Assembly (NCBI GenBank): GCA_029834535.1
Contig: JAQMWT010000439.1
Span: 62,001-126,000, forward strand
DNA: 64,000 bases
Source: Chrysophaeum taylorii
Lineage: Eukaryota; Sar; Pelagophyceae; Pelagomonadales; Pelagomonadaceae
Reading direction: 5' to 3'
Positions 1 through 64,000 of the stretch are shown in pieces. Under the pieces are notes generated by a model. That model saw only the letters and a program-made list of their open reading frames with translations, was not told the origin of the DNA and did no database searches. A program made the position numbers and the translations under genes. The first letter of the stretch is position 1. The number at the start of each line of letters is the position of its first letter.

Positions 1-2466
1 ACCGAGCCGGACGCCCACGACGCCTCGCTCCAGCGGGCCATCGCGCTCCAGTTCCTCAAGTACCGCACCTCGAGCGTCCTCGACCCTGACTGCTGGCGCG
101 ACATAGTCGACGATAACTTCGAGCTCGTGTTGCCGCGCGAGCCCTACCGTGTCAACTACGGCACGCCCGCCGACCGAAACACGCACCGCATCGCTGGCGT
201 CGACAACATCATACGCGACACGCGCTCCATGGGCGCGCTCGTCGAGATGATACGCGCTCGATGCTGGCGTATCAAACAGCTCGACCTGCGCGCGCGCCTC
301 GCCGTACGCAACGCGCAGGCCAAGCCCCTCGGCAAGGCCGAAGCCGACGCGAGTCATCTCCCGGGCGGCGATGCTGCGGTCGCCGTGGCCACCGCCGTCA
401 ACGGGGGGAGGACCGAGGACCTCCCAAATGGTCACGTCGAAGACACCTCGGACGTAGCCAATACGCAGCAGCAGAGTTCCGAAGAGCAACGCCGCCGCCA
501 GCTCGCCGCGTTGTCGGAGAACGCGCCGCGCGCGGCTGCGTTCGCGAAGATTGGCGTCCGGTACGTTGCCGACGCGCACGAGATACTTGTCGCCGACCGG
601 CTTCTCATGTGCTCGTGGACGTTCGAAACGGTCGGCCTCGTCGAGGTCGGCTTTACGAGCGAGGTCGCTGTTGACGGCATGCTCAAGGCGGTCTTCACCG
701 AGGGCGGCACACGCAAGCTCGAAAAGGCGACCCTGTCGTTTGATTGCATGGCCTTCATGCAGCAGCTCAACGCGCACGGCTTGCTCGACATGGCTGCGAT
801 TGCGGCCGCCGCGTCGTCCGTCTCGCGTGGCGTGGCGACGCCCACCGCTGCGAGGCCAGCCGCTGACACCCCCCGACGAAACGCCGCGCCCACCGCGCTA
901 AACAACAACCCGACAACGCTTTCGAATTTGGCCTCCGCGTCGCCGAACTTGATCTCGTCGCTCGCGGCCGCGACCCAAGCCGTGGGCCCAGAAGCCGCCG
1001 CGCGAGCGCGACAACTACTCGCCAACCTCCAAGCGGCTCAGCAAGCGGCGGCGGCCGCGGCCGCTGGCGGCGTCACTTCCGCCGGGCAGCAACCGCCCTC
1101 GGTGAGACGCCGATCCGACAGCAACGACGCTCCGGCGCCGGCGGCGTCGACGGCCCCGTCGCAAACAACCGCCCAGCCCGCTACCCCGCTCAACATCAAC
1201 GCGAGTACTGCAGCGAAGTTCCCTGCCAGCGAAGTCTCAACGGAGTTTGCACGCAATGCCGTCGCCGGGCAGTACCTCCGAGCTTTGGCTGCCGCATCCA
1301 AGAGCGGCACAGCCGCGGGCGTTGGGGCTGTGTTGGGGGATTCGAACGCCACGAGCAACAATAACAAGACCAACAACTCGACCCCGGTTACGGCTGCGGC
1401 CTCAATGGTGCAAAAGCAGCGCCAGCAGCAGCAGCAAATGCTCATGCAGTGCATGCCCTATCTGGCGAACTACTCGTGGAACATGGCCCTACTGCGCCAG
1501 CAACAGCAGAAGGCCGCGTCTGCGACGGGGACCCAGCAGCAGCAGAGCGCCTCAACGGCTTCGCAGCAACAGGCGCAGCAACCAACGCAGCCGCAGCAGC
1601 AACTCAACGTGCAGCAGATGCAACAGCAGGCACAACAGCTTCAGCAGCAACTACTGCAGCAGCAGATCGCGCAACAACAGCAGCAGCAACAACAAAATCA
1701 ACAACAACAACAACAACAACAGGGTCAACACGGTCACCTGTCGCACCATAAACAACTCTCGCCGCAGCATCAGCGACAACAACAACTCGCGCATCAACAA
1801 CTCTCTCCTTTCGTGGTTCAGTCCCAGCCGCAGCAGCAACAGCTGCAACAACTCGCCCAACAGCTGAGCGCAGCACAGAGCCACGGGCAGCCGCACGCGA
1901 CGGCGTCCTCGCAGCAGCAGTCGACTCTACGTACGCAGGAGCAACAACGTCACGAGGACGAGGAGAAAGCGTCCCCGACAACGTTGCGGGAAGCGGCGCA
2001 TTCTGTGTGCGCCGACCATTCAGTGTCGACGCTCGGCCCGGTTCCAGAGCCAATGTCAGCCGGACACCGATCACAATCTGCGCCGCTCCCGAGTACGACA
2101 GGTGCTAATTCGACGGCCCAGTTGCAGTCGTTGCGCGGTCAATATGCATCGGCGGACGCGATGGCTGCGGCGCCGGCGGTGACGAGCTCGCAGCCGAGCA
2201 GTGCAGTGACTGTCGGCAACTCCGTGCTTGGTACTGGATCCGCGACAAAGCCAGGCGGTACGGTAGCGCCCGGCGTGGCTTCGGGAGCAGGAAATAGTGT
2301 CGTCGCGAACGCGATGTTGGCCAAGTACATGTCTCTCGCCAACTCGGCGCCGATGATGCAGATGATGGCAAACTATATGGCAAATGTCGTGAATCAGCGC
2401 CAGCAACAGGCAAAACAAGCTGCGGCGGCCACGAAGCAAGTCCAAACTCAACAACATAGACGGTGA
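1..2466 (+). CDS. Polyglutamine-rich nuclear-type protein, 5' end missing
   Basis: The frame is open from base 1, so the start lies outside the window; it ends with TGA at 2464-2466. The first ~260 codons are ordinary globular sequence (for example AIALQFLKYRTSSVLDPDCW and, near 590-770, LLMCSWTFETV and LSFDCMAFMQQL). I recall this kind of segment, possibly an NTF2/SnoaL-like fold, from stramenopile regulatory proteins, but cannot name it. From about base 820 it becomes low-complexity: Ala/Thr/Ser-rich, then strongly Gln-rich (about 1420-1930), then Ala/Ser/Met-rich with MMQMMANYMANV near the C-terminus. Such tails are common in transcription co-regulators, so a nuclear role is inferred. No DNA-binding domain is visible; it could lie in the missing N-terminus. 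Confidence 0.75.
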   Translation, partial: TEPDAHDASLQRAIALQFLKYRTSSVLDPDCWRDIVDDNFELVLPREPYRVNYGTPADRNTHRIAGVDNIIRDTRSMGALVEMIRARCWRIKQLDLRARLAVRNAQAKPLGKAEADASHLPGGDAAVAVATAVNGGRTEDLPNGHVEDTSDVANTQQQSSEEQRRRQLAALSENAPRAAAFAKIGVRYVADAHEILVADRLLMCSWTFETVGLVEVGFTSEVAVDGMLKAVFTEGGTRKLEKATLSFDCMAFMQQLNAHGLLDMAAIAAAASSVSRGVATPTAARPAADTPRRNAAPTALNNNPTTLSNLASASPNLISSLAAATQAVGPEAAARARQLLANLQAAQQAAAAAAAGGVTSAGQQPPSVRRRSDSNDAPAPAASTAPSQTTAQPATPLNINASTAAKFPASEVSTEFARNAVAGQYLRALAAASKSGTAAGVGAVLGDSNATSNNNKTNNSTPVTAAASMVQKQRQQQQQMLMQCMPYLANYSWNMALLRQQQQKAASATGTQQQQSASTASQQQAQQPTQPQQQLNVQQMQQQAQQLQQQLLQQQIAQQQQQQQQNQQQQQQQQGQHGHLSHHKQLSPQHQRQQQLAHQQLSPFVVQSQPQQQQLQQLAQQLSAAQSHGQPHATASSQQQSTLRTQEQQRHEDEEKASPTTLREAAHSVCADHSVSTLGPVPEPMSAGHRSQSAPLPSTTGANSTAQLQSLRGQYASADAMAAAPAVTSSQPSSAVTVGNSVLGTGSATKPGGTVAPGVASGAGNSVVANAMLAKYMSLANSAPMMQMMANYMANVVNQRQQQAKQAAAATKQVQTQQHRR
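1672..1722 (+). repeat. CAA/CAG glutamine tract
   Basis: A nearly uninterrupted run of CAA and CAG codons inside the Gln-rich coding region. CAA and CAG are mixed, which usually makes such tracts more stable than pure CAG. Confidence 0.9.
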
Positions 2467-3018
2467 GAGCATCGTCGTCGCTTCTCATCTTATCGCCTCG
2501 CTTCCCATTTATTCATATTCGCTTCTTCGCTTTCGTCGTTCGATTTTGCTGGTCACCCCCTGTGCTCTCTGGGGCACGAGACCTCACGTCTGGTTCGGCG
2601 GGCAGATCCTCCCTCATTTGCCCTCGTGCGCCCGCTGCAGCTGCCCTACTAGCTCCCCTCCTCGTCGGCACCGATGCCTGCCGCGCAGGACACGACTGCG
2701 CCCACCACCTTGTCAGTCGCATCTTGGCAGCAGAAGCTTTGATTATTTAAAATTGGGACACCAACAGTATTCTTCTTTTCCTTGAAGTTTTGCGCGAAAG
2801 ATCAACGCCGGAGTAAGGGTAAGGCAGAAGAAAGAGAGCTGCAGACCGAAAAAATTAAAACGGTAGATGATGATGGGCTTTTGTTTTGTTGAGCCCCGGC
2901 GCTGCCGAAGGGCGGCGGACGGAGCGCGCCGCAGCGTCCGGCGTGGGGGTGCGCAACCTCCGGTCGGCTGGATTTGAGAGGTCGCCCTGGTCGTTGGAGT
3001 TACGGACGCCGAGAATTG
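2467..3018. other. Intergenic region upstream of the ULK4-like gene
   Basis: Pyrimidine-rich sequence follows the stop of the polyQ gene, then AT-richer sequence near 2740-2890. Short open stretches lack convincing protein character. It probably holds the terminator of the first gene and the promoter of the next. Confidence 0.5.
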
Positions 3019-6000
3019 ATGGTAGGGTCTGCCCAACAAGCTTGGTGACGCTTCGCACACAGGACAAGTACCACATATTCAATGAGATCGGGGCGGGGCG
3101 GCAGAGCCAAGTGTTCAAGGGCCGACAGAAGAAGACAGTCAACTACGTGGTGCGTCTCGGAGCATGCATTGTGCGCGTCGCAAAAACGCCGCGCGATAGG
3201 CGATTAAACGGGTCGAGAAGAGCCAGATGGACAAGGTCGTGAACGAGGTGCAAATGATGCACGCGCTCAACCACCCGCACACCCTCAAGTTCTACGACTG
3301 GTACGAAACGAGGAACAACTTGTGGTTGATTTTGGAGTACTGTTCGGGTGGCGATCTCAAGTCGTTGCTTCGGGTCGACAGGCAGCTTCCGATTCCTGCT
3401 GTCAAGCTGCTCGCGGGCGATCTCCTCGCGGGGCTCCAGTACTTGCACTTCAGCGGGGTGTTGTACTGCGACCTCAAGCCCTCGAACGTGCTGATCGACG
3501 AGCACGGCATTTTGAAGCTGGCAGGTTTTGGTCTGGCTCGCCGGATTCCGACGCTCGGGAACCGCTCCAAGGCGCCCAAAAACCGAGGGACCCCCTACTA
3601 CATGGCGCCGGAATTGTTCATGAAGGAGGGCGTGCATAATTTTGGCTCGGATCTCTGGTCTTTGGGGTGCGTCTTGTACGAGCTCGCGAGCGGTCGCCCG
3701 CCGTTCGCGTCTACTTCGCTCAACGAGCTCATGGAGCAGATTATCCAGGGCGCCCCCGATTTGTCGCCCGACGTCTTTCGTTGGCGCCTCGAGGAACACC
3801 AACAACAGCAACAAGACGAACAAGCGCCGGCACCGGCGCCTCTAGCGGCGGCAGCGACGGCCATAAGGTGTTGGAGCGACGCCCAGGCCGCGTGCTCGAC
3901 GGCCGACTTCGTCGAGGCTCTGAGGCTGCTCCTGCGCAAGGACGCGCTCGCGAGGCCGACGTGGACGTCGATGCGCTCGCCGGAGTCGTTCTGGAACGAC
4001 GTCCTGCCGCCACCCCCCAACAAAACCTTGCCGGCGCAGCCGCTCTTCGAGGCGACGGTCGCGTCGCAGCGCCAGTCGTCGGAAGCGCCGACCCCCAGGC
4101 GGGCCTCGTCGTCGGCAATAGAAGAAGACGACGACGACGACGAGCAGGAGGACGAGGCGGGGGCGGAGTCGGCCCCCCGACGACGAAGACGACGACGACG
4201 ACGACGAGGAGGAGGAGATGCCGAGGCTGGGGTCGAGGAGGTGCTTCGGTTGTCTCGGCTCTATCAGGAGCACGTGCGGTCTTCGGAGCTGAGCAAGCGG
4301 AATAATACCGTAGCGGCGGCTGGAGAGCGCATCGACGTCGAAATCGTCATGAACGAGTCTGAGGATCCCCGCGGCCGCCGCCACACCAACAAAAGCACCA
4401 CCGACGAGAACAGACGGGCGTGGTGGGACGGCCCGACGCACTTTGGCGCCGAGCGGGCCGTCGAGATCTACGGGGTCGTGTTCGCGTCGTCCGACGACGA
4501 CGTGCGGCCGATCCTGGGCAGCAGTGCGACGGAGCTCGCGATGCGGGCGACGAGGGTCAAGCCAAAGAACGTGGGGTTCGAGCGCAAGTCGGTCGCCGAG
4601 CTCAACGCGCTCCCGCACGCGCTGCTCGAGGCGCACCTCATGGTCGTTTACGAGGCGCTCGTCGATTCCGAATCTCCCTCGGGCATCTCCGAGATCGTCT
4701 CGTACCTCCTGACCGTGTGCGAGGTCGCGCAGGTCGCGAACGTCGTGGTCAACTCGTCTTTCGTGTCGCTCATCCTCCACGTCGTCAAAACGCGCGGCGG
4801 CTGCGGCACGCTGCGACATCGAATTCTCGTCCTCGTGGGCTTGTTGCTGCGCCACGCGACTTACGTCGCGCCCGTAGACGACGGCGGCGACGACGACTCA
4901 AACCTCGTCACGACCCTCAAGACCCTCGTGACCGACGGGGCCGTCGACATCGAGGCACGCCAGCTCGCGCTCGCCGCTCTCGGGGAGCTGCTGTTCTACA
5001 TGACGACGACGCGGGAGGACGTCGACGAGAACGACCCGATCGTCGTCGCGGCCGGCGACGACGACGACGAGACGCGACTCGCCGGCGTGGAGGGGGCCGA
5101 CGCGACGGCGCCCGAAAAAGAGCTCGGGTCAGCGCAGCACCACCAGCGGCGGCTGGGACCTCGCGTGTTTTCCGAGGTGATGGAGGTGATCGCGGCGTTT
5201 CTCGAGGAGCCCGGGCCGCTCGCGCACTTCGCCGCCCGGACGATCGGGAACGTTCTGTCGCGCGTGCCGACGGCGCACGCGGAGGCGATCGCATCGATCC
5301 ACCTCGTCGCGACTCTTGCACGGCACGCGGTGCCCGCGCTCACGGCAACGAGCGTCGAGACGGGAGCAGAGATGCCTCGCGCGGCGCTCGCCTCGCTCGT
5401 CCACCTCTTCCGTTCGTTCTTCGGGCTCGACGACGACGACGACCGGCGCCTCGCCGTCCCCGGTCGGCTCGAGGCGATGATCGCGGCGATCGAGCACCTC
5501 GGCGGCGCCGACACCATCGCCGACTGCGTCGTCACGGCGCTGACGGCGACCGACGACGCTCGCTGGCAGATCGTCGTCCTCAACCTCCTGAATTTGTGCC
5601 TCGTCCAGCGCGCCGTTTCGTGGGACGCCGAGCGGCGGCCCGAGCTCGCGCAGCTCGCCACCCTACCCGAGCTCGAGGCGAGGCTCGCGGCAGCGCGCGA
5701 ACAGCTCCTCTCGGACCACCGCGTCGCCGCCGCGCTCGTCCGCGCCGTCGGCGGCGGAAGCTGCATCACCTCGACCGTGCGCGCCAAGGCTGCCGTCGCG
5801 CTGCTCCAGCTCGGCGTCGCCTACCTGCCAACCCTCGCGTCGGTCATCGTCGAGATAGCCGACGACGCGACCGCCAAGGAGCGCGCGGGCCTTCTCACAG
5901 CTCTCGAGCGCCTCGTCGCGCGCGACGTCAAAGAGCTCCGAACGGATTCCTACTTTGCCTCGTGCGTCTTCGCGCTCCTCGCCTTTGTCGTCGACGCGAC

Positions 6001-6865
6001 GCGGCTCCTGACCTGGGTCCTCGCGCGCGCTTTCGAGGATTCCGACTCACCCGAGACCATCGAGCACCTCGCCGTCGACGCCTTCCGCGCGGCCTTTGAC
6101 TTCGCGCGCCCCGCTTCGGACCCCGTTTCCGCGCTCTTCGACACCTTCAAGACGCCCGCGGGCCTTCTCGACTACCTCTGGGCCCAGCTCTCCCTCGGCG
6201 ACGTCGCGGCCTCCTTTCTCCTCGTCGCGTCGGCCGTTTCCTCGCCCCTCCTCCGACCCCACGTCCTCACCTCGGACCTCGTCGTCGACCTCGGTCGTAT
6301 CGTCTCCGCGCTTTCCACCTTCACCGACCACCACAACTTGGAGGACCTCCCGACCTTCTACATCTTGTACCAAACCCTCCCGGCCCTCCTCGACGCCCTC
6401 GTCTCGCGCGACGCCCTCGTCCTCGTAACCCACGCCGACGTCATTCTTACCGACGACGGTCTCCTCCCCGCCGCGTGCCACCTCCTCGCCAGCCACGACC
6501 ACGACGTCCGCCTCACGGCCGCCCACCTCCTTCGCCACACCCTTCCCCCCTTCATTCAGGCTCTCGTCGCGCAACCCGACGCCACCGCTTCCAGGACCAA
6601 CGCCATCGCCAGGCTCTTCGCCGTCCAGCTCCCCGACGCTTGCGCCCGCCTCCTCGCATCCTGCAAAGACGATTCCTCCCTCATGGAAACCGAGTGCATG
6701 CTGCGCCTCCTCCTCGAATCAATTCCACGCTGGCACGCTGTCCCCGTCGCGCTCGCCGCCTCCACGCGACTCCTCGACGCCCTCGTGCGCTGCGTCGACG
6801 TCGTCGATCCCAACTCGACCCTCGCTTCCCTCGCCCGCCAGGTCCACCGCGCTCTCCAGAGATGA
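3019..6865 (+). CDS. ULK4: ULK4/RUNKEL (Fused)-type protein kinase with HEAT/ARM tail
   Basis: My model has three exons: 3019-3021 (ATG only), 3063-3149 and 3200-6865, with 41-nt and 50-nt GT-AG introns. Together they give 1251 codons starting MDKYHIFNEIGAGRQ, which matches the start of plant RUNKEL and animal ULK4. The kinase domain (about residues 4-290) has the Gly-loop, a lysine in VAIKRV, catalytic-loop YCDLKPSNVLID, GTPYYMAPE and SDLWSLGCVLYE. The usual DFG is GFG (KLAGFGLARR), so the metal-binding Asp is missing and catalysis may be lost, as in ULK4 pseudokinases. An acidic Arg/Asp-rich linker (about 4100-4230) leads into a long helical region that looks like HEAT/ARM repeats. Family members act in cilia and microtubule arrays. 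Regulatory or scaffold function is inferred. Confidence 0.85.
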
Positions 6866-7075
6866 GATGAGATGAGACGAGACGAGACGAGACCCCTCTG
6901 ATTTCCTGCGAAACAAATATGAATGCAGGCCACCTTCGTCGTTTTTTTGCCGCTGTTTGTTCAATTCACTCCGAGAAGATTTTAACACCATCATAAACAC
7001 CATCGTCATCGAGTACTTCGTCACCGAGTACTTCATACATACTCCAGGCATACATTGGTCATCCTGTTGTTCAAC

Positions 7076-7741
7076 ATGCCGTTACTATATATTATTGATG
7101 TCGTTGAGGAGGAGGAGGAGGAGGAGGAGGAGGAGGAGAAGAAATGCTATAAGAGGGGGTAAGACGTTTGTCCTAAAAAGGGTATCCAGGCACTCATCAC
7201 TCGACCGAGGAACACTAGCGCGGACACACCGTCGTCCTGTTCGAGGGACGCTGACCGCAGACACCACGCTCTTCTACGGCTCATCGAGCATGTTCTGCGC
7301 TCCCCTTGGAGTAGTCCCGCCGTCGCCAGTCGCCACAACGCCTTAGTCAACGAGAGCCAGGGCCAGACGCTTCGCAAAGTCGGCATTCTCGTGCGCAACA
7401 GCCCCGCTTCTCCCAAGACTAGCCAACTCTACGTCACCCTGCCAGAACACCCGGAAAGACCCATCGTCTTTACCGGTCCACGAAGTCTGCCCGGCCCCAC
7501 GTTGCGCAGTTCAAGCAGCACCACCACCTCGGCAACGTCCACGACGCCCGAGGTGGCGCCGCGCAGCGCGCGAAATATCGCGCGAGATGGTAAGGTAAGG
7601 TCTTTGCGCGTTTCTCGCAGCAAATGGGCCAAACAGACATTGAGACAGGTGCGCAGCGAAAAACTCTCTCTCGAGCAAACGCCTCGCCACACACAAAGTC
7701 GGAGGGAGACTCGGATTCTTCGAACTCTCAGTCGCACGTAG
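7076..7741 (+). CDS. Possible intron-containing gene, unrecognised
   Basis: Weakly supported. A frame opens at ATG 7076 with a GAG-encoded glutamate run. A GTAAGA donor at 7159 and open stretches after 7190 (PVRGTLTADTTLFYGSSS) and after about 7350 (LRKVGILVRNSP, SQLYVTLPEHPERPIVFTG) have protein-like composition, and good splice signals lie between them. The last stretch ends at 7741, just inside the convergent end of the ADP-ribosylglycohydrolase-like gene. I could not fix one consistent exon chain and recognise no family. It may instead be untranslated sequence. Confidence 0.25.
7108..7140 (+). repeat. GAG trinucleotide microsatellite
   Basis: About ten tandem GAG units. Confidence 0.85.
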
Positions 7742-8762
7742 TCTTCATATTCTTCTTCTCGTTGTGCGCAACGATTTTGTCGGCGATGTCAGCGACGAGG
7801 TCGGCGATGGGCGCGGGCTTGTGCGTGAAGGAATCCTTGGCCGTCGTGAGCTTGTCAACCCATGCCTGCGGCGGAGGGCCGCGAGCGGCGGCGACGACGG
7901 CCCCGAGGAAAATGGCGCGGGAGCACGTATCCCCCGCCGCGAGTATGTTCTCGCGCATGGCAGAAACGTAAGAATCTTGATTGAGGAGCTCATGGACGGG
8001 AGCGACAAAGGCGCTCGGGAGCGCGCAGCTTCTCGCGGCGAGGTTGTAAAAGGGCGAGTCGGGCTTGTCCTTCATGATCTCGTTCGAGAGTTTTGTCAGG
8101 AGGTCGGAAAGCGGCAGTTTCGACCTCGCGTCGTCGAACGCCTTGGCCGCCTCCGGCGGGGCTCGCGCCTCCACGTACCCCACAGCTTCCTCGAGCGAGT
8201 CGCCGAGGATGACGCGCTCGAGAAGATCAGACGCGAGCAACCCAAACCGGACTGCCTCGTCGTTGTTTTGGTGAACTCGAATCGCTTCTTCAACTTTGTC
8301 GCGACGCTCGGGAGTTCCGGCATAGAGACACGTTACCGGTACCGCCTTGAGGAAGCAGTGCGCCTGGTTGTCGTCGGCACCGCTTTCTGGAAACTTCAGG
8401 CCATTGGCGACGTTGGCGAGGAAGGCTTGCGTCGCGTGGTCCTTACGTCCCGTGTAGGCCGTCGCCCAGTCCCTCATAGCCTCTGTCATCGCCTCGCCTT
8501 CGACCTCCCCTGCCTTGGCGACGTACTGTGCGACAAACAGCAGCTGCTCTCCATACGGCGAGAAAGACCCCGTCTCGTAGTGCCCCGGGAACTCGCTCGC
8601 GCTGTAGAACCGCGGCGATGCTGGCGTCTTAAACTCGGGCTCTTCGCCACCCGCGACAGACGCCATTTCCTTCGGGTCATAGATCCAGTGCGTCGTCATA
8701 CACGCCGCATCCCCGGCGAACGCGCCAAAGATAGCGTTGCGGATCCGGCCGAGAGAACCCAT
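7728..8762 (-). CDS. ADP-ribosylglycohydrolase / J1-crystallin-like protein
   Basis: A single exon of 344 codons from ATG at 8762 (MGSLGRIRNAIFGAFAGDAA); a frame extension upstream lacks family-like sequence. The N-terminal GAFAGDAACMTTHWIYD and the C-terminal AAGDTCSRAIFLGAVVAA are the paired motifs of the all-helical ADP-ribosylglycohydrolase superfamily, and the overall pattern resembles the J1-crystallin-like branch. In catalytic members the second motif supplies Asp ligands to a Mg pair (GDTDS-like); here one is Cys (GDTCS), so activity is uncertain. If active it would remove ADP-ribose from proteins or hydrolyse related bonds. It is notable that three predicted ADP-ribosyltransferases lie in the same window, though more than 30 kb away. 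Confidence 0.8.
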   Translation of the reverse strand: MGSLGRIRNAIFGAFAGDAACMTTHWIYDPKEMASVAGGEEPEFKTPASPRFYSASEFPGHYETGSFSPYGEQLLFVAQYVAKAGEVEGEAMTEAMRDWATAYTGRKDHATQAFLANVANGLKFPESGADDNQAHCFLKAVPVTCLYAGTPERRDKVEEAIRVHQNNDEAVRFGLLASDLLERVILGDSLEEAVGYVEARAPPEAAKAFDDARSKLPLSDLLTKLSNEIMKDKPDSPFYNLAARSCALPSAFVAPVHELLNQDSYVSAMRENILAAGDTCSRAIFLGAVVAAARGPPPQAWVDKLTTAKDSFTHKPAPIADLVADIADKIVAHNEKKNMKTTCD

Positions 8763-9928
8763 GCTTCTTCTTCTTTCTTTCTTCCACCTGCCAGGTTCAA
8801 CCGAGAAAGGTTCGTTCTGACTTGCGGAAAAGAATACGAGAGAACGAACACCTCGCTCGATCCTGGAATAGGGACATCCTGAATCATTTAAAGACATCCT
8901 GAATCAGGGAAAAGTTTAATAAACTGAAATAAATTGAAATAAATCTCGCTAACAACAACAACAACATCAAAAGTGCCGCCTTCCCCTTGAAATGCTGCCG
9001 ACACGCGGCGGCGTGTTCCACTGGGAATCGTTCTCTTCGGCGCAGAGCCCTGCCGCGATGCGTGACGAGATCGGTCATTTTTATGCCCCTGCCCGTTGCT
9101 GAACGCCACGATTCTCCCCGGACATTGGCGCGGGCACAGTCCAAAGCGACCATCACCGCCCAGTTTTCTGCGTCGGCCGAGCGATGTCGGCGCCGAATGG
9201 AGGCGAGCGAACCCTTTGTGGCCAGCGACGTGTCCGGGTTCGTACAGGTGAGGATGGCGCTGTTGTGGCCGGCCATCTACGATTCTGTCACCCCGCGTCT
9301 CTTCAATTTTTTTTTGTGCGGCCACTCGGGACGTTGTCGACACGTTGCCCGCGTGTCGCGCTGAAGCATGGGCAAGTATGCCGCCGAAGCTGCGCTTTGG
9401 TCTCTTCGTGATCTTCTTGCCTCTTGAGGCGCGCGCCTGGAACATCTGGTTTGAGATTGCTCGCGTTGTTTTACTCCGCGCCTCGCGGCGGCTAAATAAA
9501 TAATCTTGGTTCATGATGTAACCAACCTCGCAAGATTCCATAGTCACCCCTCCGAAAGCCACCCCACGCCCTTGCTACACATACAAAGGCCACCTTTGCC
9601 GCGTCCGGCCTGGTCGGTGTGGATGACCGAGCTTGCACGCATTCTCCTGTTATCTATCTCGACGATGCGAAAAAAAAGAAAGGAAAGGAAGACATTATTC
9701 ATCAGGAGCGCCGAAGGAAGGGACACAAAATACGACGTCCTCTTTCTACAACCAGCGCCAACAAAGGAAAAGGACCCACCACGTGCGGATCTCTATCGTC
9801 GATTCCGAGCCACACTTCGTACCTCCCGCCCAGGACGACGACGACGAGGGGTTCTTCCAACAAGGAAGCAACCTCCTACTCGGCCGATTCAAACAAAAAA
9901 AGGCAGCTAGTAGGAAGTCCAATAAAAA
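8763..9928. other. Gap between two minus-strand genes, no convincing gene
   Basis: A minus-strand frame (8888-9562, LYEPGHVAGHKG) is open for about 220 codons but is basic, repetitive and unrecognised. A small plus-strand ORF at 9378-9503 would encode 41 residues starting MPPKLRFGLFVIFLPLEARA, with a hydrophobic start and a basic end. Neither has a second line of support. The rest, including the A-rich stretch at 9660-9730, looks non-coding. Confidence 0.4.
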
Positions 9929-12148
9929 TTAATCCCCCACGAGGCAGGGGTCGAGAAGAACGTGGTGTTGGGCCGCGAAGTCGTCCGGTGCGTCGTCGGA
10001 TATGATGATCTGCAGGCGAGAGTCTCCGAGGATCCACAAAATTCGCGCACCGCGGAGGAAGCATCGTCGTCATCGTGGGCGCCGAGGAGGTCGTCGACAT
10101 CGCAGGGACACACGATCTTCGGGAAGTCGATGGTCTCGGCCATGTCGATCGAATTCTGCGACAATTTATGTCGGGAAAGAACGGGAGACGACGCGCCGGT
10201 TCGACGAAAGTGGGGGGATCGGCGTCAGGGAGTTGGAGAGCGTCGATCGGTTCGTCGTCGAGAGGCGAGTTACGGGATTCTGGTGGCACGGGGGGGTATC
10301 TTGTTTGTTCTCGCGGCGTATCTGGAGGCGTATCTCGCGCGACGTCGTCAACGGATGTTCCTGCCACGCGGAGCAAGGTGTCGGTAGTCTCGGTCGAAGC
10401 ATCTCTCGGAGGAGAAGGTTGGCGTTCGACGAGGAGCGTGTCGTTAGTCGGAAGTTGGCGGTTTCTGAGGAGATGCGCGTCGGTCGTCGGTTGGCGTTCG
10501 ACGAGATGCGTGTCGTTAGTCGGAGGTTGGCGGTTTCTGAGGAGATGCGCGTCGGTCGTCGGTTGGCGTTCGACGAGATGCGTGTCGTTAGTCGGAGATT
10601 GGCGTTGGAGTCCGTCGGTCGTCGGTTGGCGGTTTCTGAGGAGATGCGTGTCGTTAGTCGGAGGTTGGCGGTTTCTGAGGAGATGCGTGTCGGTCGTCGG
10701 AGATTGGCGTTGGAGTCCGTCTGTCGTCGGTTGGCGTTCGACGAGGAGAGTGTCGGTCGTCTCCGTGGCCATCTCCTTCCGCATTTCTGTCGTCGGAGGT
10801 CGGCGTTCGACGAGGAGCGTGTCGGTCGTCTCCGTGGCCATCTCCTTGGTCGGTGGCTTTGCTCTGGCCTCGAGGTCGTCGAGACGGCGTCGGAGGTCGT
10901 CTGCGAGAAATCTCACGCCACGGCAAGACGAGTCCTTACGCAGTTGAGCCTGGAGGCTAGCGACGTTGCTGTCGTCGTTGGGCTTGGGAGACTCGAGCGC
11001 CGGTCGGTCCGGCTTGTTGTGGGGCGCAGGTCGGTCTCGAGGTGTCTCGAGGCGCGGCGGGTCGTGGTGGTCGGCGCGGGGAAGGAGGCGCGCGGCGAGG
11101 ACGGCCCGGAACGCGAAAGAACCGTCGCCGGGCGTCGTCTCGTCGCGATCGTCGATGTCCGCGACAAAGTCGACGAGGGTCGCGTCGGTGGGTCGGTCGG
11201 CGGGACTCTCGTAGACGGCGGTCGCCTCGACGAAGGCGAGGTCGGTCTTGCCGTCGTGCCGGTAGAAGAGAGCGAGCAAGAGGGCATCGGGCTCGAAGCC
11301 GCGGCCTCCGCGCGCCAAGTAGGCGCGACAGGCGGCGACGACGCGGTGGTCCGCGCAGGCGTCGCGCGGCGTCTTGGCACAGAGGCCCGAGACCCAGGCC
11401 CCGACGAGAGGCACCTCGGGTTCCGCGTCGTCTTCCAACAACACCGCGCAGCGCCGCTCGATCGCGATCCATCCCGAGCGATACGAGCTATTTTTCCTCA
11501 AGAGCTCAGTCGCGAGCGGGGTCGCGCGCACGGGCGCGGGCCTCCGGAGGACGGCGCACCGCACCGAGAGCCGCGGCACCGCGCCCTCGATACGCAGCCG
11601 CATCTTCCTGCGCCGATCCTCCGGCCCGCGCGCGAGAGCGATTTCGCCGACGCCTGGACTACCGTCGACGACCTCGACGCGCGACGCGGGGCTTCCGTCG
11701 GCCGCGAGCGCCGCGAGAACCGACCCGTCCGTATGCAACACGACCATCTGGCGCGCGTGCCGCGCCGTCGAGGGCACGCGACTCAAGTCGACCACCTTCG
11801 CGACGCGCTCCGACCGCCTGAAGGAATAGCTGTCGGCCTATCAAAGCGATTGACGCACGACAACGCTCCAAGCGCCGCGACGTTTCGGGACGCGCGCAGC
11901 GCACACACGAGCGCATCGGTCACGATCACGGTCGGCGCGACCTCCACGGCGCGCACTATGATATGCCCAGCGCATTCCCGGTCCCACACAACGCACGCCA
12001 TACCCCGCGGAGCTCTCGGACTCCGCGGCGCCCGCTGCGGAGTAGGGGCCCCCACTCGCGGTGCGGGCAGCTCAGAGACGCGCGTCGCCTCCGTCACCTC
12101 GCTCTCCGTCTCCTCCTCCTCGCTGAAGTACCCCCGACGCGGCCGCAT
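9929..12148 (-). CDS. STIL: STIL-like centriole duplication protein
   Basis: Four exons: 12148-11862, 11817-10206, 10155-10051 and 10009-9929, with introns of 44, 50 and 41 nt. The total is 2085 nt, 694 residues, in one frame. The N-terminal ~260 residues match the conserved start of animal STIL as I remember it: a first strand like VVWDRECAGHIIVRAV, then RASRNVAALGAL, then the best block, ATPLATELLRKNSSY followed by VPLVGAWVSGL and DALLLALFYRHDGKTD (human STIL has PLVGIWLSGI and a following FIIVLYSMTHK-like segment). A short predicted coiled coil (LADDLRRRLDDLEARAK) precedes a Thr/Arg/Pro repeat region, and the end is acidic (DDAPDDFAAQHHVLLDP). STIL/Ana2 proteins bind PLK4 and SAS-6 to start the cartwheel. 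No STAN motif was identified. Confidence 0.65.
10420..10850 (-). repeat. In-frame minisatellite in the STIL-like gene
   Basis: Imperfect tandem copies of a 72-nt unit encoding 24 residues of the type LVERQPTTDAHLLRNRQPP-TNDTH, with shorter partial units interspersed. The copies are close in sequence, which suggests recent slippage or unequal exchange. Unit length is a multiple of three, so the frame is kept. Confidence 0.85.
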
Positions 12149-12348
12149 CGTTGTCGGTTTGGTTTGAATTCAATTCAATTAATTACGCGTTGTTGTTATT
12201 ACCCTCAACCCTTCTTTCTTCCAACCGAAACACGGCACCTTCGAAACACCCCCAATACCAACCCCCCCCTCCTCTTATTAGCAGTCGACCTTTGTTTTTT
12301 TTGCAGACACCCAAAAAAAACCCTTCACAGATCCGCGTCGTCGTGTGG
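12149..12348. promoter_or_regulatory. Shared divergent promoter region
   Basis: This 200-bp spacer separates the start codons of the STIL-like gene (minus) and the GYF-like gene (plus). It is AT-richer than its flanks, with TTGAATTCAATTCAATTAATTA near 12164. No named element was recognised; the promoter role comes from the geometry alone. Confidence 0.4.
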
Positions 12349-13714
12349 ATGCTGCTGCTGCTGCTGCTCTTGTTGCAGCTAGTCGCCGCGAGCGTCAAGG
12401 ACCCCTACATTCCAACTCCGGGGAGCGCGTTGTGCCAGAGCGATGACCCCGTGAGCACCACCCCTCCCTACGCAGCGGGGAACGGTTACGACGCGCCGCC
12501 GCGACCCGAATCCTCTCCGCAGCCAACTCGATACGAGACGGGTGACCCTGGCGCCGAAGATGTCCGTCGAGGCCCGAGCAGCAGTGCCGGCGAGCACCTC
12601 TTTGTGCGCGACGGCCGCGGCGTCCTGTATGGTGCGTCTTGGTGGTGTCGCGAACTCACGCGAAGCAGGGCCTTACGTCCCGGAGCAAGCGTACGCTATT
12701 GCCGCAAGTAACGAGGCCGAGGTCGTGTGCCTGGACGCGCGGCCGGTCGAGGTTGGGCGCGCCGTCGAGGCCGCGGTGGTCGTAAGCTGGTTCTTGCGAT
12801 GCCCGGACGGCCTCCTCCGCGGCCCGTTCGAGGTCGAGACCCTGCGACGGTGGCTCGTCGCGCGCCAGCTCCCGCCGTCGGCCCTCGCGTACGCCGGCCG
12901 CCGCGCTCCCCCCCCCGACCCGGCATACGCCGAGCCTCCCAGCAACGACAACAATCACCAGGACGTGTGGAAGTCGACGTGGCGGAAACACCTGCGGCCC
13001 CACCGATGGCGGGCGACGCGGGCCATCAACAAGCTCGGCAAATCGGCGGCAAAGAAGAGCGTCGAGGCCGTCGTTTCGTCGCCCATCATCAAAACGTGGG
13101 CCGACGAGGAGGCCGAGTGGGCGGCCCTCGTAACCAAGGCCCACGCCCATCGCCCGCCAATCACGTCGCGACCTCCGCCGTCGACCGGTACGCCGGAGCG
13201 CCGGTCCGCGCGACCGCCGAGCCGCCCGCCGGCGCGGGCCCAGCAGTTCCGCGCGGTCGATGCGTCCAAGCGCGTGGATCCCTCGGCTGCGTGGCGCGAC
13301 GACGCGCGCCTCTTGCGAAACAAGCGCCTCAAGAAGCTTCTCGTCGTCGCTACGGCGGTCGCGATCGCTTTCGCAATCGTCGTCGTTCTCCTGAGCGGAC
13401 CCCTTGGCCACGACATCCTCGAGGCCACCGTCAGCACCGTCGAGCGCGCGCTGGCATTTTTGGATGGCAGCGTCGAGCGTGCCGACATTTCGCGATGGTT
13501 CGCCGAACGACGCCGACAGGCCACGACTTTCCGGGACCAACTCCGCCTCTACCTCCCCGCGGCGCTCTCTCAGCTCTCCCCCTCCTCCTCCTCTCCCGCG
13601 CCTGTTGTTGGCAGGACAGGTGGCGACCGCACCACGTCGACGCCGCCTGTGGAGACACAGCCTGCCTTTGGCGGCGATGCCCGCGTCCCTGCTACGAATG
13701 CCGACCTTTCCTGA
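12349..13714 (+). CDS. Membrane protein with signal peptide and GYF-like domain
   Basis: Two exons, 12349-12631 and 12669-13714, joined across a 37-nt intron (GTGCGT...GCAG) to give 442 residues. The N-terminus MLLLLLLLLQLVAAS is a signal peptide or anchor. Around the splice site the sequence reads GRGVLYGPYVPEQAY, and about 50 residues later WFLRCPDGLLRGPFEVETLRRW, which has the W-x-GPF-x-W spacing of a GYF-like domain; the first segment may be a second, weaker copy. A transmembrane helix (LVVATAVAIAFAIVVVLL) lies near residue 320 and is followed by a helical and Ser/Pro-rich tail. GYF domains bind proline-rich peptides. Which side faces the cytoplasm is unclear. Confidence 0.6.
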
Positions 13715-13898
13715 TCATCAGCGGCACCGTTGACCTAACGGCTGCTTCAAACAATGTTTGACGACGCCATGACGACGCCATGACGACGACGACGGCCGGC
13801 TACTTCCTCCTACTAAACGTAGCTCTAGACGGTTATAAGAGTATATGAAATACGGTGTGATCGGAGGAGATTTGAAAAAAAAAAAATGACCCGAGCTG

Positions 13899-16800
13899 TC
13901 ACAGGGAACACTTGTAGTTGTAGACGAAGCGGCGCCTGGCCGAGCACTCTGCGTTTGCCGCCTCCGACGCGACCATCGAGCGAAGCGCGGGGGCATAGTC
14001 GAGGTACAACGTCTCGCTGGGAGCACGGGGCGCGATGTAGCCGTCGATTTGGGCTGCTTCAACCCCGCGGCGCGTCGACCACGACCGGGAGTTGAGCGAG
14101 CCGACGCGACCCGGGGGCATCGGTGGTGGCCAGGCGACGGCCTCGAGGATGTACGAGTTCAGCATCGCGAGGTCGCGAGTTTGCGACCAAACGCGCCGAG
14201 CCTGTGGCGCCGCCGCCGTCGTTAGATTCGATTCGTCTACGGAATAAAAATCGTACCGCGAGGAGGCACAACTCGTCGTCGTCGTCGCGCGCATAGGCAT
14301 CGTCGTTGTGTTCCGTCAGCCGGCACCTCAGGAGATCGCCTGCGATAGTGCTGACTCCCGCGGTATCAGACTAGAAAGAACGCGGGCTTCCCGACTTGAA
14401 GATCGAACGTCGGTAGCCTCGGCCGCGCGCGCGAGGACCTCCGCGGCGCGTCTCGCGGACTCTCGCGACATCTCTTTCCCCACCACCTCGGGCGCCGTCG
14501 TCGGTGGCTCTATTATTTCCCGCGACAAACATTGTGCCACGACGGGTTCTCTCGCTCGCGTAACAGCAGGCTCCTCTGGCGCCACCATCGCTCGTCCGTC
14601 CGAGGGGGCGTCGTCGTCGCGGCTTTCTTCGTCATCAACGACTCGACGACGGCGTTTCGCGCAGTGGTCGCCACCTTGGGGGTCTTCCGTATCGTCGTCG
14701 GTGCATAGTAGCGATTCAGCGGAGTCTCGATTTGGCCGAGCGTTCTTTCGGAGGCGGCCTCGCGACTTTCGATTTCTGTTGTCTCGGACGTACTCGATCG
14801 TGACCTACGGTCGAGCGCAACACACCTTTGCTGCTGCTGCTGCTGCTGCTGCTGTTCAGTAGCACTCACGTGGTTCGCGTGACGATCGCACAACGCCAGG
14901 TCGGAGCGACGCCCTTGGCGCGTGACCTAAAAGCACGATATTTTCTGGACAATATTGGCGGACTCGCCAAGACGACTTGGGCGTATTCGGTCTTGCCCTC
15001 GGTTGTCCGAGGCGGGACGACCGCCGAGACGAGCTGCGGGGCAATGATGTCATCACAGCGGGCGGGCGGAGAGAGATCGATCTTACGAAGAAGAGGCGAT
15101 CAGCGGTGGTGTCAGGCTTTTTGATCTCGACGGCCGAGCAAGGTAGATCGTCGACCAAGACGCGGACCGGCGCGGCCGCGGGATCCAATCTAACCGCGAG
15201 CTCGATTCGGCGAGTTCCGTCGCTTGCGACTTCGCGCGGCGAGACGCTCAGGATGCGCGGTACGGTCTGGTCGTACACGAACTCGAGCTCCTCCTCCTCC
15301 TCCTCCTCCTCCGGAAAAAAAGCAGCCGCCTCTCGAAAAGTAGGCGCGTCGTCGACGACGTCTTCTCGGATCGGCGCGCCACTAATAAGGTTTCGCTCGG
15401 TTGTTGCGTCGTCGTCGTTCACCCCGCGCGACGCGAGAGCGAGCTGGAGGTGGTTGATCGCTTTGCGGGCGTCGCCGGCGGCTCGCGCGGCGACGGATTC
15501 GCAGACGAGGCGCCAGTCGGCCTCGGCGCCGCCTCGAAAGCGACGTTTACCGACGCGCTCGAGGAGGTGGTCGACGAGGTCCGAGGTCGCGAGGCGCTCG
15601 AGGACGTAGTATCGCGCGCAGCCGAGGGTCTCGGCGAGGTCGGCTGGGGAGACGACGTCGGAGGCCGTCGCGATGATCGGACATTTGGCGCCGAGAACGA
15701 GCTTGCGCAAGGATTTAGCCAGGCCGCTCTCCTTAACGCGCGCGGCGTCGACGTTGTCGATGATCAGGAGCGTACGTCGTTCGAGGCGTCGCGACTGGGT
15801 GGCCTCGGCGTACTGGTTCTTGAGCTCGGCGGCGGTCTGGCTCTCGCCGGCGTCGATCTCGAGCACCTCAAAGCCGGCGGAAGAAGCGGCCGTCCGCGCG
15901 ACCGACGTTTTTCCGGTGCCGACCGGACCGACGACGAGAGCCGCGCTCTCGTTGCTCGCTTCGCCCCACTCGTAGTTGTCGTCAAAGTCGTCGTCAAAGT
16001 CGTCCACGTCGCGATCGTCGAACTCTGCGAACCAGTCCGCGAGTTCCAGCAGCACTTTGCGCGCCGCGCCGGTCAAATCAGACGCGTGCTCGTCGATCCA
16101 GAGTTTTCTCGTCGTAGTCGCCGGGCGCGTCTCGTTCCGGAGCGCGTCGAGCGCAGCAGCGACGGCGTCGTCGCGCGTCGCTTTGTCCCCGCGTGCGACC
16201 GGGAACGCCCCGTCGAGCTCGAGTCCTTCTTTCGCGGTCATCGACGGCGGGATCGTACCCGAGCAGCGCTCGACGATCGCCGTCGCCAGAGCGTCGCAGC
16301 GCGCTTCCTCGCTCGCGACTCTGCCCACAAAAACAAGCTCGCGCGGCGGAAACACGGGAACCAACCACTCCATCTCGCCCCCGCCGGCGTCGTCGACGGC
16401 CTTGGGCCGCTTCTTGACTCCTACTGCCCGAGCCGCGAAGAATGGATTATTATTCGCCGAACCGCCGAAAGCGCTCGTCTCGGCCGCCCGGAGCTCTCGC
16501 TGCCGCAGGCGAACCGCCTCGGCGCGCCGCTCTTCCTCGGCCCGCTTCTCCTCGCGGCTCAAAAACAGCGGCGCGATCTTGCGCCCGACAGTGCGCCGCG
16601 GTTCCTCCTTTTTCGCGGCGCGATTCCGGAAGAGCGGCGCGACTCCCTCGCCCTCGGGAGGTGCCGTGTTTTCTCGAGATAACTGCTTCTTCCGCCCCTT
16701 CCGACCGCGCGAAACGACTACCTCGTCGTCGTCCTCTTCGTCGTCGACCCTAAACGACGCCGCCGCCGCCGCCGCCGCCTTGCGAATCGGTCGACTTCTC

Positions 16801-16922
16801 CTGGCGTTGTTGTTTCCCACAACGTCTTGCATGCCGCGGTCACCGAGCGGCCGTCGCTTGGCGGGAGAAGCTTCCGGATGCGACGCCTTCTTCTGCTTGC
16901 CTCCGAAGATCGGAAAAAGCAT
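13899..16922 (-). CDS. ATAD5: ATAD5/ELG1-type RFC-like ATPase (PCNA unloader)
   Basis: Six exons: 16922-15087, 15033-14977, 14926-14870, 14804-14396, 14339-14257 and 14201-13899 (2745 nt, 914 residues), with introns of 50-65 nt. The N-terminal third is basic and disordered and carries two short APLF motifs. The AAA+ core has Walker A LVVGPVGTGKTSVARTAA, then FEVLEIDAGESQTAAELKNQ, and Walker B LLIIDNVDAA, typical of ATAD5/Elg1. Lid-domain helices follow (AAGDARKAINHLQLAL). The C-terminal exons encode an acidic linker and helices (DLAMLNSYILEAVAW, LYLDYAPALRSM) that fit the Elg1 collar region. The protein would replace RFC1 in a clamp-unloading complex that removes PCNA after replication. The first exon is certain; the later exon joins are read from splice signals and frame. 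Confidence 0.75.
14831..14854 (-). repeat. CAG repeat inside an intron of the ATAD5-like gene
   Basis: Eight CTG units on the plus strand (CAG on the coding strand). In my model they lie within the 65-nt intron 14805-14869 and are not translated. If that intron were retained they would add a glutamine run in frame. Confidence 0.7.
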
Positions 16923-17083
16923 CCTAGCGCATCGCTTCGTTTGAAAACTCCATCCTCACCGTTTGACGCATCGTGCGCCCAACGATGTTCAGCAGGAAAA
17001 CGCTAACCCCTACGTCCTATTGATCCAGAGCCCGTAGTTCTCCCTACTACTAACCCGCCGCCGCATATTGTATTTTGGCGTTG
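16923..17083. promoter_or_regulatory. Shared divergent promoter region
   Basis: This 161-bp spacer lies between the start codons of the ATAD5-like gene (minus) and the large secreted protein (plus). No specific element was recognised. Confidence 0.4.
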
Positions 17084-20000
17084 ATGATCATCCGAACATC
17101 ACCGCATCTTCTTGTTGTCGTCGCCTTGATGGCGGCGGGGTTCCAGAAGTTCGACCCCGATGCCGAGTCTTACGGGCCCTTCCGACCCTACGAGCGCGGG
17201 TTCGTCGGCGTCGTCGACGCCCCGGAGAACTTGCTGCGCGAGCGCGCGAACGAGGGATCGCCATCGTCGTTGACGCATCCCAGGCAATGGGGGGACGTCC
17301 CCGAGCGGCAAATCTGCCCCGGAATGGTCGGGCCGCTCAACACAAAATATTACTGCCGCGGCAAGGAGTACGGCTACTGCGACCGCCGCACTGGGACGTG
17401 CCATTGCGAGATCGGGTACCGGGGCATCGACTGCTTCGACTGCACGCCGACGCACTACCGCGTCGGTGAATTGTGCTATCCGAAGAGGGTGTGCCCGAGC
17501 ACAGAGATGGGGCAGTGCAGCGGCGCGGGCACCTGCAACTACACAACCGGGACGTGCGCGTGCATGGAGCACCGCGCGGGCGACGACTGCGGATTGCCGA
17601 GGTGCCACTCGTTGTTCGACGAGCTGTGTGAGGAGTGTAGCAATGCGACCTGCGTGCGGTGCCTCGAGGGCTACTTTTATAGCCCAACCGAACTCCGGTG
17701 CGTGGGTTGCGCCGCGAGGCATGACCCGCGGTGCCACGCGTGCGACGAATCGAGCTGCCTCGAATGCATCGACCCGCTCCTGCGATCGATCAGGAGGTCA
17801 GGACGGCGGTCGACGGACTTCGACTTGCCCGAGGACGAGCTCGAGCGCGAGCTTTCGCTCTATTTGCCGTACGCCACCCAACGGACCGACTTCTTCGACG
17901 AAGCCGAACCGTTTCGAGTCGTGCCAAACTACGGCGGCGACAAGCCGCCGTTGTGGGCGTTTGCAAAGCGATGCGACCAGGGGTTCGATGGAGACAGGAG
18001 CTGGAATTGCAGCGGCGTCAACGAGAGCCACGTGATGTGCGGACACGAAGGCACGATCAGCTGGTCGAGCCCAACTTACGAAGTTTCGGAGGCCGCGCAG
18101 GTCGTCCGGCTGACAGCGCGGCGCACGGGCGGCGGCGTCGGCACGGCGCGCGTGCGATACGCGATGCACCACGTCACCACCGACGGCTCGGATCTGAGCG
18201 CGACCGCCTTTTACACGACCTCGAGCCTCCTCGAGTTTAGCCCCGGAATCGTCGAACTTAGCTTTCTCGTGACCGTGCACGATGACCGCGACGCAGAGTT
18301 TGACGAGACGGCAGTCTTCGAGCTTCTAGCGCCGGACGGTGGCGCAACGCTTGGCCCGCAACGCCGGGCAACCCTGACGGTCCTAGACGATGACGACGCT
18401 TCTCGTACCACCGCGCGATATTCTTTGTTTGGCGGGGACTGGCGCGGCGTCGCAGGCGTCGCGTCTGAGGTGGTCGTTCACGCGTTCTCGGGCACTGGCG
18501 CCCGCCGTCGCGTGGGCGGCGACATGTTCCACCTCGAGCTCGCGCCAAAGGTACGTGGCGTGGCGGTCGTGGCCTCGCTCGTCGATCTGGGGAACGGGAC
18601 ATACGTTGGGAATTGGACTGCGACGGTGTGCGGCAACTACACCGCGCGGTGCTGGCTCGCCGTCGGCGGCGGACTCCGCGGTTACTACTACGGAGACGTG
18701 TTCCTGCGGCGGCTCGTCGTTTCGCGCGTCGATCGCCAAGTCCATTTCGACTGGGAGCTCGGACTCCTCGCTGGTGCCGGGAGCCGCGAGGCTGAGGTCG
18801 GACCCGATTTCGCATCGGTTCGCTGGACGGGTCGCCTGCGTCCCGACGAAGACAACGCTTACAATTTGACCGTCGTCGCCGTCGGCGACGGGCTCGGCGC
18901 GAGGCTTTGGATAGATGGCCATCTTCTCATCGACGCCTGGGACGTCAAGGAGGAGCCGTGTGGCGAGAAAACGGTGTCGAACCTCACGCTTGCAGCTGGG
19001 TACTTTCACAAGGTTGTACTCGACCTGCGAGTGACGCGATACTCGGGCGACGGTACGCATCGCGGACCGGCGCCCGAGATCGCCGGCGGCCGAGCTAAGC
19101 AGCTGTCGTTTGAGTGGGCATCTTCGACCCTTCCGCGCGCGGTGATCCCCGCGGAAAATCTTTTCTTCTTGGACGAGTTGCCCGACGTGTTCGACGCCCT
19201 CGTCGTCTCTGGGTCGACGTCGGCGGCGCACACGTTCGCCCAGGGATCGTCGGCCGTCGAAGCCGGACAAGCGCTGCGGTATGATATCTTGCTCTGTGAC
19301 GTCTTCGGCAACCGGCGCGACGACGTCGGCACGTTGTTCGGGCTCCGCGAGGCTGCGACGGCCTACGATCTGCGTGCAACCTCAGCTTACGCGTTGGAGT
19401 TTGACGGGCTCAGCGGCATCGTCGCCAACCTTTCTCTCGAGGTACCAGCACCCGGAGCTTCGACAACGATCGGCGTCCGAAGCCACGTAGCGTCGTTGAC
19501 ATTCGACCGGGAGACGGCGACCACGACAGCAGTCATGTATCCGACGATAGCAGGCGTGTACCAGCTCGATGTCCGGTTCGCATCGAACTCGACTCTCTCC
19601 AAGTATGCGACTCATTACGTGCCGACGACTCAAAGGACACCCATCGAGGCCAGCCCGTTCTACGTCGCAGTGTATCCTGCAAAGGCCCTCGCGGCGCTCT
19701 GCCGACCGACCGGACGCGGTCTCCGGCATGGAATTGCAGGCGAGATGTCGACGTTCTCGATCGTTTCGGTCGATGCTCTCGACAACGAACGGCGAGTCGG
19801 CGGCGACGTTTTCGAGGTCCTCGTACGCTTCGTCGACTTTGGTGGTGACGACTGGAGCCGCGTCGGCGGCGGCAGCCTTGCGGAGTGGGAAGCGGCGGTG
19901 TCAGGTCCCGACGCTCCAATGGACATCGTGGTGCACGGCAAAGTACGCGACGCCCAGAATGGCACTCATTTTGCGTCGGTACGACCGACCGTCGCAGGTC

Positions 20001-23000
20001 GGCACATGTTGCACGTGACTCTAAATGGGCTCGACGTGAAGGACTCGCCGTTCGTGTTGCACGTTGTCCCCGCCGTGGTCAGCGCGCAGCGCAGTACGGC
20101 TGAGGGTGTGGGTTTGAAGAACGCAACCGTGAATGTGTCCGCATCGTTGGTTGCGACTGCGCGCGACGAATTTGGCAACCCAGTCCCGGGGAGTGAAGCC
20201 GACCTAAGCTGCCGCGTCGTTTCGCCCCGACCCAGCAACGGTTCTTGCCACACCCCCTTCGGAAACGGATCAATCGTGTGTTCATATGTGCCACTCGGGA
20301 GCGGTCCGGGACTTCTTGCTGTGACATACGATGACGCACACATCGACGGTTCGCCCTTTGCGATCCACGTGCGCGACGCCGTCACTTACGGTCCGACGAG
20401 CACTGCCTCCGGCGTCGGCTTGTCGGCGGCAGAGGCGGGTGTGACCGCGACATTCGTCATCACAGCCCGCGACGTTGGCGGCAATATCATCGACGATGCC
20501 TACCTAGAGCGACGATCCAACTTTAGCGTCGAGCTGATGTCAGGCAACGACGCCGAGGTCTTCGGGGACGTTGCGCCGCTTGGCGGAGGCATGTATCTCG
20601 CTTCCTACAATGCAACCAAGTCCGGCACGTACGTACTCGAAGTCCGCGACGCCGACACTGGCATTGAAATCGCTGGGAGTCCGTTTTCGCCGTTCGTCGT
20701 TCCGACCACCGTGAGCGCTTTCCATTCGAAAGTCGCCGGCGTCGGCGTGGACGAAGATGTCGAAACTTGTCGGAGACATGCCGTCACCGTCACGGCCTAC
20801 GACCGATTCGGCAACCAGCACCTCAACAGCACTGAGCGTGTGTTTGGCGACATCGTTGGTGGGCTCGCGACAAACGGATCGAGCGGCGAGTACGACGAGC
20901 ACCTCCGGATCGCAGGCGTGCCACTCGGCAGCGGCGAGTACGACCTCACGTATCTGCCGCGCGTTGCCGGCCACCGCGAACATCGCTATTACTTTTTGGA
21001 GCCGGGGATCGACACTTTCGTGTACGGTGAGCTCGACTTCACCAGGCTTGTACGCTGGCGGGTCGACCCCGCGATCGACTTTGATTGGGGTGCGTACGTG
21101 CCTGATGACGGCGGTGACCACGACTCTTTCATGCTTCCCCTCATGACCGGCGACGCAACAGCCCACGAGCGTGATCCACTCAAGAGCGATTTTTTCTCGA
21201 TCCGCTGGATCGGCAAGCTGAAGTTCCCAGACATCGTCGAGGAGTTCGGCCTTCGCGTTTATGCCGACCCCGGTGCGATTGCGGCCGTAAAGATCGATGA
21301 CATCATTGTCCTTGGCAACTCGTCCGACGGCCAGTTCGGCAAGTGGCAGGGCGCGTTTACGCCGAGCACCGAAGGCCAATTGCACGATATCGAGGTGACG
21401 TATCAACATGAGCTCGGGAATAGTTCTTTCATACGACTAGAATGGACGCGAACGTCGGCGAGAAACTGGACGATCGTGCCTGCCGACGCCTTCTGCAGGC
21501 CTGTGCTCATCAAGAACACGACGTATCACAATACCATTTACACCGGGATCGCCCACTTCACCTCGTCGACAGTTACTGGCACCAAAAAAACATACCCGTC
21601 TTCAGTCTGGAACGACGTCGCAGTCGTCGAGGTCCGGGACTCATGCGCCAATCTGCGCAGCGCTGTGTTCGACAGCGACCCTGTCGCCGTCATCGCTTAT
21701 GGCCGCCAACGGCTGCTTGCGACAGTCTTGGACCATGGTAACAGCACGTACACCGCCTCAATTCTTGTGGACATTGCGGGAAATTACACGCTTGTGGCTG
21801 TCGTCGGCCCGAGCGCCGTTGCGGCCGCTGTTGCCTCGGTTGGCGACACGCTGTCGGCGTACGCGTCTCGCACGCAAGCGGAACTCGCCTTCGTTGGCTC
21901 GCAAGTCCGTGGGTCTCCATGGGTCGTCGAGTTCGAGCCCGGCCCGTTCTCTCCACTCGCGACGTCGGCTTCCGGTGCGCCGCTCGGACCTCGAGGCGTC
22001 ACAGCTGGCGTTCGAGGTCGCGTGGTCGTGCAGGCTCGAGACAGCACGTACAATCGTCTCCTCGTGGCCACGCCCAGCGAGGCTGCCAAGTTGTCGGCGT
22101 CTTTGTTGCTACACGGTAGGGGGGGTGGTGGGACTGTTCTCATGCAGGACGTTGTCGCGGTGCACGCGAGCAGTGGCAACTACGCCGTCGACTTTACGCT
22201 GACCGTCGCCGGGACCTACGCGCTGTCTATCAAATACGAAAACGTTGATATCGCAGGCTCACCCTACAACGTGCGGTGTCATCCAGCCGCTACGAACGCG
22301 ACGACGACAAGCGCGCGCGGCTCTGTGCCGCGCGTCGCTCTCGCCGGCGTCGTGGCCGAGCCGAGTCGGAGGTTTGTCGTGCAAGCGAGGGACGAGTACC
22401 GTAATTCCCAACTTGTCGGAGGCAGTATATTCCGCGTCCAGTTGCGCGGTGCCCAACGGGTGGTCGGCATCGCCGACGACCGAGACGACGGCACGTATGC
22501 CGTGCGCTTCAGCTCGCAGAACCTGACGGTTGGTGAGTACGAGGTCAACGTCGAGCTTGCGAATCGACAGCACGGCGAGGGTGGTCTCACCGCATCCTAT
22601 TTCGCGAACGGAGTGCTATTCGGAGAACCTGCCGTTGTTCGCGTCGATCCAGGTCCGATCATCTACGATTGGGGCACGGGCGAGGTTTCGCCAGGGGCTC
22701 GGGACCACGCGTCTGTAAGGTGGACGGGATTTTTGCTCGCACCCCGCACGGCACCGTTCGAAATCGAGGTCGAAGTCGCCGACACCGACGACGTCGCGCG
22801 CGTCTTCGTCGACGGCGCGCTCGTCGTGCACACTTTCCGTCACTTGGAAAAGGTGGGGACGGGCATCGTCCACATGGTGGCCGACGCGCTGTATTCGCTG
22901 ACTCTCGAACTCGAGGAATCGACTTCGTCGGCAGCGCTCGCGCTACGATGGTCCTCGGACGAAATTGCCAAGCAGCCAATTGCGGCCTACTTCCTCTTCC

Positions 23001-23161
23001 CGTCCTCGACGCCGATCAGCGATAGCCCCTTCGCACTGTCTCTCGTCAACGGCAACGCGACAACGGCGAACGACTTATACCGCAGCTCGGTCCAGATTGT
23101 TGCAGACGGCCAGCCGAGTTGGCTCGAATACCTTCGGGCTGAGAGTAAGGAGAGTAGGTAG
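17084..23161 (+). CDS. Giant secreted protein with EGF-like, Calx-beta, PA14 and filamin-type modules
   Basis: A single exon of 2025 residues. ATG 17084 begins MIIRTSPHLLVVVALMAAGF, a signal peptide. Then come two EGF/laminin-like cysteine modules (about residues 85-170, YGYCDRRTGTCHCEIGYRGI), furin-like cysteine repeats (to about 235) and a Calx-beta domain (about 320-440, ending LTVLDDDD). Three PA14-like domains follow (about residues 525-690, 1300-1470 and 1825-1960), each with a W-T-G or W-I-G core and an FDW or YDW strand, for example FASVRWTGRL. Filamin/ABP280-like Ig repeats fill the spaces, recognised by the recurring ITARDVGGN-type strand and IAGSPF ends. There is no transmembrane helix or GPI-like tail. 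Many N-glycosylation sites are present. A role in the cell coat, a scale or flagellar surface, or adhesion is inferred. Confidence 0.85.
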   Translation: MIIRTSPHLLVVVALMAAGFQKFDPDAESYGPFRPYERGFVGVVDAPENLLRERANEGSPSSLTHPRQWGDVPERQICPGMVGPLNTKYYCRGKEYGYCDRRTGTCHCEIGYRGIDCFDCTPTHYRVGELCYPKRVCPSTEMGQCSGAGTCNYTTGTCACMEHRAGDDCGLPRCHSLFDELCEECSNATCVRCLEGYFYSPTELRCVGCAARHDPRCHACDESSCLECIDPLLRSIRRSGRRSTDFDLPEDELERELSLYLPYATQRTDFFDEAEPFRVVPNYGGDKPPLWAFAKRCDQGFDGDRSWNCSGVNESHVMCGHEGTISWSSPTYEVSEAAQVVRLTARRTGGGVGTARVRYAMHHVTTDGSDLSATAFYTTSSLLEFSPGIVELSFLVTVHDDRDAEFDETAVFELLAPDGGATLGPQRRATLTVLDDDDASRTTARYSLFGGDWRGVAGVASEVVVHAFSGTGARRRVGGDMFHLELAPKVRGVAVVASLVDLGNGTYVGNWTATVCGNYTARCWLAVGGGLRGYYYGDVFLRRLVVSRVDRQVHFDWELGLLAGAGSREAEVGPDFASVRWTGRLRPDEDNAYNLTVVAVGDGLGARLWIDGHLLIDAWDVKEEPCGEKTVSNLTLAAGYFHKVVLDLRVTRYSGDGTHRGPAPEIAGGRAKQLSFEWASSTLPRAVIPAENLFFLDELPDVFDALVVSGSTSAAHTFAQGSSAVEAGQALRYDILLCDVFGNRRDDVGTLFGLREAATAYDLRATSAYALEFDGLSGIVANLSLEVPAPGASTTIGVRSHVASLTFDRETATTTAVMYPTIAGVYQLDVRFASNSTLSKYATHYVPTTQRTPIEASPFYVAVYPAKALAALCRPTGRGLRHGIAGEMSTFSIVSVDALDNERRVGGDVFEVLVRFVDFGGDDWSRVGGGSLAEWEAAVSGPDAPMDIVVHGKVRDAQNGTHFASVRPTVAGRHMLHVTLNGLDVKDSPFVLHVVPAVVSAQRSTAEGVGLKNATVNVSASLVATARDEFGNPVPGSEADLSCRVVSPRPSNGSCHTPFGNGSIVCSYVPLGSGPGLLAVTYDDAHIDGSPFAIHVRDAVTYGPTSTASGVGLSAAEAGVTATFVITARDVGGNIIDDAYLERRSNFSVELMSGNDAEVFGDVAPLGGGMYLASYNATKSGTYVLEVRDADTGIEIAGSPFSPFVVPTTVSAFHSKVAGVGVDEDVETCRRHAVTVTAYDRFGNQHLNSTERVFGDIVGGLATNGSSGEYDEHLRIAGVPLGSGEYDLTYLPRVAGHREHRYYFLEPGIDTFVYGELDFTRLVRWRVDPAIDFDWGAYVPDDGGDHDSFMLPLMTGDATAHERDPLKSDFFSIRWIGKLKFPDIVEEFGLRVYADPGAIAAVKIDDIIVLGNSSDGQFGKWQGAFTPSTEGQLHDIEVTYQHELGNSSFIRLEWTRTSARNWTIVPADAFCRPVLIKNTTYHNTIYTGIAHFTSSTVTGTKKTYPSSVWNDVAVVEVRDSCANLRSAVFDSDPVAVIAYGRQRLLATVLDHGNSTYTASILVDIAGNYTLVAVVGPSAVAAAVASVGDTLSAYASRTQAELAFVGSQVRGSPWVVEFEPGPFSPLATSASGAPLGPRGVTAGVRGRVVVQARDSTYNRLLVATPSEAAKLSASLLLHGRGGGGTVLMQDVVAVHASSGNYAVDFTLTVAGTYALSIKYENVDIAGSPYNVRCHPAATNATTTSARGSVPRVALAGVVAEPSRRFVVQARDEYRNSQLVGGSIFRVQLRGAQRVVGIADDRDDGTYAVRFSSQNLTVGEYEVNVELANRQHGEGGLTASYFANGVLFGEPAVVRVDPGPIIYDWGTGEVSPGARDHASVRWTGFLLAPRTAPFEIEVEVADTDDVARVFVDGALVVHTFRHLEKVGTGIVHMVADALYSLTLELEESTSSAALALRWSSDEIAKQPIAAYFLFPSSTPISDSPFALSLVNGNATTANDLYRSSVQIVADGQPSWLEYLRAESKESR

Positions 23162-23193
23162 GGTTAGTGGTATATCCGGCACGGTCCGAGAAG

Positions 23194-23964
23194 ATGATCT
23201 CCGAGCAGCAGCAGCAGTTCGTCCGTGGCGTGGCGTCGAGTGGGGAGGCGATCGCGTCGTTGAGCGAGGCCAGGGAGAGGCTGAGCTTGTGCGGCAAGGA
23301 TGAGGAGTTGTTTATGACCCCGAGAAGGTACAGCGACGAGTCGTCGTGCGAGGGGAGCGAAGAAGACGGGAGTCTTTACAGCGGCGCGCGTCCGCGCGCC
23401 TCAAGCCGGTTTCCGCTCCTCGAGGCGGCGCGGTTCGTGGACGCAACGATTTCGATGTTCCTCGACGAGCTCTGCGTAGCTTACGATCTCGAGGGCAGGA
23501 GGTTTCGTGCCTTTCTCGTCAAGCGCGTCCAGGCCTCGGCGTCTAAGAGCGACCACTTCGATCCCGAGGAGTGGATCGCGCGCTACTGCCAGCACGAGGC
23601 AAAGGCGAGAGGCGCTTTTGAGACTGGAGACTTCATGGGGTGGCTGGCCAAGAAGGGCCGCATCAATCGCGCCTGGCGGCGCCGTCTCTTTTGGCTCGAC
23701 GGCAGTAACACGCTCAGATACGCGCGCGACATCGGCGAGCCCGCGCGTGGCGACATGGAGCTCTGCGGCGGCTGCGACGTTGTTGAGGCTCTCGACAGCA
23801 CGGAGGAAAGGCGGGTCGACCTCGGGTTCGCGATCCGGACGCCCCACCGCACTTTGTACATCCGCGCCGACGACGAGTGGCAGCACAAGGCGTGGGTCGC
23901 CATGCTGCGGTCTGTTGTCAATCGACAGCCTCCGGGAAACAGCGAGGGTTATTATTCTGAGTAG
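23194..23964 (+). CDS. C-terminal PH-domain protein
   Basis: 256 residues in one exon. ATG 23194 (MISEQQQQFV) lies only 32 bp after the stop of the giant protein on the same strand. The N-terminal half is helical and unrecognised (FLDELCVAYDLEGRRFRAFL). The C-terminal ~105 residues form a PH domain: GDFMGWLAKKGRINRAWRRR opens it, RLFWLDGSNTLRYA forms the next strands, and EWQHKAWVAMLRSVVN is the closing helix with its conserved Trp. PH domains bind phosphoinositides or proteins, so membrane recruitment is inferred. Confidence 0.8.
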   Translation: MISEQQQQFVRGVASSGEAIASLSEARERLSLCGKDEELFMTPRRYSDESSCEGSEEDGSLYSGARPRASSRFPLLEAARFVDATISMFLDELCVAYDLEGRRFRAFLVKRVQASASKSDHFDPEEWIARYCQHEAKARGAFETGDFMGWLAKKGRINRAWRRRLFWLDGSNTLRYARDIGEPARGDMELCGGCDVVEALDSTEERRVDLGFAIRTPHRTLYIRADDEWQHKAWVAMLRSVVNRQPPGNSEGYYSE

Positions 23965-24365
23965 GGGGTGCGTTGCTGTTTCATCCGGCGCAGGTTGGCA
24001 CCTGTTCGCCCTCCCGGGCGCGCCGGTTGGAAGCCGGAACGTTCGCATCGGGACGGGTTATGGCTGATGGGCGCAGAAGGAGCCGCTTACGACGAGATAG
24101 TTGTATGTCAAATCGCGGTCTCCGCGTCGCATGGCGACAGGCGTCAAATCTCCCCCGAAGCGCCCCTCGTCTCTTTCTTTCTGGATCCTGCGCGTTGTAT
24201 ACGGCGCTGGGATTTAGGCGTAAACTCGGAGGTTAGCGAACGTGCGGTGATCACAGCAACTTAGATTGGTGGCGTCGACCTGGAAAATGAGAGTGGCATT
24301 AGATGTACACGTACCGGTACACGTACCGGTAGTAACCCCCCTACTTTTTCGGCGTTGTGTGCTGG
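23965..24365. other. Intergenic region with a dispersed repeat
   Basis: Holds a repeat shared in inverted orientation with 56404-56530 (listed separately) and, at about 24302-24331, two direct copies of a 12-bp unit containing the palindrome ACCGGT. No gene was seen. Confidence 0.6.
23984..24108 (+). repeat. Dispersed repeat, copy A
   Basis: About 105-125 bp matching the reverse complement of 56404-56530 at roughly 85% by eye, including a run around GGTTGGAAGCCGGAACGTTC that is identical. It encodes nothing recognisable. It may be a short non-autonomous transposon or SINE fragment; no terminal repeats or target duplication were identified. Confidence 0.65.
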
Positions 24366-25673
24366 ATGAAGGTGGCCGCATTCCTTAGCGTGTTCGGGTC
24401 GTGTCGCGGGTGCCGCGTCGCCGTGTGCGTCGTCGGACACGTGCGGTCGTTCGTCCAGCCGCACGTCCGACGCGCGATGCGGACGCGTCTTGTCGAGGCT
24501 CTCGAATGCGATGTGGAGACCTATTTTTATCTTGGGTTAGACGATCCCGTCGTGGAGCCCCGGCGCACTTGGGACGCCTTCTCGCGCGCTCCGGTGGCGA
24601 GCGATGCCGAGGTACGCGCGGCGGCGGCCGAGTTTCCGCGGCCGCGGCTTGAGTTGCACCGGGGCGACGGTCCGCGTTTTGTTCCGGTCCCTTTCGCGAA
24701 CGCGCTCTCGCAGCTGCTCAACGTCGCGGCGTGCTGGGCGCTCGTCGAGGCTGGAGAGGACGAGGGTGGAAGGTACGATTGGGTCGTCCGCACGCGGCCC
24801 GACCTCGCATGGGTGGACCCAGTACCTCCGCTCGCGTCGTTCCGGGCTGACCGCGTCTACGTGCCCGCGCACTATTGGCCTCTCGCCGACCAGGTTGCTC
24901 TGGTGCCCCGCGACCTCGCTCCCGCCTTCTTTAGCAGCATCGAAGCCCTCCTCGCGATCCCTAATTCTTCCTGCGCCGACTGGCTCGTCGCGGGCGCCGG
25001 GGTCCCCGAGAGTGCCCTCTTTCGTCACCTCGCCGCCCGCGAAATTCCTGTCCAAATCTACGACGGCTTCGTCTATGTCACGGCGCGCTTCTCGGAAGGG
25101 GCGAACTGCGCGACCCTCCATCTCGCCCGCGCAGCTCCGTGCCTCGCGCTCTTCGACGACGCGCCAGACCGCGCGGAGTGTCAGCGCGCCCTCGCCGCGG
25201 CGTATCGGGAGCGATGCGCGGCGATCTTCCCCAACCCCGTGGGAACCACCATTCCTCCTCCGGAGGAGGCGGACGAGGCTGTTCCGCGGCTCGCGCATCT
25301 TCGGAGTCGACTGGCCTCCGTCGATTATGAAGGAGCCGAGACGGCCCCCCTCGTTCTAACGACCTCGGGCTGGGACCGAGGCCGGGTCGTCGGCCAGCTC
25401 GCGATGGCCTTTTGGCTGCGTCACGAGGTCCGCGCGCATCTGGCGGCAGCCCTCGCCGCACTGGTCGACTTCCTCCTAATCTCGCGTTCCTCGACAACAG
25501 CGGCGGCGGCGGCGGCGGCTCCCCCGCGAAACGTCAGCCTAGCGCTTCAGGCAGCCTTGGTCGACGACTTGTGGGCCGCGCACGTCGGCACCACGCGCTG
25601 TATCCCCGCCTGCGCAGACACCCACGTTGCCAACCTCTGGGAGACACCCCGACCGCTTCGTCTCGAATGCTAA
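24366..25673 (+). CDS. Putative Golgi or secreted glycosyltransferase-like protein
   Basis: A single exon of 435 residues from ATG 24366, with a short hydrophobic start (MKVAAFLSVFGSCRGC). Key stretches are VAVCVVGHVRSFVQPHV near the N-terminus, DVETYFYLGLDDP, then YDWVVRTRPDLAW and RVYVPAHYWPLADQVALVPR. A beta strand with GHVRSF and a later RxRPDLxW motif are features of uncharacterised algal and plant proteins that resemble nucleotide-sugar transferases; the RPD segment could act like a DxD region. The C-terminal ~120 residues carry an Ala run. The donor and acceptor cannot be told. Confidence 0.6.
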   Translation: MKVAAFLSVFGSCRGCRVAVCVVGHVRSFVQPHVRRAMRTRLVEALECDVETYFYLGLDDPVVEPRRTWDAFSRAPVASDAEVRAAAAEFPRPRLELHRGDGPRFVPVPFANALSQLLNVAACWALVEAGEDEGGRYDWVVRTRPDLAWVDPVPPLASFRADRVYVPAHYWPLADQVALVPRDLAPAFFSSIEALLAIPNSSCADWLVAGAGVPESALFRHLAAREIPVQIYDGFVYVTARFSEGANCATLHLARAAPCLALFDDAPDRAECQRALAAAYRERCAAIFPNPVGTTIPPPEEADEAVPRLAHLRSRLASVDYEGAETAPLVLTTSGWDRGRVVGQLAMAFWLRHEVRAHLAAALAALVDFLLISRSSTTAAAAAAAPPRNVSLALQAALVDDLWAAHVGTTRCIPACADTHVANLWETPRPLRLEC

Positions 25674-26704
25674 CCATCATGTTCTCGTGTTTCCGTCGCG
25701 CAGCCCTCGTTGCATCGCGCGGCGGCTTGCCGGCGGCCCTCGGCGCCGCCGCCGCCGCAAGGGCCTCCCGGTGCGATCAGTCCTCGGAGCCGAACCCTTT
25801 GTGGCCGCGCGGCGTGAGCCCGAGGACGATCGAGGCCTTCGTCGACGCGACATTGGAGGACCCATCGATCAACATCAAGGCCATTCCCGACTGGCTCGAG
25901 CGGATCATCTACCGGTCCACGGTCAAGCTCGTGCTGGATCTCGTGTATCGCGGCGTTTCTAAGGTGCACGGGATCGAGCTGATTGGTGGGCACCGGCTGC
26001 TGGTGGACCGGGCCGAGGGCCGAGACGACGACGACGCCTCGGCCCTGCTCGGCCGGGGCTCCGACATCAACACGGCCGCGATCGACGCTATGGTCGACCG
26101 GCTCATGGCGAACCACGCCGTCAATTCGTCCCTCGTCCCCGACTTTCTCGAACGCGAGATCTACGCCAACTGTCTCAAGCTCGTCTTTCGCATCGTCGAC
26201 GCGCTCGCCGCTACGCTCAAGCTCCACGTATGTGGCAACGAGCTCCGCTTCGAGTTCGTCGCGGCGACCTCCTCATGCTCGAAAAATACCACGCAGCAAC
26301 AACAGCTCGCGGCCTCCAAGGTCGACCCCGCTCTCGTCAATTCCCTCGTCGAAAGCGCCCTCGAAGACGACAAATCTCTGCTGTCGATGCTCCCGTTCTA
26401 CCGGACCTTTATGTGTGACGTCCACAAGGCCATCATCGCCGCCGCCCTCGCCGTCATCGACGACGTCCTCCACACCACCGAGCTCCGCGTCATCGACGAG
26501 CGCGTCGCCCTCCTCCTCGCGCCCGCTCTCGTGGCGGCGGCGGCGGCGGCGGCGCCGCCGCCGTCTGAGGTGGTCCACGAGGCGGCGCCCTCCGCCAACG
26601 ACGACCAACTCCGCGCTGCCCAGCGCCAAGCGAGAGTTGCCACCTGCGCCGCAGTCCTGTCCACGCTCGTCGCCATTGCCGCGTGGTCTGCGCCTCCGCG
26701 CTGA
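25667..26704 (+). CDS. Three-repeat, C-terminally anchored protein of unknown function
   Basis: 345 residues from ATG 25667, or 341 from ATG 25679. The first ATG overlaps the stop of the upstream gene (ATGCTAA); the second lies 5 bp after it. The N-terminus (FRRAALVASRGGLPAALG) is basic and Ala-rich, like an organelle-targeting peptide. Three copies of a ~60-residue module follow at about residues 60-120, 145-205 and 225-285. Each runs F/L-V-D/E...ALEDD or similar, then PDWLERIIY or PDFLEREIY or LPFYRTFMCD, then a helix and a short strand (GIELIG, LKLHVCG, TELRVID). The C-terminus is one hydrophobic helix (VATCAAVLSTLVAIAAW). The family is unrecognised. Confidence 0.65.
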   Translation: MLTIMFSCFRRAALVASRGGLPAALGAAAAARASRCDQSSEPNPLWPRGVSPRTIEAFVDATLEDPSINIKAIPDWLERIIYRSTVKLVLDLVYRGVSKVHGIELIGGHRLLVDRAEGRDDDDASALLGRGSDINTAAIDAMVDRLMANHAVNSSLVPDFLEREIYANCLKLVFRIVDALAATLKLHVCGNELRFEFVAATSSCSKNTTQQQQLAASKVDPALVNSLVESALEDDKSLLSMLPFYRTFMCDVHKAIIAAALAVIDDVLHTTELRVIDERVALLLAPALVAAAAAAAPPPSEVVHEAAPSANDDQLRAAQRQARVATCAAVLSTLVAIAAWSAPPR

Positions 26705-26757
26705 ATTTTGCCCTTTTACTGATATTATATATAAGCTACGACGCCCCCGCGCCCAAT

Positions 26758-26786
26758 TATCATCATCATCATCATCATCATCATCA
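26758..26786 (+). repeat. ATC trinucleotide microsatellite
   Basis: About nine ATC units between two convergent genes; its right end touches the stop codon of the roadblock gene. Confidence 0.85.
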
Positions 26787-27347
26787 CTCGGCCTTCTTTT
26801 CCTCGGCTTCGGCGGCTGCCTCCTTGGGGATCACCGCTTCCTCCATTTGGACCACGACCAGCGTGAAGTTGCCGTGTTGTGAGATTATCATTTCGTAAAA
26901 GCTGGTTTTCAACCTTAACGATTCGACTTCGTTCTGCGTGCAGACGTCACACCAAAAGTCCGCCGCGGTGTAGCTTTTGCGAGCGTACCTCGGGCGCTTC
27001 GAAGAGCTGTCGAATGTGGTCCTTTGCTTTGGCGCACAAGTCCAACACCTAAGAAGAGACCTCACCGCGAAACGCCGGCGAAGACGAACGAGGTACGCGT
27101 GGTGCACGGCCGTCTTGTATTCCATTTGCTCATGTCTGATGACGATGCCTGCGCCACAAATGAGAGCACGAAGGTTAGAAAAATACACTGACGTTCACGT
27201 TCACGCACGCACCATCGTTGTTCATAATAACGAAGCCGTGGAAGCCCTTGTTTTTCTTGAGCTCTTTGATGACCTCGTCGACCTCGTTGGCTTGGTTCCC
27301 CTAAGGAGAGGTCTTCCAGCCCGTTCATGCAAGTTCCTCACAGACAT
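26784..27347 (-). CDS. DYNLRB: Dynein light chain roadblock (LC7) family
   Basis: Five exons: 27347-27342, 27300-27213, 27148-27090, 27048-26989 and 26933-26784, with introns of 41, 64, 41 and 55 nt, all GT-AG. They give 363 nt, 120 residues. The first exon is only ATGTCT. The product begins MSGNQANEVDEVIKELKKNK, then GFHGFVIMNNDGIVIR, AHHAYLV-type helix, and ends with LRLKTSFYEMIISQHGNFTL and VVVQ, the full roadblock fold in order (helix, two strands, helix, strands). A short Glu/Ala/Lys tail is extra. Roadblock dimers bind the dynein intermediate chain in cytoplasmic and axonemal dynein. No single exon shows this on its own. Confidence 0.88.
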
Positions 27348-27516
27348 CGCGTTAGCAAAATACAAAACCGGGTCAAACTAATGAACATCCGGAACAGCAA
27401 TTAACGGCACCCTTATTATACAAAAGGTGGTTACATTCATGAATTACAAAACGAAAGTGAAAACGAAAGTAAAATCAATGTAACGCCCGGCCGAAAACCA
27501 AGGCAACTCAGCCGAG
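27348..27516. promoter_or_regulatory. Shared divergent promoter region
   Basis: This 169-bp AT-rich spacer lies between the roadblock start (minus) and the double-PH protein start (plus). No named element was recognised. Confidence 0.4.
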
Positions 27517-28641
27517 ATGTTCAAGAGCACCAAGGAAAAGAAGCGGAGCGCGCGGCGGGAGATGGTGGTCAAGTCCGACTTCCGGCCGTCGGCGACCTGG
27601 GAGCGGCGTTCATCGTTCTCGCCGGCCAAGGTCGGGTTCCTCGAGAAGAAGGCGACGGGGTTGGGTGGGTTTCAGCGGCGCTACTTCGTCGCCTCAGGCC
27701 ACTACTTGCGGTATTTTTCCGGCGCCGACTGCAAGGAGCTCCTAGCGGCGATCGACGTTGGCCCGGTGCGGTTCGAGGTGCGCGGAAGGCGCGGCTTCGC
27801 TCTGTGCCTCGGCTCGGAGCGCTTTGTCGCGCGCGCCGCCACCGAGGCCGACCGCGACACCTGGCTCGCGACGCTCGCGCTAATGCGCAAGCGCGCGCGC
27901 GCCGAGATGCCCGACAGCGAATCCGACATTTCAAAGAACGGCTTGACGACCAACGTGGACGCGATGCGCGAGTCGATGACGGCGATGCCGGGAGAAAACT
28001 CTCCAGCTGCGGCCTCTGGCGCGCTTTACAAATGGTCCGATCGCGCCTGCACCTGGAAGACGCGGTTCTGCGTCGCGTGCGGTCACTACCTCCGGTACTA
28101 CCACTCGGACCAAGTCGGTGCGCCGCTCCTCGGCGTGATCGACCTCGACAAGGCTCGCGTCGACGCGAGCGACTTGTCCAAGGAATTTTCTCTTGTTTTG
28201 TCCGACCAGTCCGCCATCCGCTTTATGGCCGCCGACGTCGACGCCAAGCAACAGTGGGTCGCGACGCTCTTCGAGATCCAAAACCTTATCGGCCTCTCCG
28301 CCAAGGACGTCCCCAAGCGACCGATGCCTCCACGAGATGACTCGCGCGACCAAGACACCGATACCACTACGAGGACCCACCCGTCGCTCTCCTTCTCTGG
28401 ACTGCATGCCCAGCTCGTGGACCTCCTGGATGACGATGACGATCTTCACAGCGATCACAATGACGACGACAACTCTGCTTCGGACGATGACAGCACCAAC
28501 GCCGCCTTGTTAGAAGACGACCGCCCCTTCCTCGGCCGCCGCCCGCCGCCACCCAGGCGCCGCTACCCGTCCCCCACGCCGCCGCCCCCCAAGCCCTGCT
28601 GTTTATCCCTCTGTCCGTCCGTGGTCTCGGCCGCAGGCTGA
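27517..28641 (+). CDS. Tandem PH-domain protein
   Basis: A single exon of 374 residues. PH domain 1 covers about residues 36-130 (KVGFLEKKATGLGGFQRRYF ... DTWLATLALMRKRA), PH domain 2 about 165-265 (GALYKWSDRACTWKTRFC ... QQWVATLFEIQNL). Both have the closing Trp of the C-terminal helix. An acidic Asp/Ser tail (LLDDDDDLHSDHND) and a final Pro/Arg segment follow. Phosphoinositide or protein binding is inferred. It is divergent from the roadblock gene and convergent with the MYND gene. Confidence 0.85.
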   Translation: MFKSTKEKKRSARREMVVKSDFRPSATWERRSSFSPAKVGFLEKKATGLGGFQRRYFVASGHYLRYFSGADCKELLAAIDVGPVRFEVRGRRGFALCLGSERFVARAATEADRDTWLATLALMRKRARAEMPDSESDISKNGLTTNVDAMRESMTAMPGENSPAAASGALYKWSDRACTWKTRFCVACGHYLRYYHSDQVGAPLLGVIDLDKARVDASDLSKEFSLVLSDQSAIRFMAADVDAKQQWVATLFEIQNLIGLSAKDVPKRPMPPRDDSRDQDTDTTTRTHPSLSFSGLHAQLVDLLDDDDDLHSDHNDDDNSASDDDSTNAALLEDDRPFLGRRPPPPRRRYPSPTPPPPKPCCLSLCPSVVSAAG

Positions 28642-28817
28642 AAAAAAAAGGGAACTGTATCGTCTCGTGGACTCTCTTTTTTTACGAGATCGACGGATCG
28701 TGACTTGTCGTGATGATGATGCTGATCCCCCGTCCTCCCGAAGGCGCCTTGCCGAGTGGCCGTCGAGATTATTTGTTTAGAACACCTGGGGTATTTAGAT
28801 AACGCGCGCCACCCTAA

Positions 28818-29867
28818 TCAAGAAGACGAATCTGCTCCGGTGGTAGTGTCGCGCTGGAGGCGTCTGAGTAAGCCGACCGCGCCAGCCGTTTCGAAGTGGT
28901 CCGGGCCGAGAATGCGGCGCATGGCATCGACGGCCGGCAGCAAGATGGTCCTGGCTTCGTCGAGCTTCCGCGTGCGGTGGAGCGTCTGCGCCAAAGAAAC
29001 GCGGGCGACGAGGGTGTCCCGGTGGTCGGGACCCTGGATCTCGAGGCGAGCGGCGACCGACTCGCGCATATATCGCTCGGCCGTGCGCGCGAGAGGCTGT
29101 TCTTCTTCTTCTTCTTCCGTGGTGGTCTTGATCATCATGAGCAGGTAGCCGGCCATATTCTCCTTGGTCCGCAGCGTGTCGAGGTGGGTCGCGCCGAGTC
29201 GCGCCTCGCGCCACGCGAGGACTTGGCGCTGAAGCGCGAGCGCCTCGACGTGCCTGCCGAGCATAAAAAGCCCGAAAGCAATATTCCCGTGCACGGCGTA
29301 GACTTCGTTGTGGTCTTCGCCGTAGAGTCGGCGCGCGACGTGGATACTCCTGCGCAAAATTCGAATGGCGACCGCGTGCTCCTTGATCCGATACAGCGCG
29401 CTCGCGAGCATCGTCTCCGACGCAAGACGCTTTTCGCCGTCGGCGCTCCGCCACCGCTTCCAGCACGCCAAGCTCAACTCGAGCTCGACGACTCCGATGT
29501 ACTTCTGCTTGCACGTCGGACATCGGATCCAGCTCGACTGGTCGTAACGCTTGGCGTCCGCTACGGCGACCTCGACGAAGCACGTGACGTGTGCGCACCC
29601 CGCGTTCCCCCGGCACGCGCACCCGCCTCGAACGAGGTTCCCGGGCTCGCAGCACACCCAGCACGTGCTTCCGGGCTCGGTTTCGACGTCCGCGAAAAGC
29701 GTCCGCCCGCGAGCGGAAGCCGCCTCGATGGCATCCTCGAGCCCCACGCAAGACGACTTGTGCCGCCGCCAGTCGTCCTTCTGACACTTGGCACTGCAAT
29801 AAAAGCGTTCGCCGCACCGACCGCAACACTTGCTCGCTTGCTCACGACGACACACAGCACACTTCAT
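28818..29867 (-). CDS. MYND zinc finger, RING-variant and TPR protein
   Basis: 349 residues from ATG 29867; the open frame extends upstream but the MYND finger starts exactly here. Residues 3-40 form a MYND finger (CAVCRREQASKCCGRCGERF then YCSAKCQ and HKSSC). Residues about 68-125 hold a second Cys/His cluster (CWVCCEPG ... CACRGNAGCAHVTCF ... CPTCKQKY), which has the C4HC3 spacing of a RING-variant finger. The C-terminal 190 residues are kinesin-light-chain-like TPRs (LYGEDHNEVYAVHGNIAFGL, LGPDHFETAGAVGLLRRL). The finger pair suggests an E2-binding or protein-interaction role; ubiquitin-ligase activity is a guess. Confidence 0.82.
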   Translation of the reverse strand: MKCAVCRREQASKCCGRCGERFYCSAKCQKDDWRRHKSSCVGLEDAIEAASARGRTLFADVETEPGSTCWVCCEPGNLVRGGCACRGNAGCAHVTCFVEVAVADAKRYDQSSWIRCPTCKQKYIGVVELELSLACWKRWRSADGEKRLASETMLASALYRIKEHAVAIRILRRSIHVARRLYGEDHNEVYAVHGNIAFGLFMLGRHVEALALQRQVLAWREARLGATHLDTLRTKENMAGYLLMMIKTTTEEEEEEQPLARTAERYMRESVAARLEIQGPDHRDTLVARVSLAQTLHRTRKLDEARTILLPAVDAMRRILGPDHFETAGAVGLLRRLQRDTTTGADSSS

Positions 29868-29909
29868 CGCGGGTATCCGCGTATCGAGGGGTAGGTGGGG
29901 TAGTTGGAT
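29868..29909. promoter_or_regulatory. Very short divergent promoter
   Basis: Only 42 bp separate two divergent start codons, so both promoters and 5' leaders must overlap the genes or be very short. Confidence 0.45.
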
Positions 29910-30872
29910 ATGCTGCTGGCGGCTGCTGGCGGGTTGTGCTCGTGGCAGCTCGTCGTGCTCATTGTTGCGACACAGCCCGATCGTAATCGCGACCTCGAGA
30001 CGGTCCGATATCGCAATGAGCTGCGTGGCTTGGTTCGAGATCTCGGCGGCATGCCCAAGCGATGGACGCCAACGGCATCGCGAGCGCTCTTCTCCGAGCC
30101 TGTCGAGGGCGCTGTCGTGTTGTGCTCGGTGAGCGACGACAAGTACGTATCTCGGCCCCTGTCGCAAGCCTCGATCTCGAGCATGGCCTTGTATGCATCG
30201 GCGAGAGGCTACGCGTGCGACATTTTCCTCGTAGATAAGTTCAAGTGCTCGGCGAAGGTGCTCCTCGCCAACGTGCTCCTGGATCCTAACAGCGGCTATC
30301 TCTCCAACCCGGCGACCCAGGCGATCATGTTCTTTGATTTAGATGTCGTCATCGAGCGCGCGCTCAGACTCGACGCCGTCCTCGCCCGACACGCGCACTG
30401 CGGATTGCTAGTGCAGGACTCAGCGCGCTCGGTAAATACTGGCTGGTTTATGCTGCGCCCGTGGCCGCCGATACTCCGCCTCTCGCGCAACTGGCTCGCT
30501 GCTCACGCTTTCAGACCGCCATTTCCGTGCGACCAGGTGTCCCTTCAGGAGGCTCTCTTGGGCGAGTTCGCCAACGGCACGTCCTGCCTCGCTCGGACGC
30601 GGCGTAAGAGTGAGGCTCCTCTCCCGGCGCACGCTCTCAACCTCTGCTACGAGCGCCGAATGGCAAAAGCCGGCCTCGGCCCAGGCAACCGGACGCGTCC
30701 ACCCTTTTGCTTCCTCGACCACCGCACTCGGGTCAACATGCACGACGCGGGAGGCACCTATCGGCGTGGCGACGCGCTCCACCACCACTCACGCCGCCAG
30801 AATAATTACGCTCCGGCTGTCTCAAGAGAGATAAGAATAAGAACCGTGATAGTTTTCAAGACTTTCGTATGA
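29910..30872 (+). CDS. Glycosyltransferase-like type II membrane protein
   Basis: 320 residues from ATG 29910. The hydrophobic start (MLLAAAGGLCSWQLVVLIVA) is a signal anchor. The catalytic-type core has VVLCSVSDDKYV, then SMALYASARGYACDIFLVD and AIMFFDLDVVIE, where DLD is a DxD metal/nucleotide-sugar motif. VNTGWFMLRPWPP and PFPCDQVSLQEALL follow, as in GT34-like and related nucleotide-sugar transferases. VNMHDAGGTYRRGDALHHHS supplies a late His cluster. A Golgi location is inferred; donor and acceptor are unknown. Confidence 0.7.
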   Translation: MLLAAAGGLCSWQLVVLIVATQPDRNRDLETVRYRNELRGLVRDLGGMPKRWTPTASRALFSEPVEGAVVLCSVSDDKYVSRPLSQASISSMALYASARGYACDIFLVDKFKCSAKVLLANVLLDPNSGYLSNPATQAIMFFDLDVVIERALRLDAVLARHAHCGLLVQDSARSVNTGWFMLRPWPPILRLSRNWLAAHAFRPPFPCDQVSLQEALLGEFANGTSCLARTRRKSEAPLPAHALNLCYERRMAKAGLGPGNRTRPPFCFLDHRTRVNMHDAGGTYRRGDALHHHSRRQNNYAPAVSREIRIRTVIVFKTFV

Positions 30873-31509
30873 TGGCAGTCATCATATTGGGGGTGGAAGA
30901 TGAATCCTAGAGACACTGTCAGTGAAGCTGAAATACTTTTCTTTCTTTCTTTCTTTCTTTCTTTCTTTTTCTTCCTTCCTTCCTTCCTTCCTTCCTTCTC
31001 GAGATCTAGACGACACCACCCCAGTGTTCCGCCGCCGCCGGTCCGACCTGTGGTTACCATTCGTGTGCGAATGACGACGAGATCGCGGCGATTCGTACTC
31101 CCGCCGCTGGGCGTAAGTCTATATGTGTGACGTGATTCTTGATGCCCTGTATATAGATGACATTTGGCGGGCGACTGACTGTATTTCCACATCGATAATA
31201 TGCGCAACGAGGTGAGCCGGCACCCGCCGGAGAAAAAGGTTGGGGGTGGCCAAGTTCTTATATAAGCCCAGGACCCCACCTGGCTTGATGACGACATGCC
31301 TTCCAGATGGACCCGCCAGCAGCCTATATTCACATCTGCGCGCGACCACGGGGGGACAATAGGGGCCAGCAGGGCAGCATACACTGTGGGAAATATTTGT
31401 CCCTACTGTACCACCAGATCACAAGATGGCGTCGATCGGGCTCGAGGAGGCCCATCGGGCGCGCGCGAGATGATACCAACGTAGCAGTAAATCTGCAACG
31501 CAGCGCCGC
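30873..31509. other. Region between convergent genes with a CTTT/CTTC microsatellite
   Basis: Holds tandem CTTT units followed by CTTC/CTTCC units at about 30940-31000, then AT-richer unique sequence. No gene was seen. Confidence 0.55.
30940..31000 (+). repeat. Compound CTTT/TTCC microsatellite
   Basis: About eight CTTT units change abruptly to about seven CTTC/TTCC units. The whole stretch is polypyrimidine. Confidence 0.9.
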
Positions 31510-32526
31510 CTACTTTCCCAAGACGGTTGCCGATGGTGGTGGCGGAGGCACAGTGTTGTCGGCCGCGCTGCGGCGGCGAGCTCTGGCGGTCCGAAGAACG
31601 CGAGCGAGGCGTTTCGAATAGACCTGCGTGAAACCCGGGCGAGCGTCGTCTTCCGCCGTCCTAGGAACGCCGTCGGTGACGGGACATTTGCCTCGCAGCA
31701 CGTCTGCCTTCGAGTTGACCCCGTTCGGCCACATATCCATAGAGGGCTCTGGGTTGGCCTCGAGCAAGACAACGGTGCCTCCAGCATCGACCATGAAATC
31801 CAATCCGAAGAGCTCCCAAGTGTTTTCGAGCGCGAGAAAGTGTCGTTTGAGGCGAGGAGTCTTCTCGTCGTCTTCCGAACGCTGGCGTTTGCACGCGTCT
31901 CCGTGGTCGGCAAGCGCCGAGCAAAGAGCAGCCACCACCGTTCGTATCTGGCGCAAGACGCCGTCGAGATCAGCGGCGTCGCACAGCGAGCGATTGTGGC
32001 TATCGGGGTCGTACAACGGGTGATTCTTGTTGAACGACCGGTTGGTGATGCGCGCGTGGTCGTCGTCCTCCTCGGCCGCCAAAGGCGCGAGCAGGAGACG
32101 CGCGTCGTCGTAGACATAGCCGTCGAGGTCACCGACTAAGAGCAGGAGCGCGCGCGCGTGGAATTTGTGGCCATCTATGAGATACGACCGCACGACTCGC
32201 TGGATAACGTAGCACCGACTCTCGGCGTCGACGAGTGCCCACGCCTCCTCGACCGTCGCAGCGAAAGCGACGCCGTTCGCATTGCTCGAGTCAGTCGGCT
32301 TGACGACCCAGCCGTCGTCGTAGTCGCGCCCGGATGGATTCAGGGCCTCGTCCTGCCAGCCCTTTTGGTACGTCAAGGGCATATGCGAGCCCGCGTAGAG
32401 CGGTAACAACTCCTTGCGAATCAATGCCGACCGCAGAAACAAGCGGTCCCCGACGATCCTTCGCGCGAACACGGCGTCCCACGGTACCGACTTCCACCCT
32501 GATCCAACGTCGGTCACTTTGATCAT
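31510..32526 (-). CDS. Tubulin-tyrosine-ligase (TTL) domain protein
   Basis: A single exon of 338 residues from ATG 32526. The ATP-grasp motifs of the TTL family are in order: WVVKPTDSSNANGV (P-loop-like Lys), YVIQRVVRSYLIDGHKFHAR (family QRY-like and K-F-H/D-x-R motif), VGDLDGYVYDDARLLLAP, ITNRSFNKNHP (the TN motif), and FGLDFMVDAGGTVVLLEANP, whose E-x-N binds Mg. Members add Tyr, Glu or Gly to tubulin or related proteins; which one cannot be told. The C-terminus is Arg-rich then Pro-rich. Confidence 0.85.
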   Translation of the reverse strand: MIKVTDVGSGWKSVPWDAVFARRIVGDRLFLRSALIRKELLPLYAGSHMPLTYQKGWQDEALNPSGRDYDDGWVVKPTDSSNANGVAFAATVEEAWALVDAESRCYVIQRVVRSYLIDGHKFHARALLLLVGDLDGYVYDDARLLLAPLAAEEDDDHARITNRSFNKNHPLYDPDSHNRSLCDAADLDGVLRQIRTVVAALCSALADHGDACKRQRSEDDEKTPRLKRHFLALENTWELFGLDFMVDAGGTVVLLEANPEPSMDMWPNGVNSKADVLRGKCPVTDGVPRTAEDDARPGFTQVYSKRLARVLRTARARRRSAADNTVPPPPPSATVLGK

Positions 32527-32660
32527 CGTGAGGGTTTTGTTACCACCGCCTGGTCGAGAGTCTCATCATTAAAAAACCCCACACTTCTCTCAGAGCCCAC
32601 GAAAAGTGCGCGCAAGGGTTTCGGAAGGTGTGAGCGAGGTCAAGGTTTTGGCCTGAGTAA

Positions 32661-32685
32661 GACTTATTATGAATAATAATAAGTC
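32661..32685. other. Perfect 10-bp hairpin
   Basis: GACTTATTAT and ATAATAAGTC are perfect inverted repeats separated by a 5-nt loop. It lies upstream of the TTL-like gene and of the small gene at 32756. It could be an RNA stem or a palindromic protein site. Confidence 0.6.
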
Positions 32686-32755
32686 TGTTTTTGGGCAGTT
32701 GTAATAAACGGTCCATTTAGTAGTAGTAGAGTACCGGTTGCGGTTTCTCTCGCAG

Positions 32756-33131
32756 AGAGCACGCGATCGCCGCGATCGCACGCGACCCGACGCCGACGCC
32801 AGCGGCCATAGATAACAGGGTGCGCGACACGACGCTCCCTGTTGCGGTGTCGTCGATCGCTTCTACGCGAATTCCCATCGAGATCGCTCTCGAAATCTTT
32901 GAAATGGCTATGATGCTCAAAAAGCGCGAGTGGTGCCGCCACGTCTTCGACGGCGTCGAGACACCGCCGTTGCTATGCAATGAGAACTCGCCCCACGCCC
33001 TGCCCATCAGTCTCGACTACACTTGGGCAGACCGGTTGCCCGCGCTCATTCCGATATCGCCCCGAGACGACGCGCTTGGTGGCTCGCTGATGAATCGAAG
33101 GGGCCTAACGTATGATGACCGAACGCAATGA
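32756..33131 (+). CDS. Unrecognised small gene, probably the last exon
   Basis: A frame open from about 32730 to the TGA at 33129-33131 reads EHAIAAIARDPTPTPAAIDN, then RIPIEIALEIFEMAMMLKKR and EWCRHVFDGVETPPLLCNEN, which looks like real protein. There is no ATG before MAMMLKK. TTTCTCTCGCAG ending at 32755 is a good splice acceptor, so an upstream exon probably supplies the start. Nothing in the opposite strand explains it. The family is unrecognised. Confidence 0.45.
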
Positions 33132-33325
33132 TGAGAGCGCAGAAAAAAAAAAGAAAGAAAGACAGTACCTTTCGCGCCAGACAGATGGAGAAGTGGCGAT
33201 ATTGTTAAGCAGAACCGACGGCGCAGTCGTCGTCGTCGTATTGTACTAGCCAAAAAAGGCGAAGAAGAAGTTTGGTCGTATTCTGGGGCGGCGTGTACAC
33301 ATGGTGCGAACGCATACGCCTAGGC

Positions 33326-35821
33326 CTAGGGCGATGCGGCACCGTTTGGGGTTGTAGAAGACGGCGAAGGAGAAGAGGAGCGGGCTGCTTCCGCCGCTCT
33401 CCCCAGGAAACGGACGGCGTGGCGCGCGAGTTCGAGGGCGTGCGGCGGCGCGAGGGGGCCTAAGGAAAGCATGCCGAGGAAGCCGTGAGTGAGGCGGCGA
33501 TGGACGAGGAGGTGTGAGTCGACGCCGGCGCGCCTGGATTCAAAAAAAATCAGAAACGACACGCTTTTTCTTCTCACTTGAGTCTCGTGTGAAAATCGAC
33601 GGCGTCGTCGAGCAGAGGGTCGGTCCCGCCGCACAGCAGCAGGGTCGAGGGGAAGTGTCTCAGGACGGCGTCGGGCCTGAAGAAGAAGAAGAAGAAGGAG
33701 CAAGGGTGATATATTGGGTCGAACGACTTGGACGCACGCGTAGTAAGACATGAGGTCGCCGTTTTTGTCGTCGTCGGTGGCTCCGTAGGCTTTGGCGCAG
33801 CAGCAGAGGGTGTTATGCGGGAGGAGAATATCGAAGGAGTGGAGGATACGGCTCGGAGACTCGCACTGGAGGAGGTTAAGGGGGGGGTAGGCGAGGAGGA
33901 GCGCGTCCGGGAGGCGGCGGAGTTTGGCGTCCTTGGCCTGGTCGGTCGTGCGCTTGGCGATGCGAGTCATCGCCGAGGCGAGGATGCAGGCGCCGGCGGA
34001 TTCGCTCGAGCAGGTGACCGAGGCGACGGTCGGTCGACGGTCGAGGGGCGCGTGCGCGACGTCGAAACGCATCTCGGCCGCGATAGTTTTCCAGCGTTTT
34101 CGTCGCGCGGCGTCGCGCGGGTCCGAGTCGAAGAAGGCCGCGGCGGTGACGCCGTAGGCCTCGGTCGACTGGAGGCCGAGGTCGCCCGAGATGATGGCGT
34201 CGTAGACGCGGTGGATCTGGTTGACCGCGACGGGGTAGACGTGCTCTGGCGCGACGTCGTAGTCGGGGACGACGACGAGCGTCCTGTCGGTCGCGGTCGC
34301 GAGTTCGTGGAACCAGCGCCAGTGCGCGGCCTCGAAGGAGGCAACGAAGGCGCCGCCGTGGACGTGGATCAGGACGTCGAAGGAGGAGGAGGAGGCGGCG
34401 GCGTCGCCTCTCTCCTCCTCCTCCTCCTCGAGGTGGTGGGGGTCGCGGGTCCATTTGGCCTTGAGGTCGCGCCACGCGGTCGCGGCCGAGCCCGCGGCGC
34501 AGACGAGACACCTGACGCCGCCGATGCGGACGCGGGTCTGGAGCGCGAGGCCGCGGGCGCGCTCGAGGAGGCGCGCGAGGCCGATCGCAACGGGCGCGTC
34601 GCACGGGTACCACGCCCGTCTGAGCGATTCGGTCGTCGGCGCGGCGTTGGCGGCGGCGACGCGGCGGTTCGCGGCGTCGGCGAGGCACGCGTAGACCGGG
34701 ACGAGGGCGGCCGCGAGCGCGTAGGTCGCCGCGTCGGGGACGAGCGGACCGCCGCTCCCGAGGACGCGGCCGGCGACGTGGCAGGCGGCGAACCAGGTTC
34801 GCGCGCTCCACGAGATGACGGCGAGCTGCCACGGGACGCCGAGACGCCACCAGAAGCAGAGGTCTGGCGGCGCGGGCACGGCCTTGAGGCTCCGTTCCGG
34901 CAGGCCGCCGCGCTTCGTGAGGGGCTTGAGGAGCGAGCAGTAGGACTGGTTCTCGCGCGTCAACCGCAGTCCGTCGTCGAGCGTCACGTTCAAGACCGAC
35001 CACAGCCGAACGGCCGCCTGGAGGGCGACGTCGACCTCGCGCAGCCGCGACGCGATCGATGCCGCGCGTACCACGCGCCGCGCGATCAACAGACTAGTCG
35101 CGACGCACGCCGGCACGATCGCCCTCGAGGAGGAAGAAAACCGCCGCGAGAGTCCGGCGGCGACGATCGCGACACCCCAGAGCGGGATCGTCGTCTCCGC
35201 GGGGTTAGCCTCGAGGTCGTCGAAGACCGTCTCGGCGACCGCGAGCGCGCGCGAGACGTACTCGAGGAACATCATGACGCCGCCGACGGGCCCGGGAAGA
35301 GCCCTCGCCAGCCGAGACTCGGCGTCGACCTTGCCGGCCGCGTCGACGAGGCAGTCGGCGAGTTCGAGGAGCTCCTCCGTCTCTCTGAACTCGTCGATCG
35401 CCGCGAGGGCGACCGCCGCCCCTTCCGAGGGCTTCCGGCCCGTCGTCGCACACACGGCGCGGCCGCGCGACGAGAGTCCGTTGCTCGCGCGGCCGCGCGG
35501 CCGCGGCGACGCGATCACCACGTCGTCCGCCGCGAGCGCGACGCGACGCAAAAGGTCGTCGAGGTACTCGTACAGCAGTCGGTGCAGCGAGATGAAGCTC
35601 AGCACGATCCCCGACACCTCAGCCGACCCGCACGCGTCGTAGAGCCTCGGCCCGATCCGAATCGCGGACCGCATGCACCCGTCGAGCAGCCCCACCGTCC
35701 TCCGCACAGTCTCGAGCCCCTGGCTCAGGTGTGGCGTCTTCTCGGCGTACCACTCTCGGCTGTCGGGCACGCGGTCCTCGAACGTCGACTGCCCGCGAAC
35801 GAGCGCCGGCGCCTCATCCAT
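33326..35821 (-). CDS. Hormone-sensitive-lipase-type alpha/beta hydrolase
   Basis: Three exons: 35821-33738, 33675-33578 and 33534-33326 (introns 62 and 43 nt), 2391 nt, 796 residues. ATG 35821 starts MDEAPALVRGQSTFEDRVPD; upstream codons are antisense to another ORF. The N-terminal ~330 residues are helical like the HSL N-terminal domain. The catalytic part has IHVHGGAFVASF (oxyanion HGG), then SSESAGACILASAM with the nucleophile Ser, then, across the spliced exons, LLLCGGTDPLLDDAVDFHTR with the acid Asp and LTHGFLGML with the His. The triad looks complete. HSL relatives cleave acylglycerols or sterol esters at lipid droplets. Confidence 0.85.
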   Translation of the reverse strand: MDEAPALVRGQSTFEDRVPDSREWYAEKTPHLSQGLETVRRTVGLLDGCMRSAIRIGPRLYDACGSAEVSGIVLSFISLHRLLYEYLDDLLRRVALAADDVVIASPRPRGRASNGLSSRGRAVCATTGRKPSEGAAVALAAIDEFRETEELLELADCLVDAAGKVDAESRLARALPGPVGGVMMFLEYVSRALAVAETVFDDLEANPAETTIPLWGVAIVAAGLSRRFSSSSRAIVPACVATSLLIARRVVRAASIASRLREVDVALQAAVRLWSVLNVTLDDGLRLTRENQSYCSLLKPLTKRGGLPERSLKAVPAPPDLCFWWRLGVPWQLAVISWSARTWFAACHVAGRVLGSGGPLVPDAATYALAAALVPVYACLADAANRRVAAANAAPTTESLRRAWYPCDAPVAIGLARLLERARGLALQTRVRIGGVRCLVCAAGSAATAWRDLKAKWTRDPHHLEEEEEERGDAAASSSSFDVLIHVHGGAFVASFEAAHWRWFHELATATDRTLVVVPDYDVAPEHVYPVAVNQIHRVYDAIISGDLGLQSTEAYGVTAAAFFDSDPRDAARRKRWKTIAAEMRFDVAHAPLDRRPTVASVTCSSESAGACILASAMTRIAKRTTDQAKDAKLRRLPDALLLAYPPLNLLQCESPSRILHSFDILLPHNTLCCCAKAYGATDDDKNGDLMSYYACVQVVRPNISPLLLLLLLLQARRRPETLPLDPAAVRRDRPSARRRRRFSHETQVRRKSVSFLIFFESRRAGVDSHLLVHRRLTHGFLGMLSLGPLAPPHALELARHAVRFLGRAAEAARSSSPSPSSTTPNGAASP

Positions 35822-35932
35822 TCTTTTGGGGGTCGCGACCGAGTTCGGGACCTTTTTGCGGCGCGCGGACGTGACCGCGTCGACAGGTCCGTCGTTTTCC
35901 CGTCCGGGGCCGCCTTGTCGGCGAGCGTCGCG

Positions 35933-36061
35933 ATGTTCACGGTCGAGGTGAGCAAGGAGCTCGGTGCCGCCGCGCGGGCCCTCGCGCGGTACGTGGACGA
36001 CCTCGAGACGGAGCTGGCGGCGGCCGACGCAACGGCCGTCAGGCTCCGGAAAGAAAGGTGA
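35933..36061 (+). CDS. Possible short coiled-coil ORF or first exon
   Basis: 42 codons (MFTVEVSKELGAAARALARY ... TAVRLRKER), an amphipathic helix, divergent from the lipase-like gene by 111 bp. Helix-like codons continue in another frame past the stop (REARDKSEAARTKKA), which suggests either an intron at the GTGACG after 36057 or a frameshift. Support is weak. Confidence 0.3.
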   Translation: MFTVEVSKELGAAARALARYVDDLETELAAADATAVRLRKER

Positions 36062-36167
36062 CGGCGCGCGAGGCTCGGGACAAATCGGAAGCGGCGCGCA
36101 CAAAAAAAGCGCTTCAACTTCAAATATTCCCTCTGACCTCACAAGTGATGTCATCATCATCATCATC

Positions 36168-37173
36168 ATGAAGTGGCTGCGTGCCTTGTTTCTTCAGCGC
36201 CATCATCACCGGCCGTTCGGGGAGCACGAAAGAACCTTCCTCCGGCGAACGGCCGCACGCGGCGAGGCGCCCAAGGTGGTCGCGGCGCGCGAGAACCCGG
36301 GCGTCCGCGTCGTTCCCGCCTTTGTCGACGACGAAGAGGCGCGGAATCTTGTTGCCGAGCTGCGCGGCGTGGTGGCCCAGTACGGCGCGAGCCACGTTGA
36401 AAACTCTCGGGGCTTTTTCGAGCACCAAATGAGCCATCTGAGCGCCCGCGTTCGCGCGGACTGTCGCGTCAATATGCTTCGGGCGACCGGCCGTCCTGAG
36501 CTCGAGACGCAGCCCGTCTGCCCGTGGCGCTACGGCGACGATTTCGACGCCGCGGCCCTCCCCCCGGGGCTCCGACGCTTCGCGGACAAGATTGCCGCGT
36601 CGCCCGACTTTTCGCTCGGTCCGTTGCGGGACGTCACAATCAACGCGAGGAAAAGCACCTTCTTCAGGCTCGACCCTCACGTCGACCCTCTCGACGACGG
36701 CGAAAACGTCTTCATCCTCGGCCTCCTTTCGGACACCGTTCTCACCTTCTCGCGCGTCGGCCCGTAAGTTTTTGTGTTTTGTTCTGTACCACCCGTGGGT
36801 GTAATCATCATTCATATATAGGCCTCTCTCGACCGTGGCCGACCAGAGGTATGTCTCGGTCGACTCCTGGGCGCCGGGGGAGGACATTGACGTCCTCGCG
36901 CTAGCCGGGTCCCTGGTCCACATGTCTGGCGATGCGCGGTCCACCTGGAACCACGGCATCCGCCTCGGCGTGTCGGCGGACCAGCTTCGAGACCTCGGGG
37001 TCTCAGTGCCGCCGCCGCCGCCGCCGCCGCCGCTTTCTGACTCCTCCTCCTCCTCCTCCGACGCCCTGCTCTTCGACTGGTTTGGCGCCCCCCTTCACCC
37101 TCTGCCCCGGCAACCCGAGCGAATATCCGTTGTCTATGCGTTTGCTGCTGCGAGACACCCATCTCGTTTTTGA
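36168..37173 (+). CDS. AlkB-type 2-oxoglutarate/Fe(II) dioxygenase
   Basis: Two exons, 36168-36763 and 36822-37173, with a 58-nt intron (GTAAGT...ATATAG), 315 residues. The fold's motifs are in order: INARKSTFFRLDPHVDPLDD contains the iron-binding HxD, ILGLLSDTVLTFS is the following strand, SLVHMSGDARSTWNHGIRLG supplies the distal His in an AlkB-style MSGDAR..W.HGI block, and ERISVVYAFA has the Arg that binds 2-oxoglutarate. A Pro/Ser run lies between the last two. The substrate (DNA, RNA or protein) is unknown; the MSGDAR block most resembles ALKBH4/6/7-like proteins. Confidence 0.82.
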
Positions 37174-37283
37174 GAAGCGCAAATCATTCCGTCGTGAACC
37201 CTGGGGTTCTGTTTTCAATTGGGTGACGACGGACGGGCGATGAGGTGAATCCCGAGAGCAGAAAGAAACTCGCCGCCGCCGCG

Positions 37284-39236
37284 ATGTCGAGGTCGTCGTC
37301 GTCGTCGTCTTGGTGGAAGTTAGCGGGGCTGTCTGGGTTGGCGTTGGTGGGGTTGATGGTTTCGATGCGGCAAGATGGTCTCCTCGCTGCGACGATCCGC
37401 GAGGGTGCGCGGTTGATCGAAGAGGAGGAGGCGTTGAGAGATGAAGAAGATATAAATGTTGTTGTTTCCGGGCGGCGGCCGCACGTGGTATTTTTTTTGA
37501 TCGACGACCAGGGAATGAACGATATCGGTCCGAACAGCACGGACTTGAGCTGGGCGACGCCGCGGCTCGAGGCGCTCGCTAGGGGGGGCGTGCGTCTGAC
37601 GCGATATTACACGATGCACCTCTGCACGCCGGCGCGGGCGGCCCTGTTGACGGGCAAGTACCCGATGCACATCGGGATGCAGCACTCGATGCTGTCGGGA
37701 AACGAGCCGTGGGGACTTCCGCTGAACAACACGATCGCTCCGCAGTACGCGGCGGCGCTCGGGTACCGGTCGGTCGCGATCGGCAAGTGGCACCTCGGGC
37801 ACTTCAAGCGCGAGTACACGCCGCTCGCTCGCGGATTCGACGAGTACTTTGGCTACTACACGGGATTCACAGACCACTACCGGCACGTGTCCGAGATCAC
37901 GTTTTGCGCGATCGACGGCGCGGGCTGTTGGTTCGATTTAAGAGACGGCGACAAGCCGGTGGTGGATCGCGAGGGCGACTACACGATGTACGCGATGCGC
38001 GACAAGGCGCGGGCGGCGATCGAGGCCCACGAGGACCCGCGCGTTCCCTTGTTTTTGTACTTTGCGTGCGCGACGGTCCACATGCCCGTGCAGCCGCCGA
38101 GCGACGTGTTTTCGGGACCTCAAGCGGCGCGGCTCGCGCGCATCCCCAACGCCCGGCGGCGCGCGTTTGCCGCGGCGACGGTTGCCACCGACGACGTCGC
38201 GGGGGATATCGTGGACGCGCTCGTGTCGCGCGACCTGTGGGAAAACACTATTTTCGTATGCGCCTCGGACAACGGCGCGCAGCCTCAAACCGTGGGCGCG
38301 GGCTCTAACTACCCTTTTCGCGGCATGAAGGGGTTTTATTTCGAGGGAGGCGTCAGGACGCACGCCTTCGTCCACTCGAGGCTGTTGGGGGGCCCAGCGA
38401 CGTACGACGGTCTTTTTTCGGTCGTCGACTGGCTCCCGACGTTGTTCGGGACGGTCGTCGAGCGCGCCGACGGCGTAGACCAGTGGGCGAATCTCGCGGC
38501 CGCCGCGAGGGGCGCGCCGGTCGAATCGCCCCGGACGGAAGTCGTCATCAACGTCGACGTCGTCGCCTGCGACCCCAATTCTACTGTACCCGACTGCGAC
38601 GACGGCGACTACTACGCGACGGGCGCGATCGTCTTCAACCAAACCCTCAAGCTGCTGCGGAACGTTTTTTATTTGCCGGTGTGGCCGGTCCCGCTCACCG
38701 ACGACCTCGACAACGACACGCTCCCCGGGTGGTCGACGGACGACTGGTACAATCCTGTCGTCACCGATTTTGTCTTCGATCTGGCCGACGATCCGACCGA
38801 ATCCCTCGATCTCAAAACGACGCGCCCCGACCTCTACGAGTCTCTGTCGGCTCGATTCGACGCCGTGCTCGCGACCGCGGTCCCCCCCGCCTACTGCTCG
38901 TACGCCGACGACCTCCGCGCGAGAAAGGTCTTTAACGCCACCAAGTTCCTAGGACCCTGGCTCGCCGACAAAGCTACCGATCGCGAGACTAAAGCCTGCA
39001 TCGACCGCGACGCGCCGTCCGACGACGAGGATGGATCCGGAGGTAACGAGGACGAGGCCTCCGCAGAACCCGCGGTCGCATCAAAGGGCCGCGCCACTTA
39101 TTATGCCTCCGTCTCGAACCCGTTCCCGAACGCCGTCTACTGTCGCTACGGTCTCCTTCCCTCCGCTTCCAGCGCGTGCGCCGACCAACATTCCTCTGCG
39201 TCGTTGTCGCCGCGTCTCTTACAAAAGCACCCATAG
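37284..39236 (+). CDS. Arylsulfatase-type sulfatase, type II membrane or secreted
   Basis: A single exon of 650 residues from ATG 37284. A hydrophobic helix (LAGLSGLALVGLMVSM) near residue 15 is a signal anchor. VVFFLIDDQGMNDIG supplies the metal-binding Asp pair, and CTPARAALLTGKYPMHIGMQ holds the C-x-P-x-R sulfatase signature whose Cys is converted to formylglycine. GKWHLGHFKREYTPLARGFD and ASDNGAQPQ (D-N metal ligands) complete the site. It most resembles arylsulfatase B/I/J-type enzymes. Many Asn sites suggest a secretory-pathway location. It would remove sulfate from sulfated glycans or small esters. The C-terminus is acidic and low-complexity. Confidence 0.9.
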   Translation: MSRSSSSSSWWKLAGLSGLALVGLMVSMRQDGLLAATIREGARLIEEEEALRDEEDINVVVSGRRPHVVFFLIDDQGMNDIGPNSTDLSWATPRLEALARGGVRLTRYYTMHLCTPARAALLTGKYPMHIGMQHSMLSGNEPWGLPLNNTIAPQYAAALGYRSVAIGKWHLGHFKREYTPLARGFDEYFGYYTGFTDHYRHVSEITFCAIDGAGCWFDLRDGDKPVVDREGDYTMYAMRDKARAAIEAHEDPRVPLFLYFACATVHMPVQPPSDVFSGPQAARLARIPNARRRAFAAATVATDDVAGDIVDALVSRDLWENTIFVCASDNGAQPQTVGAGSNYPFRGMKGFYFEGGVRTHAFVHSRLLGGPATYDGLFSVVDWLPTLFGTVVERADGVDQWANLAAAARGAPVESPRTEVVINVDVVACDPNSTVPDCDDGDYYATGAIVFNQTLKLLRNVFYLPVWPVPLTDDLDNDTLPGWSTDDWYNPVVTDFVFDLADDPTESLDLKTTRPDLYESLSARFDAVLATAVPPAYCSYADDLRARKVFNATKFLGPWLADKATDRETKACIDRDAPSDDEDGSGGNEDEASAEPAVASKGRATYYASVSNPFPNAVYCRYGLLPSASSACADQHSSASLSPRLLQKHP

Positions 39237-39651
39237 CACTCATTTTAATTGTGATGCTGCTCGTTCTTTTGTTGTTGTTGTTGCTTTTGGACGAACAACG
39301 CACCTTCCTCAGTATAAAGAGCCCGCGCCACGGCTTCTTCTTCTTTCTACGTTCATTCGATGTCACATCGGTCGACGACGACGACGACGACGTGTCTACG
39401 CTATTTGTGAGCGCGTGTTATATATATATCTGTCATAGGAGAAAAGTAGTCGTCCCGAGATCGATCGGATCGGTCCGGTCCGGTCCGGTCCGGTCCGTCC
39501 GTTCGCGGAGTGACGGGACTCGTCTTCGACATGCGCATTCGTCGTCGTCGTATTGAAAGGGAATGTGGCTGTTCTTTGTTGATTCCACATCGAAACGAGA
39601 CCGAGAAGAAGGCGGCAAGCACGCCGTCGTCGGTTTAGACCGGTCAGCTGA
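39237..39651. other. Spacer between convergent genes with CCGGT repeats
   Basis: Contains several tandem GGTCC units at about 39464-39500 and GAC/GTTGTT short repeats. No gene was seen; it must hold both 3' ends. Confidence 0.6.
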
Positions 39652-42600
39652 CTAGAACGAGTCCGACGACATGTCAGTAAAGAATCCGGCAACGTGCTTG
39701 GACTTGAACTTGACGATGTACTCAGGATACGCGAGGTGGTCTTGGGCAGCGACGAGAATGCGGGAGTGCCCGACGTCGTCAATACTGGCATCGTCGGCAT
39801 CGTCGTCTCGTTCACATTCCAGATCGACCGCGCGGCACACAAAGACGAACTGCTCCTGGCGAGCGTTGGGCTTCGCGTATTTCGCGCCGCACGAATAACG
39901 CGAATTGGTTGCGAAATAGACCCCGCGACCGTGCTGGACATTCGGGCTGCAAAAGTCGCGATTAAAGCCTCGTTCGATGATGAAATCTGTGCTCTTCTCG
40001 TCGGTCCCATGAAATACCGGCCGCTTTTGGCACGACCCGTTCAGACACAAGATGGGCTCGTCGTCGGACGCCTTCTGCGCGTTGATCAGCTGGATCACGT
40101 AGGAGCGCCAGAGGCTGAGATTTTGAATTCTCTTGACTGAGAGTACGTCGTAATCCTCGGTGTCAAAGTGCCCGACAATCTCCTGGCGCTCCTTGACTCC
40201 GTTCGGCGGCACCAGGTGGTGCTCGGCGTCCGACGTCGCATCGGCCAACGTGAGAGGAACGACCATGACATCATCTTTTGTCCAACTGCGAGGAGGCGTG
40301 TGAGGTTAAACAAGATGTGTGCTCACTGGTCGGGGCGCATGAGGAGCCGGGCTTCGCAGTCGGGCATTTCGGCGCGCTTGACGCAGGCCATGGGAAACCA
40401 GCCGGTTCCGTCGTCGCCGTCGAGCCTCGTGCCGTAGCCCCACTCGTCGTCTTGGTTTAGAAGAATGACGCGCATGTTCACAGAAAGCCAGAGGAGCTTC
40501 TTGCCGCGGATTGCCTCCGGAACGTCGCGGCTCGACTTTTTTTCTTCAATTTTCTGCAGCGTCGTGAGCGTCGTGATAAACGGCCACACTCGGCGCTCGC
40601 ATCCCTTTTGGCCCTTGTGCTGGTCGCGAAGATTAGTCTGCGTTGTTCGGGGTTACCTCCGCCACCAAACTACTACTTTGGCGGATATACCTGCGTCATC
40701 GTCTTGAGGTCAATCGCCCAGTGGGCGAATTCGTCGTCCTCGTCGGTAGTCTCGTGATCGGAGGTGAAGTAAACGACCGAGGCACTCCCGCGTGGGTCGG
40801 CCAGGTAGTCGCGGTACGCCGCGTTCAAAGGATCCTGCGCCTTGGCCTTGTATTTGATCCAGCCTCCAGGGTGCTGCACGGAGTCAGCCCACAAGTGGAG
40901 ACGCTGAAAGTCTTCCTTCCTGAGCGCGCCGAAAAAAAATAAGATATATAAATACACGCCCGGAATCCAGGTATACAACAACAACAAGAACAAGAACAAG
41001 CACACGAAGACGAGACGCACCAATACCATTCGCAGGCGACGTCGCGGGCGCTTTCGAAGACCCGAACTTTTCGCGTCTTCTTCGTCAACACGTTTACCTG
41101 CTCCATCTTTGCGACGTCGACGACGAGATGCCGACGTTCGTTGTTTGGCGCAACGGCGTCGAACGCGTAGCGGTAAGACACCGGCTCGCCGCGGTCGACG
41201 AGTGCTGCGAGCTTCTCGACATGAGTGGATCCTTTGAATTCCTGCTGAAGGTCCGCCGGAAACAGCAAGGTGTCGCCCTCGCCGCTTTCCCTTTCGGTGA
41301 GGAGATCGCGTATCTCGTCCGGCACGAGTTTGTAGCGGTGTAGGAGCTCGGACAGGTGATCTTGCACGCTCTCTTCGAAGGCCACCCAACGCTCTTCGAT
41401 GACTCGCGAAGTCCAGGGAATCGACTCGCTTGGCTCCATCTCCCAACACCAGAGCTCGCGCTGAAACGCAACTTTGGGCGGCTCGGTAATACTGCCGGTG
41501 GTCATCAAACCGGACGCCGCGTTCGAGTCGGGAGTAAACGACGCGTCAATCTCCATCATCATCGACTTGGATGTCCCGGCATCACCACCATCACCCGAAG
41601 ACCCCCAGGGTTCCAAAGAGGAAACTGCGGCTTCTGGCGGGCCATCGTTTTTGAAGATGTCGGCAGCCTGTTGGACGTCCGCTTCGGTGAAGGCGCGCTC
41701 GACCACATAAACGTTCGCAGCTTCGCGGAGTTTTTGATCGACGCGCTTCTCCTGGCGCTTCCGAAACACGAAAAGAACCACGACAACCACGATCACGACG
41801 GTGACGCCGACGGCGACGACGACCGCTATCAAAAGGATCGCGGTGTCGTTGCCGCTGGATTTTTTGTTGTCGCTTTCGCCGGCGGGAATAATCGCGGGGC
41901 GATCGCTTGGAACGGTGGTCGTCCCCCCGGGAAAGAGAACTTTGCTATTGTCTATGGAGAGCTCTTCGCTGAAGGCCTCGAAGGAACCGACCGTGACAAA
42001 CTCGGCAGACGAGTCGCTGACGATGACGGTGCTGTGAGACAGCTTCCTAGCCTCTCCGTCGACGATCTGGAGGTTTTGGAGGTCGAGGAGGCCGACGCGG
42101 TCGCCAGAGTCCTCCGAGAGGAAGATTGGACCAGAGGCACTGTCTATGGGATAGTCCAGGTCCTTGATCGCTTGGTATATCGCGGCAGCATCGGTCGTGG
42201 TACCGCCGAGGGCATCTAGCGCCATGGCTAGCACGAGAACCGCGTCGGCCCAGAAAACACCGTGGGAAGAGGAGGTGAACGGATTACCGTCCGAGTCGCA
42301 GTAACGCTGAATGCCTCGGCGAACGAAGGTTCCCGAGGCAGGCACTAACGATCGGTTCCAGCACGCTTCGTTGTCGGCGACTCGACTCCAGTATTCAAAG
42401 TAGGCAGTCGTTTCGTTGCGTTGGTCGTCGTAGCGCGGCGAGTGCTCGATGAAGCCAAGCGAGCCTTCGTGCAAGTCGAGCGCATTCAAGTTGATCGTGC
42501 CGTCGTTTGCTCCAATTGACTCCAGAGATGGCCACGTCGTGAGCCACGCAAATCCAGAACCCAATTTCACGTTGCGAATCGCGCACGACTCGTAGATGGC

Positions 42601-45242
42601 GCGCTGCGCGCGCGGTTCGGACGCGATGACCACTACGTAGGCGTCCTCGAGGCTTGCGAGATCGTCGACAACCGCGTCGATGTCGAGGGTTCCGGCGTCA
42701 AAATCGGCGAGAGAAAACGGCACGCCGATCGGAGTGGTGCCGTTGTTCGCGTAGGCGAGGCGTTCGCACGCGCCGCCCTCGACGCAGACGCCCGAGCCGC
42801 GGATCTCGGCGCCCGTCGTCTCCCAGGCCGCCGCGAAGGCCTCGGCGAAGGCCTCGGCCGAGCTCACGGCACCAACCGAATCGTCATACACGAGGGCGAC
42901 GCGAGACCAGCCGTAATGGAGAGTCAGCTCGGACAAGGCCCCGCCAATTACGGTATCTGGGGTCGAGAGGCGCGCGACGTACGGGTACGCGATCTCGTCC
43001 GAGAGCTCTCTCGACGTGGACGCCGGGCCCAGAACCTGCGCGTTGTATGACATCAACAGTTTTATAAAATAATCCGGCACTGCCCAATACGACGTACGGA
43101 GGCGCGCCCGGAACGTCGGCGGCGTATCTCGCGCGCGCGGCGTTCGAGGCGATGGCAACAAGTTCCGTCGAGCACCACGCAAATACGGCGGTAAAGGTGT
43201 TTGGGAAGATCGACGTGGCAAGGTCTTTGAGAACATCGTAGCCCTCGTCATCTGACGCGCACGTGACGAAGGCGCTGTGCGCGACCAGACGGGTGTTTGG
43301 CAGGAGGTCGTCATAATATCCGTCGGCCGCGTTCATCAAGTCGATTTTTGAGAGAGCGTGGTCGCAATCCTCGCGACGGTCGATCGACGAGGAGGCTTCG
43401 TCGCAGAGTACGGCAATATGAATAAGATTGATATTTGGCGTCTGTTCGATGCGTCGAGCGACGTCGCCGTTCGTGCCGAAGATATTGTACTCCACTTCGG
43501 GATCCAGTACCGTCGACGGGCTTCGGTGGTGATTCACAAAGTACCTTTGAAGTGCCGCGTAGTGCGATACGCCGTAAAACTTGATTTTTTGCGGGTCGTC
43601 GTCGAGAATGTCGTCCGAGACCACGCTGCTCGACGCGACGACGGCGTACGTCGCGTCGTCGCGCATCATCTCTTCGTGGATGTAAACCACGTCCCCTAAC
43701 GTCCGAACCCCGTCCAAGTACGCCCACGTGAACCGGAGCGAGCTCGAGACTTGCAGGAAATCTCTACCGCCAATGTGCTCAACTGACCGCTCCAATAATT
43801 TTCGAAGCTCCGCCCCCGACACGTATAACCTGCACAACTCGTCGGCGGTATCTGGTGCGACGGCGAGGGCCTTGGCGCGCGTCACGCGAAACGCCTCGAG
43901 GGAAGCCTTCAGCGTGCGCGAGGCGTCAACGAGCGCGACATCTGCGTCGTCACCATACCACCGCGCCGCGTCCGCGACCAAATTCCCGATCGCACATTCG
44001 GCAACCGCACACCCGCACGCCGAACGACCGTCTAAATCGACGCAACCTTCGCCCTCGTACTCGAGCGCCGCGTCCAGCGTCGTCGAAATCCACCCAATCT
44101 CGGTCTCCTCGAGCCCAGTTTCCACCTGTTCCTCGAAATCGTCGAGAAGCTCGCGCATTGCGACATTTTCGGGCACTTCGCAGTCGAGGTCGACGCGCCG
44201 TAACGAAGCGCTCTCCCGAGCCAACGTGATGTGCGTTGTGGAAACACCGCCAGGCTCGAACGCCATCGCGGCGACGTGCACGAGCTGGCCCGCCACGTTC
44301 CGCATCGACTGTAGAGTGCTATTCAACTTTGAGACGATTTCGCCGTCTACGAGCACCAAGTCCACGGTCACGTATTTCGTTACGATCGCCACGATCGCCG
44401 CGACCTACTCGAGTGAGTCAATCGGGTGCCGCACGGAAAATTATCATGACGCTGGCAGCAACGGACCTCCACGTTGTCGGGCGAGGCTTCCTCTTTTTCA
44501 GCTACGGTGAGCAGCGCGTCGGCGTCGTCTTCGGGAACTCCCGTAACGAGGAGCACGACCCTGTCGACCTCGAGGACGCTGAGCGCGGTCGAGATAGAAT
44601 TCATGTAAGGCAAGCAGCGCGCCCCATAGTACGACGAGGCTTGCGCCACGTCGCGACAATCAAGCAACGACAGCACCGCAACCGAAACGCCCTGCTCGTA
44701 AACAATCGCGTACGTCGACACCAGCCCCTCTAGGTACGGGTCGCCCGAGACGTCGAGGTTAGTCGCGACGGTGACGACGCCCGACGCGTTCAGTTGCGCC
44801 GCGAGAATTTTTCCCCCCGTCGGCTCGTCGTCGCTCACCCCCGCCAAAAAGTCGTAGGCCCCGAGACCACGCGCAGAGTACCCACAATGGTGCATGAAGT
44901 GTGCGGACGCGAGTCCTCGAAACTCGTCGTAGAAGAGCCCCCCCGAGCCAAAGAAATGCGAGGAAAAGTCTATCGCCAAACTCTTTTCGTTCTGGATCAT
45001 GTCCGCGCGTCGAGCCGCACCGCCGTAGCAGCTGCACGGCGTCTCCGCGTACTGTTCGGACGTGCAAGCCGTGCCGTTCCTGGTCACCGGATAAACGGCG
45101 CCGCGCACCTGCGTGTCGTTCGAAGTGAACCTCCGTCGTGAGAACGAACAACAGACACGTGTCCTACCTGCGACGTGATGGTCATGTTGAGCTGCTGGGC
45201 ACATGCGGCAGCTACGACGACGGCCAGAGCGCACCATCCCAT
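39652..45242 (-). CDS. Receptor ADP-ribosyltransferase, copy 1 (pseudo-5'-nucleotidase, ANF-receptor, TM, WWE x2, SH3, PARP)
   Basis: Seven exons: 45242-45168, 45108-44467, 44404-43094, 43035-41021, 40919-40691, 40637-40327 and 40285-39652 (introns 59, 62, 58, 101, 53, 41 nt). Sum 5217 nt, 1738 residues. Residues 1-17 are a signal peptide (MGWCALAVVVAAACAQ). About 26-520 resemble CD73/UshA 5'-nucleotidases (CYGGAARRADMI, SAHFMHHCGYSARGLGAYDF, CAIGNLVADAARW, FLQVSSSLRFTW) but lack the metal motifs. About 560-1040 are a type-I periplasmic-binding/ANF-receptor domain (HIAVLCDEASSS, VLGPASTSRELSDEI, WSRVALVYDD). TM lies at about 1070-1100. WWE domains lie at about 1200-1330 and 1345-1425 (HLVVDVAKMEQVN, HWAIDLKTMTQTN), SH3-like near 1470-1520 (DDEWGYGTRLDGDDGTGWFP), and PARP at the end (FHGT, GRGVYFATNSRYS, AYPEYIVKF). 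Confidence 0.85.
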
Positions 45243-46410
45243 CGCGCTTTTTCCCTAATAAACCTGGGAAGTCGTAGAGACGAGAACGCAAGACAGAACA
45301 AGTTCTTCAAGAATTGACTTGGAACTGTCCAGTCGATGCCATCTGTGGCAACTTCAAGAAGATTGCAGCCCCATACCATGCTTACCCTATCGGCGGTTAA
45401 TCAGCTAGTTGTTTTAAAAACCGGCGTTCTTCTGAAAGGGCGTTCTTGCGTCCGGCCCTTTGGCCCAACGACTTATTACCAACCGCCGAGTCCGTGCGCC
45501 GAGTCTGTGCGCGATCCGCGAGTACGTGCGCCGACGCTTGTCGAGCGAGTGGAGCCTAGGCTTCGCGACGGAACTCTGTCGGACCGAAACCCAGCAGCAG
45601 CTTGGGCCCCCACCGCAATTCGAGGCCGTCGGCTTCAAACTATGAGCCTTACGTTCTTGCGACAGGTCAATGGGCCTCGCTCCCTGGGGCTACCAAGATT
45701 TCTGACTTGGATCCCCACCTGCCCTTGGAGCCGCGCTCGATAAGTTTCCTGCATTACTTGCCCTCTCAGCCGGGGGGGGTCGCTCTAGCCGGCTCCCGCC
45801 AAGTGCTGGTTGGATAGTATGTACCAATCGCCATACACACACACACACCGCTCGCCGACCCGAACTAAAACCACGCACGCGCAAAAGTCAATTTCATCCA
45901 CTTCCCGAAACTCCCAAACTCGAAACCCGAACCGCCCAATCTCAACTTTCAAGCTAGACACCTTGGAACTCCCGAATTTCCCGCACTAGGCTCCCAAACT
46001 CCCCCAAGTCGTATTTCAAAACAACCAAATCACGAACGCAACTTCCACAACCAAACACGATTTGCGGACCGGACATCCCGTCCGACTTGCAACTATACTA
46101 CACCTGACCACCGACATGGTCTTCCAAATCCCCCTAGCCAGACTTCCGAATTATTTAGACACCATTTAAATTCGACTCTCCAAATCGAACACCCATACCA
46201 GGCAGGCCCTCGTATCTCCACGTCACCGATGTCAGAAAAAAACAGTGTGAGCGTGTGTGTGCTAAGTTAGAAAGTCACTCTGATATCGGGATTCTCGCAG
46301 AATGACCGACTCAGTGGGGGCACACTTAATAATAATTGGGAGTATGAAGGCGCCGATTTCGTCGGTGAGCGTGCCTGGCAGATTTCACGAGGAACTCGTC
46401 TCAACTTCGA
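45243..46410. other. Spacer between receptor copies 1 and 2
   Basis: 1.17 kb between the start of copy 1 and the stop of copy 2. It has A/C-rich low-complexity sequence near 45840-46100, an AC run at 45835-45848 and a GT run near 46249. No gene or RNA was recognised. It must hold the copy 1 promoter and the 3' end of copy 2. Confidence 0.55.
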
Positions 46411-49400
46411 CTAGAAGGGCGTGGACACGTCGGGAAAATAGCTGTATAAGTGCTTGAGCTGAAACTTGACTAAGTATTCGGGATACGCGAGGTGGTCTTC
46501 ATCAGCGACCACGATGCTGGAGCCACCGACATTATCGTCACCGTGGTTATCGCTGAGTTCCATATGAACCGCACGACACACAAAGACGAATTGCTCTTGA
46601 CGAGAATTTGGTTTGGCATAGCGTGCACCGCACGAATACCGAGAGTCGGTCGCGAAATAGACGCCGCGTCCGTGCTGGACATTCGGGCTGCAGAAGTCGC
46701 GATTGAAGCCTCGTTTGATAATGAGATCAGTGTTTTTTTCATCAGTTCCATGGAACACTGGCCGCTTTTCGCACACCCCGTTAAGCGAGACAGGCTCGCC
46801 GGCAGCGTTCTGCGCGTTCATGAGCTGGATGACGTAGGAGCGCCAAAGCTTTATATTTTGAATTCGCTTGACGGATAGCACGTCGTACTCCTTTGTGTCG
46901 AAGTGCCTGACTATCTCCTGGCGTTCCTTTGCTCCGTTCGACGTCACGAGGCGGCGCTCGTGTTCCAAAGTCACATCGGCTGAGGTGAGCGGAACAAGTA
47001 ATTCGTCGTCCTCAGTCCAACTGCGAGGCAAGTTATGACAATGTAGTTGTTTGTTACTTACCCGACGGGACGCTTGAGGAGCTTGCTTTCGCAGGCCGGC
47101 ATCTCAGCACGCTTCACGCAGGCCATTGGAAACCAGCCTGACCCATCGTCACCATCGAGTCTCGTGCCGTAGCCCCAGTCATCGTCTTGGTTCAAGACGA
47201 GGACTCGCGTATTCAGGGTGAGCCAGAGGAGCTCTTTTCCGCGGATTGCCTCCGGGACCTCGCAGCATACCCTTCCATCGTCGTTCTCAAGCATCGTCAG
47301 CGTCCTCATGAAGGGCCACACCCGCCGCTCGAATCCGGGTTGGTCCTTGTGCTGGTCGCAGAGATTCGTCTGCGCGTGAGTTTACGACGAAAGCGCCACC
47401 AACTAAGAATACCTGCATCATCGTCTTGAAATCAACTAACCAGTGTGCACATTCATCATCCTCGTCCGTAATCTCGTGATCGGCTGTGAAGTAAAGCACC
47501 GAAACGCTACCGCTCGGGTCGTCCAGGTAGTCACGGTACGCCGCGGTCAATGGCTCCTGTGCCCTGGCTTTGAACTTGATCCAGCCTCTGGGGCGCTGCA
47601 TGGAATTAGTCAACGAATGGTGGCGCACAAGGTTCTCGTTCCTGAGTTCGTTCCGACATCAAACTCAGAGTACATTATTATTCGCACGCACCAGTACCAT
47701 TCGCATACGGCGTTTCGAGCGCCTTCAAACGCTCGAAGCTTTCGCCTCTTCTTCGTCGACACATTAACTAGCTCCATCTTGGCAACGTTGATGACAATGC
47801 GCTGGCTTTCGCTGTTGATGTTTGGGAACAGGGCGAGGGAGTCAAACGCGAAGGAGTAAGACGTCGGCTCGCCGCCACAGTCCACGGGTGTTTGGGGTTT
47901 ATTATCCACAGACGAACCTTGGGGATCGTAAAGTTCAGTCGGATACAATAGTGTGTCGCTTTCGCCGCTATCCCTGTCGCCGAAGATATCCCGCATCTCA
48001 TCCGGTAGCAGCTTGTATCGGTGGAGGAGTTCGGACAGGTGATCTTGTACACTTTCCTCGAAGGATACCCAGCGCTCTTCGATGACTTGCGAAGTCTCGG
48101 GAATCGTCTCGCTGGGGTCTATTTCCCAACACCAGAGTTCGCGCCGAAGCGCAATATTCTGCAGCGTGTTTGTCCATGTGGTGCCGGCACTCGAGGCGGC
48201 AGTAACCTCTATGTACATCGAATTCGAATTCAATGTATCCGCATCATCTAGAGGCCCCCAGGGGAATGCTTCTGACGGGCCAACATCTTCGTAAAATTCG
48301 GCAACCTGCTGGACGTCTTCCTCAGTGAAGGCGTGCTCAACCACGTAAATATTCGCAGCCTCCCTCAGCATTTTATCGACGCGCTGCTCCTCGCGCTTCC
48401 GAAGTACGAGAAACCATACGAACATGATCACAACCACAACACCGACGACGATGATGACCACGACGAGGATCGTTGCGTTACTGCCTCTGCCTTTTTTATC
48501 GTTGCTGAGGGAAACCGCAACACGGTCGCGCGGGGCCGAAAGACTCCCCCCAGGAAAAACAATGGCGTCACTATCGACGGAGAGCACTTCACTAGCGGCC
48601 TCGAAGGAACCGACCGTGACGAATTTGGCAGACGAGCCACTGACGATGATGGTGCTCTGAGACAGCTTCCTATCCTCTCCATCCACGATTTGAAGGTTTT
48701 TGAGGTCGAGGACCCCGACTCGGTCGCCCGAGCCTTCGGAGAGGAAGATTGGACCAGAAGCACTGCTTATGGGATAGTCCAGGGCCTTGATCGCCTGGTA
48801 AATTGCCGCGGCATCGGTCGTTGTGCCACCGAGGACGTCCAATGCCGTTGCTAGTACGAGAACGGCGTCAGCCCAAATAAGACCATAGGCAGTGGCCGTA
48901 AAGCGATCGCCGTCTGCGTCACAGTAGCGCTGACTACCTCGACGAACAAACGTTCCCGAGGCGGGCACTAACGACCGATTCCAGCACGCGTCGTTGTCGG
49001 CGACAAGACTCCAGTAGTTTAAGTAAGAGGTTGTGGCGTTGCGCTCACCGTAAACAGGCGAGTGCTCGATGAAGCCCAGCGCGCCTTCGTGCAAGTTGAG
49101 TGCATCCAAGTTCACAGTGCCTCCGTGTTCTTCGATTGACTCCAAAGATGGCCACGTCGTGAGCCACGCAAAGCCAGCACCAAATTTGACGTCATGAGTC
49201 GCGCACGCCGCGTAAATGGCGCGCTGCGCATGCGGCATCGATGCAACGACGACAATAAAGACGTCATCGAGGCTGGAGATGTCTTTGACGACCGACTCTA
49301 TATTAAGAATTCCGGCGTCAAAATCTGCGAGTGAAAAAGGTACGCCGATCGGCGTGATGCCGTTCTTGGCGTGGGCGAACCGTTCGCACGCACCGCCGTC

Positions 49401-51961
49401 AACGCACTCTCCCGTGCCGCGGATTTCTGCCCCGGTTTTTGTTTCCCAGGTTGACACAAAGGCGTCAGCGAAGGCTTCGGCGGAGCTCACGGACCAGATC
49501 GTGTCGTCATAGACGAGGGCGACCCGAGACCAGTCGTAGGTGAGGGTGAGCTCGGACAAGGCCGCGCCGATTACGGTATCTGGGGTCGAGAAGCGGGCAA
49601 CATAAGGAAACGCTATCTCGTCCGACAGCAGTGTCGACGTGGACGCTGGGCCTAGAACCTGCGTGTTGGACACTGTCAATCGAGGTCAGCGTCGTGAAGC
49701 AGCGTTACGAAGTATTCCTTGATTAGACACTGCTCGAGACGACGTACGGAGGCGCGCCGGGAAAGTCGAAAGCGTAGCGCGCACGCGCGTCGTTCGAGGC
49801 GATGGCAACAAGTTCCGTCGAACACCACGCAAATACTGCGGTCAAGGTGCTCGGGAATATCGACGCGGCGAGCTCTTTGAGGGTATCGTAGCCCTTGCCG
49901 TCCGTGGCACACGTGACGAAGGCGCTGTGCGCGACCAGCCGTGTGTTTGGTAGGAGCTCGTCGTGATATCCGTCGTGCGGCGCGTTGATCAAGTCGATTG
50001 TGGAGAGTGTGTGGTCGCAACTCTCGCGGCGTTCGATCGACGAGGACGCTTCGTCGCAGAGCACGGCAATGTGAATCAGAGTGATGCTTGGTGTTTGTTC
50101 GATGCGTCGCGAGACGTTTCCGTTCTTGCCGAATATGTTGTACGCCACTTCGGGATTAAGCTCTGTCGGTAGGCTGTTGTGGTGCGCGAGAAGGTATCGA
50201 GAAAGTGCCTCGTAGTGCGACACGCCGTACAACATGACTTTCTGCGTGTCGTCGTCGTCGTCGAGAATGTCATCCCAAACAACGCTGTTCGACGCGACAA
50301 CAGCATACGTGGCGTCGTCGCTCATCATCTCTTCATGGATGTAAACCGCGTCGCCCAAGACAGGAACCCCATCCAGGTCCGCCCACGTGAGCCGAAGAGA
50401 GCTCGAGACTTGCAAGAATCCTTTACCGCCATTGCTCTCAATTGACTTCTCCAACAATTTCCGAATTTTCGCCCCTGACACGTATAACCGGCACAACTCG
50501 TCGGCGGTATCTGGTGCGACGGCGAGGGCCTTGGCGCGGGTCACGCGAAACGCCTCGAGGGACGCCTTCAGAGTGCGCGAGGCGTCAACGAGCGCTACAT
50601 CTGCGTCGTCACCATACCACCGCACCGCGTCTGCGACCAAATTCCCGATCGCACATTCGGCAACCGCACACCCACACACCGAACGACCGTTTAAATCGAC
50701 GCAGCCCTCGCCCTCGTACTCGAGCGCCGCGTCCAGCGTCATCGGAATCCACCCAATCTCGGTCTCCTCGAGCCCAGTTTCCACCTGTTCCTCGAACACG
50801 TCGAGAAGCTCGCGCATTGCGACATTTTCGGGCACTTCGCAGTCGAGGTCGATGCGCCGTAACGACGCGCTCTCCCGAGCCAACGTGATGTGCGTCGTAG
50901 AAACACCACCCGGCTCGAACGCCATCGCGGCTACGTGCACGAGTTGGCCTGCCACGTTCCGCATCGACTGCAGAGTGCGATTCAACTTTGAAACAATTTC
51001 GCCGTCTACGAGCACCAAGTCGATGGTCACATATTTCGTTACAATCGCCATGATCGCCGCGACCTGCGCGGACGTAATCAAGCTCATGAAATCGTCGACA
51101 CGAGCGAGCGAGTGAGTGATTTGGGTGCCGAAGTAAAAAATATTATGACACTGGCAGCAACGGACCTCCACGTAGTCAGGCGAGGCTTCCTCTTTTTCAG
51201 CTACGGTGAGCAGCGCGTCGGCGTCGTCTTCGGGAACTCCCGTAACGAGGAGCACGACCCTGTCGACAACCGCGAGGACGCTGAGAGCGGACGAGATAGA
51301 ATCCATGTAAGGCAAGCAGCGCGCCCCATAGTACGACGAGGCTTGCGCCACGTCGCGACAATCAAGCAACGACAGCACCGCAACCGAAACGCCCTGCTCG
51401 TAAACAATCGCGTACGTCGACACCAGCCCCTCTAGGTAGGGGTCGCCCGAGACGTCGAGGTTAGTCGCGACGGTGACGACGCCCGACGCGCTCAGTTGCG
51501 CCGCGAGAATTTTTCCCCCCGTCGGCTCGTCGTCGCTCACCCCCGCCAAAAAGTCGTAGGCCCCGAGACCACGCGCAGAGTACCCACAATGGTGCATGAA
51601 GTGTGCGGACGCGAGTCCTCGAAACTCGTCGTAGAAGAGCCCCCCCGAGCCAAAGAAATGCGAGGAAAAGTCTATCGCCAAACTCTTTTCGTTCTGGATC
51701 ATGTCCGCGCGTCGAGCCGCACCGCCGTAGCAGCTGCACGGCGTCTCCGCGTACTGTTCGGACGTGCAAGCCGTGCCGTTCCTGGTCACCGGATAAACGG
51801 CGCCGCGCACCTGTATGAGAGAACGAACGAATCAACACTCCTAAACGCGTGCGCCACAACTCTCCTACCTGGGAGGTGATGGTCATATTGAGCCAGGTGT
51901 TGAACTGCAGGGCCCGTCCGGCGGCCACGACGCCCGCCACCCGTGCAATCCACAACATCAT
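46411..51961 (-). CDS. Receptor ADP-ribosyltransferase, copy 2
   Basis: Seven exons: 51961-51869, 51810-51166, 51063-49744, 49658-47692, 47641-47413, 47369-47062 and 47020-46411 (introns 58, 102, 85, 50, 43, 41 nt). Sum 5172 nt, 1723 residues, one uninterrupted frame, with intron positions matching copy 1. The signal peptide differs (MMLWIARVAGVVAAGRALQF). Exon 2 is nearly identical in DNA to copy 1, while the cytoplasmic exons are clearly diverged. The transmembrane helix is ILVVVIIVVGVVVVIMFVWF. WWE 2 begins WYWNENLVRHHSLTNSM, less like a WWE at its start than the other copies. The SH3-like part reads DDDWGYGTRLDGDDGSGWFP. PARP motifs are VFHGTDEKNTDLIIKRGF, GRGVYFATDSRYS and YPEYLVKF. Use copy 1 for the domain order. 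Confidence 0.85.
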
Positions 51962-53316
51962 CTCTGATATTTGCAGAATCTCTTTCCTGCCGCTTCCAAA
52001 TCGTGGCAATTCACCTATTCGGCTGCAACTGGTCTGCAGGTCTGTCGAGATGAGATTGATCACGTGTTTTCGAGTACGACGAGGAAGGAGTCGCGCCGAT
52101 TTGGTTGTTGAACGAAGAAAACGAGGCATTGATGGGGCGCACCACGCTACCTCGTGATCGCGAGAGAGGGCGGCGTATACGCCAACTGCGCCGCGCCGGT
52201 CGCTACCTGGCTCCTCTCGGAGGACCCGCGTCGCCTCGCTCAACGACGCGCTTCGCCATATACTTCAGTCAGCGGGCCTACGCGGCTCCCAGTTGTCGTC
52301 GAGGCTGGGAACGCCGCCATCGACGACCGCCGGTTCCGCTGTGCCAGCAGCGACACGCGATCCCGTTGAACGTCGTGCTTCGCGCCTCTAACGCTGCGGC
52401 CTCCCGGCACCTGAGAGTCCCACGGGCTTCGACTCCGAACTCCGCTTCGACTGTCCACCTGTCCTCGTGACCAGCGACCAGCGACGACACAGAAAGCACC
52501 GCCCGTCTTCTCACGCGGCGCTCGAGGCTGTCGCCTCGTGCCATCTCAAAGACGCGCCTCTCGTCCGTGCGATTCTCGCGGCGAATCGTCTCACGGCGAA
52601 TCGTCTCAGTACCTTGCTGCCCAAACCCCTTGATAGAACCAACGTCGCTGCCACCCTTCGCGACCTCATCTCGCTTCGCACGTCGCATTTCGGCGGTGCA
52701 GTATGCCCAACTTAGGTACGCGGACGAAGCTACGCACCGCAAGAACCCCGCGCAAGTCGGCTTCACGCTCTGCTTCAAGTCCAGCCTGCTCCAGGCGAAT
52801 GCGAAATGCGAACAACCGCCCGCCACTGGAACGACGACGACGCTAGCGCTAGGTGGGCGCCGCAGCAGGTAGCTCCCTCCACTACGGTGTCGTCGCGTGT
52901 CCCAGGTCGGAAGTTGTCGCACGCCTCTCTCCACATCCACGCACCGTTCTGCCCCCCACGCATCTCGATAATCAGCTGGCGGCGGCGGGAAGGACACCGC
53001 GTTGTGTGACATCGAGGCACTCTCTTACAAGAGCTTACGGACAAACGAAACCTCCCGACTTGGTAGTATGAGAAGGATCTACGCTGCTCAAAGAAAGACC
53101 CATGTGGCTAGCAGAAAAGTCAACAACGGCGAATGTTATTTTTCGGACACTCGTTTTTTTGGTGGTACCGCTCTTACCCCAAAATTTAATTGGTACCCCC
53201 CCCACAAAAAACATAGACGCTTTTTTTTTTTTCCCACATTATTTCGTTACCCCCAGAGTACCGGAATGAATGAATACCGATTTTCCATTGGAAAAAGCTC
53301 TGGAGAAAAGGGGAAT
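51962..53316. other. Region upstream of copy 2 with unassigned open stretches
   Basis: Open stretches on the plus strand look partly protein-like: EYDEEGVAPIWLLNEENEAL near 52072-52135, EGGVYANCAAPVATWLLSED near 52165-52230, and RPSSHAALEAVASCHLKDAP with PLDRTNVAATLRDLISLRTS near 52400-52715. They lie in different frames and could be exons of an unrecognised gene or remains of one. I could not join them. The last 300 bp are AT-rich and hold a T-run and the promoter of the next gene. Confidence 0.35.
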
Positions 53317-54369
53317 ATGGCCTCGATAGAGACCTTTGTCGCGTTCGCGTTGAACGGGTTGTGCGTGTGCGTCGACACCCTGCCGGATACGCACTTCCTG
53401 CAACTGCCTTTTAAGGCAATCACGTTCGACCTTGCGACGACGCCGCCGTCGTTGCCGGCGTGGGTCGCGTCGTGGATCCCGAGCGTGGTGACCATCGAGG
53501 AGCTGAGCGTACTGAACGTGTGTATCGCCGCCCTTCAGTGCTGCGCGGTGGTGTTCAACGTGTTGGGAGCTCTTGGGCTGCCCGCGGTAATCTCTGAGTA
53601 TCGACGGTTACGAGTCATCGAGTCGCGCGTGGCGCTCCAGTCGCGGTCGCGCGTCGCCGAGGTCGGGGCGTCGCTCGCCGTGCGACAAGCCTTCTCGAGC
53701 TTGGTGTTTGCGCTGGTCCGGCTGCTCCTCGGGCCGACGTACGGTATCCTCGCGCTCTACAAGCTAGGGATCGCGTCGCAGCGACTTCTCGAGTGGGGTC
53801 TGCTGTTGATGCAGTTAGCGCTGGCGTTCGCGCTCTACGCCATGTGGAAAGAGCTTGGGCGGCGTCGACAGAAAGCGGCCAACGCGATCATCGTCGCCAC
53901 CAATCCAACGACCGACAACCCCGCAGCCCTCACGACGCTCGACGACCTGCCTCATCCCAATTCGGACGGTCTCCTCGCTATCGTCTCCAAAGCCGACCAA
54001 GCTGAAAAGGTCCGCGAGCGGTGCGACGCGTGGGTGAAGATCGTCCGCAAAAAAGCGAGCGAAAGCCAGGCCGAGCTCCGGACCCTTGCGCTGCGCGAAC
54101 GCGAGGGTATCCGATTGGACGCGTGCGTCTTCTGGCTCAACTTCGTCGCCTTCTTCGGATACCTCGTGTTCCCTGCCACATACTTCGGCCCCTTCGTCCG
54201 CGACCCCCACATGGAGTGGTTCGGCAACTTCGCTGGCGATCTTGCCTGGACAGTACGTCGCCAGCTCACCCGTCTCTCTTGATGCCTTGCCTTCCTTCCG
54301 CAGCTTGAACCAGCTCTCGTCATTGCGATGACTTTCTGCCAGCGCTCGACAAAGACAAAAGTGGATTGA
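53317..54369 (+). CDS. Multipass membrane protein of unknown function
   Basis: Two exons, 53317-54252 and 54304-54369, with a 51-nt intron (GTACGT...CGCAG), 333 residues. ATG 53317 gives MASIETFVAFALNGLCVCVD. Hydrophobic segments lie near residues 70-95 (LNVCIAALQCCAVVFNVLGA), 130-150 (SLVFALVRLLLGPTYGILAL), 160-180 (LLLMQLALAFALYAMW), 270-290 (ACVFWLNFVAFFGYLVFPAT) and at the end (GDLAWTLEPALVIAMTF). A cytosolic-type helical stretch (KADQAEKVRERCDAWVKIVR) separates the fourth and third. No family was recognised. It lies on the opposite strand between two receptor copies. Confidence 0.65.
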
Positions 54370-55726
54370 ATAGCGGAAGACGCCTGTGTCATCATCCCGC
54401 ACTCTTCCCACCAGGCTTTAGACGATAACACCAAGGGGTCAGCTCGTGCAAAGGCGTCCAACTAAGATGACAGGAAACACCGGCACTTTAACTCTTGGCA
54501 ATGTATCATGATTATATATTTCCTGAGGAAAGCGAGCTGGCACGCTAGATGATTTGCTGACGCGCATGCGGTTATTTTTGCAGACGCCCTCATGATAACG
54601 AGCAACATCAAGGAAATGACGCTCCTTCACAAGTCATTCAGGTTTCTCTTTCTCACTGCCCACAGTTTTACTGTTGACGCCTTGCCGCTGCTGCACTGGC
54701 AGCCCCCGTGCTGTATACGTTATTACCGAATCGTGCGTTCTTTCGACTATCTCGTCCCCCATGTCCGCACTCACGCCACTTCGCTCCCAGAGCCAGTTTG
54801 TTTCCAAATTTTCGTCTTATCGGGTTCTTTCTTTGGTGAAAGCCGCATGTGTGTGGAGATCTCCTCGTATTCGAGCCACTTCGCCCCCGAAACCCCTTTC
54901 ACAATCACGATTTGCAACTCCCAGGCTCACAGAGCCAGAATGGATGATCGCGAACGAAGTGAAAGCAAGAAGAAAAGATCATCGACGCAGAGGACGGCGA
55001 AGAAGAAAGCAAGAAAATGCAAAGAAGACCGTAGGAGGAAGCAGAAGGGAGACATGTGGGAAAAGCAGAGAGAAAAAAGGGAGGAGTGAGCAACGAAGGA
55101 ACTGAAAAGAGCACGTATTGAGCTTGGTTCAGAAAAGAGAGAATTTGGGAGTTTGTTCAGAAGACAGAAAATTAGGGTGTGAGTTCAGAAGAAGAGAGAG
55201 GGAGGGGATCCATGAGGGACTTGGTTCAGAGGCAGTGCCGCCGCAATCGCCGTCGCCGCCATGACCTCCCACGAAACATAGAGCAATCCAAGTCCGCCGC
55301 TTATACAGGCAACCCGATACCAATAAACACTTTTTTTGCTACCTGGCCGATACCGGGCCCCATGGGCCGCATGGGCCGCGGACAGAACCGACGACACGAC
55401 GAAACACACTCCGGTCCCTCTTTCCGCCCCCCAGGCCACGAAATACGCCCGGGTGGACGATGTTCGGCGGGTCAAGGCTCGGCGTCGAAATGGCTTCGAT
55501 ACCAAGAAACACCCGGGGGCGTAGGAGGCTTAGATGCACTTGTATCATGTCTCGTTCTACTCGGACAGAACAGCAGCCAAAGCGAAGGGCCGCGGTCACC
55601 AGGTCGATGTGAGGGGCTGTGGGGGGTCGCAACGACGGGGTGGGCGGGGTGGTCGGGCTAGTCGTCGCCGTCGTCGTTGCCAGCAGCAGCAGCCACAGCG
55701 GCAGCAAGAGCATCGAGCTCCTTTTA

Positions 55727-56160
55727 TCATTTTCTCTTCGAACAAGCCCGCGCTTTTATGTCGCCGCAAAACTCGCATATCATGAGGCCGCTCGCCTCAC
55801 ACGCGGTGAAACCCTCGGGCAGGTCCTTGCAGACAGGTCCTCGCAGCGCAGCCACCGCCGCGTCGAGCAAAGGCCTCCGTCAGCGCAGCGTACGCCGTGC
55901 CCTTCTCCGCCCGCTTCTGATTCCGGCGCTCCGCGCGCTGTAGTTTCTCTTGTTTACACAGTGGCCCGAGCAGTCTCTTGTTCTCTGCGCGCCTCGAGGA
56001 CGCCCGACAGCTCGACCGAACCGGTGCCGTCGGTGATGCGGATGCGAGAGAGGTCCTTCTTCCGCGACGCCGATGGCGCCTTCGAGATGCCGGCCTCCTT
56101 GGGACTGACCTCGCGCTCGAGGTGTTTTTTGGTATCGAGTGGTTTTTGGTATTGGGTTGC
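55727..56160 (-). pseudogene. Degenerate or mini-intron gene with a Cys-rich end
   Basis: Read on the minus strand, three protein-like blocks follow each other in different frames: KKDLSRIRITDGTGSVELSG with VLEARREQETARAT, then RAERRNQKRAEKGTA, then LLDAAVAALRGPVCKDLPEG and CEASGLMICEFCGDIKARAC, ending at a stop at 55729-55727. They could be joined only through GT-AG introns of 22 and 19 nt, far shorter than any other in the window, so either the gene is decayed or it has unusual mini-introns. The C-x(8)-C-x2-C arrangement suggests a zinc-binding end. It is a host gene of unknown identity; no start was found. Confidence 0.35.
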
Positions 56161-56403
56161 CTGTACTTAGGCTGGAGGGTGACTCCGCTCAACGCGTGTT
56201 GTGGAAACAATAATACTACCTAACTAAACGCCACATTCTTGAAGCCTAAACACAGAAAAGAAACTATAGGATACTAACCATAGGACAGCCCAGCGCATGG
56301 GACGAAGTAATCCCAACGCCGAAGCGCGTGGGATCAGAATTGCAGGCGTTCAGACGAGGGGCGCAGAAAGGAGTGTCCGTGGTTGAGTGATCATCGGATC
56401 TGT

Positions 56404-56530
56404 TGTTATGCGGAGACCTCGTTAACTTCCTTCTGCGTCCCCCGGCGGCCATACCCCATCCCAATGCGAACGTTCCGGCTTCCAACCGGCCTACCCGGGA
56501 GGCGAACAGGTGCCAACCTCCGCCGGGAGG
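56404..56530 (-). repeat. Dispersed repeat, copy B
   Basis: The reverse complement matches 23984-24108. The match runs from the GGTTGGCACCTGTTCGCC end through GCAGAAGGAAG and fades beyond. No terminal inverted repeats or target-site duplication are obvious. Confidence 0.65.
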
Positions 56531-57662
56531 TCCGATGCCCTCGCAAGGTGCAGGTTCACAAGGCATAGTCCTCCATCGCAACCACGCGTTCAGCGATGAG
56601 GGTTTGTGGAAACAGAAGGGAAGAACAAACCAAGTTACCAACAGGGAGAGACGGATCAAGTCCGCAAAGTGCTGGATAGAGCCAGCAAGGTGGGTCCAGC
56701 AGCACTCAAACCACGGCAGACCCGAACTCAAATGCCATGAATTATGTGCGCTCGCCCATATTCAGCGAGCGTTAACACACTTATTATTATGGTGTGGCCT
56801 GTGGCTGTGTAACCGAAATCAAGAGTCTCCGATAGAGTTGCTCAGAGTATTCTCCAACGAGAAACTACAATCCGAGCGCGCCGACCGTCTCCTTTTGACG
56901 GAGAGGCGTTACTTTGAGGGCGACGCCAGTACCCACGTTCACATCGAGTCGACCACCTAGATATAACTTGCGAGCGAGCACAACTTCCGAACAACAACGG
57001 GTGATAGCCTCCTCAAATTAAAGGGATGGGCAACACGTCCTCGTGCGCCTCCAAACGCACCCACGAGGCCCCACAATCCACTTACGGCCAGGGACTCAAC
57101 AAGGCACTCCGCAAACTCCACATGCCAACGAAGTTCTTGTACACCCTCGCTTAAGACAATGACAAATGGCGACAGGCCATCCCTAAACGCTCCTTTCTGC
57201 ACGTCCACTATGATGATTGTCTGTGATTCTGTTCTCGTGCGCTACGATGCGGGGCTTAACCGACGCCCAATGCACTGGGCAGACTTCCAGTAAGTTACTT
57301 AGGTAGGACCATCCTACTCATCTGGCTCGACTTCATTCCCGAAAAAGCCGTCTACCGCCACTAGGGCTTCTCCCGTCAACCGCATGCGCTCTTGCTGACA
57401 AAGCACTCCCCAACGTCGAAGAGACACCATCTTTCGGGCTCTAGTTCCCAGCATCTCTCTTATCATTTTGTCGCATTGTTCGTATAAGATAAAAGTTTAT
57501 TGTGTTACAAAAGAACCACACTAAAACTTGCAGAAAACCATCTTCAAGCACGTTCTCACAATCGCACCAAAATAAATGGGGTGAGGATACCTGACTGGCA
57601 GTGTCTGATAGCGGCGGGTAGTGGCGAGGAGGTAAAGCGGTCGTGGTCTTTATAGCTCAGGC

Positions 57663-60600
57663 TCACGCAAAGTAGGTGGACATGTGCTTGGCTTGGAATT
57701 TGACGATGTACTCGGGGTATGCTAGGTGGTCTTCCGCAGCGACGAGAATGCCGGCGCTCGCGTCATCATCGTCTTCTTCGTCATATTCATCTTCGTCGTC
57801 GCGCTTGTTATCTTTCTGTTTCTGATCAACCACACGGCACACAAACACGAACTGCTCCTGGCGAGTGTTGGGTTTGGCATAACGCGCGCTACACGAGTAC
57901 CGCGAGTTGATCGCGAAATAAACCCCGCGGCCGTGTTGGACGTCTGGGCTGCAAAAGTCGCGATTGAAGCCTCGTCTGATGATGAGATCGGTACTTTTTT
58001 CGTCGGTTCCGTGGAACACTGGCCGCTTTTCGCACAGCGCGTTGAGCGTGACAGGCCCGTTGACGGCTTTCTGCGCATTGATGAGTTGAATCATGTAGGA
58101 GCGCCAAAGAATAATGTTTTGAATTCGCTTGATTGACAGCACGTCGTAGTCCGAAGCGTCGAAAAGCTTAGCGATCGACTGGCGCTCCTTGACTCCGTGT
58201 GACGGGACGATGCGGCGCTCAATCTCCAAAGAAACATCGACGGAGGTGAGAGGAACGAGCAAATGGTCCTCTTCGGTCCAACTGCGAGGCATGTAAAAGA
58301 CGAGAGGATGGGTTTTCTTACTGGGCGGGCCGCGCGAGGAGTTTTGCTTCGTTATCGGGCATATCAGCACGCTTCACGCAGTCCATGGGAAACCAGCCGG
58401 TCCCGTCGTCACCATCGAGCCTCGAGCCGTAGCCCCAGTCATCTTCTTGGTTAAGGACGAGGATGCGCGCGTTGACGTTAAGCCAGAGAAGTTTCTTGCC
58501 ACGGATAGCCTTAGGGACCTCGTAGCAAGGCTTTTCGTCTGATTTCTGCTGCAACGTCGTGATGAAGGGCCAGACACGGCGCTCGCATGCTTTCTGGCAC
58601 TTGTGCTGGTCGCGAAGATTCGTCTGTGCGAGGCGAGCTTCGCGGTGCGCACACAATGACCAAAACAATTTAAAATTACCTGCATCATCGTCTTGAGATC
58701 GATAACCCAGTGCGCGTATTCGTCGTCCTCATCCGTCATCTCGTGATCTGCCGTGAAGTAAATCATCGATTCACTTCCACGCGGGTTGGCCAGGTAGTCG
58801 CGGTACGCCACGGTCAGAGGCTCCTGGGCCTTGGCCTTGTACTTGATCCAGCCTCCAGGACGCTGCACGGAGTCAGCCCACGAGTGGAGGCGCCGAAAAT
58901 CTTCTTTCCTGTCACACCGAAGGTCATTGTTCAACTCGAAGCACGCAACTAATATCGCACGCACCAGTACCATTCGCACGCGACGTCGCGGGCGCCTTCG
59001 AACACCCGAACCTTGCGCGTCTTCTTCGTCAACATGTTGACCTGCTCCATCTTGGCGACGTCGACGATCAAGTGTCGGCGCTCGCTGTCAGGCGCGAAGG
59101 TGTCGAAAGCGTAGCGGTAAGACACCGGCTCGCCGCGGTCGACAGGTGTTTGAAGTTTATCGACCGACGTCCCTTTGAACTCCTCGACGTCGGTCGGAAA
59201 CAACAAGGTGTCACCTTCACCACTTTCTCTTTCGCTGAGGAGTTCGCGTATCTCGTCGGGCAGCTGCTTGTAGCGGTGTAGGAGCTCGGATAAGTGATCT
59301 TGCACTCCGTCTTCGAACTCTACCCAGCGCCCTTCGATTACTCGCGAAGCCTCGCGCATCGACTCGCTCGGCTCTATCTCCCAACACCAGAGCTCGCGCT
59401 GAAACGCAACTTTTGGCTCCGCGTCGTTGCTAGCCATCGCCGTGGCATCAACCTCTAAGAGCATCGAGTTGGACGACCCTATTTCATCCAACGGGACGGC
59501 TTTCGATGGGCCAAGGTAGAACTCGGCAACCTGCTGGACGTCTGCCTCGGAGAAAGCACGCTCAACCACGTAAACATTCGAGGCTTCCCTCAGCATTTTG
59601 TCGACTCGGCGCTCCTCGCGCCTCCGCAGCACAACAAGAATCAGGAAAACAATGATCACAACGGTGACACTAATGACGACGACCACCGTGACCAAGACTG
59701 TGTTGCTGCTGCTGCTAGATTTAGTCCCGTCTTCCAGAACAACTTCGTCACGGTCGCGCGGAGTCACGGTTGCCCCCCCAGAAAAGTAAACTAAGTCACC
59801 GTCAATGGCGAGCTCTTGCTCGAAGGACTCATAAGAACCGACCGTCACGAACTCCGCAGACGAATCACTGATGATGACGGTTCTGTCGACTTTGTTGTTG
59901 TGTGCCAGTTTTCTCCCACCTCCGTCGACAATTTGGAGGTTGTCGAGATCAAGAAGACCGATCCGGTCTCCCGTGCTTTCAGAGAGGAAGACCGGACCAG
60001 ATGCGCTCTCTATGGGGTAGTCAAGGCCCTTGATCGCTTCGTATATCAATGATGCATCGGTCGTGGCGTCGTCGAGGGCGTCCAGCGCCTGTGCTAGGAC
60101 GAGAACAGAGTCGGCCCAAAAGACGCCATGAGATGAGGACGTGAAAGCATCGTTGTCGGCGTCACAGTAACGCTCATTCCCGCTGCGAACAAATGTTCCA
60201 GAGGCAGGTACAAGCGATCGATTAAAACAGGCTTCGTTGTCGGCAACGAGGCTCCAATAGTCAAAGTAGTCGGTTGTTTCATTGCGCTCTGCGTAGAGAG
60301 GCGAGTGTTCGATGAAGCCCAGAGCGCCTTCGTGCAATTCGAGAGCATTCAAGTTCACCGTGCCGTCGATATCACCGATTGACTCCAAGGAGGGCCACGT
60401 CGTAAGCCACGAGTAGCCGGTGCCGAGTTTCACGCCGCGCGTCGCGCACGCCACGTAGATGGCGCGCTGCGCGCGCGGTTCCGACGCGACGACGACAATG
60501 TACGTGTCGTCGAGGGCCGCGAGATCGTCAATTACCGAGTCGATGCTCAGGGTCCCGGTATCAAAATCAATGAGAGAAAACGGTATACCGATTGGCGTGG

Positions 60601-63163
60601 TGCCGTTGTTGATGGAGGCGACACGTTCGCAATCGCCGCCCGCGACGCAAGTGCCCGAGCCACGTATCTCCGCGGTAACAGTCGCCGACTCCCAGGTCGC
60701 AACGAAGGATTCGGCGAAGGCCTCGGCGGAACTCGTGGCGGCGACCGAATCGTCGTAGACGAGGGCAACGCGAGACCAGTCGTAATAGCGAGTGACCTCG
60801 GACAACGCGCCGCCAATCACGGTGTCGGGGGTCGAGAAGCGCGCGACGTAAGGATACTCGGTCTCACTCGAGAGTTCCGTCGACGTGGACGCCGGCCCCA
60901 GAACCTACGTTGGAAGAAGAAGAAGTTATTGCGGCAATATCTTAATCGGTCGAGGAGTTGGACGCCGCCCGATACGACGAAGGGAGGAGCGCCAGGAACG
61001 TCGGCAGCGTAGCGCGCCCGCGCGGCAGTCGAGGCGATGCTGACTAGTTCCGTCGAACACCACGCGAAAACGGCAGTAAGCGTGGTTGGGTAAATCGACT
61101 TCGCGAGTTCTACGAGGGCATCGTACCCGTCGTCGTCTTCCGACGCGCACGTGACGAAGGCGCTGTGCGCGACCAGCCGGGCGTGGGGTAGGAGCTCGTC
61201 GTGATATCCATCCAGAGGAGCGTTGATCAAGTCGATCGTCGAGAGTGCGTGGTCGCAGTCCTCGCGGCGATCGACCGAGGAAGAGGCGGCGTCGCAGAGC
61301 ACGGCAACATGGAACAGATTGATGTTCGGAGTCTGTTCGATCCGCCGCGGGACGTTTTCGTTCGTGCCGAAAACGTTGTACTCCGAGTCGGGATTGAGCT
61401 CTGTCGATTGGCTGTTATGGTGCGCAAGAAGGTAATGCGCGAGTGCCTCGTAGTGCGACACGCCGTAAAACGAAACTGCGCGATCTTGGTCGTCGAAAAT
61501 AAATAATGATAAGCTCCTCGACGCGACCACGCTGTATGTGGCGTCGTCGCTCATGATCTCTTCGTTTATGTACACAGTGTCGCCCATGACACGCACGCCG
61601 TTCAAGTATGCCCAAGTGAGCCTAAGCGAGCTCGAGACTTGTAAAAACCCTTTCCCGCCGAGGTTCTCGATCGAAAGCTCCAAAATTTCTCGAAGCCGTG
61701 CGCCCGAAACAGTAAATCGAAGTAGCTCGTCCGCGGTATCAGGGGTCGCGGCGAGAGCCTCCGCGCGGGTCACTGCGGACGCCTCAACGGAAGCTTTTAT
61801 GGTTTGCGAGGCGTCGACGAGCGCGACGTCCGCGTCGTCCCCGTACCACCGCGTCGCATCGGCAACCAAATTTCCGAGGGCGCACTCGGCAACAGCACAC
61901 CCACACACGAAACGGCCTTGTATCTCGGCGCACCCTTCGTCCTCGTATTCGAGCGACGCATTGAGCCTTTTTGAAATCCAGCCGAGCTCGGTCTCCTCGA
62001 GTCCAGTTTCGACTTGCTCCTCGAATGTATCGAGACGCTCGCGCATCTCGTGGTCTTCGGGCGCCTCGCAGTCGAGGTCGATACGCTGTACCGAGGCGCT
62101 ATTCGGAACTAGCGTGACGCGCGTCGCGGAAACACCGCCAAGCTCGGGCGACATCGCGACGACGTGCACGATCTCGCCGGCAACATTACTCACCGACTGT
62201 AGCGTGCTATTGAATTTAGACACTATTTCGCCGTCTGCGATTAGCACGTCGATGGTCAGTACTTTCGTTGAAATCGACATTATCGCCGCGACCTGTGCGA
62301 CCATCATCATCATCATCATCATTGGAAACAACAGACCTCCAACGAATCGGATGCGGTCGCCTCCTCTTTTGCTGACACGGTGAGAATATCGTCAGCATCG
62401 TCTTCGGAAACTCCCGTCACGAGGAGCACGATCTTGTCGACAGCGAGCGATCTGAGCGCGTTGTCGAGCGACTCGACGTAAGGCTTGCAGCGCGCCCCAT
62501 AGTACGGCGAGACTTGGATCACGTCGCGACAATCGAGCAACGACAGCACCGCAACCGAGAAACCCTGAACTTGGACAACCGCATACGGCGAAACCAACCG
62601 CTCAAGATAGGGGTCGCCCGAGACGTCGAGGTTTGTCGCGACGGTGACGACGCCTGACGCGTTTAGCTGAATCGCGAGTTGTTGTCCGCCCGTTGGCTCG
62701 TCGTCGCTGACGCCCGCCAGAAAGTCGTAAGCCCCGAGCCCGCGCGCAGAGTACCCACTATGGTGCATTAAATCCGCGGACGCGAGCCCGTGAAACTCGT
62801 CGTAGAAAAGCCCGCCCCCACCAAAGAAGTGCGAGCCAAAGTCTATCGTTAATCCATCCGCGTTCTGGATCAAGTGCCCGCGCCGAGACGCGCCGCCGTA
62901 ACAGCTGCAAGGGGTCTCGGCGTATTGCTTTGAAGTACAGGCCGTGCTGTTGCGGGTCACGGGATAAACGGCGCCGCGCACCTGTGGCGAGTGAGTCAGG
63001 CAGGAGCACTCGTGAGTCAGGCAGGAGCACTCGAAGACACACAAAGATGCCACCTAATTCTCCTTCCTCCTACCTGAGAGGTGATGGTCACGTTCATCAG
63101 CTCCTGGGTCCGCGCGGTCGTGACCAGGACGGCGGCCAACGCAGCCCATCCCATCGTGCCCAT
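57663..63163 (-). CDS. Receptor ADP-ribosyltransferase, copy 3
   Basis: Seven exons: 63163-63074, 62981-62337, 62292-60979, 60904-58965, 58908-58680, 58623-58322 and 58281-57663 (introns 92, 44, 74, 56, 56, 40 nt). Sum 5139 nt, 1712 residues. A second in-frame ATG at 63154 fits copy 1 better (MGWAALAAVLVTTARTQELM). This is the most diverged copy in the ectodomain; exon 2 differs from copies 1 and 2 throughout. The ANF-receptor domain, transmembrane helix (VTVVVVISVTVVIIVFLILV) and both WWE domains are complete (WYWKEDFRRLHSWADSVQRP). PARP motifs are VFHGTDEKSTDLIIRRGF, GRGVYFAINSRYS and YPEYIVKF, preceded by an acidic insertion (DDEDEYDEEDDDDAS). Intron 1 holds a 20-bp tandem duplication, and intron 2 an ATG-repeat microsatellite (62303-62325). 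Confidence 0.85.
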
Positions 63164-63552
63164 CTCGTTTGCTTTACACAAGTTGCTGCAGCGATTTTTC
63201 AGCAAGAACAACAACGAGGAGAAGAACGAAAGACCCTTTTTTTTTAAAAGAAAAGAAAAGAACACACCCTTGTTTCTTCTGTCTCTCTCCCTGTTGTCTC
63301 CAAAAACAGGAGGAGCGTGGTGGAAAACGTTCGTTGCTGCAACTTCAAGAAAGAAGCAACAGCTGTTCTTGAAGGCTAACGGTTTGGTCCCAGTTGAACA
63401 TTGAACGTGCCTTTTCACAAAAAGTGCGGCAAATTTTGTTAGATTTTCTCAAAAGTGCGGTGTTCGAGGCACAGTTTTGTGGCAATCCCATCGTTCGTGT
63501 GTTCCAACTGACGCACGTTCAAACAGGGACTTGGATCTTTCTGAAGTGCGAG
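63164..63552. promoter_or_regulatory. Shared divergent promoter region
   Basis: 389 bp between receptor copy 3 (minus) and the coiled-coil gene (plus). It includes an AG-rich/A-rich stretch near 63205-63270 and AT-richer sequence near 63410-63480. No named element was recognised. Confidence 0.4.
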
Positions 63553-64000
63553 ATGACTTCGTCGATGGAGCGAGGTCTGGAGGATGCGGCGACGACGGTC
63601 GCGGCGTCTGAAGCGGGTGTGAGCGTGGCGTCTTCGGACTTTTCGACGGCGTCGGTGCGGAGCCGCGACGACGATGAGAAGGACATCGAGCAGATCAACG
63701 CTCGCATTCGCAAGTTGAACGAGCAGGCAGCGGAACGCGAGGTGTCGAATCGGCGGAAGCGCGAACTGAAGCAGTTGGAACGACAGGCCGAGGAGCGACT
63801 GCGGCGCGCGGATGCCGAGGCGCGGCGGCTCGAGGTGATCGACGAGCCCGTCGGCGGGACGACGGAAGAGCTACCGTACGAGCCCCTGAATCAGCGCGAT
63901 TCGTCATCGAAGATGTGCGAGGCGAGCGTCGACGTGACCAACATGGCCGCCGAGGAAGCAGCGTGCGAGTCTTTGGTCTTCGACGACGTGGAGACGGAGT
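63553..64000 (+). CDS. Coiled-coil protein, 3' end outside the window
   Basis: ATG 63553 opens a frame that stays open to the window end (149 codons). The first 45 residues are Ser/Ala/Asp-rich (MTSSMERGLEDAATTVAASE). A charged helix follows (EKDIEQINARIRKLNEQAAE, then RRKRELKQLERQAEERLRRA), a classic coiled coil. The visible end is acidic. No family is recognisable. Confidence 0.7.
   Translation, partial: MTSSMERGLEDAATTVAASEAGVSVASSDFSTASVRSRDDDEKDIEQINARIRKLNEQAAEREVSNRRKRELKQLERQAEERLRRADAEARRLEVIDEPVGGTTEELPYEPLNQRDSSSKMCEASVDVTNMAAEEAACESLVFDDVETE

Follow-up and report, generated by a model that had tools for sequence, protein, structure and literature searches.

Candidate receptor ADP-ribosyltransferases encoded by a tandem gene trio in the pelagophyte Chrysophaeum taylorii

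Three tandem genes (g1, g2 and g3) in a 64,000-nucleotide stretch of the Chrysophaeum taylorii genome (hereafter the window) probably encode receptors that span the plasma membrane once and belong to a broader, apparently undescribed class, for which the name "receptor ADP-ribosyltransferases" is proposed; a probability of roughly two in three is assigned to this reading. An initial annotation of the same DNA had described a tandem family with the order 5'-nucleotidase-like domain, ANF-receptor domain, transmembrane helix, WWE, SH3 and PARP, and this order holds in all three genes.

That annotation had also reported three same-strand genes of seven exons, each joining into one open frame of 1712–1738 residues. 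The genes were recovered between 39652 and 63163 with nearly the same lengths (Table 1); all 18 introns are GT-AG, measure 40–102 nt and lie at matching positions across the three genes. The deposited g1 model (P0028) equals the spliced protein minus residues 1026–1133 (108 residues around the transmembrane helix), and the deposited g2 model (P0029) differs by eight additional residues at intron 3 and 39 fewer in the PARP domain. Outside these three local differences the deposited exon joins of g1 and g2 agree with the present models; for g3, no counterpart was found among the scored candidate deposited proteins. Eight paralogues in the same genome carry the layout in single frames of 1646–2010 residues, so the fusion of ectodomain and PARP is credible without splicing. 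Because of these paralogues, a dN/dS between the three copies of 0.11–0.35 in every module and the deposited joins of g1 and g2, the architecture is more than chance. The window models were read from DNA alone and the deposited ones differ locally, which lends something to the view that neighbouring ectodomain and PARP genes were joined by eye. Such an artefact is hardly credible in the face of the shared joins, of relatives in named genomes and among transcriptome-sourced ORFs, and of the single-frame paralogues, on which it was rejected.

Table 1. Positions in the window of the three receptor-PARP genes, the modules of g3 and a candidate eraser
Feature	Position	Strand	Basis or details	Equivalents in g1; g2
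Receptor-PARP gene 1 (g1, CTAYLR_007242)	45242-39652	minus	exons 45242-45168, 45108-44467, 44404-43091, 43035-41021, 40919-40691, 40637-40327, 40285-39652; 1739 aa; stop-free spliced frame, six GT-AG introns	
Receptor-PARP gene 2 (g2, CTAYLR_007243)	51961-46411	minus	exons 51961-51869, 51810-51166, 51063-49741, 49658-47692, 47641-47413, 47369-47062, 47020-46411; 1724 aa; stop-free spliced frame, six GT-AG introns	
Receptor-PARP gene 3 (g3)	63163-57663	minus	exons 63163-63074, 62981-62337, 62292-60976, 60904-58965, 58908-58680, 58623-58322, 58281-57663; 1713 aa; spliced frame and Pfam	
g3 5'-nucleotidase-like ectodomain part, residues 20-560	61348..63106	minus	PF02872 at 61522-61905; metal-ligand motifs lost	43457-45197; 50110-51910
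g3 ANF-receptor / type-I periplasmic-binding domain, residues 561-1085	59702..61347	minus	PF01094 E 6.9e-15	41845-43456; 48477-50109
g3 predicted transmembrane helix, then RRREERR	59636..59701	minus	hydropathy 3.63	41773-41844; 48411-48476
g3 WWE region	58552..59635	minus	one Pfam WWE at 58603-58901, PF02825 E 2.8e-5	40557-41772; 47289-48410
g3 SH3-like domain	58345..58551	minus	sub-threshold SH3_2 in C125, weak PDB SH3 matches, HMM	40350-40556; 47085-47288
g3 PARP catalytic domain, H-Y-I residues	57666..58344	minus	PF00644 E 6.6e-10	39655-40349; 46414-47084
ADP-ribosylglycohydrolase, candidate eraser	7734..8903	minus	PF03747 E 1.2e-30; about 31 kb from receptor cluster	

The domain search proposed in the initial annotation, run on g3, placed PF01094, PF02872, PF02825 and PF00644 all above cut-off and in the claimed order, with 5_nucleotid_C at 5.1e-13 and ANF_receptor as given in Table 1. 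A profile of g3 and seven paralogues matched 5'-nucleotidases (2z1a, E 3.6e-18). In 5'-nucleotidases, GD and GNH motifs in the N-terminal half bind metal; in the algal sequences LDlGgyffGs and LnarDFaaG replace LDAGDVFQGT and LGNHEFDLG of 2z1a, and the change is present in 11 of 11 C. taylorii rows. An active 5'-nucleotidase ectoenzyme was rejected on this ground. The module named at first is present, as PF02872 in g3, but with its metal-binding motifs lost, and it looks like a dead enzyme. An ANF profile built from seven paralogues with the window copies left out was nearest to GABA-B and mGlu receptors, and the ANP clearance receptor was among its matches. The structure prediction that had likewise been suggested, made for g3 exon 4, again had GABA-B/mGlu ectodomains as its nearest matches (target TM 0.27–0.58 at E about 1e-12). 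The three proteins are thus predicted to carry an extracellular ligand-binding-type fold that is GABA-B/mGlu-like.

Hydropathy bears out the transmembrane helix that had been placed between the ectodomain and WWE-SH3-PARP, with a single strong segment per gene (19-residue mean 3.49–3.63). Weaker ectodomain segments reach up to 2.17; those of at least 2.0 are one in g1 (2.17) and one in g2 (2.07). The 15 residues on either side of the g3 helix contain seven K/R inside and one outside. Among 133 related rows, exactly one membrane-type segment of at least 2.0 past residue 45 was found in 118. Most of these rows were collected in a single search whose query was the cytosolic half of one protein, so that these counts, like the SH3 counts below, are tied to the choice of query; the rows are also related among themselves and include g1 and g2 again as P0028 and P0029. 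At least two such segments occurred in 5 rows, and in 9 the transmembrane helix or the PARP motif was absent in the place searched. Positive-inside bias agrees with an N-outside topology in 113 of 124 rows; the C125 paralogue (P0001) shows the opposite, with four K/R outside and two inside. By hydropathy alone, 12 of 13 proteins inspected begin with a hydrophobic N-terminal stretch (best 10-residue mean at least 1.69). Sequons number 8, 6 and 8 in the ectodomains of g1, g2 and g3 against 2, 1 and 0 in their cytosolic parts, in agreement with the proposed topology. The whole set runs against it (0.44 sequons per 100 aa in the ectodomain versus 0.71 in the cytosolic part, with the ectodomain denser in only 25 of 104 rows), perhaps because NxS/T is conserved in the PARP domain. 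By hydropathy and positive-inside bias, g1–g3 are predicted to have one transmembrane helix with the N terminus outside, the whole-set sequon test pointing the opposite way. Those sequon counts are what a reversed insertion, with the PARP domain outside as an ecto-ADP-ribosyltransferase, can draw upon. This arrangement was rejected on the positive-inside bias; the N-terminal hydrophobic stretches, the N-terminal position of the sensor fold and the fact that WWE and SH3 are cytosolic modules also make it extremely improbable.

In the cytosolic part, WWE (PF02825) reached 24.8 bits in g3, above the cut-off of 21.1, and 18.4, below it, in paralogue C379; two WWE stretches occur in paralogues C323a, C125 and C370. 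A profile of the WWE region gave a single weak match in the PDB, to PARP11 (E 0.042). SH3 was above the Pfam cut-off in none of five proteins scanned, the best being SH3_2 in C125 (6.3e-4, 19.8 bits versus 21.8). A profile of the SH3-like stretch matched many SH3 chains of the PDB at E 0.004–1, with a lysozyme entry as its top row (2.6e-6). An HMM, used in place of an earlier regular expression that had matched 65 of 130, detected the domain before PARP in 129 of 133 rows, 11 of which had served to train it, and in 0 of 16 metazoan-type controls. The structure alignment rows (VIA-align) cover the PARP part of the model only. Of the two modules claimed here, WWE stands, over cut-off in g3, and SH3 is found only below the Pfam cut-off.

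The fold, PF00644 over cut-off in g3 and the conserved His and Tyr assign g1–g3, by prediction, to the PARP superfamily (ARTD). A PARP profile that included g1–g3 was nearest to human PARP15 and PARP14 (PARP15 E 4.8e-39). The NAD+-binding His is present in 140 of 140 and the Tyr in 141 of 141 readable rows (5 and 4 gaps), g1–g3 among them. The third catalytic position, readable in 137 rows (8 gaps), is I in 116, L in 8, V in 6, M in 6, R in 1 and E in none; judged by these residues, the domains are of the mono-ADP-ribosyltransferase type. The PARP module of the initial annotation is thereby retained, with the correction that the window copies are divergent, as judged from alignment and tree. 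They have no YDTTVD-like stretch before the last strand, which the other six aligned C. taylorii PARP domains keep with variants, and on the receptor side of the tree no inner branch is longer than theirs (1.78). The YDTTVD-like pattern failed in 18 of 141 rows, namely g1–g3, P0028, P0029 and others that by eye are mostly YDCT variants or cut ends; for g3 the loss rests on the alignment and not on the pattern scan. The missing stretch and the very long branch would suit a class that is catalytic but in which the PARP domain of the receptors g1–g3 has become weak or dead, binds NAD+ or ADP-ribose and signals via partners. That reading is unlikely, as the H, Y and I residues are retained and dN/dS in the PARP part (0.18–0.23) is no looser than in the ectodomain (0.23–0.28).

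Relatives, whose search in other stramenopile genomes had also been proposed at the outset, were found in diatoms, Aureococcus and further marine microbes, both in named genomes and as transcriptome-derived ORFs. They keep transmembrane-WWE-SH3-PARP and exchange the ectodomain, which may be ANF, 5'-nucleotidase plus ANF, Cache, CUB, NMT1, Bmp, phosphate-binding-like (PBP_like_2) or LRR; these many relatives lend weight to the earlier notion of a receptor whose output is a PARP. The 5'-nucleotidase plus ANF pair is found in C675, known from its ectodomain part. A Tiarina row (P0139) is also among the relatives; Tiarina is a ciliate transcriptome, and algal prey may contaminate it. Many of the ectodomains have a solute-binding fold (PBP_like_2, NMT1, Bmp, ANF) of the kind that feeds transporters in bacteria, and the ligand itself is putative. 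Both points speak for a membrane-tethered, constitutively active ADP-ribosyltransferase whose ectodomain would capture nutrients, mediate adhesion or position the protein without controlling the enzyme. This is nevertheless quite improbable: no transporter family was found among nine large window frames scanned, and the union of one constant cassette with a range of sensor folds, Cache and LRR among them, is typical of known receptor enzymes. Three ADP-ribosylglycohydrolase loci were found in the 70.8-Mb genome, one of them in the window (Table 1).

For the receptor reading, we infer that g1–g3 have a ligand, an enzymatic activity and control of that activity by the ligand. A small ligand would close the ANF clamshell within a dimer, and a helix running from the membrane into the cytosol would transmit the change inward. 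The PARP domain might then use cytosolic NAD+ to mono-ADP-ribosylate either itself or targets near the membrane. WWE may read the ADP-ribose and so hold targets or feed back, SH3 may recruit partners, and hydrolases (ARH, macrodomain) could remove the modification again. Swapping ectodomains on the constant cassette would tune members to different extracellular cues. The balance tips slightly towards a broader proposal, that marine protists possess, in the receptor ADP-ribosyltransferases, a major and overlooked enzyme-linked receptor class whose design is on a par with that of receptor kinases. One transmembrane-WWE-SH3-PARP cassette would have been joined repeatedly to different sensors (amino-acid-like clamshells, phosphate-binding, Cache, NMT1/CUB, LRR), nutrients or chemical cues would be read directly as protein ADP-ribosylation, and ARH and macrodomain proteins would act as erasers.

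Single-pass receptors that signal through a kinase, a phosphatase or a cyclase are known; we know of none whose output is an ADP-ribosyltransferase. No published description of the class was found among the papers listed from open-access literature and judged by titles and abstract starts, a scope outside which most subscription journals and preprints fall. If the reading is true, NAD+-dependent ADP-ribosylation joins the direct outputs of cell-surface sensing, with exchangeable sensors, and the class points to an undescribed way of signalling into cells. Its hosts include diatoms and pelagophytes, shapers of ocean productivity, and the phosphate-binding-like members suggest a candidate ligand type.

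The catalytic domain of g1–g3 is nearest to human PARP14 and PARP15, clade 3 mono-ADP-ribosyltransferases. Unlike these, the algal proteins have a transmembrane helix, an SH3-like domain and a ligand-binding-type ectodomain, and they fall on a separate side of the tree; neither a macrodomain (PF01661), as in clade 3 macro-PARPs, nor an RRM was found in g3, four paralogues and 15 relatives scanned. The statement that known PARPs are intracellular or tail-anchored was nearly right. PARP16, with its transmembrane helix at the C-terminal end (PMC4245714), shares with the predicted layout of g1–g3 a PARP on the membrane, as do other membrane PARPs. Perina et al. refer to a sponge protein in which a transmembrane helix lies N-terminal to PARP, and to rhizarian PARPs of clade 3 that carry transmembrane and H_lectin domains; the passages dealing with these proteins describe no ligand-binding ectodomain (Perina et al., 2014; PMC4245714). 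Plant RCD1/SRO proteins have the same WWE-PARP order; they carry an RST domain and are thought to be without transferase activity (PMC4245714). CD73 and UshA-type 5'-nucleotidases are matched by the N-terminal ectodomain region, but the algal module is without their metal-binding motifs and sits in a membrane protein with PARP. Class C GPCRs (GABA-B and metabotropic glutamate receptors) provide the nearest solved ectodomains by profile and model, whereas g1–g3 have one predicted transmembrane helix and an enzyme in place of seven helices. Natriuretic-peptide receptor guanylyl cyclases resemble g1–g3 in their ANF-type ectodomain, one transmembrane helix and cytosolic enzyme. No guanylyl cyclase family was found by Pfam in g3 and four paralogues; the predicted output is PARP instead of a cyclase, and WWE and SH3 stand in the place of the kinase-homology domain.

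The observation of three tandem receptor-PARP genes on the minus strand at 39,652–63,163, made in the initial annotation, is right. Stop-to-stop frames and exact splice sites bear out the three genes (g1, g2 and g3), each with seven exons joined in one frame, and all 18 introns are GT-AG, 40–102 nt long and correspond in position between copies. Of the modules that had been claimed, in the order 5'-nucleotidase-like domain, ANF-receptor domain, TM, WWE, SH3 and PARP, ANF_receptor, 5_nucleotid_C, PARP and WWE were all matched above Pfam cut-offs in g3 in the claimed layout; SH3 stayed below the cut-off in all five proteins given a full Pfam scan (g3 and four of eight single-frame paralogues). 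As deposited, g1 and g2 (P0028 and P0029) equal our models apart from three differences: P0028 lacks residues 1026–1133, the stretch containing the TM, and P0029 gains eight residues at intron 3 and is short of 39 in the PARP part. The gap in P0028 may stem from an erroneous prediction or represent a genuine splice form. No deposited counterpart of g3 was found among the 7998 scored candidates with most words in common. According to the genome paper of this pelagophyte alga, Chrysophaeum taylorii (PMC10366177), the gene annotation used RNA-seq and homology; the paper also gives RNA reads SRR22085759, and its main text contains no word starting with PARP, receptor or ADP-ribos.

Receptor-PARP genes and other features of the window
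Feature	Position	Strand	Remarks
g1	45242-39652	minus	1739 aa
g2	51961-46411	minus	1724 aa
g3	63163-57663	minus	1713 aa
ADP-ribosylglycohydrolase	7734-8903	minus	PF03747, 1.2e-30; ~31 kb from receptor cluster; one of the genome's three loci
2035-aa frame	17054-23158	plus	Filamin, PA14, GEX2-type Ig and Calx-beta domains
Sulfatase	37227-39233	plus	PF00884, 7.7e-40; adjoins g1, convergent
436-aa frame	52972-54279	plus	Between g2 and g3; hydrophobic stretches by eye; no Pfam match

The dN/dS between g1, g2 and g3 is 0.11–0.35 across all modules (PARP 0.18–0.23), on which basis the genes appear to be maintained; in some comparisons dS is near 1 and rough. The dS between g1 and g2 is 0.18 in the 5'-nucleotidase part vs. 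0.60–1.02 elsewhere, which suggests gene conversion. In the three copies on contig C323 (L009–L011), the ectodomain (the part N-terminal of the TM) and the cytosolic part give different closest pairs by dS; mosaic gene conversion is possible in both sets. In the alignment, the PARP domains of g1–g3 lack a YDTTVD-like stretch, variants of which are retained by the other six C. taylorii rows, and in the tree they share a very long common branch (1.78). In these respects g1–g3 are atypical members of the class. Their PARP domains may be weak or inactive; the case for a receptor-PARP class does not depend on g1–g3.

PF00644 matches were found at 21 places in the 70.8-Mb C. taylorii genome. At eight of these the PARP lies inside a single uninterrupted frame of 1646–2010 aa, three in tandem on C323 and one each on C125 (CTAYLR_008075), C129, C242, C370 and C379. 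The same frames carry PF01094 and PF02872 matches and a TM-type segment with hydropathy 2.31–3.21; in C379, WWE is below the Pfam cut-off and the frame lacks its N-terminus. Because these paralogues hold both parts in uninterrupted frames, the ectodomain-PARP fusion is credible without splicing. Pairwise identity among the eleven proteins, including g1–g3, is 29–96%. An additional member on C149 (P0004) has 1920 aa in deposited form. Genes on C673 (L051 with L003) and C389 (L052 with L004) have tandem PBP_like_2 (phosphate-binding-like) ectodomains, a TM-type segment (hydropathy 2.6 each), WWE and PARP, and their products could be phosphate or oxyanion receptors; the C389 PARP match ends at position 121 of 199, so a further exon is likely. 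The genome therefore has at least 14 receptor PARPs: g1–g3, the eight single-frame paralogues and those on C149, C673 and C389.

An interrupted receptor-PARP copy on C388 (L020), with one TGA in the PARP match and pieces across several frames, is possibly a pseudogene or an intron-containing gene. A 1535-aa frame on C606 (14196–16757) has 5_nucleotid_C, ANF_receptor and WWE matches and no PARP match; it could be a further member with PARP on another exon, or one without PARP. On C675 (L044, 1072–3600, minus strand), 5_nucleotid_C and ANF_receptor are followed by a stretch that is Cys-rich by eye, with no PARP or WWE match in the frame; the ectodomain pair of g1–g3 is perhaps placed there on a different output. 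ANF-receptor proteins on C366, C34 and C529 (L021, L023 and L024), Cys-rich with several hydrophobic segments by eye, differ from the PARP class.

With the TM-to-PARP half of P0011 as query, and the 8000 candidates with most words in common scored, 224 proteins were retrieved; all 120 listed carry PF00644. These and further database matches, with g1–g3, gave 133 rows, and 16 macro-PARP-type matches (P0012–P0027; mostly metazoan names, P0023 and P0024 unnamed) were set apart as controls. A hydropathy segment of at least 1.7 lies 307–774 residues ahead of the PARP motif in 124 of the 133 rows; it was not found in six, and three lack the PARP motif that was searched. P0028 could count at 1.7 only through a weak segment, because its TM stretch is absent. 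At a cut of 2.0 past residue 45, exactly one segment is present in 118 rows, none in 10 and two or more in five, and none of the 16 controls has any. An SH3-like HMM trained on 11 proteins matches 129 rows (118 of 122 non-training rows) and no control; the four rows missed have E of 0.0012–0.002. P0109, P0122 and P0123 are MMETSP-sourced, the first two annotated with ANF, WWE and PARP. The architecture of the class is established. Its orientation, with PARP inside, is well supported: K/R within 15 residues of the TM average 1.34 outside vs. 5.59 inside, and are higher inside in 113 of 124 rows, equal in six and lower in five. One test stands against it, as sequon density over the whole set is higher in the ectodomain in only 25 of 104 rows; in g1, g2 and g3 sequons agree with the predicted topology (8, 6 and 8 outside vs. 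2, 1 and 0 inside).

A positional Pfam scan of 15 relatives found various ectodomains before the TM-WWE-SH3-like-PARP cassette, including ANF (Seminavis, Cylindrotheca, Nitzschia), CUB (Seminavis P0116, Aureococcus P0064), NMT1 (Aureococcus P0096, with WWE and PARP), Cache (Tiarina transcriptome), LRR (P0061 and P0142, the latter with a hormone-receptor match slightly below cut-off), Bmp, PBP_like_2, and Peripla_BP_6 with EGF. A tree was made of 112 of 146 PARP domains, excluding rows without an assigned ectodomain and using ectodomain labels from the databases' domain lists. The receptor-PARP class is split from the 16 controls by a branch with SH-aLRT 99. Ectodomain type needs 22 changes on this tree (minimum 7, shuffled mean 61.6), and the number of swaps is rough given 50 weak branches among the 108 inner ones. 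ANF proteins P0009 and P0010 cluster with CUB/NMT1 proteins P0067 and P0071 with support of 100. Database names of the class are automatic (for instance 'Poly [ADP-ribose] polymerase', 'receptor family ligand binding protein', 'platelet-activating factor acetyltransferase'). Aureococcus P0064, P0070, P0076, P0096 and P0132 bear the last as their NCBI name, with PF00644 listed.

As candidate erasers of the modification, the C. taylorii genome has three ADP_ribosyl_GH loci (five matches) and three Macro matches. Co-location of a hydrolase with the receptors in the window is only a lead, because the family was sought after the fact. TM-bearing PARPs were noted earlier by Perina et al. (2014; PMC4245714): in a sponge protein a TM lies ahead of PARP, and rhizarian PARPs of clade 3 occur with TM and H_lectin. 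Among papers listed by searches of an open-access library, none is about receptor-type PARPs, going by title and abstract opening. Catalysis is likely in the class, and we infer ligand control of the enzyme; the mechanism would most likely be that of an enzyme-linked receptor with mono-ADP-ribosylation as output. Sensor and enzyme joined through one TM form an established receptor plan, on which we know of no PARP output.
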